Source: Romanomermis culicivorax
Lineage: Eukaryota; Nematoda; Enoplea; Mermithida; Mermithidae
Direction of reading: 5' to 3'
Assembly: GCA_963922205.1 (NCBI GenBank)
Contig: CAWUHX010000012.1
Coordinates: forward strand, 62,001-126,000
Length of the DNA: 64,000 bases
How positions within the stretch are numbered: the stretch's first letter is position 1; the number at the start of each line of letters is the position of its first letter. The position numbers were made by a program, and so were the translations under genes. This document shows, one piece after another, positions 1-64,000 of the stretch. The notes below the pieces were generated by a model, which ran no database searches, had not been told where the DNA came from, and saw nothing but the letters and a program-made list of their open reading frames with translations.

Positions 1-92
1 AAAACAGTTAAACTTCAAGAAACTTTTAGTAAATTTCCTTGGTTTAGTATATTTATGCAAATTCCAGTGTGGTATAATCACAGCAAAGTACT

Positions 93-343
93 TATAGTCC
101 TGTTTTTCTTGAAATGCTTCCAAATAATGAAAGTGGAAAGCAAGTAGTATTTTAGATTTTTGCGATTTTCTGATGAACAAAATATTATGTAGGGCTGGAA
201 ATTTCTGAGCATACTGGCCTGACCTTTAGCGATTTTTCGAGTGAAAAATTTTACAGTAAGAACTTTATGTAAACAATTTCGACGACAGTACTGATTTGTG
301 TCACTTTTGCATCTGGAAGCATTTTATAAAAAACAGACTATAG
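93..343 (+). mobile_element. Family A MITE (TATAGTCTG...CAGACTATA), ~250 bp
   Basis: Starts TATAGTCCTGTTTTTCTTG and ends AAAAAACAGACTATAG. The ends are imperfect inverted repeats that both carry an AAATGCTTCC / GGAAGCATTT block. Near-full copies lie at 24094-24343, 31642-31876 and 36561-36806, and older or split copies elsewhere in the window. The TA at both ends fits a TA target duplication (Tc1/mariner-type MITE). There is no coding capacity. It lies just downstream of the wolframin 3' end. Confidence 0.75.
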
Positions 344-892
344 GTTAAAGTTCTGAATTCATAAAAGGTGTTGTGCTCTCGATATCCCATAGCGATATCT
401 AAAAAATTGCCATTCTTTTGTTTTTTATGGACTTTTTCCAGGAAAATTTGCATAAATGTAAAGAACAACGAAAACTTTTTGCAGGAAAATTGTGTCAGGT
501 GCACATGAACGTAAGTATGAGAATAATTGTATTTGATAGGGTCTCTGACTGCAGTTTTTTTTGTATTGTAGGCTGTAATATTTCACAATTATTCGTAGCA
601 GTGTACTTTAAAGAACATGTACGTTATGAAAAGAGATAGAGGAATTATAGACAGCGAATGTAAACGCTCCTATGGACAGAAATTTTCAACATCAAAATTA
701 AAGTAAACTTTGTCATGAGTGGCGAGTTAGACATTTCATTGTCAACTAATAACGGGTTTAATTTTCTTGCAGAATTGAAAGTAGATTTGCGGCCACAAAT
801 CCATGCCAAAAAATTAAGACACCACTTATTTTTGCACCTTTTTAAATTTTATACGATCCTTTCTCGAACGCCACGAATGAGTATTGCTTCAG
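344..892. other. Intergenic stretch, nothing recognised
   Basis: AT-rich sequence between the family A MITE and the wolframin polyadenylation signal. Short open frames here are not supported by any motif or repeat relationship. Confidence 0.5.
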
Positions 893-898
893 TTTATT
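893..898 (-). terminator. Polyadenylation signal of the wolframin gene
   Basis: TTTATT on the plus strand is AATAAA on the gene strand, about 25-30 bases after the stop codon at 924. The position and the canonical hexamer support 924 as the true end of the coding sequence. Confidence 0.6.
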
Positions 899-923
899 CT
901 ATTCAGTTATATTTTTACCAACT

Positions 924-1310
924 TCACAGCTTTACTGAGGAATAGACAATTTTCCTACTGGTAAAAGAAAAAAAATTGACCGTGAACATCACAGCATTCG
1001 TAATTTTTGACCAAATCGTACTTGTCTGAGCTTGAACGCTGTTATCTTTCATTTTCAAAAGTAAAATTTGATTCGATTCTTTCGACGAATGAGACAAAAT
1101 TCGCTCTTCAAAACCATTATCCGATCGACGCACGCTAATTAGCTTGAAATCGACGGAAATTGAGGGGGCGACAATTTTATATGCGTCAAATTTCGCTACA
1201 AAATGAATTTGATCATTTTCCTTCAAAGCTAAAGTCACATCTTTAAACGTATCGTCGGCGATCAGATTGATAACCGCAGGATTGAGCACACTGAAACTGT
1301 CATTATAAAC
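924..1310 (-). CDS. WFS1: Wolframin terminal exon (C-terminal luminal domain)
   Basis: The acceptor is TTTTCAG|GTTTATAATG on the gene strand, at 1310/1311. The frame is open to a stop at 924. It encodes FKDVTLALKENDQIHFVAKF, then VDFKLISVRR, then a hydrophobic tail ...AVMFTVNFFSF. Vertebrate wolframin has the same order: a beta-rich luminal block with F-x-LKAI-like sequence, then a C-terminal aromatic stretch. An AATAAA lies just beyond the stop. Confidence 0.75.
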   Translation of the reverse strand, partial: VYNDSFSVLNPAVINLIADDTFKDVTLALKENDQIHFVAKFDAYKIVAPSISVDFKLISVRRSDNGFEERILSHSSKESNQILLLKMKDNSVQAQTSTIWSKITNAVMFTVNFFSFTSRKIVYSSVKL

Positions 1311-4300
1311 CTGAAAATGATTTTACAATCTTTAGTTACAGAACTATTTTCTTTTCCTTTCCTTTCCTTTCCTTTCCTTTCCTTTCCTTTCCTTTCCTTT
1401 CCTTTCCTTTCCTTTCCTTTCCTTTCCTTTCCTTTCCTTTCCTTTCCTTCCTTTCCTTTCCTTTCCTTTTCCTTTCCTTTCCTTTCCTTTCCTTTCCTTT
1501 CCTTTCCTCTTCTTTCCTTTCCTTTTCCTTTCCTTTTCCTTTCCTTTCCTTTTCCTTTCCTTTCCTTTTCCTTTCCTTTCCTTTTCCTTTCCTTTCCTTT
1601 CCTTTCCTTTCCTTCCTTTCCTTTTCCTTTCCTTTCCTTTCCTTTCCTTTTCCTTTCCTTTCCTTTCCTTTCCTTTCCTTTCCTTTTCCTTTCCTTTCCT
1701 TTCCTTTCCTTTCCTTTCCTTTCCTTTCCTTTCCTTTCCTTTCCTTTCCTTTCCTTCTATACGAAAGTATTTAGGTCATACGAAAATATTCAGCTGCTTA
1801 CCTTCTCAGATTTGTTCGATAATTCAATTGCTATATCAAAGGTATAAATATTGTGATGATCCAGTGTGCAATTTCGTACAACAAATGGTCGGAGCGACTT
1901 GTTCTCTGGTTCATCAGTCAAAGAATGTCCGTAAAAGCAGGGTCAACCATTCGTCCAAAAAGTCTGGTAAGTATTCGAAAATTTTTTGGAAAAAGTTGTC
2001 AACTTGACGGATTTTGATGGGTTTTTCACGCGACCGACTCCTGTTAATGCCGATCCCTTGATGCTCCGGCAAAATATTTCCCTGGTTAAGGGAGGTCGGT
2101 TACTGTAGGACCACAACTTGAAAAAAATTAGGAAAATAATGCATTGGCTGATTCCCGGTTATATGTTTGAATGGAATATGTTATGAGTGGGAAGACAAAA
2201 AAAATAATTCAAATCAAATATCTTCAGAGTGAGATAAGCTGACAGATAGTTTCCCGTTCTTTTGTATTCTCAATTCACATACCGTATTTGTCGTATTTGA
2301 ACCTGTGTTCGAATAGATATTCTTGATCCGTGTCAAATTCTAACTCCTAATACTGGCCCCAATGTTCAACTGATTCTGCTCGTAGTTTAAGGTTTTCAAA
2401 AGATTCTATCGCAGAAGTTGTAATTTATAAATGTTAAGAAGCCTGCTAAATCATGCAATTAAATCAGTCAAATCTGGAAATGTACAAATTGGGGATTTTA
2501 TCTGATTGTTCAATGTGGTTCAAAAAAATCTATTCATAAATATACAGCAAAAATAGGTCGCATTTCGCTCATCATCCAGTCTGCTGGGAAGAGGCAAAGA
2601 GGGAAAAATATTGTTTCACTGTAAGTGAATATAGCTTAAATTCAACCGTCTATTCATCCACCATTTTATTACATGTGATGCTGCCTGCTGTCAAGATCAC
2701 TTTGCTCTTCTAGCAAGTAACATCATTTTAGCCACTGAACTCACTTCCATGCCAAATGAATTCGTCATCTCATTGTGAATGAAGATCTATATAAATGACA
2801 CGGTCTAGAAGACCTTTCGGTATTTATGAAATTCCAATTCGGTTATTTGAAGTTTGAAGTAAAATTCATAACTTTTTAGAAGTGCAATTCGCAGTTGCTA
2901 GTGAACTGTTTATTAAAATGAACTGATCTGACCCACGAATGTGGCAATTTTCGGGAAGTTACGCGAACTGTTTTCCACATAAAATGATATTGGCTGAACA
3001 CAGGTTCGAATGAACTGTATTCTCTTATCAACTACATAAAGAATGAAAAAAAATATTTTCCAGCTACTCACACTCTCCCGAGAGAAATCGTCGAATCTTA
3101 AACAGTAACGTTCAAATAAAGTCCAATTCAATTTCGGGATCGAATTATTTTCGAAATGTGACCGTTCAATCTTATAGAAAAATCCGAAGATCAAAATTAA
3201 AATCATCAAAACATAAAAAATGGTCGACATTGTGCCGATTCCAGTCGTCGCCGTATTTTGTCTGTTTTGAATCGGCTGGATCGGTTCCGAAACATCACCA
3301 CTAGAAAATTTGACGCTCAAACTTCGTAACAACTTCGTGAAAAATTTAGTAGATATCATTGGTAAAAGTATGATTAAAGTTGTGAATAGAATTTTCAATA
3401 ATCCCACAAAATGCCAATGATCCGAAACTAAAATGGCCAGATAAATAAATAACCCTGTTTTGGGTAAAATTAGCAAACAAACCAGGCTCAAAGTTAGAGC
3501 TATGTCTATTTTCTGCAGAGAATTGAATTCTGTGAATTGGAATAAGGTTAAAGTCAAAAGGGACCATAGGAAACCCAGCAAATGAGGACAAATCGTGTAG
3601 TAAAAGTCGATCGCTGTAAAATTGCTGGCCACGTACAATAGGTACAGGAGAGCGGAAAATAGGAAACACAGAGAAAAATAGGTTCAAGTCGTACACTAAA
3701 GCGCCGTCTAAAATCGAAAAATGGATATTAGTCCAGAAAGCGAAGCTTTCGAAACCTAATTTACGCAAAATTTGGGTAAGACTATCCAAACATGGCCGAA
3801 GATCCACAGTTTGTTCAGAAACCGATGTTCGTTGTTAGCCATAACCGTGGATACTGTGACTATTTGGCATAAAATTGAAATGGCGAATAAGGAGAAAATG
3901 TTGGACGGGATGTCTTTCTGCTGGCCCGAGTTACGGTAGGACAAAGAAAATATGAATAAGGTCAAAGACGCTATAAGCGAAACGTACATGGGCCGGCAAT
4001 TGAGGACTTTATCCCGACATGTGCTCCTGGCATCGTCGTTAGATTCTTGTGATATAGAATAAGTACGCCTGGGAGTGAGACGACCTTTGCGAGGGATAGA
4101 CTGAACCTTAAAAGCAAAAATTTTTAAGATAACTGGATGTCCCACAAATCGTCACTACAGTTAACAAAGAGATGCCAGGTTTCAGGCCTTCGTATTAAGT
4201 CGATAAAACTCTTGTCTTTGGAAATTTCTGAGTAAAAAAATTCTTCAGTATGTAACGGTTCCCGCACACTGGGCGGTAGCTTCTTCACCACCGACGGCAT

Positions 4301-7300
4301 AGCCCTGCAACATCTGTCGGGACTGCAGTGGCACACGTTACCAAAATCCAGATCTGGGCGGGTGACTTGGATAAGCAACATCAAGTCTACGGGCTCACAC
4401 GAAAATGCACAATGGCACCTTTTGCGCATCGTCACATTCTCCTTCTAGGGAAGTGTGACGCCCTCGTTACAACATCCCCATGTAAGGGTTCTCGCACACT
4501 GGGTGGTAGCTTCTCCAGTGTTGCTCGCTTTGGAAAATGAAAACCGGCCAAAGATGTCTTAAAAACCGGCCAAAACCGGTCAATGCAATTTTTTACAAAT
4601 ATTATGTTTTGAAAAAAACAAGTTCTACATACTGTAAAGTAAAGTACTGTATGAAAAACATTTTGTAATCTTATGGAAGCGTGCTGTTTTTTCATTCAAT
4701 TGTTCAACTCATAGTTACAGTTTTTATTTTGTAATTTAAATGGCCTGTAATGAACATTACACGGTAACTATATGCAGTCCTGTAGGCAGGTGGTTGAGGG
4801 AGCCATGGCCCTCCAGAAATGTTTCAAGTGTTAAGAAAGCAAAGCTATCTTTGCTTTTTAGTTCAAGAAAAAGTCAAGTCAGAAATGCCAATTTTACAGT
4901 TAATTGAATGAGATATTGGCTTCCAAAAAAATGTGCGCCCCTCCGAAAAAAATTCCTGGCTACAGGCCTGACTACGTATTTGTATAATTATTCTCATTAG
5001 GTCTATTCCTAATTTAAAAAGTTTTTTGACAATTGAAAATTTATCACGAAATCATTATAAAATTCAGATGATTTGACTTTTTAAAATAATTTTGTGAATG
5101 TTTTTATTGCACAAAACTTCGTCCACCTCTTGCATCCCTTTGCTACCCACCAACTTTTACGCACCAACTTATAGTTCATCCCGCTTCTTTTTGCTTTGCA
5201 CTAAACTGCAAGATTTAGAGCACACTGTACAAAAGATTACGACAATATCACGACAACATTGCGATGTAGATATGAGGAATATACATTATGTAAAAAATAT
5301 AGCCACGATTTTACAAAGCAATGTTCACCAGATTTACGTTTAGTAGATGTCCACATAGAATAAAAATCAACCTAAGAAGTGGAATTATTTTATTTCTAAT
5401 ACAGATTAAAAAAGAGAGAAAAATAAAAAAACAATGAAAAATTCAAAAATCAGATACAAATCAGTTTTTTCGCACAAAATGTCCTTCATTTATGCATTTT
5501 TGAGTTTTTCTGAACTCATTCATGCTTCTGAAGTCAATAATTTATCAAGAATGGAGAAAAAAACAAAAATTTTCGATTATTGCGTCAGATTATGATAAGA
5601 ATTTATCAAAATTCATAGTTACAGAAACAAAAAATCAAAGCGCAGAAAACCTAAATTGCATACAAATTCGACGGCTGACATACATTTTTCTGGTGTAATG
5701 ATGTCAGTGCTTTAACAATGTACGGATGTTTTCAACCTGCTAACGAACCAAAAATTTTGATTATTCAATCAGCAATATCTGTCACTGCCTCAAACCGATG
5801 GTGTGCCGTGTAACATCAGTTTGGGTAACAACTATGCAACTAGCTAGTAAGTAAAGTAGACATACTGACGGTCGCTCTTGAGCTGGATTATAGCAAGCAA
5901 TGATCAGAATAATTATTACCGGCGAGAGCACCGGAAAATTTTGGGGTTTTCACCTTCCAAAATGCATCAGATTGCACTTTCAGGATTTTAAAATCTCTAT
6001 TACAAACCGGCCAAAATCGACCCTGTCATAAAAAATACTAGTCAAGACATAAAGCCGGCCAAAAACCGATCATCGCATCGAAAACCGGCCAACCTTAGCC
6101 GGTTTCTGGCCAATCTAGTTACGCCGAGCCCTCAGCCACCGGCAGCATAGTCTTGCATCGCGCGCTGCGACTGCAACAATGCCCCACACAAAAATTCAGG
6201 TCTGGGCCGGTGACTTGGATGAGCAACATCTACGGGTTCAGAGGAAAATGCACGGTGGCACCTTTTGCGCATCGTCACAAGTGAAATATGTGCGTGAATA
6301 TTTAGAATGCAGAACTTTTTTAATTTCGTAATTGGCTACTGTTTCATAAAAGACGGATTATAGTGTAACCAATTTTGGCAAATGAATGCGTAGCCAGACC
6401 TAACAGCAAGTACTACCATAAGCAAATGTATGCAAAAAAGCTAAACATTAAGCAGGGTTGACGACTTGGGGATCAATTTTTTTTGTAAGTATTCAAGTTT
6501 ATTTGTTTTTTTGTTTTTTTTAAATTTCATTAAACTTTTCTTCTTTTCCAAATATTTAATTTTTGTTTTTCTGATTTTTTTCACGTGCTGAAAATTTTTT
6601 TTCCTTTTTTTTATNNNNNNNNNNNNNNNNNNNNNNNNNNNNNNNNNNNNNNNNNNNNNNNNNNNNNNNNNNNNNNNNNNNNNNNNNNNNNNNNNNNNNN
6701 NNNNNNNNNNNNNNCTGGTTAAGGGAGGTCGGTTACTGTAGGACCACAACTTGAAAAAAAATTAGGAAAATAATGCATTGGCTGATTCCCGGTTATATGT
6801 TTGAATGGAATATGTTATGAGTGGGAAGACAAAAAAAATAATTCAAATCAAATATCTTCAGAGTGAGATAAGCTGACAGATAGTTTCCCGTTCTTTTGTA
6901 TTCTCAATTCACATACCGTATTTGTCGTATTTGAACCTGTGTTCGAATAGATATTCTTGATCCGTGTCAAATTCTAACTCCTAATACTGCCCCAATGTTC
7001 AACTGATTCTGCTCGTAGTTTAAGGTTTTCAAAAGATTCTATCGCAGAAGTTGTAATTTATAAATGTTAAGAAGCCCTGCTAAATCATGCAATTAAAATC
7101 AGTCAAATCTGGAAATGTACAAATTGGGGGATTTTTATCTGATTGTTCAATGTGGTTCAAAAAAATCTATTCATAAATATACAGCAAAAAATAGGTCGCA
7201 TTTCGCTCATCATCCAGTCTGCTGGGAAGAGGCAAAGAGGGGAAAAATATTGTTTCACTGTAAGTGAATATAGCTTAAATTCAACCGTCTATTCATCCAC

Positions 7301-10300
7301 CATTTTATTACATGTGATGCTGCCTGCTGTCAAGATCACTTTGCTCTTCTAGCAAGTAACATCATTTTAGCCACTGAACTCACTTCCATGCCAAATGAAT
7401 TCGTCATCTCATTGTGAATGAAGATCTATATAAATGACACGGTCTAGAAGACCTTTCGGTATTTATGAAATTCCAATTCGGTTATTTGAAGTTTGAAGTA
7501 AAATTCATAACTTTTTAGAAGTGCATTCGCAGTTGCTAGTGAACTGTTTATTAAAATGAACTGATCTGACCCACGAATGTGGCAATTTTCGGGAAGTTAC
7601 GCGAACTGTTTTCCACATAAAATGATATTGGCTGATACACAGGTTCGAATGAACTGTATTCTCTTATCAACTACATAAAGAATGAAAAAAAATATTTTCC
7701 AGCTACTCACACTCTCCCGAGAGAAATCGTCGAATCTTAAACAGTAACGTTCAAATAAAGTCCAATTCAATTTCGGGATCGAATTATTTTCGAAATGTTG
7801 ACCGTTCAATCTTATAGAAAAATTCCGAAGATCAAAATTAAAATCATCAAAACATAAAAAATGGTCGACATTGTGCCGATTCCAGTCGTCGCCGTATTTT
7901 GTCTGTTTTGAATCGGCTGGATCGGTTCCGAAACATCACCACTAGAAAATTTGACGCTCAAACTTCGTAACAACTTCGTGAAAAAATTTAGTAGATATCA
8001 TTGGTAAAAGTATGATTAAAGTTGTGAATAGAATTTTCAATAATCCCACAAAATGCCAATGATCCGAAACTAAAATGGCCAGATAAATAAATAACCCTGT
8101 TTTGGGTAAAATTAGCAAACAAACCAGGCTCAAAGTTAGAGCTATGTCTATTTTCTGCAGAGAATTGAATTCTGTGAATTGGAATAAGGTTTAAAGTCAA
8201 AAGGGACCATAGGAAACCCAGCAAATGAGGACAAATCGTGTAGTAAAAGTCGATCGCTGTAAAATTGCTGGCCACGTACAATAGGTACAGGAGAGCGGAA
8301 AATAGGAAACACAGAGAAAATAGGTTCAAGTCGTACACTAAAGCGCCGTCTAAAATCGAAAAATTGGATATTAGTCCAGAAAGCGAAGCTTTCGAAACCT
8401 AATTTACGCAAAATTTGGGGTAAGACTATCCAAACATGGCCGAAGATCCACAGTTTGTTCAGAAACCGATGTTCGTTGTTAGCCATAACCGTGGATACTG
8501 TGGACTATTTGGCATAAAATTGAAATGGCGAATAAGGAGAAAATGTTGGACGGGATGTCTTTCTGCTGGCCCGAGTTACGGTAGGACAAAGAAAATATGA
8601 ATAAGGTCAAAGACGCTATAAGCGAAACGTACATGGGCCGGCAATTGAGGACTTTATCCCGACATGTGCTCCTGGCATCGTCGTTAGATTCTTGTGATAT
8701 AGAATAAGTACGCCTGGGAGTGAGACGACCTTTGCGAGGATAGACTGAACCTTAAAAGCAAAATTTTTAAGATAACTGGATGTCCCACAAATCGTCACTA
8801 CAGTTAACAAAGAGATGCCAGGTTTCAGGCCTTCGTATTAAGTCGATAAAACTCTTGTCTTTGGAAATTTCTGAGTAAAAAATTCTTCAGTATGTAACGG
8901 TTCCCGCACACTGGGCGGTAGCTTCTTCACCACCGACGGCATAGCCCTGCAACATCTGTCGGGACTGCAGTGGCACACGTTACCAAAATCCAGATCTGGG
9001 CGGGTGACTTGGATAAGCAACATCAAGTCTACGGGCTCACACGAAAATGCACAATGGCACCTTTTGCGCATCGTCACATTCTCCTTCTAGGGAAGTGTGA
9101 CGCCCTCGTTACAACATCCCCATGTAAGGGTTCTCGCACACTGGGTGGTAGCTTCTCCAGTGTTGCTCGCTTTGGAAAATGAAAACCGGCCAAAGATGTC
9201 TTAAAAACCGGCCAAAACCGGTCAATGCAATTTTTTACAAATATTATGTTTTGAAAAAACAAGTTCTACATACTGTAAAGTAAAGTACTGTATGAAAAAC
9301 ATTTTGTAATCTTATGGAAGCGTGCTGTTTTTTCATTCAATTGTTCAACTCATAGTTACAGTTTTTATTTTGTAATTTAAATGGCCTGTAATGAACATTA
9401 CACGGTAACTATATGCAGTCCTGTAGGCAGGTGGTTGAGGGAGCCATGGCCCTCCAGAAATGTTTCAAGTGTTAAGAAAGCAAAGCTATCTTTGCTTTTT
9501 AGTTCAAGAAAAAGTCAAGTCAGAAATGCCAATTTTACAGTTAATTGAATGAGATATTGGCTTCCAAAAAAATGTGCGCCCCTCCGAAAAAAATTCCTGG
9601 CTACAGGCCTGACTACGTATTTGTATAATTATTCTCATTAGGTCTATTCCTAATTTAAAAAAGTTTTTTGACAATTGAAAATTTATCACGAAATCATTAT
9701 AAAATTCAGATGATTTGACTTTTTAAAATAATTTTGTGAATGTTTTTATTGCACAAAACTTCGTCCACTCTTGCATCCCTTTGCTACCCACCAACTTTTA
9801 CGCACCAACTTATAGTTCATCCGCTTCTTTTTGCTTTGCACTAAACTGCAAGATTTAGAGCACACTGTACAAAAGATTACGACAATATCACGACAACATT
9901 GCGATGTAGATATGAGGAATATACATTATGTAAAAAATATAGCCACGATTTTACAAAGCAATGTTCACCAGATTTACGTTTAGTAGATGTCCACATAGAA
10001 TAAAAATCAACCTAAGAAGTGGAATTATTTTATTTCTAATACAGATTAAAAAAGAGAGAAAAATAAAAAACAATGAAAAATTCAAAAATCAGATACAAAT
10101 CAGTTTTTTCGCACAAAATGTCCTTCATTTATGCATTTTTGAGTTTTTCTGAACTCATTCATGCTTCTGAAGTCAATAATTTATCAAGAATGGAGAAAAA
10201 ACAAAAATTTTCGATTATTGCGTCAGATTATGATAAGAATTTATCAAAATTCATAGTTACAGAAACAAAAAATCAAAGCGCAGAAAACCTAAATTGCATA

Positions 10301-13300
10301 CAAATTCGACGGCTGACATACATTTTTCTGGTGTAATGATGTCAGTGCTTTAACAATGTACGGATGTTTTCAACCTGCTAACGAACCAAAAATTTTGATT
10401 ATTCAATCAGCAATATCTGTCACTGCCTCAAACCGATGGTGTGCCGTGTAACATCAGTTTGGGTAACAACTATGCAACTAGCTAGTAAGTAAAGTAGACA
10501 TACTGACGGTCGCTCTTGAGCTGGATTATAGCAAGCAATGATCAGAATAATTATTACCGGCGAGAGCACCGGAAAATTTTGGGGTTTTCACCTTCCAAAA
10601 TGCATCAGATTGCACTTTCAGGATTTTAAAATCTCTATTACAAACCGGCCAAAATCGACCCTGTCATAAAAATACTAGTCAAGACATAAAGCCGGCCAAA
10701 AACCGATCATCGCATCGAAAACCGGCCAACCTTAGCCGGTTTCTGGCCAATCTAGTTACGCCGAGCCCTCAGCCACCGGCAGCATAGTCTTGCATCGCGC
10801 GCTGCGACTGCAACAATGCCCCACACAAAAATTCAGGTCTGGGCCGGTGACTTGGATGAGCAACATCTACGGGTTCAGAGGAAAATGCACGGTGGCACCT
10901 TTTGCGCATCGTCACAAGTGAAATATGTGCGTGAATATTTAGAATGCAGAACTTTTTTAATTTCGTAATTGGCTACTGTTTCATAAAAGACGGATTATAG
11001 TGTAACCAATTTTGGCAAATGAATGCGTAGCCAGACCTAACAGCAAGTACTACCATAAGCAAATGTATGCAAAAAAGCTAAACATTAAGCAGGTTGACGA
11101 CTTGGGGATCAATTTTTTTTGTAAGTATTCAAGTTTATTTGTTTTTTTGTTTTTTTAAATTTCATTAAACTTTTCTTCTTTTCCAAATATTTAATTTTTG
11201 TTTTTCTGATTTTTTTCACGTGCTGAAAATTTTTTTTCCTTTTTTTTATTTTTTTTCTGAATATTTGATTTTTTTTGTTTTTTTCAAGTTTTTTTATATT
11301 TTTTTCTTTTTTTTCTTTTTTTCTATTTTCTCCAAGTATTCAATGTTCTTCGTTTTTTTGTTTTTCAATTTTTTTAAAGTTTTGTTGAAATTTCGATTTT
11401 GCATTCTAAAAATCAAGTTCGGATCTTAAAGTTGTGTCTCTGGATCAAAGTTTGATTTTTTATTGATTTTCAGGATCAGGTATTCATTTTTGGCATTCAG
11501 GATCAAATTTTAATTTTTTTTCTGAGAATCAAATTTTGATCTTCGAGCTGAATTTGAGAATCAAATTTTGATTTGAAAACAATTTTCAACAAATTTGAAT
11601 TTTAGATTGTTATGATCAAATTTCGATGTCTGATTTACAAAATCAAATTTTGAATTTTAATGTGATTTTCAGAATCAAATTATGATTTTCGGAATAAATT
11701 TTGCTTTTCAGAATAAATTTTATGATCAAATTTTAATTTTTGACTTTAAGATTTAAAATTTTGATCTGATCCTCGAATTTTTCGCAAAAAACTCTAAAAA
11801 ATCCATATTATTAAATAACCATTTTTAAGTGGGGTTTTCAGGCTCAAATTCTGACTTTTTAATTTCAAGATGAAATTTTGATTTTTGATTTTTTCAAATC
11901 AAATTTTGATTTTTTCTCAATAAAACTGTGATTTTTAGTGAAATTTTGATTTTTAATGTGGTTTTCAAAGACAAAATTTTGATTTTCAGAATCAAACTTT
12001 GATTTTTAACGTGATTTTCAAGATGAAAAATTTGATTTTCAGAATCAAGTTTATAATCAAATTTTGATTTTTAATGTGACTTTTATCATCAAAATTTTGA
12101 TTTTTATGATCAAATTTAGAATTTATAAAATCAAATTTTGCATTTTAAAAATCAAAGTTTGAATTTCAATTTGTTTTTCAGAATGAATTTATGATTTTTG
12201 ATTGATTTTTCGGCTCAAATTTTGATTTTCAATATGACTATGAGAATTTCAGTGTGACTTTCAGTATCAAAATTTTGATTTTTAGACAAAATTACACAAA
12301 TGAGAATAGCTCTATTTTCGCATTATTTTTGTCAATGTGTAATAGTCGCCTTAAACACCATAGAAGCCTTGAACGCCAAGACCTTAAACGCCATAAACGT
12401 CTTAAACGCCATAAAAGCCACGCCATAAAAGCCTTAAACGCCATAAAAGCTTTAAACGCCATAAAAGCCTTAAACGCCATAAAAGCCCTAACGCCATAAA
12501 AGCCTTAAACGCCATAAAGGCCTTAGACGCCATAAAGGCCTTAAACGCCATAAAGGCCTTAAACGCCAAGTTAGCCCTAAGCGCCATGAAAGCCTTAAGC
12601 GCCATAAAGGCCCTAAACGTCATATCATAGAAAGAATTGTATATGTTTTCAACGACGTAGGCTTTCTCGGTTGGGCCGAAATTTCGATGCGAACCATTTC
12701 GACACATTCTGGCCATTTTTCAGGTTTAAGGATTCGTGATTTTTTGCGAGTATCATAAAGAATTCTACAATGAAAGTATCCAATTTTGAGCAAAAAGCTT
12801 GAGGCATATTTCTTAGCGCATCATATTATCCCATATAATAAGTTTTCGGGGTAATTTGATTTTTACTTGGGCACCTCTAGTCAAACTTCTCAGAGAGTGT
12901 GTCTTTTTGCTTTCTATTCTAGCTTCATCAAGATACTAGTTCTTGATTTCGATTTTATCGATTCGTAGGATCGTGAAAGAATTCAAATTCATACTGTAGT
13001 TAAAATTGTAACTTCAAAAATTTTACGCCTCACCTCTGGTCTGCTCGATTTCGGCAGCGAAAATGATTAACAATTTATTCCAGGCCATTATATCGTTGAC
13101 GGAATGATATCGGTGGCAAATTTTCAACGTAAAATAAATGGCGAAGAAGAAGCTCGAATAGAGGGTAAAAGTCGGCAGAAACGAAGTCAAAAAATGAATG
13201 CTCACTAATTGGAAAACACTGATCAATAGCATAGTGTGCATTTGACGCAGAGGAATGATCGTTTCGAAAAAGTTGCCCCATTCTTCTTGCAAATGATCGA

Positions 13301-16300
13301 AGAAGTAGTCGGCCATGTTTTGGACGTTGTTCTTCAGCTAGAAATGCACAAATACAGCAAAAAATTCTGCTGAACCATACACCACTCTGAAATCAGTTTT
13401 TTGATGATATCACTTTCTGATATCAGACGTATGTTTTACACGATTTTTGAAAGTTGAGCAAAAATGGTTGATATAAAACAGTGTTTCTACAGTTCATTTA
13501 TTTTGGAAAGACAGACGCAGCGAGAACCAAAAATTAGGTATAACTTTACATGCTGTTTTCACTGAGTGGGAAATCAAAATATCGTTGAAAAACGAATTTC
13601 TTCCTAATAATGGGAACGCTATAATCATGAAAAGACCATGCTGCCTATCAGCTTTTTATTCGGATAAAAATGTGTTTGATACCAAAAAGTTACACCGAAA
13701 TTTCGACCCTTTTTACGAGGTTTTACTAAGAAATTTTTAGCTGTTTTGTTTACAGTCCAAGGAGGACGAAACATGTTCTTTATTTATGACAGTAATAAGC
13801 TTTACAACTTTTTCCGTATTGAAATTACTATCATCGCTGCATCGATCATTATAAAATGAATGGAGTGTAGAATACTCTTTTTTATGTACGATCTACCACA
13901 GCTCCATCTGAGTTAAATGAGTTAAATGAAGAAACTTTGTACACTTCAGATCAAGGAGACCTAACATGTGAAATTAGACTTTAAAGCAGTGTTTTTAATA
14001 TAGAATAAATTCACTTACAAAGTACAGTCAAAATTTCACTACAGAAAACTTTTTATTGACAAGACGAATCTGCAAAGAAAGATGTTTACATAGCCTTTAA
14101 TTCGAACTGAAAGAATTTATAGCTATTATGGTACAAATTTATTTATTGAGGATGTGCACAAATTACTGTACATATGAGTATGAAATTCTGACACGGGATA
14201 TCAAATCTATATTTTCAATAAAATTTTAGCATTATAGCTTGTCTGACTTTTGTTAGAACAAATTTTTTAGGCTGGCTGTTTTCGCACAACCATGCAAATC
14301 ATTTGCATAATTTTGCAGCAATGTCGCTCCTGAAGAAATACAATACTAAGGTAAAATTTTTCTCTGGAAATGCACGTTTTCTGCTGATCGACATTGACAT
14401 TCGCATTGATTTGAAATCTTTACTAGCAGTTGTTCATTCCTCATAGATATCCGCATAATTTATGGGAATTTCTATTATTTAAAACTCGTCATAATCTTTA
14501 TTTTAGATCAACCTTTAAAATAGTGAAAATCATACCGATGTACGACCCGTTGCTTCTTTCTATGGTTCAAATCAGACAGAACGCACAATAGATAATATTG
14601 ATGGTTCTTCTTGATTTTTCACTGTGCTGTACTATGAATAAGAGGTTTTGTCAGCATAAAACTCGAGTTGCACAAATAAGACATTGCGAAAATGTTCAAA
14701 CATTTTTTAAGCCTCAAAAACTGAACCATGATTTTAGTAGTTTGAGCTTGTTGTTATAAAACGTGCAACCATTTCTCAAAATTCAAAAATTAATCGTCTA
14801 ATCTGATTGTAGTGCAACGGCACTGGGAACCACAATCAAATTTGCGAGACGGAGAGAAGTTCACTACACATAATTTTAACATCCCTACTATCCCTACCAA
14901 TTAGACTCAGTTTCACTTAAACGAAGTGCTTAAGTCTAACATGATTCGTCGGTATTGATCGTGACATAATCACAGTAAGCTCAAAGAGCACGGTCGTATA
15001 ATTTAGCGAAAAATTCAAACTTACCGATGCAGACCCAATTAATCTGGTAAACGTATCCGAATCTAAATCTTCGAAACAAGAAAAATAATGTGCAATTTTG
15101 GCGAATTTGGAGTAATCGGCGGCGGCGGATTTTCCCAAATCATCTCTGGTCTCTTGCTGTTGTTCGTCATCGTCGTTGCCGTTGTAAGCTAAATTCGATC
15201 TCGATCGATTTTGACGGATACGCAAATCGTTCAGAGATTCAGCGAAACCTTCGTTCCAGAAACTACGTAAAGAAAGTTTCGGACCATACTCCTTGCTGCT
15301 CTTGCTGCTCGTGCAAAGCCGACTTTCGCTTATTTTTGATATTAAATCTGAATTCGGGGAAATAGTGGTCACCGATGCGGTATAGAATTTGTGATCCCAA
15401 ATTTCTGTCACTAATACCCCTATATGAACAGACCGCAACAATTGTAGACCCGCACACGTATGATCGCTGATCTACCTGCTAAATGCGAATTTCCGCCAAT
15501 TTTTTTGATCGGGCTTTCACAAAAATAAGTCACATAAAGATGATGCACGAAGCATGGCTTTTATACTATAGTCTATTTACTTTGAAATGACGGGTGCAGT
15601 GAAAACTAAAAAGCTAGATTTAATTTGATACGCAATTTTCATTGAGTAAAAAACTTTATACTGTAGAAAAGCGCCAGATTTTCTCATGACAATGAGAACG
15701 CCAAAATCATAGAACGACCGCGCTGCTTATCCACTTTTGATTTGGATAGAACTGTGATGAACAATTGAGTGTTACTCGAGAAATTTGGATCATTTAACGA
15801 GGTTATAGAGAGAAATTTTCTGTTGTTCTATTTACCGCCCATGGACGACAAATTTTCTTCATTCATTACAGTAATAACCTTTGCAAGTTTTTCCGTGTCG
15901 AACTTCTTTTCCTGAATTCGCCCCCATCGATCATTTTAAAATGAATGAAGTGGAAAAGCTAAATCATGTTCATTAACCGTACAAAATTGGTTTTCAACGT
16001 TGATGTTTATTATGATTTGAATAGGAATACTTCGCAACAAATGAAAATTAAATGACTTTGATCAATATACATTCAAGATGTTCATCTACTTGCTAACACC
16101 GTTTAACATGAAGGTTCGGATAAACTTTTGTTTTTTCTTTTTTTGTTTCGTTGTTTTTATTTCAAGACCAATTGACGTCATTTTTGATGTACTTTTTATG
16201 GCGTAGTGAAACAAGGTGTCATTTGTAGATGATGCGTGCAATTTTGATATTGGAACGCATTTGAGAAGCGTAAAAAATGAAATATGATATTTTGCTCTTT

Positions 16301-17088
16301 TACTATTGCTTAAACTACTATAATAATACATAATAGTAGGAAGCTTTGGGAGAAATCACCGAAGCCTACGTCTCTCATAGCAGTAGTAGTAATAGTAGTG
16401 TAGTAGTAATAGTAGTATCAGTTTTTGTAATATTCGATTGGTTCACATATTTCTGTCGTAAACTATATCTCCCGTACTTTTCTTAGATTCATATTTCTTA
16501 AGTCAGAGTACTGTGAGCAGTTGGTCGGTTTTTATATAATTCTTTTAAATTAAAAAGTAATAAGAAACACTGATTTAAAAATCATCTGTACGAAAAATTT
16601 ACCGTTGAATTTTTTACAGAAAAGTTGTCAAATAAACTGAGTTGGTTTGCAAGTTTGCACCTTTACGAGTAGTTTAGCAAAAAAATACAAAAATATGCCA
16701 CAGCACTTGCTTTCCTGTTCAATTTTTCGGAAGCATTTAAAGAAGACCAGACTATAATTGCAGCAGATACAACTGCTGATTAACAACTTACCATCGGCGC
16801 TCATCGAATCGCACTTTTTCACTTCTTCCAGCATGGCGCTGAGTGCTCGATCCACGGAAAAATCCGGCGCCACGACCGTTGACACAGTCCTTTCTAAACG
16901 TTGAGCGGCCAATCTCATGACTTCAGGAGCTGTAAAATTAGAATATTGAAAAACGAGTAGCTTTCCGTAAAGTTGACCTACTCGGTGACATGGCAATTTT
17001 TCTTTTAATGCTATCCATATCAAGTTTTTTTGAAACCTTTTCGACGATGTTACGAACGCCTCTCAAAAAGTCATACAATTCGAATAAG
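924..17088 (-). CDS. WFS1: Wolframin (WFS1) orthologue, multi-exon, 5' end not found
   Basis: Wolframin is an ER multi-pass membrane glycoprotein involved in Ca2+ homeostasis and the unfolded-protein response. Exons identified in transcript order: 16982-17088, 16792-16929, 15025-15347, 13034-13337, 7711-8750 (duplicated at 3072-4106), 1802-2081 and 924-1310. Splice phases agree for the first four junctions, and for the fifth when the 7711-8750 copy is used. Family resemblance as I know it: IIPLRQMHTMLL entering TM1; the long hydrophobic block with YTICPHLLGFLW; LNWTLFERYC after the last TM; EIFCRSIKGSALTGVGRVKN; a Cys followed by IYTFDIAIEL; and a C-terminal FKDVTLALK...FKLISV block. The N-terminal Sel1-like exons were not found. 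Open frames are broken by homopolymer indels, read as sequencing errors rather than a pseudogene because the two assembled copies disagree at different sites. The identification rests on remembered family features, not a search. Confidence 0.8.
1351..1757 (+). repeat. (TTTCC)n pentanucleotide microsatellite
   Basis: About 400 bp of almost uninterrupted CCTTT units with occasional CCTTTT or CTTCC variants, inside the last wolframin intron (1311-1801). On the gene strand it reads (AAAGG)n. The long Phe/Leu/Ser/Pro open frame on the plus strand is only the translation of this repeat. Confidence 0.95.
1802..2081 (-). CDS. WFS1: Wolframin penultimate exon (luminal domain)
   Basis: Acceptor TAACCAG|GGAAATA at 2081/2082; donor GAGAAG|gtaagc at 1801/1802. 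The beginning reads EIFCRSIKGSALTGVGRVKN, the middle IRQVDNFFQKIFEYLPDFLD, and the end RNCTLDHHNIYTFDIAIEL. All three match wolframin in order, but each is in a different frame. The shifts sit in an A5 run and around CCC/TTTT runs, so at least two single-base homopolymer errors are likely. The second contig (6715 onward) begins at the base next to this exon, so there is no second copy to arbitrate. Confidence 0.65.
3072..4106 (-). CDS. WFS1: Wolframin large transmembrane exon, copy 1
   Basis: Acceptor TTTTAAG|GTTCAG at 4106/4107; donor GAGAGT|gtgagt at 3071/3072. It encodes a Ser/Arg-rich linker, then many hydrophobic segments (for example YVSLIASLTLFIFSLSY, ICPHLLGFLWSLLTLTLF, FYVLMILILIFGFF) and ends with LNWTLFERYC. 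Compared with copy 2 it has an extra C after the acceptor (CTATCCCTCGC), which breaks the phase with the upstream exon. It also lacks a G in the GGGTAAG run near 3778, which truncates the frame after WIFGHVWIVL. This is probably a duplicate assembly of 7711-8750. Confidence 0.7.
4284..4435. repeat. 150-bp direct repeat, unit 1 (partner at 6126-6281)
   Basis: Both units contain GGTGACTTGGAT-AGCAACAT, AAAATGCAC and CACCTTTTGCGCATCGTCAC. They lie ~1.7 kb apart in the same orientation, inside a wolframin intron. The intervening DNA has clusters of AAACCGGCCAAA near both ends (4530-4590, 6000-6110), so an insertion flanked by a duplicated segment is possible. The same pair recurs at about 8925-9077 and 10768-10915 in the assembly duplicate. 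Confidence 0.55.
4436..6125. other. Wolframin intron with CCGG-rich patches
   Basis: Intronic sequence between the 150-bp direct repeats. AAACCGGCCAAA-type motifs cluster near both ends. No protein motif was recognised in the short open frames. Confidence 0.4.
6615..6714. other. Assembly gap (100 N)
   Basis: A run of exactly 100 N, the conventional placeholder for a gap of unknown size. It sits between two copies of the same 4.5-kb sequence, so the true gap is probably negative (a contig overlap). Confidence 0.97.
6715..11249. repeat. Second copy of the 4.5-kb assembly duplication (start of contig 2)
   Basis: Begins CTGGTTAAGGGAGG, matching position 2082, and runs in register until the poly-T tract where contig 1 stops. 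After that, unique sequence continues towards the upstream wolframin exons, so this is the copy correctly joined to the 5' part of the gene. Confidence 0.9.
7711..8750 (-). CDS. WFS1: Wolframin large transmembrane exon, copy 2 (preferred)
   Basis: Same exon as 3072-4106. Here the acceptor side reads CTATCCTCGC, which keeps phase with the G left over from exon 13034-13337 and gives GSVYPRKGRLTPRR. The GGGGTAAG run near 8420 keeps the frame where copy 1 stops. It has its own homopolymer errors, for example an extra G near 8503 and an extra T in a TTTAAAG run near 8192. Around eight or nine hydrophobic segments are expected over the whole protein; most of them lie in this exon. Confidence 0.75.
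11250..11430. repeat. Poly-T low-complexity tract
   Basis: T-rich runs separated by short spacers, continuing from about 11140. Contig 1 terminates inside the same tract at 6614, so it probably caused the assembly break. Confidence 0.7.
11431..12290. repeat. Degenerate palindromic array (AATCAAATTTTGATTTT)
   Basis: Dozens of imperfect copies of a 35-45 bp unit containing AATCAAATTTTGATTTT, often followed by TTAATGTGATTTTCAG. The core AATCAAAATTTTGATT-type motif is self-complementary. No coding signal. It lies in the wolframin intron between exons 7711-8750 and 13034-13337. Confidence 0.75.
12345..12622. repeat. 18-bp minisatellite (TTAAACGCCATAAAAGCC)
   Basis: About 15 tandem copies of an 18-bp unit with drift (AAAAGCC, AAAGGCC, TTAGACG). 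Because 18 is a multiple of three, both strands stay open for long stretches (KALNAI-type on plus, KAFMAF-type on minus). These frames are products of the repeat, not genes. Confidence 0.85.
13034..13337 (-). CDS. WFS1: Wolframin exon encoding the first membrane segments
   Basis: Acceptor TTTCTAG|CTGAAGAACAACG at 13337/13338; donor CAGAG|gtgagg at 13033/13034. The 304-nt exon starts in phase 0 and leaves one base. It encodes LKNNVQNMADYFF, then FFETIIPLRQMHTMLL, then two hydrophobic stretches and HSVNDIMAWNKLLIIF. Vertebrate wolframin has an IIPTHHIN motif entering TM1 and a DSKAWENF...LLLRF-like segment in the same places. Confidence 0.85.
13478..13880. mobile_element. Family B repeat (~410 bp MITE-like), copy 1
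   Basis: About 400 bp shared with 15563-15962, and in parts with 41580-41760, 44690-44832 and 51485-51860. Landmarks in order: TGGGAACGC, AAGACC/GACCGCGCTGC, TTTACGAGGTT, GACAGTAATAA, TTTTTCCGTATTGAA, and ATCATTATAAAATGAATGGAGT at the end. The ends are weakly inverted (ATTTAATTTAAAATGAT versus its complement). Confidence 0.6.
14100..14900. other. Wolframin intron, nothing recognised
   Basis: AT-rich intronic DNA between exons 13034-13337 and 15025-15347. No repeat relationship or motif was seen apart from the family B copy just upstream. Confidence 0.4.
15025..15347 (-). CDS. WFS1: Wolframin N-terminal cytoplasmic exon
   Basis: Acceptor GAATTCAG|ATTTAATATC at 15347/15348 takes one base (G) from the previous exon; donor GCATCG|gtaagt at 15024/15025 leaves phase 0. 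The 108 codons encode a polar linker with an acidic patch (NGNDDDEQQQETRDDLGK) and then SCFEDLDSDTFTRLIGSAS. Vertebrate wolframin also has an acidic linker and an ALDDF-type motif ahead of TM1. Confidence 0.7.
15563..15962. mobile_element. Family B repeat, copy 2
   Basis: Begins CTATAGTCTATTTACTTTGAAATGA and ends ATCATTTTAAAATGAATGAAG. It is collinear with 13478-13880. It lies in the next wolframin intron, so one family has inserted twice in the same gene. Confidence 0.6.
16381..16422. repeat. (AGT)n/(AAT)n trinucleotide repeat
   Basis: CAGTAGTAGTAATAGTAGTG followed by similar trinucleotides, about 40 bp in total, intronic. Confidence 0.8.
16792..16929 (-). CDS. WFS1: Wolframin N-terminal exon
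   Basis: Acceptor TTTTACAG|CTCCTGAAG at 16929/16930; donor GCCGATG|gtaagt at 16791/16792. It encodes PEVMRLAAQRLERTVS, then DRALSAMLEEVKKC, similar to the stretch after the Sel1-like repeats of wolframin that ends in AVAELLENV. One base (A) carried in completes a Thr codon; one base (G) carried out completes the Asp of the next exon. Confidence 0.7.
16982..17088 (-). CDS. WFS1: Probable wolframin N-terminal exon (most 5' found)
   Basis: Acceptor ATTGTTAG|CTTATTCG at 17088/17089; donor TCACCGA|gtaggt at 16981/16982. The exon reads LFELYDFLRGVRNIVEKVSK, then LDMDSIKRKIAMSP, and joins the following exon in phase. Charged helical sequence fits the region after the Sel1-like repeats. Upstream exons with Sel1-like repeats should follow beyond 17100, but I could not establish one: a frame at 17230-17370 resembles Sel1 weakly and contains a stop. 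Confidence 0.5.
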
Positions 17089-17099
17089 CTAACAATGAT

Positions 17100-17841
17100 A
17101 AACTCTTTTCTATATTCTAGCTATAGAAATTTCACGTCACGTGACTTTGGCTACGTAACGAGAAACAGGAATTTCTGGTTGCATGTTGCTCGTCATTCCA
17201 CAACTCTGGTGACAGGTGTTTTGAGAAGATTATTATTCTATTATTAGATCGCTGCGGCAATTCCTCGATTGCCAATTTTTTCGAGCTTTGAGAAAGTGCC
17301 AAATGTCAATAAATGCTTTTGTTCAATTGCGCCTGGCTGTTTTTCTGAAAAACTCCTCGTTTTCTCGCCACGAGTCGAGATTTTAGGAGTATCTTCTTGG
17401 AAAACTTAAGGTTAGACCGAGAAAATTACAACTAAGGAAATTAGATGAAGAAATAATGATTGCGTTTTTGAATGCGGCTAGACATTTGTCGATCCGTGTC
17501 AAGATAGCTTTTCAATAGAAGTACGTGACAATGAACTTTGAGGTAGAAATGAAAATCTCTGTTTATCCCGGAAAAGATTTTTTTGATTCTTTAAGTTAGG
17601 GTGATTTAAATCTGTCATTTTCAGAATTTAGACTTTGTAACTATTGTAAATTTTTTGACTTTGGATGACCATTGTTTCGATAGGACTTTATTACAGTAAC
17701 CATTACAGTAACCATTTGTACTTGACTGATTATTCATTTTACCGTTCTTCACTCAAAAGGCTTTGTCCGAATTTCTCTTAAAAAATCATTAATTAATAGC
17801 AGTTATAGTAAGGAGGAGAGTAAAAGTTAATTATAATATAA
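17100..17841. other. Upstream of the last recognised wolframin exon
   Basis: Expected to hold further N-terminal exons or the promoter of the wolframin gene. No splice-flanked open frame is convincing. Confidence 0.35.
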
Positions 17842-20800
17842 CCAGTTTATCGGAAAATGTTCCGATGGGGCAGAAAACGGAAAATATACTTGCTTGGATA
17901 GTTGCCAGCTAAAAAAAGGGGTGACTAGGTTTTTGGGAACTTGGGTGAGATTTTAAAAAGTGTAGTTTTATAATATTGGATTTTTATCCTTTCCCATTAA
18001 AAATTTTTCCATGTCTGTGAAAAAGTTTATTCTGCAGCTTCGTGCATTTTGTCCTTCCCATGTGTCAACTACAATAAAATTCTTCTGAATGAAAGTTATA
18101 TGCAATGATGCTGATGGCTGACTTCATTCAAATGTATAGAGAAATGGTGAACAAATAGCCAGACTGATTCGAAACTGTGCCTCTTCCTCTAGTTGAAAAA
18201 TAGTGAGGGATGGACAAATTATAGTCATTTTGTTTTTACAACTTATGCCTGTTGTTAAAAAGTCGTCCTTAAGCTTTATAAAAACCTGGGGTTGATTACG
18301 CTACCACAGCCTGAGGATAATCTCAATGTCGGGATTAAATTGCTGATTCTCAGTTTCAAACAATGCCAGGGTAGAGATTATTTTCTTGCAGTTAATAATC
18401 CTTAAGATGCGTCCAAGTTTTGAAAATTTTCGGGCGAAAAATTGATTTTTTGACTTTCCTTCCAAGTTCTATAATGTTGACTTGATCAGACTGTGTAAGT
18501 GTTAGATATCAATGGAAAGCGCTTTTGAAACCCCATATGATGGTGCAACATTTTTTTCTCTTTGATAAGTGCATCACGAGAAACGCCATCACGATTGGCG
18601 AATTTCTTCATCAGCGTACCACAAACTTTATTTGTGGTGTTTAGCGTGACAAAAAGCGCTTATTGATTGGTTGTGTAGGGGTATGGTTCAGAGCCACAGT
18701 TAAACTGTACCGCATCGAATCTGTCGGGGCACGGAGTTTTTTCGAATTTCCAAATTGTTAAATTTGTTTAATAATTTCATAATCAACCTATAAATTTATC
18801 TAATGAAATCTGAGTATTTCAAAATCGTGTACTGCCTAAGTAAGCAAAAGAGAGATAAAACATCTTCCCCAGTTGGTAATGATGTCGGAGAGATTCTTGT
18901 TTTGTATTCTTGTTTTTTTTTGTTTAGAAAGCGTGTTCAGAAAACTGATTTATGTACCACCTGGGTCATATTTCAAGAATAAACTAGCAGTGAGGTTCGC
19001 CCGCTGGGAAGCTTCCTTTCTCGATGAAAAACTTTTTGGCTCCTTGCGACTGAGCAATGCAAAGCAGCAAAATTAAAAGTTTGATTATGTACTGTATAAT
19101 GAAAGGACGATTATCGTGAAAAGCTCGAATTTTAGTGCTTTTTCGAAAAGCTTTTTCCAAAAAATGCCACTGCATGCAAGTAGCATATTACGTATATTAT
19201 GTTTGTAGTGAGGTCGTGATCATCCACTCAAAAGGGCGATATCTCAATTTCTGATCCACTCAAAACATAAACCGCCCCTGAAAGATTGAAGGTACACATC
19301 TGACTGAAGGTACGTTTAATGTGGTTTTTTCAAAATGCTTGCAATAACCAGCTAGCTATTTCATACATATTCGTACGATTTTCTGCATAGCTAACAATGT
19401 TATACAGAACAGAAAACCTGTGAATAAATTGCATTTTTTTTAAATGAAAAATGAGGAAGTTTCATTACATGTGGTAGATTTGGATGTACATTACAATAAA
19501 TAAATTTGATGATAGATGCATAATCAATTTTCATTATTTAATAGAAGTGTAGATACTGCACTGCATGTAACGTTTTAGTTAGAATTATGAACTTCTATAC
19601 TACATTCAATTTCAAATGATCGATGCAGCGGTCAGAGTTTTGACAAACGCAGCCTTACTAGAGATCAAATTCTTTAAATTGATTTTTTGATCTCCAGTTT
19701 TTTTGATCTCTTTAATGATTTCTTTAATGATCAAATTCTTTAAATCATTAAAGAGAGTGAAAGAGTGGTTGTCATGAATGAAAAATGCATTGAATAGTCA
19801 ACGAACGTTCCATAATTTTGGATAAAAGTTTATCTGCAACCTCTGGTACATGCCTAAAAAAGATTATGCATGCCTGAAAAAGAAAACTACTATCGTGAAA
19901 TTACTGTAAGTTATCTTCTGTAGTGGGAAACACTGACCATGGTTTAGAACATGAATCAATATTATGCGATTTCGAGTCTGGAATTTCAAGGTTAGTATCT
20001 TCTTTAAAAAAATCAGAATTAGTTTGTTACATATCCAGTTCAGGTCCGGAAGAATTGACAATGTCTAATTCTTTTACCAAATATGCAATTAATTTGTCGC
20101 AATACCAAATTTATTGAATAAAAATGCAAGAATACACCACTCAGATTTGAAATATGTCTAATCCAACACTTGACCAACGATATGTCTTTCAGTGGCGGTT
20201 TATGTTTGGAGTGTATCAGAAATTGAGATATGGCTCTTTTGAGTGGATGATCACGACCTCACTACAAACATAATATACGTAATATGCTACTTGCATGCAG
20301 TGACATTTTTTGGAAATATTTGTAAGGCATGTTTTAAGTCAATCTTATTTTTGAATTTCGGATCTTTTCTTCATCTGTTAAGGCTCAGTGCAGTTGGAAG
20401 CATACATGGGTGACACCCTTCCCCCAAATTTCAGAGCTGCAAATGTATGGTTGAAAGTAGAGAAGCATGAGAAGAATTTTCGAGAGGGAGAGTTAAAAAG
20501 CAAAAAATGGATTTTTCAAAAAATGTTTATCTTTTTTTTCATGTGTTTTTAGATTTTGAAAAAGTCCATGGGTAGCCAATTGAGTTCAAGAGGCCTGGGT
20601 GTATCCAGAGTCTCAATGGAAGTGTTTACTCCCCACCCTATGTGGGTCAATGGTTGATAGGTGTGCTGACGCACTCAGCTGCAAAATATACTTATCCACG
20701 GACATGAAAAACTTTTAATGAGAAAGAATAAAAATCTAATATTACAAAATTGGATTTTTCAAACTTTAGCTCAAGTTCTCAAAAATCTAGTTCAATTCTT

Positions 20801-20873
20801 TTGCTAGCTTGGTAACTATCTAAGTAAGTATATTCTTCTTTTCTCTGCACCATCGGGGCATTTTCTAATGAAC
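17842..20873. mobile_element. Composite-family TIR element, copy 1
   Basis: The left arm (CAGTTTATCGGAAAATG, then TCCGATGGGGCAGAAAACGG...) and the right arm (...CACCATCGGGGCATTTTC, then TAATGAACTAGT) are inverted copies of a ~230-bp sequence. The arms share GTCTGTGAAAAAG, then TATTCTGCAGCT. The same arms bound 25846-27229 and 46061-47137. The interior is enlarged by a nested element at 19156-20315. No protein was recognised. Confidence 0.7.
19156..20315. mobile_element. 1.16-kb TIR element nested in copy 1
   Basis: The left end TTCCAAAAAATGCCACTGCA continues through ATTACGTATATTATG and GAGGTCGTGATCATCCACTC. The right end is its reverse complement over roughly 130 bp (ends TGCAGTGACATTTTTTGGAA). 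The interior has no coding signal, so it is a non-autonomous DNA transposon. Confidence 0.75.
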
Positions 20874-21079
20874 TAGTCCACCTCTTTTTAGTGGGCCAAA
20901 ACCATGTATAAAAATCTTCATAGGGGCACATTGAAGTTTTGAATTTGGTCATCTTTACATCAAGGAAACAATAAAAACAGTCTTAAAACTACAAATTCTC
21001 ACCTTCTGTAAAAGTAAAAGACGTGTAAACTGCATAGTAAACGACTTTGTAAACAGAATGTAAAGTGACTATATCTGTT
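20874..21079. repeat. Composite-family linker, copy 1
   Basis: Starts CCACCTCTTTTTAGTGGGCC, runs through a GAAGTTTTGAATTTGGTCATC-like stretch, and leads into the satellite array. The same linker follows the TIR element at 47138-47340 and, inverted, at 25690-25845. Confidence 0.65.
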
Positions 21080-21470
21080 GAATTCGCCATGGTCATGAAC
21101 CCTCATTTCAAAAAATCGCAGGAATACCTTTGTTTATACAAATGACAATTTTTTGTGCATTGTGACCACATTCATTGAATACCCCGTAGTCGAAAACCCC
21201 TTCTACCAAAAAATCATAAAAAATCGCTCGTTCAGTCGGAATAAACTTTTTGTGTAAAGTGGCTGCATCCGTTGAATTCCCGCGTTCGAAAACACCTTCT
21301 GCCAAAATATCACGAAAATATGCTGGTCTACACCTGGGATAATTTTTTTGTGTACAGTGAGCGCATCTATTGAATTCCCCACAGTCGGAAACTCCTTCCA
21401 GCAAAAAATCATGAAAATATGCTTATTTACAACCGGGTTAATTTTTGTGTGTAGTGACCACATTCAAGCT
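21080..21470. repeat. ~90-bp satellite array, copy 1 (about 4 units)
   Basis: Units contain CGAAAACCCCTTCTACCAAA, then AATCATGAAAATATGCT, AATTTTTTTGTG, and ATTGAATTCCCC. The sequence matches the arrays at 24410-25690 and 47340-48150. Confidence 0.8.
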
Positions 21471-21680
21471 GTATAGTGCATAGATGGCAAATGCCTCATA
21501 TATGCCGCCATATTGCAACATTTCTCCCCTGTTAGTGGGTGCTATCACATTGTAGTCCACCATGCAATATGGATCCAAACAAAAAACGAAATGAAAGACG
21601 AAACTACGTTTAGGTTTGTTTCAAAAGAAATATGAAACGAGAATCGAAAATCATAGGTGGCGCGATAGCGTCAACCTATA

Positions 21681-22549
21681 ATTACAGATCTGGACACACC
21701 ATAAATGATGATGCAGAAATGGTCCCTTGAAGAGAAAAAATTTTGGCCAAACGTCCAGAGGCAACACAAAAAAAAGTTTGGTACCAAGGATCCTAACGGT
21801 CTCAAAAAATTTTCAACAATTTTTCGAAACTATTTAAGGGCCGAGTTTTACTGCTTAAAAGTAGGGTGCTAAAAGTTTGACTACAGTGGAGCGTGATTCT
21901 CCTAACCGTGAAATCAAACCAATTTCGAAAAATCACGGAGTTGATTGAACAGTTAGATGAAAAATGAAAACTCAACGTTCTGTCATTAGCTTTTCTATTG
22001 ATAGTCATTTTGTATTTTGTATCGCTTATAAGAATGTAAAAATTGAATGTTTTGTGATTATTGGCATAAAGTTTGCAAAAATGAAAAGAAATCTATTTGT
22101 CTTATTGACAAAGCTTTCATATCATCTCACAAAATAAATACTATGAAAGTTTCAAAGCTATAATCTTATTATGGTTACTTGAGTGCACTAATGAAAGATT
22201 TGAACTCCATTTACTCTGAAAGGTCAAAAAAATTTTGCACAGAAATGCATACATTAACAGTTTCGTTTATGTTGCCAAGTTCTCTTAAATGAAGTTTCAA
22301 TGTCATAGTATTGATGATGAAACTTATTTTATGCAAATACGTACAGAAAATAAATTCCTAAAAGTCTCTCATCATTTGCAGGTCTATGAGAAAAACGCGG
22401 CCCTTAAATAGTATCAAAAAATCGTTGAAAATTTTTTGAGACCGTTAGAATCCGTGGTACTAAACTTTTTTCATGTTGCCTTTGGAAAGTTTTTTCTCTT
22501 CAAGGGACCATCTCTGCATCATCATTTATGATGTGCACAGATTTGTAAT
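21681..22549. mobile_element. 869-bp TIR element nested in copy 2
   Basis: The left end ATTACAGATCTGGACACACC and the right end (reverse complement ATTACAAATCTGTGCACATC) extend as ~150-bp inverted repeats through ATGATGATGCAGA-ATGGTCC and CTTGAAGAGAAAAAA. No transposase is present. A clear target duplication was not seen. Confidence 0.75.
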
Positions 22550-22812
22550 ACCATACTTTTTTTCACACAGAGCGCAGATTTGCAAAAATAGTTTATATTC
22601 AATTAATATGTTACTCATGCATTAGTATAAAGATCTGTAATTTGAAGTTTACAGATTAGTACATTTGCAAGTTGATTCATGTAATGGACTATGGTTGAGC
22701 ATTAAACGTGTGATAATCAGAACATGAATTGCAATGATAAAATTTGAATAAAATCTGACTAACAAGTACCTATGAAAGCAAAAAACATGAGTTTAAATAA
22801 TACAGTAGTGAA

Positions 22813-23403
22813 ATGATAATTCATTCACAAGAGATAGCAAGTCATTGCAATTTTGCCCATAATTACAGCAATGCAAATGACCAAGAAAAAGTTGAATACA
22901 AAGGCACTGTTGTAATACCTTACAGTGGCCAACTAACACAGAAACTGAAGCAAATATGTCACAAGTACAAGGTTCGACTAGTTGCCACAAGTAAAGACAC
23001 AATCAGGAAAAGAGTCGGCAAAGTAGCACCACCTAGAAACAAAGAAGATACACAGGGTGTAGTATACCAAGTACCTATGGCTCCATGCGGGGAAGTATAC
23101 ATAGGAGAAACGGACAGAACACCTAAGACCCGTATTGCAGAACACAGGAATGCCCTAAAGAACCTGAGCCTTGAGAAAAGTGGTGTGGCAGAACATTGCC
23201 TATCATGTGGATGTACACCCAATTTTGACAATACTACCATACTTGCCCAAGAGCCTAATGCCTACAAAAAGAAGATCAGAGAAACTATTGAGATGGAAAA
23301 AGTGGGGCCAAAAAATGTAGGTAGTAAGAGCATTGAAATAGGCCACATATGGAACCAAGCATTCCTTAGAAGAGCAACAGACAGGAACCCAAGTCTGAAC
23401 TAG
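22813..23403 (+). CDS. GIY-YIG endonuclease domain, C-terminal part of a Penelope-like RT
   Basis: A 196-residue open frame. Residues ~82-160 hold the GIY-YIG fold signature: VVYQVPMAPCGEVYIGETDR (the GVY and YIG strands with the Cys pair typical of Penelope elements), then TRIAEHRNALKN (catalytic Arg and EH), SGVAEHCLSCGC, and a Glu-rich end. In Penelope-like elements this domain follows the RT and nicks target DNA. The N-terminal ~80 residues (GQLTQKLKQICHKYKVRLV) resemble the RT-endonuclease linker. The RT itself (YxDD) is absent, so this is a 5'-truncated copy. The ORF is intact, suggesting a fairly recent insertion. Confidence 0.8.
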   Translation: MIIHSQEIASHCNFAHNYSNANDQEKVEYKGTVVIPYSGQLTQKLKQICHKYKVRLVATSKDTIRKRVGKVAPPRNKEDTQGVVYQVPMAPCGEVYIGETDRTPKTRIAEHRNALKNLSLEKSGVAEHCLSCGCTPNFDNTTILAQEPNAYKKKIRETIEMEKVGPKNVGSKSIEIGHIWNQAFLRRATDRNPSLN

Positions 23404-23445
23404 TACCCCCCAGTCAGGATATATAGCACTTCTAAACAAGTTACT

Positions 23446-23516
23446 ACCCTCGTGGCCCAGTGGTAGCACTCTAGACTCTCAATCAAACAACCAGAGTTCA
23501 ATTCCCTCCACCTGAG
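23446..23516 (+). other. tRNA-like segment (A and B boxes) in the Penelope tail
   Basis: TGGCCCAGTGG fits the Pol III A box (TRGCNNAGYNG), and AGTTCAATTCC, about 35 bases downstream, fits the B box. A weak acceptor-like pairing surrounds them. The anticodon stem does not pair well, so this is a tRNA-derived or decayed sequence, not a functional tRNA gene. Confidence 0.55.
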
Positions 23517-23543
23517 AATTTTGTAAAAGGAGTTTATAGTCAC

Positions 23544-23573
23544 CTGAGGAAGGTAGTAGGTAGATTACCGAAA
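23544..23573 (+). ncRNA. Hammerhead-like core motif (incomplete)
   Basis: CTGAGGA, then GGTA...TACC able to pair as stem II, then GAAA: the conserved order of a hammerhead ribozyme core. Hammerheads are known in Penelope-like elements. I could not find a convincing stem III and cleavage site, so it may be only a remnant. Confidence 0.3.
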
Positions 23574-23689
23574 CGTTCCATTACCATAACCACTGTATTA
23601 TTTGTTCATTGTGTGCCTATGGGCAGAATAAAAGTGTTATATAATTTTTATGCGATTGTAAGGCCAAGAAATGGAGAATCATAAAGGTC

Positions 23690-24405
23690 ATTTGGCCCCC
23701 ATATTTCATGTCCCCCACCCTAGAGCCAAAACGGTAAGAGCTAGAACCTTTGGGATTTTTCATAATTTTGGGTATAGGGGCAAACTGTGGGGTGCCTTTC
23801 GTCATTTCACCTCTATCTGCAAATGGTGCTCGGTGGGGCTCCAAAAACATTAAAAAAACGTACTTCTTAAGGGCCTCCAGTCCCAACATGCCACACAATG
23901 GGTGTGCCATATCCAAGTACCATACTTCGGCCTAAACATGTTGGGGGTGCAATCTCAAATGCGATTTTTCTATTTTTTAAATATGGCCTCAATTCAATTG
24001 TATGGTGGTCCAAAGACCCGGAAACCGTGAAATTCCACAATTTTGTTATATATTACTGGCTTCAAAAAAATAATTTTTTGCAGCATAATGCACTATAGTC
24101 TGTTTTTCTTGAAATGCTTCTAAATAATGAAAGTGAAAAGCAAGTAGTATTTTAGATTTTCACGATTTGCTGATAAACAATATGTCACATAGGACTGGAA
24201 ATTTGTGAGCATACTGGCCTAACTTTTAACAATTTTGCGAGTGAAAAGTTTTACAGCAAAAGCTCTATGTAAACGATTTTGATGACAGTATTGATTTGCG
24301 TCACTTTTCTATTTGGAAGCATTTTATAAAAAACAGACTATAGGGTGCCAAATTTTTTTTGCAGTTTCAATTGAACTGGTAGTCTTATTAGGATTTAGGA
24401 TTCAC
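23690..24405. repeat. Composite-family unique module, copy 2
   Basis: Inverted relative to 48160-48645. Shared landmarks: GAGCCAAAACGGTAAGAGCT, GGTGCCTTTCGTCATTTC, CTTCGGCCTAAAC and GCAGCATAATGCACTA. It is split at GCACTA by a family A MITE (24094-24343); the copy at 48160-48645 shows the unoccupied site. Confidence 0.75.
24094..24343 (+). mobile_element. Family A MITE inserted in the composite module
   Basis: Starts TATAGTCTGTTTTTCTTG and ends AAAAAACAGACTATAG. The homologous site near 48205 lacks it, which confirms the boundaries and a TA-type insertion. Confidence 0.85.
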
Positions 24406-24409
24406 AAAA

Positions 24410-25690
24410 TTTCATCCCGGGTGTAAACAAGTGTATCTTCATGATTTTTTGGTGGAAGGGGTTTTCGACCGCGCGGAATTCAATCACTACACAAAAAAAA
24501 TTATCCAGGATGTAAACAAGTGCATTTTCATGATTTTTTCGTGGAGGATGTTTTCAACCTTGGGAAATTCAATGAATCACTTTACTCAAAAAATTATCTG
24601 AAATGTAAACAAATGTATTTTTGTGAGGAGGGGTTTTCGGCTACGGAGAATTTGATGGATGCAGTCACATTAACCAAAAAAATTATCTTGAGTGTAAACA
24701 AGCCTATTTCAGCGATTTTTTGTTGAGGGGGTTTTCAACCACGTGAATTCCATGGTCATTTTAAATGAAAAATTATCCTGCATGTAAAACAAAGGTATTT
24801 CCAGGGTCTTTTTCCAGAAGGGAATTTCGACCACTGGGAATTCAACAAATGCGTTCACTTTACACAAAAAAATTATCCCGAGTGTAAACAAGTGTATTCT
24901 TGTAATTTTTGGAGGAAGGTGTTTCCGAATGGGGGTTATTCAATGGATGCAATTATTTTACACAACAAAAAATTATCGTGAGTGAAAACAAAAGTGTTTC
25001 CATGATTTTATCCTGGAAAAGGTTTTCGACCGCAGTGAATTCAATAGACGTGATCACTTCGCGCAAAAATTATACTACGTATAAACAACTGTATCCCTGC
25101 GATTTTTGTGGAAGTGGGTTTTCGGTTTTGGAGAATTCGATGGATGCAATCATGTCACACAAAAAATTATCCTGAATGTAAACAAACGAATTTTCCCGCC
25201 TGTTTGTTGGGAGGGGTTTTTGACCACGGGGGGAGGAGTGGAATTCAATGGATGCAGTCACTTTACATTAAAAAATTATCCCAGGTGTAAACAAGCGTGT
25301 TTCGGGATTTTTTGGTGGAGGGGATTCTGGACCAGGGGTTATTCAATGGATGCAGTCACCTTATACAAAAAAAAATTATTCCGAGTGTAAACAAACGAAT
25401 TTCCCTAATTTTCCTGGTGGAAGGAGGCTTTATGTAAGGTGATCACGCTCATTGAATTATCAACTACAGAGAATTCAATAGACGCGACCACTTTACACAA
25501 AAGATTATCTTATGTGCAAACAAATGTATTTCCGCGATTTTTGAGGGAAGGGGTTTCTGACCATGTAGAATTCAAGGGACGCGATCACTTGCACAAAAAA
25601 TTTTCTGGAGTGTAAACAAAGGTATTTCTGCGATATATTGGGTTGAGGGGTTTTTGATCATGAAGAATCCAATCAATATTCTAAGTACTA
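24410..25690. repeat. ~90-bp satellite array, copy 2 (about 14 units)
   Basis: Successive GTGTAAACAA motifs are 88-100 bp apart. Each unit carries GATTTTTTGGTGGAGGGG, GTTTTCGACC, GAATTCAATGGATGC, CAC-TTACAC and AAAAAATTATCC. Units are 75-85% alike by eye. Short Cys/His-containing frames arise from the repeat and are not genes. Confidence 0.85.
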
Positions 25691-25845
25691 TGCAGTTTAC
25701 AGATCTTTTACTTCCGAAAGTGAGAATTCATAGCTTTAAGATTGTTTTTTACTCTTTCTTCGATGTGAAGATGGAAAAATTTAAAACTTCAATGTGCTTC
25801 TGTGACGGTTTTCACGCATGGTTGAGGCCCACTAAAAAAAGGTGG

Positions 25846-27229
25846 ACTAGTTCATTAGAAAATGCCCCGATGGGGCAGAAAAAAGAATATACTTGCTTAG
25901 ATAGTCACCAAGCTTGAAAAAGGAGCGGACTAGATTTTTGAGAGTTGGGTTAAAGTTGGAAAAAATTCACTTTTCTAATATTGGATTTTCATTTTTTCTC
26001 ATTAAAAAATTTTCGATGTCTGTGAAAAAGTATATTCTGCAGCTGAGTGCATCAACACACTTTCTAACCAAACATGTGCATCTCCGAAATGTTAAGGAGG
26101 GCACTTGGATGGACCCTGGTTTTTTGACGTTTTTTGAAATAACAAATTAAAAAAAGTTGGCCTAAAATTTTTTTTCATACAAAGTTTTCCAGTTTTAAAA
26201 CTCTTGGGGTAGTTTGCACCACCATGTCCCCCCTCACACATGTGTCCTTCCAACTCGTTGAACTTTTTCACTAAATTTAGTGTTAATAAAACAGTAATCC
26301 AGTGTGGAAAAGTGACAAATAAAATCTCACTCAGGTTTTTTAGAAGAAAAGCTACAGCACAAATTCCACTTAGAACTAAATTGATTGTGCAGGATCTATT
26401 TAATTCAGTCATTTTATCTAGCACATGGTATAGAATTCACTATTTTTTTATACAACACATGGTGTAGAATTTACTGATTAAAGGCTGTAAACAAATTTAT
26501 TCTCTTAATATAGGCGAAATCAAGTTATCACGAGTTTTTTTTTAAATATTGAACAAAATAGCAATTCACAGTTTTTGGATTTAAACTGAAACTTGCAGAA
26601 AGAGTACTTTTTGCAGGATTTCAGACGGGAAGCAATTTCACCCATCCCGATCGCTTCCGTCCTGCTCTCAAAACAGTCGTACTGTTGCCGTGGGAGTGCG
26701 AGTAGAGTGGGGGAAACGCGGGAACCGGATTTGGTGCACATATCTGATATAGGCATGGCTGAATCAGGAGCTTTTTAATGGCATTTTTGTATTCTTTACC
26801 CTGTTGCCCCATTTGCTTATGGTGCCCAATGACTGCAACCAAGGCTCAGTTGCACTAAAGCGGTCTAAGCTCGAGCTCAGAATAATCTCGAACAAAAAGG
26901 CGACTCGGTTTTATCTCAAGTTTGGTATAATGTCAGTGTCATCAGGATTATAACGAATTGAATGTCGAGATTATCCCCGGCCCGAGCTGTCTGGTTGCAC
27001 TAACATTTTTGCACAATAGGACACGATGCTGCATAATATACTTTTTCATAGGCATGAAAAATTTTTTAATGAGAATGAATGAAAATCCAATATTAGAAAA
27101 GTGAATTTTTTCCAACTTCAACACAAGTTGTTAAAAATCTAGTCCGCTCCTTTTTCAAGCTTGGTGACTATCCAAGCAAGTATATTCTTCTTTTTTCTGC
27201 CCCATCGGGGCATTTTCTAATAAACTAGT
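25846..27229. mobile_element. Composite-family TIR element, copy 2
   Basis: Bounded by ACTAGTTCATTAGAAAATG and its complement (CATTTTCTAATAAACTAGT), with CCCCGATGGGGC just inside each end. Arms are ~230 bp. The interior holds a GC-richer patch at 26620-26780 and a small repeat (26845-27000) with a counterpart at 46460-46640. Confidence 0.75.
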
Positions 27230-27720
27230 ATTATCTCATTCTGAAATTCATCAATAAATCTCGTTTCGTTTTTGTTGAACAAAATAACGAAACAAAAAAC
27301 GAGCGTCGTTTTATTGCTGTAATCTGCGCAATTGGAAACCAAACGAGCACAAATTTCGTTTCAATTCAAAAAATTGTTGAAAAAAATCGGCCGGGCCGAT
27401 AGGGCACGGACATATGTGCACTCATTTCTCCTACGATGATTTTCAAACAAACATACTTTTTTGTTTTTTTTTAAATTTCACGTGTCTTACATATAGCCCA
27501 CTTTTTTCGTTTTCACAATTTTTTATAACGACACGCCACATTTCATGTGTTTTTATTGCCGTATGGTCGAGATCATCTCGAGCTCGGATTTAAACCTCAG
27601 GTTCAGCTAATCCCAAGCTCGAACTTCTTAAAGTGAAACACAAAAAAGATGAAAGCGACGTGGCGCTGAGCTGAAACTCAGTTTCAAGCTAATCAAAATC
27701 CACGTGTCGGTAAAAAACCA
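27230..27720. other. Intergenic, MITE-like remnants only
   Basis: 27290-27370 is rich in CGAAAC/GTTTCG motifs. 27540-27640 resembles, in inverted form, the small repeat at 26845-27000 (GAGCTCGAGA, ACTTTAAG). No gene was recognised. Confidence 0.4.
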
Positions 27721-28145
27721 CTAATTTTGATTCAGAAGAAATTGAATACTTCTGAAAAAATTAAAATTTTTCATGAAAATTTTTTTATTGTTTTTTAAAT
27801 TTAGTTTACATCGCGACCAGAACTTCTCATTCGAATATGCTTTCATCGGATTCGATCTATTCAGGAAATGAAGAATATGTAGTTGATTTCCTGCTTCATC
27901 TGCGTTTAAATCGTCCAAAAAATAAACAAAATTTTTTGTTAAGCAACTAATAAACCAACGAAGCAATCGCAAAAAACGGATTCAATCGGCTTTTTAAACC
28001 TGGGGTTGGGCGGGATTGAAAACTTCAATTATCACCGATTATAATAATCCCGATTATAATAATCTAGCTTGCTGACGAGCATACAGATTGTTTTAATCCC
28101 CGATTAAACTAATCGGAGTTTTATCGGCCAACGAGCATACCGGCC
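27721..28145 (-). pseudogene. PIF/Harbinger relic: transposase N-terminus and right TIR
   Basis: The minus-strand frame carries NRSNPMKAYSNEKFWSRCKL, clearly related to the first transposase exon at 40990-41212 (NRTNPLEKYSDIQFWSRYKL). The element end at ~28129-28145 (AACGAGCATACCGGCC followed by TTA) matches the Harbinger terminus TTCGTGCATACGGCCC+TTA. Subterminal GATTATAATAATCC repeats lie just inside. The DDE core is absent, so the copy is dead and internally deleted or truncated. Confidence 0.65.
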
Positions 28146-28148
28146 TTA

Positions 28149-28511
28149 AGGCCCTGTCATACTTCGCCGCGCGGCGCCGTGCGGTACCAGCCGGCGCCGC
28201 GCGGCGCCGGTTGTCCTATTCATACTAAAATGCGGCGCCGGTAGGCGCCGCGCGGTACCGCTTTTGAAGTATGAATAGGTTTTTGTAATTTTTGCGGCGC
28301 CCCGTCAGGTTTCAACTAAACCAATACACATTTTTGAGAAGAGCAAAATCCAAAAGTAAAAAAGCGGCGCCGTACGGCGCCGCGCGGCGAAGTATGACAA
28401 GCCACCGCACGGTACCGCGCGGCGCCGCCTGTTAGTATGAATAGGACAATCGGCGCCGCGCGGCGCCGGCCGGTACCGCACGGCGCCGCGCGGTGAAGTA
28501 TGACAGGGCCT
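28149..28511. mobile_element. GC-rich foldback MITE with TTA target duplication
   Basis: Inverted ends AGGCCCTGTCATACTTC...GAAGTATGACAGGGCCT are flanked on both sides by TTA (28146-28148, 28512-28514). The arms are packed with nested palindromes such as GGCGCCGCGCGGCGCC and CGGTACCG, so nearly the whole 363 bp can fold on itself. The TTA duplication fits PIF/Harbinger mobilisation. The GC content contrasts sharply with its surroundings. The right end of a Harbinger relic abuts its left TTA. Confidence 0.85.
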
Positions 28512-28514
28512 TTA

Positions 28515-29300
28515 GACGCGTACATCCACTTTTCGTATGTCCGAAGGGATCACTAACAATCAATCCCTGTAGCCAATTTTTTTCTATATCAAACTTGAAA
28601 CACTGGAAAATGCTTAGACAGAAAAAACAATCGTCCTTCGATGCACCCTTTTTCGCAAATTTACAGTAGAAGATAGACTTACAACTTGATAAAAAAGATG
28701 TCCACGTGTATTGCAGCTCTTTCATTAGAAAAACCGCCTGTTTACGTTTCACGTCTCAAACATACCAATTACCCTATCCATACTCGATTGATTTTCACAC
28801 TAAACTCGACTAAAAGAACGTTGCTAACGTCGAACTTACTTCTCCAAATTCATTTAACAGTATCGAAGGTCAGTACTGTGATTTTTCTCACCATTTTCAC
28901 ACGATACAGAATCGACGAAAAAGGAAGTAATAAGAACACTTTTAATCTGAAATACGAAATAGTAGCTGAATCCTATTATCAGAAGAGTATCTGCAATGTC
29001 AGGTAAAAGTTTACTTTGGTCTCACTGAGACTGCAGAAAGAGTGTGAAAAATAAAGTATTATTTCTCAAATTTAACCATTTTCGTGGAGAAAAAATTTTT
29101 GATGTTGTAATTATGCAATATATTTAAAATGTCGTAAGTTTACATCATGCAGTTTACGACTCTCAGTTTCGGGGGATTGAAAATCATTTCATCATAAAAC
29201 TGGCTGGAGAGCGGTCGGTTTTTGCGGTCGCTCTTTCAATCGATTCGAAATTCGAAGCTTTCACACGCAAGGTATAGTACCACAAACTTTTGACCTCGAA
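28515..29300. other. Upstream region of the plus-strand phosphatase gene
   Basis: AT-rich, presumably with the promoter. Open frames on both strands have no recognisable motif. Confidence 0.35.
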
Positions 29301-29306
29301 TTTCAG
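29301..29306 (+). promoter_or_regulatory. 3' splice site just upstream of the phosphatase start codon
   Basis: TTTCAG preceded by a T-rich stretch, ending 20 bases before the ATG at 29326. It could be a cis acceptor for a 5' UTR intron, or a spliced-leader acceptor if the host trans-splices. Confidence 0.35.
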
Positions 29307-29325
29307 TACCAGGCCAAAGAAAAAA

Positions 29326-29820
29326 ATGTCGTCCAAAAAAACGAGCGGTGCCTCGTCGGCGGCCTCGTCCAGTAAACCGTCGTCTTCCTCAGCAGCGTCG
29401 ACGTCCGGCTCTAGCGCCAGTTCTTCTTCGGCCGCTTCAGGGAAGTCATCATCATCAGCCGCTCCATCCGGTAAATCGTCTTCGGCGGCGACGTCCGGTA
29501 AATCGTCTTCAGCGGCGACTTCCGGTAAATCGTCTTCGGCGGCGACGTCCGGGAAATCATCTTCGACCGCTTCGTCGGGCAAATCATCCTCTTCGGCCGC
29601 TTCAGGAAAATCGTCTTCAGCGTCGTCGTCAGGTGCGTCCTCGAGCAGCGCTTCGTCATCAGGCGCGTCGTCCAGCAGATCGTCATCAGGCGCGTCGTCC
29701 AGCAGATCGTCATCCGGCGCGTCGTCCAGTAAATCTTCGTCCGGCGCGTCGTCTAGCAAATCGTCGTCCGGAGCATCATCGTCGAAATCCAAAGCTGGTG
29801 ATCAAACTGAAAAGGATTTG
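29326..29820 (+). CDS. Phosphatase exon 1: Ser-rich repetitive N-terminus
   Basis: ATG at 29326; donor GATTTG|gtgagt at 29820/29821; 165 codons. The repeats are SGKSSSAAT-like units, then SSSGASSSRS/K units, encoded by a GC-rich coding minisatellite. The end (KAGDQTEKDL) is normal-complexity sequence leading into the next exon. Predicted disordered and basic. The minus strand is open as an Asp/Ala-rich frame only because of codon composition. Confidence 0.8.
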
Positions 29821-32800
29821 GTGAGTTTTGGACCAGTCATACTGTAGCTTATTGTGTAGCCGATTTGTTTCCCTTTTGTTGATTATCTACGTATGAAAAA
29901 TTTCGCTTTTTGTTGGGGATGTACTGAATGGCAAGAGTGGTCCATGCTAGTAAACCAGAAATTATCCAGTTCAGCCAAGAGAGTCAAATTTCACAATCAT
30001 GAATTAAGAAATGATTATTTGATAAAAATCATTTACATATTTCATCTGTGAGTTGCACCGTAGCAGTTTACTATACTCAACTTACTTTTATGAGATGCAG
30101 TAGATAAGTTTCAGTACTTATGGTATTTGAATTTGTTATACCACTGAAATTTGGAAATATGGCTGCTGCAAATTATTTTTCATTGAAATATACTATACTT
30201 AAACTCCTTTTCGATGAACTTCTACGTTCATATCTCAAAATTTCAATCAATCTATCAGAAAGGTTTCAAATGAATCGCAAAAAAAGACTACACCAATGGA
30301 AAAGCAATAACTACTTATTCGATATTTACACCCTGTAAAATAACCCCCATATTAAAAACCCCGCCATTTCGACGCCCGACATTATATAATTTCATATGCA
30401 AAAAAATAAAAAATCGGCATTATTTCTTCACTCGCTTTTTTAGGTTTTAGTCGTTGTGAAAGTGTATATAAAGAAAGAATAAAATGCACTGCTAATAAGA
30501 GAAAGAAAAAAGAGACAGGAAAAGAGCTGCAAAAATAAAAAATAATTGCAGAAGATGAAGAGGGCGTTTTTCTACTGAAAATGTCGAAAGTGATGCTTCA
30601 GAAAGCATATGATTGTGTCCCGTTACCTCAAGTGTCCCGTTACTCCAAGTGTTCCGTTACGCCGAGTATACCGTTACTCCGATTAATGCAATAAATTCCT
30701 TAACTCTAAGTAATGTAATTTTTTTGCAGAAATAGGATATCCCATTATTCCAACAATGCTATATGAATCTTCTAAAATTTCCCTTAGATACTTTAACACT
30801 TTAACATAACAACTTAAACAAACACTTGAGCAAAATACAGAAAACGAAAGAAAAATAAATACAGAGGAAAGTATCAGACAAAGAAAGAGCAGCATGAACA
30901 CAAACTAAAACATTAACAAAGACACAGAAAACAAAGAAAAGTAATAGTTAAAAAAAGAAAATGATAAGAAGTAAAGGAAATGAAGAAAACTGAACAAAAA
31001 AATAAAACGAAAAAAACGCAGTTTGACGCCGAAACAACCGGCGCCAGCGCCCAAATGATCCAGTGCGAACTGGCTGGCCGAAGTGTAGCATCGAAACCGC
31101 GGCGCCGTAACGTTGTCTTAGAGAAACCGTTGTGCAATGATAAAAATTGAGAACCAAGGATATATGCACGAGTCAGTAATTTGATTATATAACTTTTCAA
31201 AAAAAATGAAGCACCCTAATTTTTTGATGCAACATGAGTGCAGGACATTATTCATAGTTTCCCCTGTAGCGCACTTTGCAACATACCTTTTTTATGCATG
31301 ATAGCCATTTGGACATGCTATCGAACAATGCGTATTGTGTTTATACCTATATTTATTTTTTTTGTTTTTTTTCTATATTAGCGTCAGTGTAACCTGAAAA
31401 AAACTTTTTCTGAGGATGGTACCGAATATCGTACTCTTTTGAACGGGTTTTTCGATTCTTATTGCAATTTTAAAAATATATAGCATTGTTGGAGTAGCGG
31501 GACACATGGTGTAATGAGAATTTAAAAAATATAGTTATAGCATTCTTGGGCTAATGGGACGCTTGGAGTGGCGGGACACTAGGTAAAACGGAACACTTGG
31601 AGTAAAGGGACATAAAATGCAAGAAATAAAAAATAGCTAATTATAGTCTTTTTTCTTGAAATGCTTCCAAATTATGAGATCGAGAAGCAAGCACTATTTC
31701 GGACTGTTAAGATTTTCAGCTAAACCGTATGTCACATAGGGTAGAAAACCTGTAGATTCATTCAATAAACCTTCGGCTATGTTTTGTAGTCAAAAGATTT
31801 TGTAAAAGATTTCAACGACAGTGCTGATTTTTGTCAATTTTCACTTTACAAGCATTTCGTAAAAAACAGGCTATAGGTTAAGCAGTTTTATTTTCACACG
31901 TAAAAATATTAGACAGAACAAATTATAACCATGGATTCGTTATAAAGTTTTTACTGTCGTTTTGCGACGCAAAAAATAAGAATAAATTTATATAGAGAAC
32001 GCATGAGATGAAAAAAGAAAGAAAATTAAGAAAATTGAAGAAAAATTAACGAAAAGAAAAAGTTTGGTCCGAAATGACCGATGCCGAAATGGCTGGCGCC
32101 GAAACGTCCCTTTCGGATTTCACCACGTTTCGTTGTGTAAATACGTGGTGTTACATTTATTGAACTTATGTAAATTTGAATGCAAACAGATTCTTAAGAA
32201 CCATGCAATGTAATGTTGATATGCCTCACAACAGGGAAAATGTACACATTATTATGGTAAATAAAATTAATTTAAGTCTAACCAATGAAAGTAAAGATTC
32301 GCCACTGATTTTTCGTTAACCTAATTACGATCAAAGTCCAATCAATTAAATTGAACGGCCAGGTCCACAAGCCATTAAAATATTCATGAAATTGATTGGG
32401 ATTAGAGTAAGGATAACTGGAAGAAAAATCTTTCCACTCCGATTTTTGAAAGACGAAATCTTACAGAGCGAAATTGCGCCTCCGGCTCCGTCAGCCTCCC
32501 AATACAACGTGGGCGTGTCGGCGGCGGCGTCGGCCTACGCCAAATCGGTGCGTAATTTCGACAATTATTCCTGCGTGGGTCCTGTGAAGAAAGATGCCGA
32601 CAAATCGTTCGCCAAGGCCGTCCAGCAAATGCAGGCGGCCAGCAGATTGGGCCCTGCGGGAGGCGGCAGCGTCATGGCCAAGAAGACGGGCAAGCGAGCG
32701 TTCATCATGCGCCACGGCGAACGCATGGACCGTCTGTTCCCCGAATGGTTGACCATGGCTATTACCGACCAAGTAAGCTGTTTGCAAAAGACACCGTACC

Positions 32801-34615
32801 CCTCCACATTGTAGATCGGTACAGCTATGCATCGTAGTCCATCATTCCTATAAAGAGACTCGCAGTTGCAGTCCTAGCTGCTACAGCCAACTTGAGAATA
32901 AATGTTTTGTTGTTTCCTTTCTGCATAAAATTATCTTTTTCGTGTAATTTTATCGCTTCAGTTTTTCGTCTAGATGATCCTTCGTGCATAATTTGTTTTT
33001 TTATTTTCAAGTTTTTCAATTCTGATTGTTTTCCGGATGGATCTCTTGAGTTTTCTGAAAATAGAAAAACGAAAGACTGAAAAATTTTGTTGTTTAGTCT
33101 CGGTAATTTGACTATGAGTAAAGGAGATGCGAAATACTCAAATAAAACTCACATCGCATCTTTTTTACTAGCATGGCTCTTTACTCCCTATATATGTATA
33201 TAAAATTTGTTCAGAAATCAGGGGGATTTCTCGTTGAACAACTTGGACAACGCATTTTTGATGCAGTTTACAATCAAATTTAGCGAATCAAAAAAAGCTT
33301 CTTTGAATTTTTTATTTAGTGAAGTTGACTCACGGTTAATTTTCTTCTAGAAACTGATTAATGATGTTCTTTCGGAGGGATGCTATAACATTCCTAAAAA
33401 CAATTTCAGAAATTAATTTGACCACAGGCGAGCTTTATGAAAGTTTTTTTGTGAAGGGTGCAAGCGAACATCACTGAACTTCTGTGCAGAATGTAAGCAG
33501 ACCAAAGTTCGAGACTGAACATTACTTTTCTTCGTTTCTAGGGTACTTACATGCCCTATGATATGAATATGCCGCTGGTAATGATCGACCGATCGTCTAT
33601 GGGTGGCTGGAACGCCTATGAATACGATAGCCCCGTGACGGAAATGGGAAACTTGAGTGGTCAAATGATCGGCCGCGGCTTGAAAAGTTGCGGCATCGAT
33701 ATCAAATCCCTTTACTGTTCCCCGTCCTTGAGATGTGTACAAACGGCATCCGGTGTGCTCAAAACGTTAGAAAACATGGACGTCAGGTTACTGAAAATTT
33801 AAAAAATAAGAAGAAATCGACTATAGAGGAACATTTTCAGAAAAAAATTCTTTTGTGTTTCTACTCTTCAAGGAAATCGTCCCCAAACATATTACTTTTT
33901 AAGGATAAACGTAGAGCCCGGCTTGTTCGAATGGTTGGCCTGGTACGACTCTATGCCTAAGTGGCTGGACGCCAGCGTGCTCGTGCAAGCGAAACACAGA
34001 GTCAACGAGCAGTATCAACCCGTGATGACCGTTTCCGAACTGGCGGGCAAAAAGGCAGAATCGACCAAAGAATATTACGAAAGAATCTCGAATGTCGTCA
34101 AAAAAATCGTCGAAAAGCAAACAGGTAAGCAAGTTCTGGCTTTTCTGCTTAAAATCGTTATTTAGGGTTACAGCGTGATCTTTATCAACGATAACATCAC
34201 CCACTAAGCTTAGTCTAGCATCCCAGATTTGATTGGTAAGCTTAGTTCATTCACAAAACTACAGTAAATTAGTATCTGGTGTATAAATATTTACAATCAT
34301 TCATTACTACTTGCTGATAAAAAAATTCATAGAATATAAAACTGAAATTATGCATTTTTAGGTGCCGGTTCGATCTTGATCGTCGGCCACGGCAGTACGA
34401 TGGACGCCGGCGTTCGATCGTTGATCGGCAAACCGGCGAGCGAAATAAACCGCGGCGAAATGGACCAAATGGGTATGCACTACCCGTATTGTTCAATTGT
34501 AGCCGCTGAAGAAGGCCAAGGCCAAAAATGGGCCGTCCAACCGGCCGTCTTACCGCAGCTCACATTTTTGGGCTTCAGCAACCGCTTCAATCCGGATTAT
34601 TTGAATCGACCCTGA
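29326..34615 (+). CDS. UBASH3/TULA-like histidine phosphatase with Ser-rich N-terminus
   Basis: Five exons (29326-29820, 32467-32772, 33542-33786, 33904-34124, 34362-34615) join in phase to about 507 residues. Residues 1-165 are a low-complexity Ser/Ala/Gly/Lys repeat. The rest is a histidine-phosphatase (PGAM) domain: FIMRHGERMD (phospho-accepting His and Arg), SPSLRCVQTA (second Arg), VEPGLFEW (acid) and VGHGSTMDA (second His). All expected catalytic residues are present, so it should be active. The EPGLFEW form and domain length match the UBASH3/TULA branch, which acts on phosphotyrosine proteins or ecdysteroid phosphates. No UBA, SH3 or signal peptide is visible. Intron 1 (2.6 kb) is full of mobile elements. 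A paralogue lies at 55577-57370 on the opposite strand. Confidence 0.85.
30606..31620. mobile_element. TIR element with GGGACACTTGGAGTAACG subrepeats, in phosphatase intron 1
   Basis: The left end has four ~16-bp copies of GTGTCCCGTTACTCCAA in a row. The right end has the complement (GGACGCTTGGAGTGGCGG, GGAACACTTGGAGTAAAGG). The outermost bases GCATATGATTGTGTCCC and GCATTTTATGTCCC (inverted) mark the ends. No coding capacity. Confidence 0.65.
31642..31876 (+). mobile_element. Family A MITE, copy in phosphatase intron 1
   Basis: Starts TATAGTCTTTTTTCTTG and ends AAAAAACAGGCTATAG. About 235 bp, somewhat diverged from the other copies. Confidence 0.75.
32467..32772 (+). CDS. Phosphatase exon 2: linker and RHGE motif
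   Basis: Acceptor TCTTACAG|AGCGAA; donor GACCAA|gtaagc; 306 nt, phase 0 at both ends. It ends with the start of the catalytic domain, AFIMRHGERMDRLFPEWL. The preceding 70 residues are Ala/Ser/Lys-rich. Confidence 0.85.
33542..33786 (+). CDS. Phosphatase exon 3
   Basis: Acceptor TTTCTAG|GGTACT; donor GTCAG|gttact. It encodes YMPYDMNMPLVM and YDSPVTEMGNLSGQMIGRGL, then SPSLRCVQTASGVL with the second catalytic Arg. Confidence 0.85.
33904..34124 (+). CDS. Phosphatase exon 4
   Basis: Acceptor TTTTTAAG|GATAAACG; donor AAACAG|gtaagc. It encodes INVEPGLFEWLAWYDSMPKW and the helical TVSELAGKKAEST segment typical of the UBASH3 branch. Confidence 0.85.
34362..34615 (+). CDS. Phosphatase exon 5 (C-terminus)
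   Basis: Acceptor TTTTTAG|GTGCCGG. It encodes SILIVGHGSTMDAGVRSLIG with the second catalytic His, then HYPYCSIVAAEE, ending in a TGA at 34613. No canonical AATAAA was seen shortly after; AGATAAATA at ~34650 is the nearest A-rich candidate. Confidence 0.85.
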
Positions 34616-35975
34616 TGAAAACGGGACGCCGACATCGTCGAGTTTCGAAAAGATAAATATTCGTTTTCGTTTTATATTTTTTCACATTTTCGTCGACTAC
34701 TAACCAATTTTGTCCATTTACAACACCTTTCTGTATTTATTAGTCTGTTTTTCACAAACCAAGTAAAATTTTGTGTACACGAAAACGATTGATTCATGAT
34801 TTTTTGGACTTCTTGTTCAACGCTGTTTTCTATTCATTGTTAATGGGAGGCACATGCGTTTTCCGCTTGAGGATATTCGAGGAAAAAGAACATTCAAAAA
34901 TTTCGTATTGATCGATACAAAATGTGTCTTTCTAATATTTTCATGAAGGAAACATTTCAATTTAATGTGGATTCAATATTTCCCAGTTACACACATCCGA
35001 TTATGAATTCATGTGATGTCTGTAACCTTATACTATTTAATGCGAAGTGGCCATTAAAGGTTTCTGTGAAAAAGTTTCAGACGTTTCTGTGATTAGCGAA
35101 CGGACGGAGGAACAATTTTTTGCTCCGGCCATGCTGATGGAGGAATTTTATGTATTTTACAGGCCAAGATGAGATGAATAAATTTCCAAGTTTCTGAGAT
35201 GAACCGACTTCAACTGAAGGGAATAAATGTGTATTTCCTCTGTAACTGGTGAGGAAAAATACGAATTGGTCAAGTTCAACATTTTTTACCCTTTCTATGA
35301 GTGTATCAATTTCGATCCAAAAGTTCAACTTCTTCATAACGTTTTTTAAACATGAAGCTGAGTTCAGATTCAGACGCATCATCGAAGCAATTTTCCGAAA
35401 TTTTAGGTTTAACTTGAAGTTTTTCGGATTCATGAGAGTAAGAGTATATTTTCTTAATTTGTCGAATGATATATGAAGGACATGAACTCGACTGCTATCA
35501 AGAAGAAGGTCTGTATAAAAATACACGAAAGATCGTTGGATTTTTATCTACAAAAAATATCTTCGTACAAAGATTTTTTGGCCGATCTTTGTACAGATAC
35601 AAAGAGGTTTGAACAAAAACAGTGCTTTTTCGTCATCCATTGATTCTGTTCCATCGTCGAAATCTTCCATTTCAGAATGTGATTATTCATCCACAGAAGA
35701 CAAACTTACAGTTTCATATGCTCGTGAATTATAATTTTAAAAAAGCTTTTTGATATTGATCCGCAGAAGTCTAGCACAATCACCATTTGCAATATCACGA
35801 GAACATGAATTCTCACTATCTAGATACAGGGCTAATTGATGCCGATAAGTGCCGCAAGTATTATTGAATTAATGATCTGCTTACTTCAGCCAATTCTGGG
35901 TATTTTTCATGATTATGTTCTCAAAATGATGAACAGAAATGATTAATTGAGCTAATTCTGGGTATTTTTATGATT
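34616..35975. other. Intergenic region downstream of the phosphatase
   Basis: Contains one 149-residue open frame on the minus strand (35077-35526) without recognisable motif, and a ~50-bp direct repeat (GAGCTAATTCTGGGTATTTTT, ~35890 and ~35950). I see no supported gene. Confidence 0.35.
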
Positions 35976-36059
35976 ATTTTTCCAAAATGATATTTCTTGC
36001 ACGAACACACAAAAACACGAATGTTATGTTGATTTTTTATGATTCATATTGCGAAAGGA

Positions 36060-36155
36060 AAAACCTCCGGCCACGCTTTTCCCAACCTCCAGCCCGAGGG
36101 CCGGAGGTGCTGGAAGTGCCGGAGGCCGGAGCCGGAGCTGGAGCTCCTTCCTCCC
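36060..36155. repeat. GC-rich GGCCGGAG/CCGGAGCC repeat patch
   Basis: Short degenerate repeats of GCCGGAGG, GGAAGTGCCGGAG and GGAGCTGGAGC in otherwise AT-rich DNA. Possibly a small minisatellite or MITE arm. Confidence 0.5.
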
Positions 36156-36560
36156 TACTTGTGATTAAGTTATATTTAACTTTGTAACCGAATGTTACAA
36201 AAATCCATCTAAATTTTCCTTGAAATGAGCCGAGCGACCACGTTTTCGCTCCTGATTCATTACCGATATTTCTGCCATAAGTGATTGACGTCACTTGCTC
36301 ACTTTATTTTATAAGATCATGATCGAAATCAGAAGAGCAAGTTCTATTCCATAGATTTTTCAACTTCCCACGGAAATGTTTCCTCTCGCAATAAACTGGC
36401 GAAATTCGTCCATAATGTACACTAAAATTTGGATAAATGCAGATTACGTCGAGTTGTGGAGTGATTCCATCAATGGAATGATTACTTGAGATGGCAACAT
36501 GTACTACATTCCATAGGTCGTTGTAAATAGTACAGAAGAAGTTTGTGTGAAAAACACTAC

Positions 36561-36806
36561 TATAGTCTGTTTTTCTTGAAATGCTCCTAAATAATAGAAG
36601 TAAAAAGCAAGTAGTATTTCAGATTTTCACGATTTTCTGACAAACAATATATCGTATAGGACTGGAAATTTGTAAGCATACTGACCTCACCTTTAACAAT
36701 TTTCCGAGTAAAAAATTTTACGGTAAAAGCTATATATAAACGATTAAACATTACTGATTCGTGTCACTTTTCTATTTGGAAGCATTTTATAAAAAACGGA
36801 CTATAG
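36561..36806 (+). mobile_element. Family A MITE
   Basis: Starts TATAGTCTGTTTTTCTTG and ends AAAAAACGGACTATAG. 246 bp. Confidence 0.8.
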
Positions 36807-36848
36807 TCTTCTCTGAGATCTAAAGCCATAATGCAAGTTTCAGAGTAA

Positions 36849-37007
36849 AGCCCCATTTATACTCCACGGTCACGGCAGACGTGGCCAATCGAATTTTAAT
36901 GCACGTGACGTGCAACCAATCATATTTAACGTCAGTTTTTCCTGGCGCAGTCTGGTTGATCATGGGCGCCATGGCCGTGATTGTGGCCGTGAAGTATAAA
37001 TGCGGCT
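36849..37007. mobile_element. 159-bp MITE with TAA target duplication
   Basis: AGCCCCATTTATACTCCACGG at the left and, inverted, AGCCGCATTTATACTTCACGG at the right, flanked by TAA on each side (36846-36848, 37008-37010). The three-base duplication fits PIF/Harbinger-type MITEs. Confidence 0.8.
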
Positions 37008-37204
37008 TAAATGTCGACATAACGCTATATTATTTGTGATCTCAGAATATAACACTCGGAAGAGTTCTCCTCGTCACATGAAAATGGGTCATGGAAGGAC
37101 TTCCAAGACTTTACAATGAAGTTTCCCAGACCATCTTTAGATAGCGCCATATGTGGTTCTTCTAGTAATGTCCAAAACGGAAACTGCTGAAAAATTAACG
37201 AATA

Positions 37205-37444
37205 TTGGGACATTGTCGAATGGACATGAACAAGAAAAGATTTTTAACGGTTAGGATTCAGATCGATGAGGCCCGATTCAAAACTATGACCTTCCAATGC
37301 ACAACTTCTGGGCTTTCAGACATTCAACTTACTGTAGCCGGTTCAAAAATGATTGCACTGAATCAATCTTTTCTTGGATGCAATTCTATTATATTCAATC
37401 AAAACAATAATCTATGCGACGTAGACATACAAATTAGTGTGTAA
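37205..37444 (+). CDS. Unrecognised 79-residue open frame (weak)
   Basis: Encodes a peptide with three Cys (MTFQCTT, FLGCNS, LCDVDI) and a normal amino-acid mix, in DNA not otherwise identified as repeat. No start context, splice partner or family is recognised. It may be a short gene, a degenerate exon or chance. Confidence 0.2.
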   Translation: MGHCRMDMNKKRFLTVRIQIDEARFKTMTFQCTTSGLSDIQLTVAGSKMIALNQSFLGCNSIIFNQNNNLCDVDIQISV

Positions 37445-37691
37445 TACAAGATATGAGTTTCATTATGGACAACAAACCTGTCGAACTTTTCCAACGTATT
37501 ATACGATCAATGACGTTTTTTGAATGCTAAAATGAAAGATGAAATCAGAGTCCATATATAGCTGCGTGCAATTTCATTTTGATTAAAAAAATGAATCCCT
37601 ACAATCTGAGACTGAAATGATCTTTAAATTTTTTGACACACCTCGTAAGTCAAACTCTCAGTGGTTTTGTTCCTCGGATCGATTGTATTTT

Positions 37692-37828
37692 CCTGTTTAT
37701 GAAGTTTCTTGAAAAGCATATAAATAATAAGAGTGGAAAGCAAGTACTCATTCATATTTTTTTCAATTTTCTGCTCAACCACATCCCACATAGAACTGCG
37801 ATTTTGTGAGCATACTCCACTGGCCTTA
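37692..37828 (+). mobile_element. Left half of an old family A MITE split by Harbinger
   Basis: TTTCTTGAAAAGCATATAAATAATAAGAGTGGAAAGCAAG through GTGAGCATACTCCACTGGCC. It continues at 41427-41590 (AGTGTCTTTTTTGTGCGAAAAA onward), which proves the Harbinger boundaries. Confidence 0.75.
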
Positions 37829-38149
37829 GGCCCGTATGCACGAAGGCCGCTAACTTTAACACGTGTTAGGGACTTAATCCGTGTTAGTTAACACGTGTTA
37901 AATTGCTAACACGGATTAAAGTTAAGCGGTATGCACAAACGCAGATTAGCGGCCGCTTGGCTAATCCGTGTTAAGTTTTCTTAACACGTGTTAAAAAATT
38001 TAACTCGTGTTAAAATCCAATCTGACCTTTGGGCAAGAGTAGACTTGCTCAAAAAAAAACAAACAACAAAACACAAAAACACAGAAAACTTTCGACAGTT
38101 CATTTTTTCGAACATATCTCGGTCTGCGTCTGTTCTTTTTTCGTAAAAA

Positions 38150-38389
38150 ATGGAAATTTCGGCCAAAAATCGAGAGCGAAATTTTAATTTTGATGTGGAA
38201 GAAACTGAATTTTTATTGCAATGCATTTCCGAACGTGTGGACACAATAGAAAATAAAAAAACGGATTTAAAGTCGATGCACGTAAAAAGTTCATCGTGGA
38301 ATGCCATTGAGGTAGCGTTCAGTATTAATCCGAACGTTAAAAAGCGCTCCAAAGAGCAATTGTTCGACAAATGGAGGAACCTAAAAGCG
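38150..38389 (+). CDS. Harbinger Myb/SANT-like DNA-binding protein, exon 1
   Basis: ATG at 38150; donor AAAAGCG|gtaata near 38389. It encodes a trihelical Myb/SANT-like (MADF-related) domain: FDVEETEFLLQCISERVDTI, SSSWNAIEVAF and KKRSKEQLFDKWRNLKA. In PIF/Harbinger elements this second protein brings the transposase to the nucleus and to the element ends. A diverged homologue lies at 50150-50358. Confidence 0.75.
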
Positions 38390-38529
38390 GTAATAATTTG
38401 AAATTAGCATCTTTTTAGTTTAGTGCAGCTTAAAGGAAAATCATGTGTTCTGCAGTTTTTGAGAGCAGCACGAAAATTATGCAAATTAGAGGTAACCCAA
38501 AGATTTAGAGTAATTCAATGGCATTCCAC

Positions 38530-39345
38530 TTAGCTGAAGTAGTTAACTATAATAGCGCGTCGTTTAGCTACTCCCTGAGCATTATCATCATCGTTTTCCC
38601 GTTGTTGATCTTCATCCTCAAAAATCTGATTTTCAACATTTTCATCAAAAATATCGTCATTCATTTTTGCAAAGTTATACAAAACAGCGCAAGCGACGAT
38701 CACAGCTGAACATTTTTCCAGCTTGAAGTTAATGCACTTTGACAAGCAGGGGAAACGTTGTTTTAAAATGCCGAAAGTTCTTTCGATGGTCATCCTCGTG
38801 GAAGACTGCGCAAAATTATAACGGAATTCTTCAGGAGTTCTGGGATTGACAACTGGGGTCATTAAAAATCGATGGCAAGCGTATCCACGATCTGCAATCA
38901 CGTGGAAGGGTCTGGGTAGGGCTTCCAGTTTTGTACGTAGAGCCGACTCATTAAAAATTCGTGAATCATGTGTGCTACCTTTGTGGCTCGCAACAATGTC
39001 TCTAATAAATAGCTTATGGTCGCAAGGAATTTGCACATTAATGGAAAACCACCCTTTGCGGTTGCGAAATAACTCAGAATCAGCTCCACCAGGATTCAAA
39101 ATTTCGACATGGGTGCAGTCCAATGATCCGATTACACCGGGGAACCCTTGTTTTTGTTCAAAACCATGCGTAATTTCTGCAAAATCTTCTGGCTTGGGAA
39201 AAGTGACAAATCTTTCTCGAAGTTCAGCAATCAAAGGAATCACTCGATGCACAATTCGTGATACAGTCGACTGATGCAGACCGTGCAGATCGCCATCCTC
39301 TCTTTGGAAGCATCCTGCGCCCAAATACCGCAAGGCCAGCAGAAC
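38530..39345 (-). CDS. Harbinger transposase, DDE_Tnp_4 catalytic exon
   Basis: Acceptor CCTCTTAG|GTTCTGCTGG at 39345/39346. It opens with VLLALRYLGAGCFQ, then the helix-turn-helix-like HGLHQSTVSRIVHRV. The catalytic core follows: GVIGSLDCTHVEI (first D), HKGSTHDSRIFNES, VIADRGYACHRFL (second D), MTIERTFGILKQRFPCL (E), and VACAVLYNFAK at the end. All three acidic residues are present. The acidic tail ends at 38530. Exon 1 lies at 40990-41212. Confidence 0.9.
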   Translation of the reverse strand, partial: VLLALRYLGAGCFQREDGDLHGLHQSTVSRIVHRVIPLIAELRERFVTFPKPEDFAEITHGFEQKQGFPGVIGSLDCTHVEILNPGGADSELFRNRKGWFSINVQIPCDHKLFIRDIVASHKGSTHDSRIFNESALRTKLEALPRPFHVIADRGYACHRFLMTPVVNPRTPEEFRYNFAQSSTRMTIERTFGILKQRFPCLSKCINFKLEKCSAVIVACAVLYNFAKMNDDIFDENVENQIFEDEDQQRENDDDNAQGVAKRRAIIVNYFS

Positions 39346-39544
39346 CTAAGAGGAACCTGTGCAGAAACAGTGAACATTCCACACGATTACATGCAAATGA
39401 ACCACCACTGATAAACTGGCAATAATTTGCATAATTTTTGTGCACAAAACAACTAATCAGCACTAGCATGGTTTCACTTACTACATCTCCAATTACTGCT
39501 TGATTTTATTAGAACGCTAAAAAAGCAATAGCTAATTATAAAAG

Positions 39545-39758
39545 AGCAACGTTGGCAACAGGTGGTGGTCCAGAACCGCCAAAACCTCCGTCGGTCTACT
39601 GGAAAATTTTCGAACTACTTCCCAATCAATTCGAACGAATACCATGCACATTTGATAGCGATGCTGCCTTCATTTCACAAGCTTCTAATCAAGAAAAAGC
39701 TAGCGAAAAAATTCAACAAATGCAAACAAGTGATCAGGGGCAACAAGGTAAAGGGTAT
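39545..39758 (+). CDS. Harbinger Myb-like protein, exon 2 (5' part)
   Basis: It starts after an AG acceptor near 39544 and encodes the family hallmark ATGGGPEPPKPPSVYWKIF, then FERIPCTFDSDAAF. The frame is interrupted at 39760 by a nested TIR element. It lies inside the intron of the opposite-strand transposase, so the two genes interleave. Confidence 0.6.
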
Positions 39759-39759
39759 A

Positions 39760-40560
39760 CAGGGTGTCACCACGGAACATAAATCTGCTTCCTGCAGTCC
39801 CACAAATATTTTTTGTCTTTAACACAAGGTCAATTTTATCAAGAGATGTATTTGGAAATAAGAATTGTGTACCTACAAAAAGTCATATACATACGCGGGC
39901 ATTTTGTGAATTTATTCATGCAGATTGCTAAGTGATCAGATTCCTCTGCCGCATATCACTTTATGCAAACATGCTAGTTTTAGAAAAAATTGACCTCAAT
40001 GGGGTCTGCGCCCTGCGTTATTCCTCCCAGATTTCATGCATAATATATACTGTCATCTACTGAGCCGTGGGTTGGTGTAGGTAGGCCCTGGCACGCATGC
40101 CCAATGGGATAGGGGAACCCCACACCCAAGGTTGGGTCGTCCCCTCCAGACCCCCAAATGATCCCCTAAAATTCTTAAAGTCAGAGAAAAATATAAGGTA
40201 GGGATGGTTTTTTTTCAAAAATTTCAAAAGACCAATTGAAGGGCTCAGTTCGAAAGGTGCCTAAGTCCGTATCTTTTAACATTTGACTTAGGCACTTTAC
40301 GAGCTAAGCCTTTCAATTTTTCTTCGAAAATTTTCTATGTTTGGGCTACAATTTGGTCCCCTCCACCCAGAAATTTTTTGCTGGTACAGACATTGGCATT
40401 GGACATGCATAGAATAAAGTATGATCTTCCCAATTGGCATAAAACTTTCTGGATCAACCTCCATTGCTGAGAAATCTCAAAATGAGTAGAGCACTCTTCT
40501 TGTCATGCCGGGTGGCCGACCATACCCGGCTGACCATCCTGAAACTCTTGTGACACCCTG
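39760..40560. mobile_element. 801-bp TIR element nested in Harbinger
   Basis: Ends CAGGGTGTCACCACGG and (inverted) CAGGGTGTCACAAGAG, with TA immediately left and TG right (a possibly mutated TA duplication). No coding capacity. It sits in an exon of the Myb-like gene and in the intron of the transposase. Confidence 0.7.
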
Positions 40561-40948
40561 TGTGATGCCCTTGAAGCTCACAAAAGCTTGTCGCTCTTCT
40601 TTTTAAGAAACGTCATGTGATCCGTTTTCCTCGACACCGTTATCTAGTCCCTCTCCCGCAAACGAACTTCATCCTCCAAAAATCGGCCATTTGGCCTGCA
40701 CTATAACAGGCCGTGATGATGAAAACAAAGCCTGATTGGAATTTGTCGCACTGCAGAAAGAATGTTTGCAACGCGAACACCAAGCAAAAATGGAACTCAT
40801 TAAGATCCAAAAAGATACTGCAATGATCGAAAAAGAAGCCGCAGCGGCTAAACTTGAATATAATACAAAAAAGATATTTTCGTTGGGCAATCCACCCCCT
40901 GCTCCAGCCCCTATATTTACCCAGTACCATACATTCACTGATTTGTAA
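40561..40948 (+). pseudogene. Harbinger Myb-like protein, C-terminal coiled coil, with stop
   Basis: After the nested insertion, a frame with PSPANELHPPKIGH leads into an in-frame TGA at 40733, then a charged coiled coil (LQKECLQREHQAKMELIKIQ ... EKEAAAAKLEYN) and an end in TQYHTFTDL. A C-terminal coiled coil is usual for these proteins. The stop and the insertion make this copy non-functional. Confidence 0.6.
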
Positions 40949-40989
40949 TGGTGGCTCATTTGCATAATAAATTTTGTCTTTGGTCATAC

Positions 40990-41212
40990 CTGTAAAGATG
41001 CTTCAACTGCGACGTTTTGTCTTTGGCTTTAAATTGTCCTCTAGCAAGGATATCAAATGAATCGCATTGTTTTTCGTTAATTTATATCTAGACCAAAACT
41101 GAATATCCGAATATTTTTCCAAAGGATTTGTACGATTAGAAAATATCCTGATTCTAGCATAATTCTCGATAATTTCTTCATCCATATCATCCAGAACATC
41201 CAAAACATCCAT
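40990..41212 (-). pseudogene. Harbinger transposase exon 1, with premature TGA
   Basis: ATG at 41212 (MDVLDVLDDMDEEIIENYAR). It includes NPLEKYSDIQFWSRYKLTKN, the conserved N-terminal block of this family. The donor TTTACAG|gtatga is at 40989/40990. A TGA (41003) sits 12-13 bases before the donor, just after KPKTKRRS; the exon would otherwise join in frame to VLLALRYLG. The stop makes this transposase copy dead unless suppressed. Confidence 0.7.
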
Positions 41213-41426
41213 GACACACAAAAAGGAAAACTGTACCTGCTCTAAATTTTATAAAAAAACACACTAAACACGCCACTAATCTTGGGGGAGAGCAGGATTA
41301 AAATCGCGAGTTAACTTAACACGGATTAGCTTAACTCGCCTTTGGGCATACCGCTTAACTTTAACACCGCTTAAAATTTCGTTTTTAACACGGATTAAGC
41401 CTAACTCGCCTTCGTGCATACGGCCC

Positions 41427-41590
41427 TTAGTGTCTTTTTTGTGCGAAAAATTCTACAGTAAACGCTTTATTCAAACGCTTTTAACGACACTACTAATTCG
41501 TATCATTTTTCAGTTTGGAGGCATATTTGTAGATAAATTTTGTAATAAGACCTGAAATTTAAAAAGTCCAAATATCGAACTATAGCCCAT
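41427..41590 (+). mobile_element. Right half of the split family A MITE
   Basis: Starts at the TTA duplicate and carries TGCGAAAAATTCTACAGTAAACGC, then TTTCAGTTTGGAGGCAT, the normal right-half landmarks of family A. Confidence 0.7.
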
Positions 41591-41760
41591 TTAATTTAAA
41601 ATGATAGAAGCAGCTAAAACCAAGAAATAGGTTCAATTTGATACGCAATTTGTACCTGGTAGAAAACTTTATACGTCAGAAAAACGTAAAATTTCTCCAT
41701 GTGAATGGGAAATGCCAAAATTGTTTTAAAAAACCGATCATTTTAAGAAACCATACATGT
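41580..41760. mobile_element. Family B repeat, left half
   Basis: CTATAGCCCATTTAATTTAAAATGAT and TTTGATACGCAATTTGTACC match the first half of 15563-15962. The second half is at 44690-44832, separated by later insertions. Confidence 0.55.
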
Positions 41761-42712
41761 GACAGTCTTTACGCACACTACCCTCTCTACAGACGGACTC
41801 TAACTGCATAAATTTTCACTTTACCCTCCCCGCAGACATACCTAAAGTGATAGCTAGGTGTCACCTTTTTGTTAAGTGCAAGTGTTCAAGTCAAGGTCAG
41901 GGTTCTGTATGTGCTTGGACTCATTTTCCTGTAATATAATGATATAAAATATAAAATGAAATGAAATTTAATTTAGCAGGATGTTATTTCCAAAAAATCC
42001 AAATTTCCTTACAGCTTTAACAAGTATGTTATTTTAATAATGATTGTGTTATTGTGCGTGGGTGTGTGCGTGTGTTGTGATTCATAATATAACATTAGGT
42101 TCAATGAGCTTGAGTCTGAGTCGAGAGTCTTATATATCTTATTAACTGCTCTTAATTCTCTTTCATTTCATGTGAAATGTGCCTGAGCTCGTGCCTACTT
42201 TAAGAACTTGGTGGCTTTTCTTTTTCTTCATTGAAAGGCATAATAATGTTGGGCAACTACAATGCTTGTACTGTCAGATTAAAGTAGGATACGGGAACTG
42301 CATGTGAGAAGAAAAATTATGTTTTTCGTTCAAAATTCATTTTCAATTTTATTTCATCAAAATTCGAAATTCATAATTCATTCAAACAACGCCAACCAGA
42401 TAAAATCAGGCGCAGCATAAGGAAGGCAAGTGCTTGCCATTGTATTGTAAAATAAATATATCTTATTGAGCTGAGAAAGGTAAAAAATGAGTTTTATGGC
42501 TTTGTATTACAGAAATGATAAACTCAAAAATATGCTTGCCCTCCCCCTCCCCGAACCCCAAAAAAGTGAAAGGACCTTCCTCTACTGGTGGTCAAAACAG
42601 TGATGTCTGATCAGTTTTGCGTTACATCTATAGAAAAAACCTTATATTTATCCACTGTCGATTTAGACCGGACTGTGTCGATAAGTGCTAGTCGACAATG
42701 TTTGACCACATA
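41761..42712. other. Intergenic, nothing recognised except short TG repeats
   Basis: GTGTGTGCGTGTG-type sequence near 42060. No gene or repeat relationship was established. Confidence 0.35.
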
Positions 42713-44669
42713 GGCCCAAATTATAGAAAGTCGGTTAAACACGGGTAAGAGTAAGAGGAAAATGGCGGGTAAAATCCTAGGTAAATAAAAGTCGAGTAAA
42801 ATCTCGGGTAGAATGGTGGGTTAAGGCTGAGTAAAAATTGGGAAGAATCGCAGGTAAGATCATAGGTTAAGGACGGCTAAAATTGGCGGTAGAAAAAATA
42901 ACCCATGATTTTACCCATTTCGAGACTACAGAAGGTGGGCAACGTTTGGATAAAAGTTGCCGATGAAAAAGACATGAAAATAACCAGCGATTTTACCCTG
43001 CTATTAGCAGGGTTATATTAACAAGAAGTTTATATTTTTCACGTAAAGCTCGAATTAGATTGATTCTTTGCATGCCGTCGATCTGTTGCAGGTTAAACTG
43101 AATCTGATGTTAGTGATGGCAATGACGAGAAGCCTGAAAATTCAAATTTTTCGGAAATGCATAGATCATTATTGCACATATTTCAGTACAACAGCATCAG
43201 CATAAATTTATGATACCAGTGGGTTACTGTCGAAGAGCACCTTTTCCAGCTACACTATTGCTCGATAGTGCAACAATTTTGAAACATTATTCTTACCTTG
43301 TCAAACTCCGCTGAGATAAAAGTAATCCGCAGGTTTTTAACATCAATATTGTGATATGTGAATCGGATGAAAATTGTGGCTTTTGATGAAAACGTTTGAA
43401 GCTTGAATAGTCTGCCAGAAAATGCTCCTTAAAAACAATGACTCTCACGGTCTTTGAGTTAATAAACAAATACCTATAGTATAACAGCTGAAACGCACTA
43501 TAGTCTGTTTTTCATACGGAAGAATTTTTTACTGAAAGATTGTAGTCAAGTTTTGGAAATTTTCAGTTCTACGTGACATATTGCTCTGCGGAAAATCGTA
43601 AAAATGTAAAATATGGATTGTGTTATGGCATTAGAAGCTGCAATCAAAAAACAAAGTGAATTCATCACTCTGACGCATGACGAATTGTAAATAGTGATTA
43701 TTAAGCAAAAGAATGCCTCCTTAAGCTCAGTGTAATCGTATCACAAAATTCTCTGGAGTGAATTTCTTCCTACACACAATACAGCAAGGCATTAAGAATT
43801 ATTTAAGGATAACTGCAGTAGCAGGAGCATGAGCTTATGGCTCACATAATCGGGGAAGTAGCACATGGTCATGAGGCATACTGTTGCCTTGAACCGTAAG
43901 AAATGTTCCATTCTGAGATACCGGTATTTTATTTTTGGAATACCCTGCTCATACGACTAAAAACAAGCTCACCATGAAAAACATATATAAAAATGGTGGG
44001 TTGGGAACCCACCACTTTCCTACGTTCTGTAATACGAAAACTAAAAAATTCGAGTAAATTTCCAAGCTAAACATGGGTAAAATCGTTGGTAAAAGACCGG
44101 TGAAATCATGGATAAAATCGCGAGTAAAACTTCGGGTTAAAGATGGGTAGAATCATAGGTAAAATTGTAGATAAAAGGCGGGTTAAACATGGGTTACCTT
44201 CATACATGCACGTGGGGGGGGTTAGGGGGGGGGTTTTGACCCCCAGCAAATTCTTGCTGACCTCCAGCAGATTTGACTCCCCTAGCAATGATTGAGAAGT
44301 TGACGAAAGAAAATGATCAAGAGAGAAGAGAAAGTCGTCATGAAAATGGACATGATGCTGTGGTTTAGCAATTTTTTAAAGAAAGCATACTTGATTCCAA
44401 AAGAGTAACATTAAAAGTTTAAAAAATGCGGTCTGAGCAAATTATTTAACATATCTGACTAATATATTTGTAAGAATATGCTGTTTGGATGTTAGAAAAC
44501 CTTTCTAAGACCTTTCTTTTCATTATCAAGAATGAAAAAAAATTTTGTATTCCACCCCCCGTCCTGGCTGACCCCCAGCAGAATTTGCATGCTGTGCATG
44601 TATGGTTACCTTATCCGAGATTTAACTTTTACCTTACTTTTATTTTACCCGCGTTCTGTAATTTGGGCC
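42713..44669. mobile_element. 1.96-kb TIR element with GGGTAAAATC subterminal repeats
   Basis: Ends GGCCCAAATTATAGAA and, inverted, GGCCCAAATTACAGAA. Just inside the left end (42730-42900), and again at 44040-44205, lie runs of degenerate 20-25 bp GGGTAAAATC-xx-GGTAAA units. The interior holds a truncated family A fragment (43497-43620) and a G-run. No transposase was recognised. Confidence 0.65.
44213..44256 (+). repeat. G-rich tract with quadruplex potential
   Basis: Two runs of 8-9 G separated by TTA, followed by TTTTGACCCCC. Long G runs could form a quadruplex or, with the adjacent C run, a hairpin. The run lengths may be inaccurate because of homopolymer sequencing error. Confidence 0.6.
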
Positions 44670-44689
44670 TTAACCAGGTTATTGAAGGA

Positions 44690-44832
44690 AATTTCTATTC
44701 TGTTTGCCGTTCACTGACGAAAAAAATTATTCTGTTGATTTCAGTAATAAGTTTACTAGTTTTTTCCGTATTGAACTTACGTTGAAAGGACTGCTGCATA
44801 AATCATTTCAAAATGAATGGAGTATAGTGTAC
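44690..44832. mobile_element. Family B repeat, right half
   Basis: CTATTCTGTTTGCCGTTCAC, TTTTTCCGTATTGAACTTACG and TTCAAAATGAATGGAGTATAG. It completes the copy begun at 41580 and dates the 42713-44669 element as younger. Confidence 0.6.
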
Positions 44833-45447
44833 TGCCCATCTTACTGTTGAAGTAATTTATAGCTAATGATATAATCGCCGAAATTATCGCTTTTTGACAT
44901 TTTCAATATAACCATCATTGGCTAGCCTCAGATAAATGAGAAATCGGATTGTAGCTAGTAAAAATTTATGTGATCAATTAAATTCTAAAAAAATTGAATT
45001 TGTCTGAGGTGCATGAAGCAAAAGAATGTGAGTTGAAGTACTGTCTACATCTTATGGATTTATTCATGAAACATTGTGCTCGCGAAAAGTATCAAAGAAT
45101 TTTATGAAAAGCATATAGCCAGGTGGTTTCACTCAATGCTCACCCAAATAATCCATGAATTTTGGATGTATGTAGGTGAAATTGTCAAAAAACTTGAACT
45201 TCAAATATCTGCTGTTTAGTGTAGCATAATATATTTTTTAAATCACCCCGCATGAACTACAAAAGTGAAAAATCAACAAAATAATAGAATAACGAAAAAA
45301 TTGATGTAGAGGACTGTAAAGTGACTATAAAACTTTTTGAGATTCAAGTTTCGAATTTGTATCAGCGATCTATGCCCACGAGCTTGACTCTCTCTCGAAA
45401 AATAAATTGATTCGTATTTACACTTCAATAGAATTTTCAAAACTCAC
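44833..45447. other. Intergenic or intron of the membrane-protein gene
   Basis: Any following exon of the minus-strand membrane-protein gene should start below 45448, but none is recognisable. Confidence 0.35.
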
Positions 45448-45897
45448 GAGTGTATTGAGATTCGTCGACTTTCTTTTTGCTTTTCTCTTTGTCGTCGGTG
45501 GCCCGTGGTACCGCCGAAAAAGAAACCATCATCAAATCGTCCTTTTTACTGGTGTAAGCGTCTTTCATTGCGCTGGCGCTGACGTCCATTTTACAGCCAC
45601 TTTTCAAATCATCATTTTTGTTACCCCTTTTGGGCACGATTTTATTGTAAGTGCTGACGTTTTTGTTTCTCTGGGATGAGGAATCTTTTTTCGTCACCGG
45701 GGCGTTTTTATAGATGGTAGCCGGATCCATCTCCAAAAGCATGGGATTTTGGGCCTCATCATCTTCTTTGGTCGTCGTCCTAATCATGGTTTTTCTGAGG
45801 AATGAAGGGACGGGTGGTGACGAAGCTTTAAGCAGCGCCGGTGAACGCGAGCCCAACTTTTCTTTGGATTTTGATTCCGACGTTTCGAGCATAGAGT
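45448..45897 (-). CDS. Membrane-protein exon 3
   Basis: Acceptor TTTTTCTAG|ACTCTATGC at 45897/45898; donor ACACTC|gtgagt at 45447/45448. 450 nt of uninterrupted coding sequence, Lys/Asp/Ser-rich. GC content and codon use resemble the phosphatase exons. The open donor implies at least one more exon downstream. Confidence 0.65.
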
Positions 45898-48800
45898 CTA
45901 GAAAAAAGATGATCAACTTCATGGCTCAAATGATGTGCAGGTACGCTGAAAACTGAATATTCCGAAAAAGCCAGTTTGTTCTTAAATGTTTCTAAACAAT
46001 AAAAGTTGAAAGCAAGTACTATTCCATATTTTTACCATTTTAGACTAAACAATAGGTTACACTAGTTTATTAGAAAATGCCCCGATCGGGCAGAAAAAAG
46101 GAGAATATACTTGCTTCGACAGTTGCCATGGTAGAAAAAGAAGTGGACTAGATTTTTGAGAACTTGGGTCAAAGTTGGAAAAAATTCACTTCCTTTATAT
46201 TGGATTTTCATTCTTTCTCAAAAAAATTGTCTATGTCTGTGAAAAAGTATATTCTGCAGCTGAGTGCATTTTGTCCTTCAACTGGCATCGACTACAGTAA
46301 AATTTTTCTGTATGAAAATTATATGCACCTGACTTCAAGTGTAAAGAAATGGTAAACCGATAGCATTCTAACTTCCGACCAATTCAAAACTCCTGCCTTT
46401 CACACTAGCTGAAAAATAGTGAGGGAGGCATATTACAGTCATTTTCAGAACGATAAAGGAACCTGAGGTTCATTGCACTAACCCAACATGAGGATAATCT
46501 CAACATCGGGATTAAATTGATGATCCTGAGTTAAAGCTATTCACAATGTCCAAATTATTTTCTTTCAATGCACAAATCATACTCACCTCAGGATTAACTA
46601 AAACTGAGGTTTAAGTTCGAGTTTGGGAATCACAGAAATTTTCATATTTATTTGCTTTAGAGACAAGAAAATTATGCGAAAATGTCACTTGATTCTTTTT
46701 GTTGACACCAAATTCAGGTGAAATGTTTAACACCATTGGAAGCAAACATGTGTGAGAGGAGACACGAGGGTACAAATTTCCACAAGGGTTTTGAAACCGG
46801 AAAATTTGTTATGCAAAAAATTTTTTGGTCAATTTTTTTTGTTTTTTTTGTCTCACAAAATGCTAAAACACCAAGGTCCACGCCTGTACTCTCCTAAAAA
46901 TTTCAGAGATGCACATGCTTGGTTGGAAAGTGTGTTGATGCACTCAGCTGCAGAATATACTTTTTCACAGGCATGGAAAATTTTTTTGAGAAAGAATGAA
47001 AATCCAGAGTGAATTTTTTCCAACTTTGACCCAAGTTCTCAAAAATCTAGTCCACTTCTTTTTCTACCATGGCAACTGTCGAAGCAAGTATATTCTCCTT
47101 TTTTCTGCCCGATCGGGGCATTTTCTAATAAACTAGTTCACCTCTTTTTAGTGGGCCTCAACCATGCACAAAAACTTTCATAGAAGAACATTGAAGTCTT
47201 AAATTTGGTCATCTGCACTTCAAAAAAAAATTTAAAAAAAAACTTTGAGCAACGAATTCTCACTTCCGGCAAAAGTAAAGGATGTGTAAACCGCATAGTA
47301 CTTAAAAAACAGTGTAAAGATACTGAAAGGTGACCATATCTATTGAATTCCTCATGGTTTAGAATCCTTCAACCCAAAAAATCGCAGAAATACCTTTGTT
47401 TACACAAATGACTTTTTTCGTGTAAACTGACTCCGTCCATTGAATTTCCCATGGTCAGAAACATTTTCCCTCAAAAATCGCAGAAATACATTTGTTTACA
47501 CTCAATATGAATTGATGTGTAAAGTGATCACTTTCATTAAATTCCCAGTGGTCGAAAACCCCTCCCACAAAAAACTCACGAAAACAGGCTTGGTTAAATC
47601 CGGAATAATTTTTTTGTGTAAAGTGAAACATCCATTGAATTCCCCATAGTCGAAAACCCCTTCCATAAGAATCACGAAAATACGCTAGTTTACACCCGCG
47701 ATAGTTTTTTTTATAAGATGATCGCATTCATCAAATTCTCCGTGATCGAAAACCCCGTCCACCGGAAAATCACGAAAATACGTTTGTTTACAACCGGGAT
47801 AAGTTTTTGTGTAAAGTGATCGCATTCATTAAATTCCCCGTGGTCGAAAACCCCTTCCATCAATAAATCATGAAAATACGTTTGTTTACACACGGGATAG
47901 TTTTTGGTGTAAAGTAATCACATTCATTGAATTCCTCGTTGTCGAAAATCCCCTCCTCAAGAAAATTATGGCAGTACGCTTGTTTACACCGTGGATAATT
48001 TATTTGTGTAAAGTGAGGACGTCTATTGAATTCCCTGCAGTCGAAAACTCCCTCCACTGAAAAATCACGGAAATACGCTTGTTTACACCCGGGATAATTT
48101 TTCGTGTAAAGTGACGGCGTCCATCAAATTCCCAATGGTCGAAAACCCTTGCAGCCTAAAAATCCCAATAAGGCTACAGGTTTATTTGAAACGGCTAAAA
48201 AATTAGTAGTGCATTATGCTGCAAAAACTAATTTTTTTGAACCCACAAGTATTATATAACAAAATTGGGGAATTTGGCTTTTTCCGGGACTTTGGACAAC
48301 CATATAATTGAATTGGGGCCATATTTCAAAGAAAAAAAAATTCGCATTTGAGATTACACCCCCAAGATGCTTAGGCCGAAGTATGGAGGTTGGATATGGC
48401 ACACCGATTGCTGGGCATGGTGGAACTGGGGGGGCCTAAAAAGGTGCGTTTTTTACCTGTTTTTGGGGCCCCACCGAGCACCACTTGCAGATAGAGGCGA
48501 AATGACAAAAGGCACCCCATAGTTTGCCCCTATGCCCGATATTATGCAAAAAAACCCGAAGGTTCTAGCTCTTACCGTTTTGGCTCTAGAGGGGGGGACA
48601 TGAAATTTGGGGGCCAAGTATATTATAGGTTGACGCTGTCGCGCCACCTATGATTAGACTGCAAATTTGTGAGCATTCTCAACTATGTAACCTTTAGCAA
48701 TTTTTTGAGGGAAAAATCTTACCGTAAAAGATTTGTGTAAACGATTTTGAGGATAGTACCGATTTTTATGATTTTTCAATTTGGAAACATTTTATAGAAA

Positions 48801-51800
48801 ACACACTCTAGTGTTGTTGTCAAAACCGTTTACTCAACGCTTTTACAGTAGACTTTTTCACTCAAATAACTGTAAAAGTTAGTTGGGTATACATTCACAA
48901 ACCTTCAGTCCTATTCGGCAAAACATCGTAAAAATATGAACTGGTGCTTGCTTTTTAGTTTTGTTTTTTTGAATCATTTTAAGAAAAACGGACTACTTAG
49001 TAAATGAATTTAGGAAACTCAGATTTACACACGCAGAATTAACATTGATGACTAAACGAGACTTCCCTTTTTTTGCAAAAAAAACGCTCTCAGAGGAAAT
49101 GATTTCTTTATAAAATTGGTATTTCGATGGTTCAGTCTTGTTTTAGACACCATTGAACCACCTATTATTGGCAACAGAATGCTGCAAAAACGGAAAAATT
49201 CCGTATAATAAACCGAACTGCTATTTTCATTTTTTAAACCGTTCAAGATTAATAAATTCCTTTGAACAACAGATCTCGCTGGAGTGTTCGATTTAAGAAG
49301 ATGCGTGTTCTTTGGCATGTGTCAAAGAAAAGTCAACAATAAACAATAGTCTTCTATAAAATGTTTCCAAAATTGAAAAATGACAAAAATATGTCGTCAC
49401 AAGTGCTTCTTATAAGGCCTTTACAGTATGATTTTTGACTCGAAAATTGATTGTTTAGTTTACTACACTCGCAAATTTCTTGTGCTATGTAATATATGCA
49501 GTTAGGTAGGCTTAGTCTTCCTTTAAACTTTTATTATTTATGAGGATTTCAAGAAAAACGGACTACACATTCAACGGGAACGTCATGAAATCAGAAAACA
49601 GAACATACAGAGTATAACACCTTAAAATGTCACAATTTTTTTGCTATAATTGACCATTATCATCCGCGAAAAACTTTTTTGATCCTTCGGACTACACTTT
49701 CTAAATTATGCTACAACTCAAGATATTTTGATGTATGATCTAATTTTTCTTATTTCCCACGAAGAATTACATCTCATAACTACAAAAATGCTTCAGTAAT
49801 CCTTGAGCAAGTTTTACTGCAAATATGACCCATGAGTAAAAATGGTGTAAAATTATTCGCTTAACCCCTGGGGGCCGTATGGATGAAAGCGTTTTAACTT
49901 ACCCTGATGTTAGCTCTAACGTTAGGATAGCTAACCTCGTGTTAAATTATAACCTAAGGTTAAAGAAACCCGTTTACACAAAGGTAGATTGAGGAGATGT
50001 TAACTAACCTTGTGTTAAAAATTTTAAACCTTGTGTTGAATACTCCAGTTCCGCATTAAGGCGACCAAAAAATGAACATAACAGTTTTTTTTGTTCAACT
50101 GATCGCACAAATATTATTTATAATAACATCGCTCTGTCTTGTTGCGTCAATAAAAAATAAAAGATCCCAAGAACAATATCAAAATTTCAGTCAAGATGAA
50201 ATGAAATTTTTGTTGGTCAATGTTGTTGAATACGCTAAAACAATCGAAAGCAAAGAGGGTGACATGAAAAGTGCGTTTGCCAGAGAAACTTCATGGAGTG
50301 CCATCACAGACACCTTCGAAACAGACATCAAAATTCGCTCTATTTGGTATATTTCCTAATCGAGCTGCAGAAGTTAGAAAAATAAAAACATTTTTCTCAC
50401 ATAGATTCCCCTATGGGAGGCAGTACTCGTTGACAAATGATTTCCGAATGTCACAGTTCTGTGGTTACAGTGGTATAGACACTCGATCGCTCAAAATTGT
50501 CAGTCATATCCCTGTTTGGTAAATCTTGAAGAAGCTAATTTTGTTGCAAAGGGCATGCATACATCAGGAACATGAGGCTAGAACGGGCGTGATCATTATC
50601 GAAAAGGAAACAACTTTACTCAAACCAGATATTACAGAAACATAATTAAACTGAAAAATTCTAGCAATAAATTTTTCTTGTTCTGCCTCGGCTCTAATTT
50701 CTTCATTTTTCGATCATTATACTAATTTGTGAGGGCATTAATGCAGTCCATTTGCGTACAGTAAATTTGATGAAATTTGCTTGCAAAACTGATAGTAATT
50801 AGTGGTTTCGATTTGTTCTTCTTTGCAGGTCATTTTCCAGCATTATTACAGCTCAGGCACTGCCTATTGTCATGTGACCGAAATTTCTCATCGTCATGGG
50901 CTTCGAGAGGATTCGACTGACCAGGTACGTTCGAATCCGAAGAATATTAACGTTGTCATTTTCATCAAACTGATTCAGAAATAATTATAATATAATTCCA
51001 TCAGTGGAATATCCGTCACCGAATCATTTCACTACAATAAAGATACTTAACTCACCGCCATCCTTGGGGGTAGCAGGGTTTAGAATGTTGAACTAACCTT
51101 AAATTAACCAACCTTAGGTAGAGGTGAGTTTTAACTCACCTTTGTGCTTACAGGTTAAATTTAGCACGAGGTAAATGCGTCACCTTTACACGAGATTAGC
51201 CGCAACTAGCTGTCGTGCGTACATCCCTAAGATGATTTTTTTTTGTTTTCTAAAACACAGTGTTGCAAACCAAAATTTCAACATGAACCATCTTTCTATG
51301 TTATAAATACGTCAAATTCTCAACACATTAAACAAAAGAGTGGGGCAAATATCTATTTCAATTGCCTATTTGACCAGAAAATGGTTAATATTGCGGATTT
51401 GTTGCAAAGTTCCGCCGAGAACTTTAGGCAATTCTCTTTCAGTTGAATTTGACCATTATAAACATTGGGTTACAACAGTATCTATACTCAATTCATTTTG
51501 AAATGATTGTTGCAGCGATCCCATGAAAGGAAGTTCAATACGGAAAAACTAGTAAACTCATTACTGCAATCAATGAACAAAATTTTTCATCTAAGCGGCA
51601 AACAGAACAGCTGAAAATTTCCTCCATTGACTTTGTAAAGTGGTCAAAACTTCTCGATTAGCACTCAGGTATCGACGCAGTTCTATCCAAATTGATCATG
51701 GATAAGCATGATGTTTTTTCAATGATTTTGATTACTCCCATTTTCATGAAGAACTTTAGCGCTTTTCTACAGTATAAAGTTTTCCTCCCGTGAAAATTTC

Positions 51801-53002
51801 GTATGAAATTTAGCCTACTTTTTTGGTTTTCGCTGAGTGTATCATTTTGAACTGAATGGTCTATAGTAGCGTCCTTACTCGCCATAGTTGACGCGAAACT
51901 AATTCCGATGAGTCTCGAATGTTCCTCTTCTTTGCCCGGAGCATTCGCGTAGGGAAAAATTTGGTCGACCGGCAAAACTTTGGGCCCTTCATCATTAACG
52001 GTCGCTCCGCCGCTGGACGACGATTTGGGAGCTGACGACGACGAAGGCGCCGGAAATTTACGCCTAGATTTTGCCAAATTAACGGGTATTTTTTTCTGAG
52101 GAGGTTTTCGAGATTTTGGAGAAGTGGAACCTGATTCTTTATCTGCAAACAAGAAAAAATGACGCTTATTTATGTTTGATTTGAAACCGTAAGGAGTGTG
52201 TCTTAGATACATTGGATAGAGAACTGAGCTGATTCACGAATGAAAATGAAATCGGAAAATCAAATTTATTATAAATGGTTTACTTTCTGATGAGAACGAA
52301 ACGTTCGGCTGATTTTATTATCAAATTGAAAAAACCTAGTTCAAAGATATATACGCTTTAAAATCATTGAGCCCATGTAAAAATTGACACAAAAATTGTT
52401 GGTTCTCACTGAGTCAAGCAATTCAACCAGCCAATACTTTACGAACAGTTCATCTAATCACTTTGTGGTGTAATCTAAAGTATAACCTACCTAGAGCGGA
52501 TAATTTAGTCGAAACGGTACGTGACGCCTTTTTTCCTGGAATCAGCAAAAATGATACAAATTATGTGAAGTCGATCCCACTTCGGTGATAAAATTGGCAT
52601 CCGTCCTAACCCTGCGCTTGGGCCCATAGTGCAATCTATAGTCTGTTTTAGTGAAAATGCTAGGGGACCAAGTTGAGTCACAATCAGCAATAGTGACGTC
52701 ACAAATAAGCACTGAATCATGCAATGTTACAATACTTGTGCAATATTTATGTGTAAACCATAAAATAACTGCTGGATAATATGAAAAATTTACATATTCA
52801 AAAACTCGTCGACTCTCAAAGGGCGAAAGACTATCTTACCTTGGTTGGCTTGTTCTTCATTTTCTTCCTTCGTTTCTTTACCACAACACATGGTCAAAAT
52901 GATGATCACTGTGAATATGTAAGTCGAGACGGTAATTAATATCAAACATAATGATGAGTAAGTTCGTTCTTGATCGTACAAAGAATTCGACGAAGATACC
53001 AT
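45448..53002 (-). CDS. Unrecognised single-pass membrane protein, 3' end not found
   Basis: Exons in transcript order: 52840-53002, 51879-52142, 45448-45897, joined in phase (CAAG|AT gives Asp; GCGA|AC gives Asn). The N-terminus [18 protein letters not shown] precedes one hydrophobic segment ([20 protein letters not shown], then MCCGKE), so a membrane anchor with vicinal Cys that could be palmitoylated. The remaining ~240 residues are Lys/Ser/Pro-rich and probably cytosolic, with patches [47 protein letters not shown] and [17 protein letters not shown]. No enzyme or binding domain is recognised. The 6-kb second intron has absorbed composite copy 3, MITEs and a Harbinger relic. Confidence 0.6.
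45960..46060 (+). mobile_element. Left part of a family A MITE split by composite copy 3
   Basis: AGCCAGTTTGTTCTTAAATG, then AAAGTTGAAAGCAAGTACTATT and ACTAAACAATAGGTTA. The right part continues at 48646 (AGACTGCAAATTTGTGAGCA). Confidence 0.65.
46061..47137. mobile_element. Composite-family TIR element, copy 3
   Basis: ACTAGTTTATTAGAAAATGC and its exact complement bound 1.08 kb. The palindrome GCCCCGATCGGGC lies ~18 bp inside each end. The arms match over ~230 bp with few mismatches, so a long hairpin is possible. Confidence 0.85.
47340..48150. repeat. ~90-bp satellite array, copy 3 (about 9 units)
   Basis: Units contain CCCCTTCCA-AAAAATCACG, AAAATACG-TTGTTTACAC, CCGGGATAATTTTT, GTGTAAAGTGA and CATTGAATTCCCCGTGGTCG. 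Orientation is opposite to 24410-25690, as expected from the inverted composite. Confidence 0.85.
48160..48645. repeat. Composite-family unique module, copy 3
   Basis: Reverse complement of 23690-24405 without the MITE. It ends with TATAGGTTGACGCTGTCGCG, then CCACCTATGA; the same end piece is at 21648-21680. No ORF is shared between copies, so it is probably non-coding. Confidence 0.75.
48646..48813 (+). mobile_element. Right part of the split family A MITE
   Basis: Carries AAATTTGTGAGCATTCTCAA, AATCTTACCGTAAAAGA and TTTGGAAACATTTTATAG. Ends ACACACTCTAG. Confidence 0.65.
48815..48993 (-). mobile_element. Family A MITE, inverted, 5' truncated
   Basis: Ends TTTTAAGAAAAACGGACTA and contains TGCTTGCTTTTTAGTT and ACGCTTTTACAGTAGA in reverse order. 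It lies tail to tail with the previous copy. Confidence 0.55.
48994..49347. other. Intron sequence of the membrane-protein gene, nothing recognised
   Basis: No coding or repeat signal. An 88-residue minus-strand frame lacks any motif. Confidence 0.35.
49348..49566 (-). mobile_element. Family A MITE, inverted copy
   Basis: ATAGTCTTCTATAAAATG at one end and TTTCAAGAAAAACGGACTA at the other, with family A landmarks in between in reverse order. About 220 bp, diverged. Confidence 0.6.
50150..50358 (+). pseudogene. Myb/SANT-like domain fragment of the Harbinger relic
   Basis: [40 protein letters not shown] and TDTFETD align with FDVEETEFLLQCISERVDTI and SSSWNAIEVAF of 38150-38389. The frame ends shortly after, where the third helix should be. 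Confidence 0.6.
50826..50924 (+). pseudogene. Possible Harbinger transposase fragment
   Basis: A short segment between a TTTGCAG acceptor and an AG|gtacgt donor. One frame ([20 protein letters not shown]) resembles the RYLGAGCFQ...DLHGLHQ region of the transposase only weakly. It could equally be chance. Confidence 0.25.
51485..51860 (-). mobile_element. Family B repeat, inverted copy
   Basis: CTCAATTCATTTTGAAATGATTG at the left is the complement of the family B right end. CAATACGGAAAAACTAGTAAAC, then GCGGCAAACAGAACAGCTGA, follow in reverse order, and TTTTGAACTGAATGGTCTATAG closes it. It abuts exon 51879-52142. Confidence 0.6.
51879..52142 (-). CDS. Membrane-protein exon 2
   Basis: Acceptor TTTGCAG|ATAAAGAATC at 52142/52143; donor ATGGCGA|gtaagg at 51878/51879. 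It encodes a basic Ser/Pro-rich stretch, then [20 protein letters not shown] and [13 protein letters not shown]. Confidence 0.65.
52143..52839. other. Intron 1 of the membrane-protein gene
   Basis: AT-rich; short open frames near 52505-52724 show no motif. Confidence 0.45.
52840..53002 (-). CDS. Membrane-protein exon 1 with TM segment
   Basis: ATG at 53002; donor CCAACCAAG|gtaaga at 52839/52840. It contains the whole predicted membrane anchor and a following [17 protein letters not shown] start four codons upstream would need a GTG, so the ATG is preferred. Confidence 0.65.
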
Positions 53003-55576
53003 GGCCGGTATCACGACGTGCAGAAGACAGAAATTGTTGAAAACGCAACTTGAAAATCAGCAGTCTAATGAAACAGTTATGTAAAGTTGATTACAAGTGT
53101 AAGTTGGAAAATTTTAGAGGCAATTATAATCGTTTTGTAATTATAGATGAAGCGATTGAAGTTTCGGTAATGCAGCCTTATAAAAGAACAGGAAGTAAAT
53201 AATGATTGAAAAAAGATGATCGTCGAAGAATCTGAATCATGACGAAAATATTTCTTGAACTGGGTCAATGAGCGTACCGTAATTTTGAATAGAAGCTATC
53301 CTGCGACCATCAATCACTTAAGACACGATTTCTGAGAAGTTCTACTTTTACTATGATAAGTTAAAAATTAATCATATCTCAAAATAAGAAATTTTGGGTA
53401 GTTTCGTGCGCTGAATTTCATGGTATCATTGGTTTTGCTTGGTTCGCACCGCTACAGTATGCCAAAGTTTGAAAATTGATGTATTTTTGGCATATTTCAG
53501 TGGTCTTGCTAGTCAAGCGATATTTCAGGATCGGATTGATCTCACTCGATAAATGAATATTCATTTTACACAAGAAAGAATAAGCCATCTTTTGATGTGA
53601 TATTTACAGTAAATAGTTGTACACTACACTTTTTTCAGAAAGTTTGAAGTGTCAAAAATGAGCCATCAAAATTAAAAAAATTTTGTTTATGTGCACTCCC
53701 ATGCAGCTTCCCATCGGATGCCGCAGAATTTTATTTTCACATTTTATAGTTCTTGCATTTTTACTGTATTAGTTAAAGTTTCATCAAAATTTTTGCAATG
53801 TTTTAGAAGCTGCACAGCTCTGAAGAAGGTATGCTCATGCTCAGAAGTCACTGCATTTTCCAAGTGGCGCTTGTCTACCCCCTGTGATACATTTGTTATC
53901 TGTACTATAGAATCGTCAAATAATTAACGGACTATAGTTTGATGTATTAATTATTTCACAAAGGAACATTTTACACTCCGCAAAAAAATTTAAACTGTGG
54001 ATAATGAAAAGAGGAAAAAGGAAAATCCTGTTTAGGGGCACTCCCGGGCACCTTCACCAGTGATGCCGAGGAATTATATATTTTTATAGTTTAGTCCATA
54101 CATTCCTACTCTAGCTGTGAGAGTAATATCGTCCCTATAGCGCGCCGTTTTGAGAGCTGTAGAGATTTGCATTCACTGAAGTGTCATTCAAATATTTTTC
54201 GAGCCCGGATAAATGCCCAACCAATTAAATTCTGGGAATACATGATGCTTCTTTACCTAATACATAAGAAGAAAAATGTGGCTCGAAGTCCTCATAAATT
54301 TTCATTGATATAGGTTCGATGGTTGCTGAACGAAGTGTCTCAAATGAAAAACTTGAAATTTCGAAAACTTTCAGTAAATTTCAGAAATCGAGTGGTTATT
54401 TAAAGTTCATTAACAGGAAAACGACAAGTGCTATTCAGATGCCCTTTGCTGCATTGGAAAGGCACTGCAATCTGCTATCACTTGCTGAATTTGTGTCTGG
54501 CTGACATCACGTGGTATGAAACAGACTGCCTCCAACTATAGAGCACTTTCTCACAGCATATAAGATAGGCCGGAGTCCGACAGCCGACATTTTATTTTGT
54601 AACATTAAACTCGCACCTTCGATTTTTTCAATCAAATTCCTGAAGTGAGGAGGTTTTGTTGCGTCTCTTCTAGAGCATCCTGTTGCCCAACAGTTGTAAA
54701 TAGATCGATGAAATTTTAGCAGTGATCCGACTCAATCTTTTCTTTGTATTCGCCTAATCTGAACATTTTCAATTTTTTCTGCATCTCGTTGATGGCATGT
54801 TTAGTGAAATTAATCAGCATTTTTGTACCAGCTTTCAGAATGTGCAGACACCTATAGCTCCCAAAACAGTACATTAATCTGATTGAAATTTTATCACAAT
54901 ATGTCAGACATTAGTGGCTGCAGAAATCAAGAAAAAAAATTCTGCGGCATCCTATGGGAAGGTGTCCAAGTCGGGCTCCAAATGACTTTTTCGTTTATTC
55001 CGACTTACTTTTTGACACTTTAAAACAGCATAAAAAGTGTAAAGTTAGGGATTGAAAATCTTTTTTGATGTCTGACTATGATATTTCGAAACACGTATAC
55101 AGACTGAAAAATGTCAAAAAATATAAAAATTCTAAACTTTACAGTACTGTAGCCATGCGAATTTTCACTTTTATTCAAAATGAATGTTGCCGCGATATTT
55201 AGGGTGTAAAACTAATCAAAATATCTCATTTTCAGATAATATTAATTTTCAACTCATCATAGGTCAATGGAAGAGAAGGTAGAATCTCTCAGAAATCCTA
55301 TCTTAAAAATAAAGTATAGTCGTTACTGGGTGAATTCAAAGCATTCTTCGACGTTACATTTGGGCTTTAATAGAACGTACAAAAGGAAACAAAATAGAAA
55401 CTGTCATGAAAAAACGGTATGCAGATTAGAGCAACAAAAACAGAATCAAATAAATTTGGATATGATCGGAAGAAAGAAACTTTGTGTATGTTATTTTCAA
55501 ACAAAAAAGCCACGAGAATGTATGCTGGATGAATATTCAAATTAGTATACTACAATCAATCTGACAATCGATAAAA
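53003..55576. other. Intergenic region between membrane-protein and pseudophosphatase genes
   Basis: 2.6 kb of AT-rich sequence, presumably with the promoter of the membrane-protein gene. CTGCAATCT/CAGCAAT-like and TTCAAAATGAATG fragments near 55180 may be family B remnants. A 92-residue plus-strand frame (55267-55545) has four Cys near its end but no recognised family. No supported gene. Confidence 0.4.
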
Positions 55577-55935
55577 TCATAGCACAGTACACGTATTCAT
55601 AATGCTCCAATTCGAAGGTGCCCGCACCGCTTGAACATCCGATCGTTTCAAAAAGCTTTCGTCCGCGTTATTACTGTAACCGGCAACCGTCAAAGGCGGA
55701 ATGGGTCTTTTGGCCGACAAGTTCCAAACATGCTTATTGTTGCTATTATTGGTATTATTGTGGCTATCAGCGATCATTTCGTCTAAAGCCAGAACGCATG
55801 AGAACGGGTAATGGACGCCCAACGAGGTCATTCCGGCCGCATTATTGACCACGGTCGATTTGCCCATCAACCATCGGGCGCAAAAGTCCAAAGTGGAACT
55901 GTGGCCGACGACGACTAAAAGGCCTTTGGTATTAT
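55577..55935 (-). CDS. Pseudophosphatase C-terminal exon
   Basis: Acceptor CAACTATAG|ATAATACC at 55935/55936; stop TGA at 55577. Includes LLVVVGHSSTLDFCARWLMG and an Asn-rich insertion (SHNNTNNSNNKH) absent from the active paralogue. Confidence 0.75.
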
Positions 55936-57370
55936 CTATAGTTGGAAAAAATTTTACATGGGAAAAGAACAGAATATCAAAATACGGAACGTTTTCGGTG
56001 GACTCTGGTTTGGAACAAGTTGTATTGCAATCTAGAATACTGACATGAGTAATTTTAGATAAGTCGTTCTTTCCAAATGGGCCTTATTTACATCGGGATT
56101 TTCATAAAAGTAGTACTTGTCTCAGCAACTAGGTGCGACTGAAACGAGCATATGAAAAACGGCATCTGATTGAGCGCACCGCGATCTAAAAATTATTTCA
56201 TGATGCTGACGATTTCATTATGGGTGGAAAAACGATATTTCAGTTCTCAAGAAGACTATCGATCAGACGCATTTGAGTGTCCTATGCTTCTTTGGTCGCT
56301 GAGATCAGATACGGACAGGTTTACCATCATTAAGTACATTCATGGAAATTTTGATGCGAACAAGATTCACTGAAAGAAGGATTAGTGTGGCCTTTACTCA
56401 GCTCGATTTGGCCATTGAATGCACTACAACATGAATGATTTCAGAATTTCTACAGGAAATTTCCGGGCCTTTGCAAGACTGAGCGAGAAGCTCTAGTGTA
56501 ACTATTTTAGTAAGTGCCAAATTTGAAAAAAATGCGGTAAGAATCAATTCGGTTTTCTAGCTGTCATAAACAAAAATTTGGAATTGCTTGTCCTCGGTCT
56601 CTATTTGATAAAAGAAAAACAGACTTGCCTGATTAGAGTATCATCAGAACTGGCACCAACCAATAAAAATCATACTGACTTTTTTACGTCAAGTACGTAC
56701 GGATTCACAATTTTCAAAATTTACCTGCCAAATATTTGGTCATAAGTTGCGACATAACGTAACAAATACGGTAATTATACTGCGCGATGGTCTCATTGAT
56801 CTTATTTTGCATATCTTTTAGGCTAATTATCGGTTTATAATCGTTGTCTAACCAAAAGTAACCATTTTCGCTTGTAGATTTGAAATCGACGAATTTCGGC
56901 CATTTTGGCCTATGAAATCCGGCCCAGTGGAATAGGCCTGGTTCAACGATTATCCTGTTGCGGAAAGAGTCGATTTGCCTGGCCATGGTGCAAGCCGTTT
57001 GTATGCACATTAATGAGGGGGATGCAATCACAGCTTTCAAATGGAGCTGAAAACGTGAAACCAAAATACGAGCGGTACAAAAGATCAGTCGGACTTCAAC
57101 GCGTGTTAAGACTGGATACATGCTCGCCACAATGACCTTGTGATCTTTTGACATCATTTTTTATTTCGCAGTAAATCTCATTTCCCAATTATCATAAAAG
57201 TTCTCAGAAAGTGTTGTCGCAAGAGTTCTTACGTGGCATCTCGACATTCCTCGCCCAACCATTTGGGACGTCAATGAGCCCATTTCGGACAGAGGAGGAT
57301 CGTCAGCATATTCACATAATGGGCGATCAAATAGTCTTGGTGGTTGATTTAAATCATACGGTTTATATAC
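55577..57370 (-). CDS. Diverged UBASH3-like histidine phosphatase paralogue, likely pseudophosphatase
   Basis: Exons 57233-57370, 56725-57046 and 55577-55935 join in phase to ~273 residues of the PGAM-type domain. Motifs: YKPYDLNQPPRLFDRPLCEY, LSEMGSLTSQMVGRGM, SPSLMCIQTACTMARQ, VEPGLFHW, VVVGHSSTLDF and VHYPFSCVLALDE. Compared with the paralogue at 29326-34615, the catalytic Arg of SPSLRC is Met and GHG is GHS. An RHGE exon was not found; the only candidate upstream reads VVVRQRS. The acid of EPGLF and the second His remain. It may bind phospho-ligands without turnover. The 5' end is beyond 57370 and is disturbed by a Gypsy element. Confidence 0.75.
56725..57046 (-). CDS. Pseudophosphatase middle exon
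   Basis: Acceptor TTTTCAG|CTCCATTTG at 57046/57047; donor GGCAG|gtaaat at 56724/56725; 322 nt. It fuses the regions that are split between exons 3 and 4 of the active paralogue, so an intron was lost here or gained there. Confidence 0.75.
57233..57370 (-). CDS. Pseudophosphatase 5' exon found
   Basis: Acceptor TTTACAG|GTATATAAACC at 57370/57371; donor TGCCAC|gtaaga at 57232/57233; 46 codons, phase 0. It corresponds to the first half of exon 3 of the active paralogue. Confidence 0.75.
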
Positions 57371-57736
57371 CTGTAAAGAAACAAATATCCATATTTCAAT
57401 AGCGATATTATTTGCAATCGAAAGTTGGGCAATGGAAATTGTGATGGGAACTGATCCGCGAGGAATACAAAAGCATGCCATGTAGGTTTTAGAAAAGAGC
57501 ATGAATCTAGATCAAATGACTTGCAAAGTCGAAAAGGGAGAACTAAAATTTAAAACAAGAATATGTCACAAAATGAGAACTCAAAAATTTAAATTGAAGT
57601 AGGTCAATTTGATTATTCTATTCATAGTAACCCTATACATGCCAAAATTTACATGACATAAATCAAATATATAAATTTTGATACATTGATGGTGCATCTA
57701 GTAAGCGATTTGAAACCTTGAGAATAAGTGTACCTT

Positions 57737-57955
57737 TCAAGCCGACTGTAACAAGCAACTACGCTGTCGAACAACCACTTTGCTGTGATGAGCATCAAAA
57801 AGAGGAGTTGTTATAATGCACCAAAAATCGTAATCAAAGTGTTGAGGTGGTCTCAGGTGCACGTGTTCAGCTTCCGGCGTCGGTGCGCAGGCGGTTGGAC
57901 ACGGCGAAAAGTGGCCGAAAGAAAGTGATAAATTTGCATAGATGTATGCTGCCAC
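57737..57955 (-). pseudogene. Candidate degenerate upstream exon of the pseudophosphatase
   Basis: An open frame ending SKVVVRQRSCLLQSA, a stop, and AAG|gtacac. KVVVRQ aligns with the K-x-x-V-x-RHG start of the domain, but the His is Gln and there is a TGA before the donor. The upstream part (PTPEAEHVHLRPPQHFDYDF) is unrecognised. It may be a dead exon or coincidence. Confidence 0.25.
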
Positions 57956-57985
57956 TGTTTTGCGGTTTTTCTGTTTGTTAGTCAG

Positions 57986-58318
57986 TGTTAAAAAGATTCG
58001 TTTTATGGAGCGACGCCGTCATCGCCTTTATTCAATATTTTTGTTTATTATTGTTTATTTGGCGTCGCCACTAGTCACCCAACACAACTCGAACCTGTAA
58101 GTTGTTTTGTTTTGTGAGCGTAGAGGTTGGAGTTCATAAGGATAGGATTGGAGACTTGGGTAGGATCTCCTGAGGTACGTGCCAAGGTGTTCTGCCTGAG
58201 GTTTGGTGAAAGTTCTGGCGAGTAGCTGGTGAAACGTCTGGGAGAGTTTTGTGTTTATTGTTGTTGTTAGCCTGTGGTCAGAACTATTGCATAGTGTTGA
58301 CCCCACAGTTGCCTAACA
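57986..58318 (+). repeat. Gypsy 5' LTR (333 bp)
   Basis: Begins TGTTAAAAAG and ends TTGCCTAACA, giving the TGTTA...TAACA inverted termini. Its second half (from TTGTTTTGTGAGCG, ~58095) is repeated near the window end from 63833. The start is inferred from the termini, because the other LTR lacks this part. Confidence 0.65.
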
Positions 58319-58320
58319 AG

Positions 58321-58338
58321 TGGTGGACTCTTAACGCC
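58321..58338 (+). other. Gypsy primer-binding site
   Basis: TGGTGGACTCTTAACGCC, beginning with the TGG expected to pair with a tRNA CCA end, two bases after the LTR. The tRNA was not identified. Confidence 0.5.
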
Positions 58339-58426
58339 TCTCACGACGGATAACTGGAGAACCACCAGAAAAATAACTAAACCTCCTGGGTTTTATTTGC
58401 AGGCACATACCAGAAAAATTAAAAAG

Positions 58427-61400
58427 ATGAGTATTCCGGTAGGAAAAACGTTGAGGACTCCTCCTAGGTCACATGAACCTAGTGTTTCGAATCTCGACTC
58501 TGCTGAACAACACGCAGCGGTAGAAAAGGTTCAAGCACAGGCGCCTGAGACTGAAGGAAGGAGAGAGAGTAGAAATGCCGAAGTGGCAAAAATGGAAGAA
58601 GAGTTGAGGAGAAGTGGTTTTGAGATGGCTAGGTTAGCCGAGATTGAAACTACGGTAAGTGGTAGTGTCAGAGGTCAGCAGACTTTTGAGAGAGAGAGAC
58701 CGACATCGCCCACAAAGTTGGTCCATCCGATGGCCGAGACGCTGGAGGAGATTAGACGGAAGTCGAAACCGGCGTGGAGGTCAAACATGATGGACATGAA
58801 TTACGACGAATATTACGAGGACGCGCCGGCCGATTTATAGGACGATAAATATTCGAGGCGATACGACCCCGAAATGGCGAATTTTATTCGGTGAGAGGAG
58901 CAGAGGGATCGAGTCGATCCCAAGGACGTACGAATTAACGCGCCGGAGAAAAAGGTCGAATTATTGATCAAAGTTATCGAAAGCGCGCAAGTCAAGGAAA
59001 GGGAAACGGAAGAAGATCAACGGAAGAAGATAGGTGAGTCTTCTTACCTTGAGAATAGAGTTGAGAGAGTAAGTGAACCTAAGAGAGAGGTTCACTCAGA
59101 GGTTTATATCAGGTCTCAAGAGGACAGAGACAAATATTTGGGTAGAGATAGAGGTTGGACTGAGGAGCCGCAGAGTTCGAGGAATGCTGAACAAGCACAA
59201 TCGAATGCCTATGGTTACTCAGAGAATAGGAGGTCTAGGGAAAGGAAGGTGACTATTTGCGACGAATCGTCCCAGGGAGAGGATAGGTTTTCTCGTCCCA
59301 CTCCTTGGAGAGATACCGCAAATAGAGCTGACCTTAGCCCTGAGAGGAGGAGAAAGAGAAAGTCGAAGAGTCGAAAGAGATCTCACAGATCAAGAGCTAG
59401 GAGTAGACATTACTCAGATAGTGATAATAGCAGTTCATCTACGTCGAACTCTAGCTCAAGTGTAGAAGTGGATGTGAGAGATGTGGTAAAGGCCTTGAAA
59501 CATAGACCTTTGCATGATAGTATAAAGCCGACGGAGGCTTTGAAATTTTTTACTGATCTGGAAAGTGAATTTCTGGAGAATACGGCTGATAAGGTGAAGA
59601 AGGAGTGTTTGAGAAGATTGTCTCAAAACACGGCTAGAAGGATAGCGAGAACATCCTCAAGTTATACAGAAGCGCGGAGAAATATTCTAAAGTATCTCGC
59701 GCCAACTTATGATTTGACGATGCTCAAAAGAGAGTTGTTTAATATGAAACAGGAGGAAGGCGAGTCAGCCTTAGAGTTTTTAAAAAGGTTGAGTAATCAT
59801 GTGGATCTGGTCTATGCAGATCAGAGTGATCAAGTAAGGCAAGAGAACATTATTAATGCCTTCATTTATAAGAGTAGTCCGTTGTATCAGACGGAGTTGC
59901 AGGATGTATTGCCATCGATGAAAACATGGCAAGACCTTGCATACACCGTAACTCAGATTGATAAGAAGTATAAGAATGTGTTTACTACTTTTGGAGCCAA
60001 GGATAAACCAATTGTGGTGAATCAAGTTGTAGCTATGGAAGAGAAGTGCCCGGAAATTGCTTTTGTAGGGAATGCTCTGTATGGAAGTACTAAAAATTAT
60101 AACCAGACGAAGTCAAGACCACAAAATCAGTTGCAAAAGGCAGTGGAAGAGGAGAGAAGTGAGGAGAATGCTGAAGAGATGCAACCTGGCCTGTCGCCTC
60201 GTGATGTCAAAAAGTCTAACGAGGAGCAGGCCAAGGAGTCTTTTTTAGCTATTCTCTCAAAGGAGTGGCTACAATTGGTTCAGAAAGTAGATAAATTACA
60301 AGTTACTGAGAATGAAGCTTTAAAGGAGTTGACTACTGTGAAGACTGCGTCTGCTGAAAAGCAGAAGCAGTTAAAGCAGCAGAGACCCTACTGCATATAT
60401 CATAAAAATAATACGCATGCTACAGAGGAGTGTAAAACATTAGCATACCGGCGTCAGCAACAGCAGCCCGGTGGATTTAACCATGGCATGTCTAATCAGT
60501 ATTATGGTGGTGATAGGAATGCTTCATTTAGAGGAAGTTTTAGAGGTAGAGATGGACCTCAGTTTGGATTTAGAGGAAGAGGAAGAGGTGCCTATTATGT
60601 AGGATTCCCTGAAGAAGATCAAATGTATGGGTACGACCCAGAGTTTGAGAGATACAGGGAATTCTGCAGACTTAGAGAACAAGGCATCCAGTTGCAGAGG
60701 CAGCCTCAGTTGATGTTACCTGCATCAACTAGTCAACCCGCTATTCAGGCTAGTACCATCCAGGATCAGTCTGGATCATTTGTTTTGAACCAGTCGCAAC
60801 CTAGTTCGCATAACGTAATGGTGACAAGCCGTACGGATGTGGATGATGAAAGTGATCAGAGTAGAAACAAATCTTCTAGTTTGGTTCTCGGAAGTATTAT
60901 TCACCTGGATAAGGTGACACCTCTAGAGAAAGTGAAAGAAAGAGATTTGGCTCATGTGAAATATGGAAGGAAAGCAACGGACATAGAGAGAAGGTTGTTG
61001 GAAAATTATCCGAAAACAGTTCCTTTCTACATAAATGTGGTTATTAAAGAAACGGCTACCAGAGCTTTAATTGATACAGGAGCTCAGTGTACGGTCATGT
61101 CTTCTAAGCTCCTGAAAAGGGCATTAGACGTTGATTATACAGTGTACCCTCGTATTCTTAAAGTGACTGTAGCTGATGGAAAAATTGTGCATGCCTATGG
61201 GTATGTACCAGTTTGTATGAAGACTGAATTTGGAAATTTTCCAGTCAATGTTATAGTGTTGCCAGATGCAGGTGAGGACCTGATCTTAGGCACAGATTTT
61301 TTAGCACACCCAGATTTAGGTGTGGTGATTGATTTTAAAAGGAATGCCATGACGATACAAGGCATTCAGAGAAAGATTGACGTAGTTCAAGTTCCTTCTG

Positions 61401-63889
61401 TAACTACTGTGCAAACGGTAATGGAAGAAATAACTAAAGTCAGTGTGGCGTCGACTGATTGCATAAATCAAATTGTTTATCCAAAAGTCTGCCTGCTAAA
61501 GACAACTGTTGCAATTGTTGCATGTAGTAAAACCTACATTCCATATGGAACAGATGTTTTGATGAAGGCAAAACTTTGGGATCAACATGGAGATGCCACA
61601 TTGAACGGAATTATTGTCGAATTGAAAGATTCTGAAAGGAAGTTCAGAATGGAGAAAGCGGTTGTAGACGGATCACAAGAGGAGTTTGTAGTACTAATCT
61701 CCAATACCACGGGTTCTGGTTGTCGGTTTGAGAGAGATCAAATCATTGGCTATACAGAATCTATGCTTATTGAAGATGATGATACGTACAAGAAGGTGAA
61801 GGAAATGAAAAAGATAAAGGAGGAAAAGGAATATCAGACCTGTATGGTAAAGGAAGGAATGCCTGCATTATCAAAAGCTGATTCTGTAGAGTTCTATACT
61901 TCACTATGCAAGATGATATCTAAGGCGAAAATATCAGAAGAGCAGAAGACGGGAGCTATAGAGTCTTTGTTGAAGTACAGAGATGTCTTTAGCTTGCCTG
62001 GTGATCCGGCTACTACAACCCCAGCTCTGACATGCAAGATAGATACAGGAGATGCAAGACCTGTAGCAAAGAGATATTACAGAGCTTCAATTAATAGTCG
62101 GCCAGGAGTAAGGCGACATATAAAGGAGATGTTGGATCAGGGAGTGATCGAGCCCTCGAAGTCACCGTGGGCTGCACCTCTGTTCCTGGTTGGAAAGAAA
62201 GATGGAACTACGAGACCCATAGTTGATTTTAGAGGTATAAACGAAGTGACCAAGGATGATAAATATCCCATCCCGAGAATGGATGACTATTTAGATTGCC
62301 TTGGAAGAGCGAAGTTTTATACGACTCTAGATTTGAAGTCGGGATATTGGCAGGTCCCGATGGAGGAGGAGAGCAAGGAGAAGACGGCTTTTATATGCCA
62401 AGAGGGCTTGTTTCAGTTTAAAGTGATGCCGTTTGGATTGAAGAATGCACCTGCTGAATTCCAAAGGATGATGGAGAGAATCCTTGGGGATTTGGTATGG
62501 AAAATTTGCCTAGTGTACATAGATGATATTATCATCTTCTCGAATACGTTGGAGGAACACTTAGAGAATTTGAAATTGGTGCTAGAAGCGTTGAGAAAGG
62601 CGAAGTTGACTCTTAAGCCAGAGAAATGTGAATTTCTTCCCGAGAAGGTGCACTTTTTAGGGCACATCTTGGATGCGAACGGAATTTCTCCAGATCCTAA
62701 GAAGGTCAAGGCGATAACGGAATTTCCATTCCCGGATTCTGTTAAGAAAATGCAAAGATTCCTAGGTATGCTACAATGGCGTAAGAAATTTATACCAGAC
62801 CTAGCAGCACTAGCTGAACCCTTGTACAAATTAACGGGCAAGAAGGGAACATGGAATGTGACGGAGTTACATTACACAACTTTTGAGAAGCTCAAAGTAG
62901 CATTGACCTCAGTACCTTTCTTAAGACATCCAATTTTAGATGGATCTGCGCGATTCATTCTTCAAACGGATGCCAGTGGAATTGCATTGGGAGCAGTGTT
63001 ATGTCAAGAGACTGACTCGGAACGTTGGGTGATAGCCTACAATAGTCGGATATTGCAGGCAGAAGAAAGGAAATGGTGCACCACCAAAAGGGAATGCTTA
63101 GCTGTGGTTTACGGCCTTAAAATTTATAAACATTATCTTTTGGGCCAAAAGGTCAGGATTCAAACTGACCACAAACCATTATTATCAATGAGGGTCAACA
63201 CACAGACTAATGACAAACTCAAGAGGTGGTACGCATTCATTTGCCAGTTCAATCACAAGTTGGAGTACGTGCCTGGCAGACAGAATGCCATGGCAGATTT
63301 TCTCTCCAGGAAGGAGGAGCCGGATGAACAGAAAGAGAAGTTGCCACCGAAATGGGAGCTTATCTTTCAGAAAGAAGAAGTGAAATCTCTTGCTGAAGAC
63401 GAAGTCCTTAACCAAAACCACAAAGTTTTAGTGAAACAACTTCGGGAACTCAGAGGAGATGAAGTGGATGAGGCTGTAGGAGTCTTCACTCCGGTGAAGA
63501 TGGCCACAGCTTCAGTGGCTTCAAAGTATGATGTTAGTGATGAAACTCGACTTAATATTTCTCCAGAATTTGATAATTATCGAACGCCTGAGAAATATGA
63601 AATTGAGGCGGTAGTCACTAGACAAATGGCAAAAAACTTGCAGCAGGAGGAAAAAGGACATCCTCCTGGGCAAGCAAAACCTGTAGAAAAGGTGAAGAGA
63701 ATTTTTGAACCGAAGGAGAAGGAGTTTGAAGAAGCCCCAGAAATTGAAGATGGTAGACCGAAAGGGCTTATCTCAAATGCCTTGATGTCAAAGTTGCAAG
63801 GAAAGGATAAAGATTTAAAAGTGATCTTCGAGTATTGTTTTGTGAGCGCAGGGGAGGTTCTTATAAGTAGTTCGAGTATTGTTTTGTGA
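58427..63889 (+). pseudogene. Gypsy Gag-Pol (protease, RT, RNase H), two stops in gag
   Basis: A single frame from ATG 58427 is interrupted by TAG (58838) and TGA (58892), then open to 63889. Gag: a charged Arg/Ser-rich region, then a capsid-like block (59480-59960), then CIYHKNNTHATEEC (60394-60435), a C-x2-H-x4-H-x4-C knuckle variant. Protease: ALIDTGAQCTVMSS (from ~61066) with LGTDFLAHPD. RT: IVDFRGINEV, TTLDLKSGYWQVPM, MPFGLKNAPAEFQ and VYIDDIIIFS (~62515), all catalytic Asp present. RNase H: LQTDASGIALGAVL, KRECLAVVYGL, IQTDHKPLLS. After RNase H comes a charged tail with no integrase zinc finger or DDE core. Not autonomous. Confidence 0.85.
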
Positions 63890-64000
63890 GCGCAGGGGAG
63901 GTTCTTATAAGTTTAGGATTGGAGACTTGGGTAGGATCTCCTGAGGTACGTGCCAAGGTGTTCTGCCTGAGGTTTGGTGAAAGTTCTGGCGAGTAGCTGG
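63827..64000 (+). repeat. Partial Gypsy 3' LTR with a 44-bp tandem duplication
   Basis: A 44-bp segment starting TTCGAGTATTGTTTTGTGAG occurs twice (63827-63870, 63871-63914). The sequence then follows the 5' LTR from AGGATTGGAGACTTGG to the window end. The first ~110 bp of the LTR are missing, so pol joins directly to mid-LTR. Confidence 0.75.

Follow-up and report, generated by a model that had tools for sequence, protein, structure and literature searches.

A satellite-carrying repeat family of Romanomermis culicivorax with Helitron ends and a mirrored 3' region

The window analyzed here is a 64,000-nucleotide stretch of the genome of the mermithid nematode Romanomermis culicivorax (assembly GCA_963922205.1, contig CAWUHX010000012.1, positions 62,001 to 126,000), and it holds three copies of a composite repeat, which we term c1, c2, and c3 (Table 1). 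An earlier note on this DNA described all three as a long-terminal-inverted-repeat (TIR) element, a linker, a satellite array, and a unique module, always in the same order. That order holds for c2 and c3, whereas c1 contains three of the four parts: it is without the unique module, and its homology ends inside the array at about 21466. The limits proposed for the copies are revised in Table 1, with c2 inverted and c1 still beginning at 17842. The arms do match one another in inverted orientation, over about 208 bp rather than 230 bp, and the satellite does lie beside an arm, with an array unit of about 97 bp rather than 90 bp. Scans of the window against Rfam and for tRNAs gave no matches.

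Table 1. Features of the three composite copies in the window, named as parts of the probable Helitron
Feature	Coordinates	Strand	Remarks
Copy c3, complete, young subfamily A	46062..48653	-	5' TC at 48653; 3' CTAG at 46065-46062
c3 outer arm, 3' terminal region	46062..46269	-	Left TIR of the earlier note
c3 3' terminal hairpin	46078..46092	-	TGCCC..GGGCA, 12 nt ahead of CTAG
c3 inner arm, inverted second 3' terminal region	46938..47136	+	Own hairpin, CTAG, then T
c3 linker	47137..47324	-	Common to all three copies, 77-79% identical
c3 satellite array	47325..48171	-	9 units of about 97 bp
c3 unique module, 5' region	48172..48653	-	Terminus: A, then TCATAGGTGGCGCG
c3 5'-end hairpin	48620..48653	-	Imperfect stem, folded on + strand; z -1.92
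MITE split by c3, left part	45971..46041	+	
MITE split by c3, right part	48657..48814	+	
Copy c2, older, both ends kept	21651..27228	+	With later insertions
c2 outer arm	27028..27228	+	3' hairpin; CTAG at 27225-27228, then T
c2 inner arm, inverted copy of 3' end	25847..26052	-	
c2 satellite array	24406..25678	+	13 units
c2 part of 5' module	23692..24095	+	86% to c3
MITE inserted in c2	24094..24344	+	Same family as MITE split by c3
c2 later insertions	21681..23691	+	Element with inverted ends (21681-22549); stretch with 200-aa frame
Copy c1, most decayed, lacking 5' part	17842..21466	-	3' end CTGG, then T, at 17842
c1 outer arm, 3' end	17842..18047	-	
c1 inner arm, inverted copy of 3' end	20671..20876	+	
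c1 remaining satellite array	21059..21446	-	4 units
Later insertion within c1	19154..20316		132-bp inverted ends

On the strand opposite to that used in the earlier note, the free ends of the composite consist of a host A followed by TCATAGGTGGCGCG at the 5' side and, at the 3' side, a hairpin, 12 nucleotides, and CTRR/T (slashes here mark the boundary with the host base). Within the window, A/TC is present at c2 and c3, CTAG/T at c2 and c3, and CTGG/T at c1. The hairpin TGCCCCATCGGGGCA, 12 nucleotides ahead of CTAG, is found in c2 (fold z -4.03), with a shorter stem in c3 and in decayed form in c1; the equivalent of the c3 5'-end hairpin in c2 folds with z -3.11. Of the five sites in the window that fit a hairpin-spacer-CTRR-T pattern, four are tips of the composite, two outer and two inner, and 10 simulated sequences of equal size contained 0 to 2 such sites each. 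A local scan for the 3' tip allowing up to three mismatches likewise gave 6 matches against 0.09 expected. The ends are fixed elsewhere in the genome as well: in 20 further copies (L009-L028), 3' CTAG/T occurs in 20 and 5' A/TC in 19. A second set (L029-L044) displays A/TC in 14 of 16, one of the others (L042) being truncated at the 5' end and the flank of L035 being shown from another stretch, and CTAG/T in nine of the 10 copies with a 3' end present, the exception again being L042. One end is missing from c1, L014, L042, and the truncated copies. Early 3' ends with an intact 5' end occur in L036, L038, L039, L040, and L041, for which later deletion is possible too.

Copy c3 offers a direct view of the insertion site. 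A TTA target duplication had been suggested as a candidate, but c3 sits between an A and a T with nothing duplicated. By the empty site, which bears on this one insertion, c3 split a MITE without target duplication: five MITE copies in the window serve as the reference, and when the flanks of c3 are joined, 39 of the 40 scored genomic matches (from 2,959 first-look candidates) run uninterrupted across the junction.

The family is widely dispersed. The 5' end has 1,903 matches in the genome and the 3' end 3,998; the controls (for the 5' end, the reversed pattern) gave 0, and the resulting 3'/5' ratio of 2.1 is as expected if most elements hold two 3' ends. Among 40 scored of 4,694 first-look candidates, at least 25 copies besides c3 are near full length at 95-98% identity. 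The earlier suggestion of a mobile non-autonomous family in which array, TIR-like part, and module are mobilized jointly is borne out by these copies, and in the sampled part of the genome we do not find the parts mostly separate and joined here by a local duplication; two arrays that seemed orphaned in the exact-match lists both lie inside an element. Twenty-one copies diverge from their own consensus by 0.58-2.32% (c3 by 1.08%), marking a recent burst. Elsewhere, no exact-match relatives were found in the scanned viral or genome contigs. The exact ends permit the annotation of some 1,900 candidate insertions in this genome.

We assign the composite, with near certainty, to the non-autonomous canonical Helitrons of the Helitron1 (HLE1) kind, which would place an enigmatic repeat in a known class. 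The supposed TIR element is then the 3' region of the Helitron rather than a TIR transposon, made up of its last 208 bp and a second, inverted copy of them, separated by 667 bp. Positions 1-208 and 876-1083 form the only inverted pair reported for the consensus; both members belong to the 3' part, and no such pair links one end of the element to the other. Canonical Helitrons are without inverted repeats, and the one pair in the composite, though not at both ends, counts against the assignment. If the strand is chosen so that the TIR lies at the 5' side, the composite shows a hairpin at its 3' end and fits no known family; the exact Helitron ends appear on the opposite strand.

Three other accounts of the composite were weighed against a canonical Helitron. 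The earlier proposal, in which a long-TIR transposon (DDE-type or foldback) captured a neighboring satellite and module, draws on the nearly perfect inverted repeats that the arms of about 208 bp form in the young consensus, and on the outer tip being the left free end of the composite. However, there is no target duplication, the two ends of the mobile unit are unrelated to each other and conform to the Helitron pattern (in 20 of 20 copies at the 3' end and in 19 of 20 at the 5' end), and in the inspected copies the TIR part never stands alone, the linker coming after the tip of the inner arm. The empty site and the fixed asymmetric ends together refute this proposal, which we rate as extremely improbable. 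A Helentron or HINE (Helitron2) element, of a type in which central satellite-like arrays are known, would share the asymmetric ends, the central tandem repeats, and the hairpins near both ends. The A/T target and the 3' CTAG with a hairpin 12 nucleotides upstream are at odds with that class, and the available text on Fusarium describes Helitron2 with asymmetric terminal inverted repeats and places the insertions of FoHeli1/2 between TNAT and T (PMC5148889); we consider this assignment very unlikely. Finally, the crowding of three copies into 31 kb, two of them adjacent, could reflect an old composite locus multiplied by local segmental duplication, but the flanks of the three copies are without long homology in a whole-window comparison (one arm alignment runs about 17 bases beyond the tip), and the unit recurs across the genome with its ends preserved. 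This genome-wide spread refutes local duplication, and we give it practically no weight.

The satellite array of the probable Helitron numbers 13 units in c2, nine in c3, and four remaining in c1. The first units of c1, c2, and c3 are mutually most similar, which bears on the age of the array. Across the 21 young copies, its length is steady at 838-840 bp, so the array behaves as stable cargo, without growth, through the recent burst. The monomer core has 1,858 matches in the genome; among the first 100 perfect matches listed (contigs C1 to C24) there are no dense clusters, with at most three within 200 bp. Neither the young arrays nor these listed matches lend support to the earlier conjecture that long satellites are seeded by the family.

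Arrays inside Helitrons are already known. In the Pacific oyster, Cg_HINE similarly carries a central tandem array between fixed flanks and is spread genome-wide by a rolling-circle route; as described in the available text, it belongs to the Helentron superfamily, whereas the ends of our composite are those of Helitron1 (PMC7492417). The Helitron satellites of Caenorhabditis elegans are also short, embedded, and propagated with the element; the families in the part of that report available differ in unit length (their names give, for example, 11 to 40 bases), and a mirrored 3' end is not mentioned there (PMC4595182). A comparable set of ends occurs in Helraiser/Helibat1 of bats, which has a 5' TC, a 3' CTAG, an A/T target, a hairpin 11 nucleotides from the 3' end, and early or new 3' ends, and which the accessible sections describe without an inverted internal second 3' end or a satellite array (PMC4778049). 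Some copies of the Fusarium FoHeli elements have multiple termini, and FoHeli1/2 have hairpins at both ends; these elements, however, are of the Helitron2 type with short asymmetric inverted repeats, and the multiple termini named in the available text are 5' (PMC5148889). Our searches of the literature on Helitron inverted repeats and foldback, by title or abstract start, returned no mirrored, matched 3' end in Helitrons. Foldback elements such as Tetris and Galileo have long inverted arms with tandem repeats or inversions, and in these the arms bound the element. The composite differs in that the 3' part of a mobile unit with Helitron ends contains both arms.

A candidate source of the transposition machinery is present in the genome, which has 44 matches to PF14214 (RepHel, an HUH nuclease-helicase) whose open frames reach 2,018 aa, compared with none in any of 14 control genomes. 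An autonomous relative with the same ends was not seen in three 10-kb loci, nine upstream stretches, and ten shorter Rep stretches, a search that left out L050 and L053 and in which the upstream stretches may stop short of the true 5' ends. No end match near RepHel is convincing: the best has 4 mismatches of 16 for the 5' end (L066), and for the 3' end the best has 5 of 19. The protein of the bat element is known, whereas a partner protein of the composite was not found in the scanned RepHel loci. By analogy with published Helitrons, RepHel supplied in trans would nick at the 5' TC, rolling-circle synthesis would peel off a single strand through module, array, and linker, and that strand would be cleaved at the hairpin and CTAG, with the array copied along as passive cargo.

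The two arms can fold into a long hairpin, as the earlier note had foreseen, and they are 98.6% identical to one another in the young-subfamily consensus, 93% in c3, 92.7% in c2, and 75.4% in c1. Comparison of consensus A with L069, L070, c2, and c1 gives 13, 16, 16, and 11 copy-specific sites, respectively, and 0 arm-specific sites. All 15 pairs of A, B, L069, L070, c2, and c1, which are non-independent and in which B is one copy (L031), total 140 copy-specific and 4 arm-specific sites, the latter occurring in pairs with c1 (three with c2, one with L069). Because the same changes appear in both arms within each copy, the arms evolve in concert. From the three window copies alone the pattern is ambiguous: fully informative sites number five within copy, nine by side, and five other, and privately shared sites number 11 within copy, 13 left-left (10 of which fall past position 200, the limit of the arms), four right-right, and six other. 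It becomes clear once genome copies are added.

A concerted appearance could also arise if the 3' end were freshly re-duplicated at each burst, without continuing conversion. Near-identical arms per subfamily are equally expected under that scenario, and the inner boundary of B (L031) is unlike the others. The sequence just inside the arms, however, is side-specific and, with small changes, common to A, L069, L070, c2, and (nearly) c1, so the two-arm layout predates the divergence of these lineages. The outer arm of c3, moreover, holds the inner-side TGAG and then outer-side sequence, as a conversion tract would leave. We regard re-duplication as unlikely and, judging from these patterns, repeated arm-to-arm gene conversion or template switching as the likely cause of the concerted arms. 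A separate candidate, the inner arm as a second inserted Helitron, was rejected: the interiors of A, L069, c2, and c1 contain no 5'-end trace, the best matches having 6, 7, 6, and 6 mismatches of 16, and shuffled sequence does equally well.

Conversion between the arms would plausibly be favored by a folded single-stranded intermediate with a 208-bp stem and the CTAG/T cut site at its foot. We put forward only tentatively, as a possibility more doubtful than probable, that the mirrored 3' end has a function in this Helitron lineage: the transposing single strand would fold, CTAG/T would come to lie at the foot of the hairpin, and termination would be secured, with repair or template switching across the hairpin continually rewriting one arm from the other, which would make the 3' end a self-correcting pair. 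Two opposed 3' ends kept over several bursts, with co-evolving arms, form a natural experiment on Helitron termination, and this family makes it possible to test what the 3' hairpin and the folding of the single strand contribute. In one copy, L037, the segment between the arms is turned round, which fits recombination between the arms.

Reading the composite repeat on the opposite strand was the key step in establishing its identity. In this orientation, the copies in the window, c1, c2 and c3, run 5′ to 3′ from a module through a satellite array, a linker, an inner arm and a between-arm segment to an outer arm, and their ends match the marks of canonical Helitrons as excerpts of two papers give them: 5′-TC, 3′-CTRR, a hairpin that lies 10-12 nt upstream of the 3′ end, and insertion between A and T (PMC5148889, PMC4778049). 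The 5′ start TCATAGGTGGCGCG directly follows a host A in c2 and c3, the two copies keeping that end. All three copies terminate in CTRR followed by a host T (CTAG in c2 and c3, CTGG in c1), with a hairpin 12 nt upstream of CTRR that reads TGCCCCATCGGGGCA in c2, is shorter in c3 and has decayed in c1. Five hairpin-spacer-CTRR-T sites occur in the window, four of which are tips of the composite; each of 10 simulated sequences used as a control contained zero to two. The earlier note described three copies with the same order of parts, and the window self-comparison bears this out, except that c1 stops within the array and lacks the module. Identity is 77-79% among the three linkers and 83-86% between the c2 and c3 modules.

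The insertion of c3 interrupts a MITE that has other copies in the window, and alignment of these copies places the insertion point at CA|TAG. Once joined, the c3 flanks have the same length as unbroken MITE copies, with two base differences near the junction. Among 40 scored genome matches to the joined flanks (from 2,959 first-look candidates), 39 span the junction unbroken and the other represents c3's own right flank; c3 is the single insertion checked by its empty site.

The assembly holding the window (359,112,060 bases, 595 contigs) contains many young copies. Besides c3, 25 near full-length copies at 95-98% identity were present among 40 scored of 4,694 first-look candidates. For the 20 taken with flanks, the 3′ end is CTAG|T in every case and the 5′ end is A|TC in 19, the exception being L014, whose match ends short of the 5′ end. 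The consensus of these copies and c3, which represents the young subfamily A, spans 2,600 bp, and individual copies lie 0.58-2.32% away, a divergence low enough to indicate a recent burst. Sixteen further loci were drawn from the same match list. Five of them (L036 and L038-L041) combine an intact 5′ end with an early 3′ end, which may reflect early termination, as reported for Helitrons, or later deletion; another five (L029-L032 and L034), termed B, carry a different stretch between the arms, and L042 is 5′-truncated. L033 and L035 are complex copies with repeated or inverted element pieces, perhaps nested insertions. Allowing up to two mismatches, the 5′-end pattern matches the genome 1,903 times and the 3′-end pattern 3,998 times, or about two 3′ ends per 5′ end, and the reversed patterns, used as a control, have no genome matches.

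The satellite array, of ~97-bp units, belongs to the element. There are 13 units in c2, nine in c3 and four left in c1. Mean unit-to-unit identity is 67-72%, about equal within and between copies; the first unit of c3 and those of c1 and c2 are reciprocal closest matches, and the second unit of c2 finds its best match in the second unit of c3, and vice versa. This pattern argues that the array predates the movement of the three copies and was not remade at each site. All 21 young copies (20 fetched and c3) keep an array of 838-840 bp. The first 100 perfect monomer matches listed, on contigs C1-C24, are dispersed. In a sample drawn from the first 100 places listed, the parts stay together: linker and array adjoin the inner arm in both fetched arm pairs lacking a perfect 5′ end among the matches listed (L069, L070), and both fetched arrays lacking a perfect end among those matches (L071, L072) sit in the composite. 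Tandem arrays within Helitrons or Helentrons are already on record in excerpts of earlier papers (PMC7492417, PMC4595182, PMC12628747); what appears new is the mirrored internal 3′ end kept matched to the terminal one, of which searches limited to open-licence papers listed no description.

On its opposite strand, the inner arm reads as a full Helitron 3′ end, comprising the hairpin, 12 nt, CTAG and T. The sequence bordering the inward end of each arm is side-specific, ATCGTGCAT outside and TGAGTGCAT inside, and with small changes is common to A, L069, L070, c2 and c1, so the two-arm layout they share is old. The inner arm boundary of B is unlike theirs, and the outer arm of c3 has the inner-side letters TGAG followed by outer-side sequence. 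Unlike these borders, sites within the arms that vary from copy to copy mostly agree between a copy's two arms. Consensus A differs from L069, L070, c2 and c1 at 13, 16, 16 and 11 copy-specific sites, respectively, and at no arm-specific site; L069 and L070 differ at neither kind. Over the 15 non-independent pairs among A, B (L031), L069, L070, c2 and c1, copy-specific sites total 140 and arm-specific sites four, all in pairs of c1, the most decayed copy (three with c2, one with L069). The arms of consensus A are identical at 195/195 compared positions, whereas A and c2 arms share 86-89% identity. Because arms diverging since before the subfamily split should be less alike than this, the arms have been re-homogenised. 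The 0 to 10 base differences between arms within individual young copies are what later mutation would give. Such within-copy matching usually arises through gene conversion between the two arms or through template switching from one to the other; either may have acted here. In L037, the between-arm segment is inverted relative to 23 other inspected two-arm A-type copies (L009-L028, L043, L044 and c3), the outcome expected if the two arms had recombined with each other; one against 23 is not a rate, as the match ranking favours colinear copies.

Since c3 has no stop-to-stop frame of at least 150 aa and the genome contains RepHel genes (44 PF14214 matches, some in ~2,000-aa frames), we infer that a RepHel protein mobilises the element in trans. 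The transposing single strand could fold into a hairpin with the cut site at its foot, and, on a bold reading, this hairpin would aid termination. No RepHel locus among those examined bears the composite's ends. Downstream of a long RepHel frame, locus L058 has two candidate Helitron-like 3′ ends, at 7451 and 9239, that differ from the composite's: TCCTCGAAGAGGA is followed after 8 nt by CTAG or CTAA and then T. Three RepHel matches fall within ~34 kb of contig C52 (genome G000, 889933-924150), with open frames of 1,186, 2,018 and 2,013 aa.

Composite copies and other features of the window
Feature	Position	Orientation	Remarks
c1	17842-21466	as c3	window self-comparison
c2	21651-27228	opposite to c1	window self-comparison
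c3	46062-48653		window self-comparison
Other copies of the MITE interrupted by c3	93-344, 24094-24344, 36559-36806, 31642-31877, 37705-37816		last partial
Frame inserted within c2	22801-23403		200 aa; no Pfam match; presumably resembles a Penelope-type GIY-YIG end
Tandem duplication	2082-6614 / 6715-11249		4.5 kb, 99.3% identity; recent duplication or assembly effect
DDE_Tnp_4 frame (Pfam match)	38530-39345		271 aa; taken to be PIF/Harbinger-like
LTR-retrotransposon-like element	58104-64000		1,664-aa frame matching protease, reverse transcriptase, RNase H
Its direct repeats	58104-58229, 63876-64000		~126 bp, 91%
Very GC-rich inverted repeat, GGCGCCGCGCGG type	28145-28515		arms 112 bp, 89%; probably a separate foldback or MITE
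Another dispersed repeat family	13487-13879, 15564-15952, 41579-41741, 44669-44833, 51474-51868		members 67-79% alike
TTTCC microsatellite	1348-1756		409 bp
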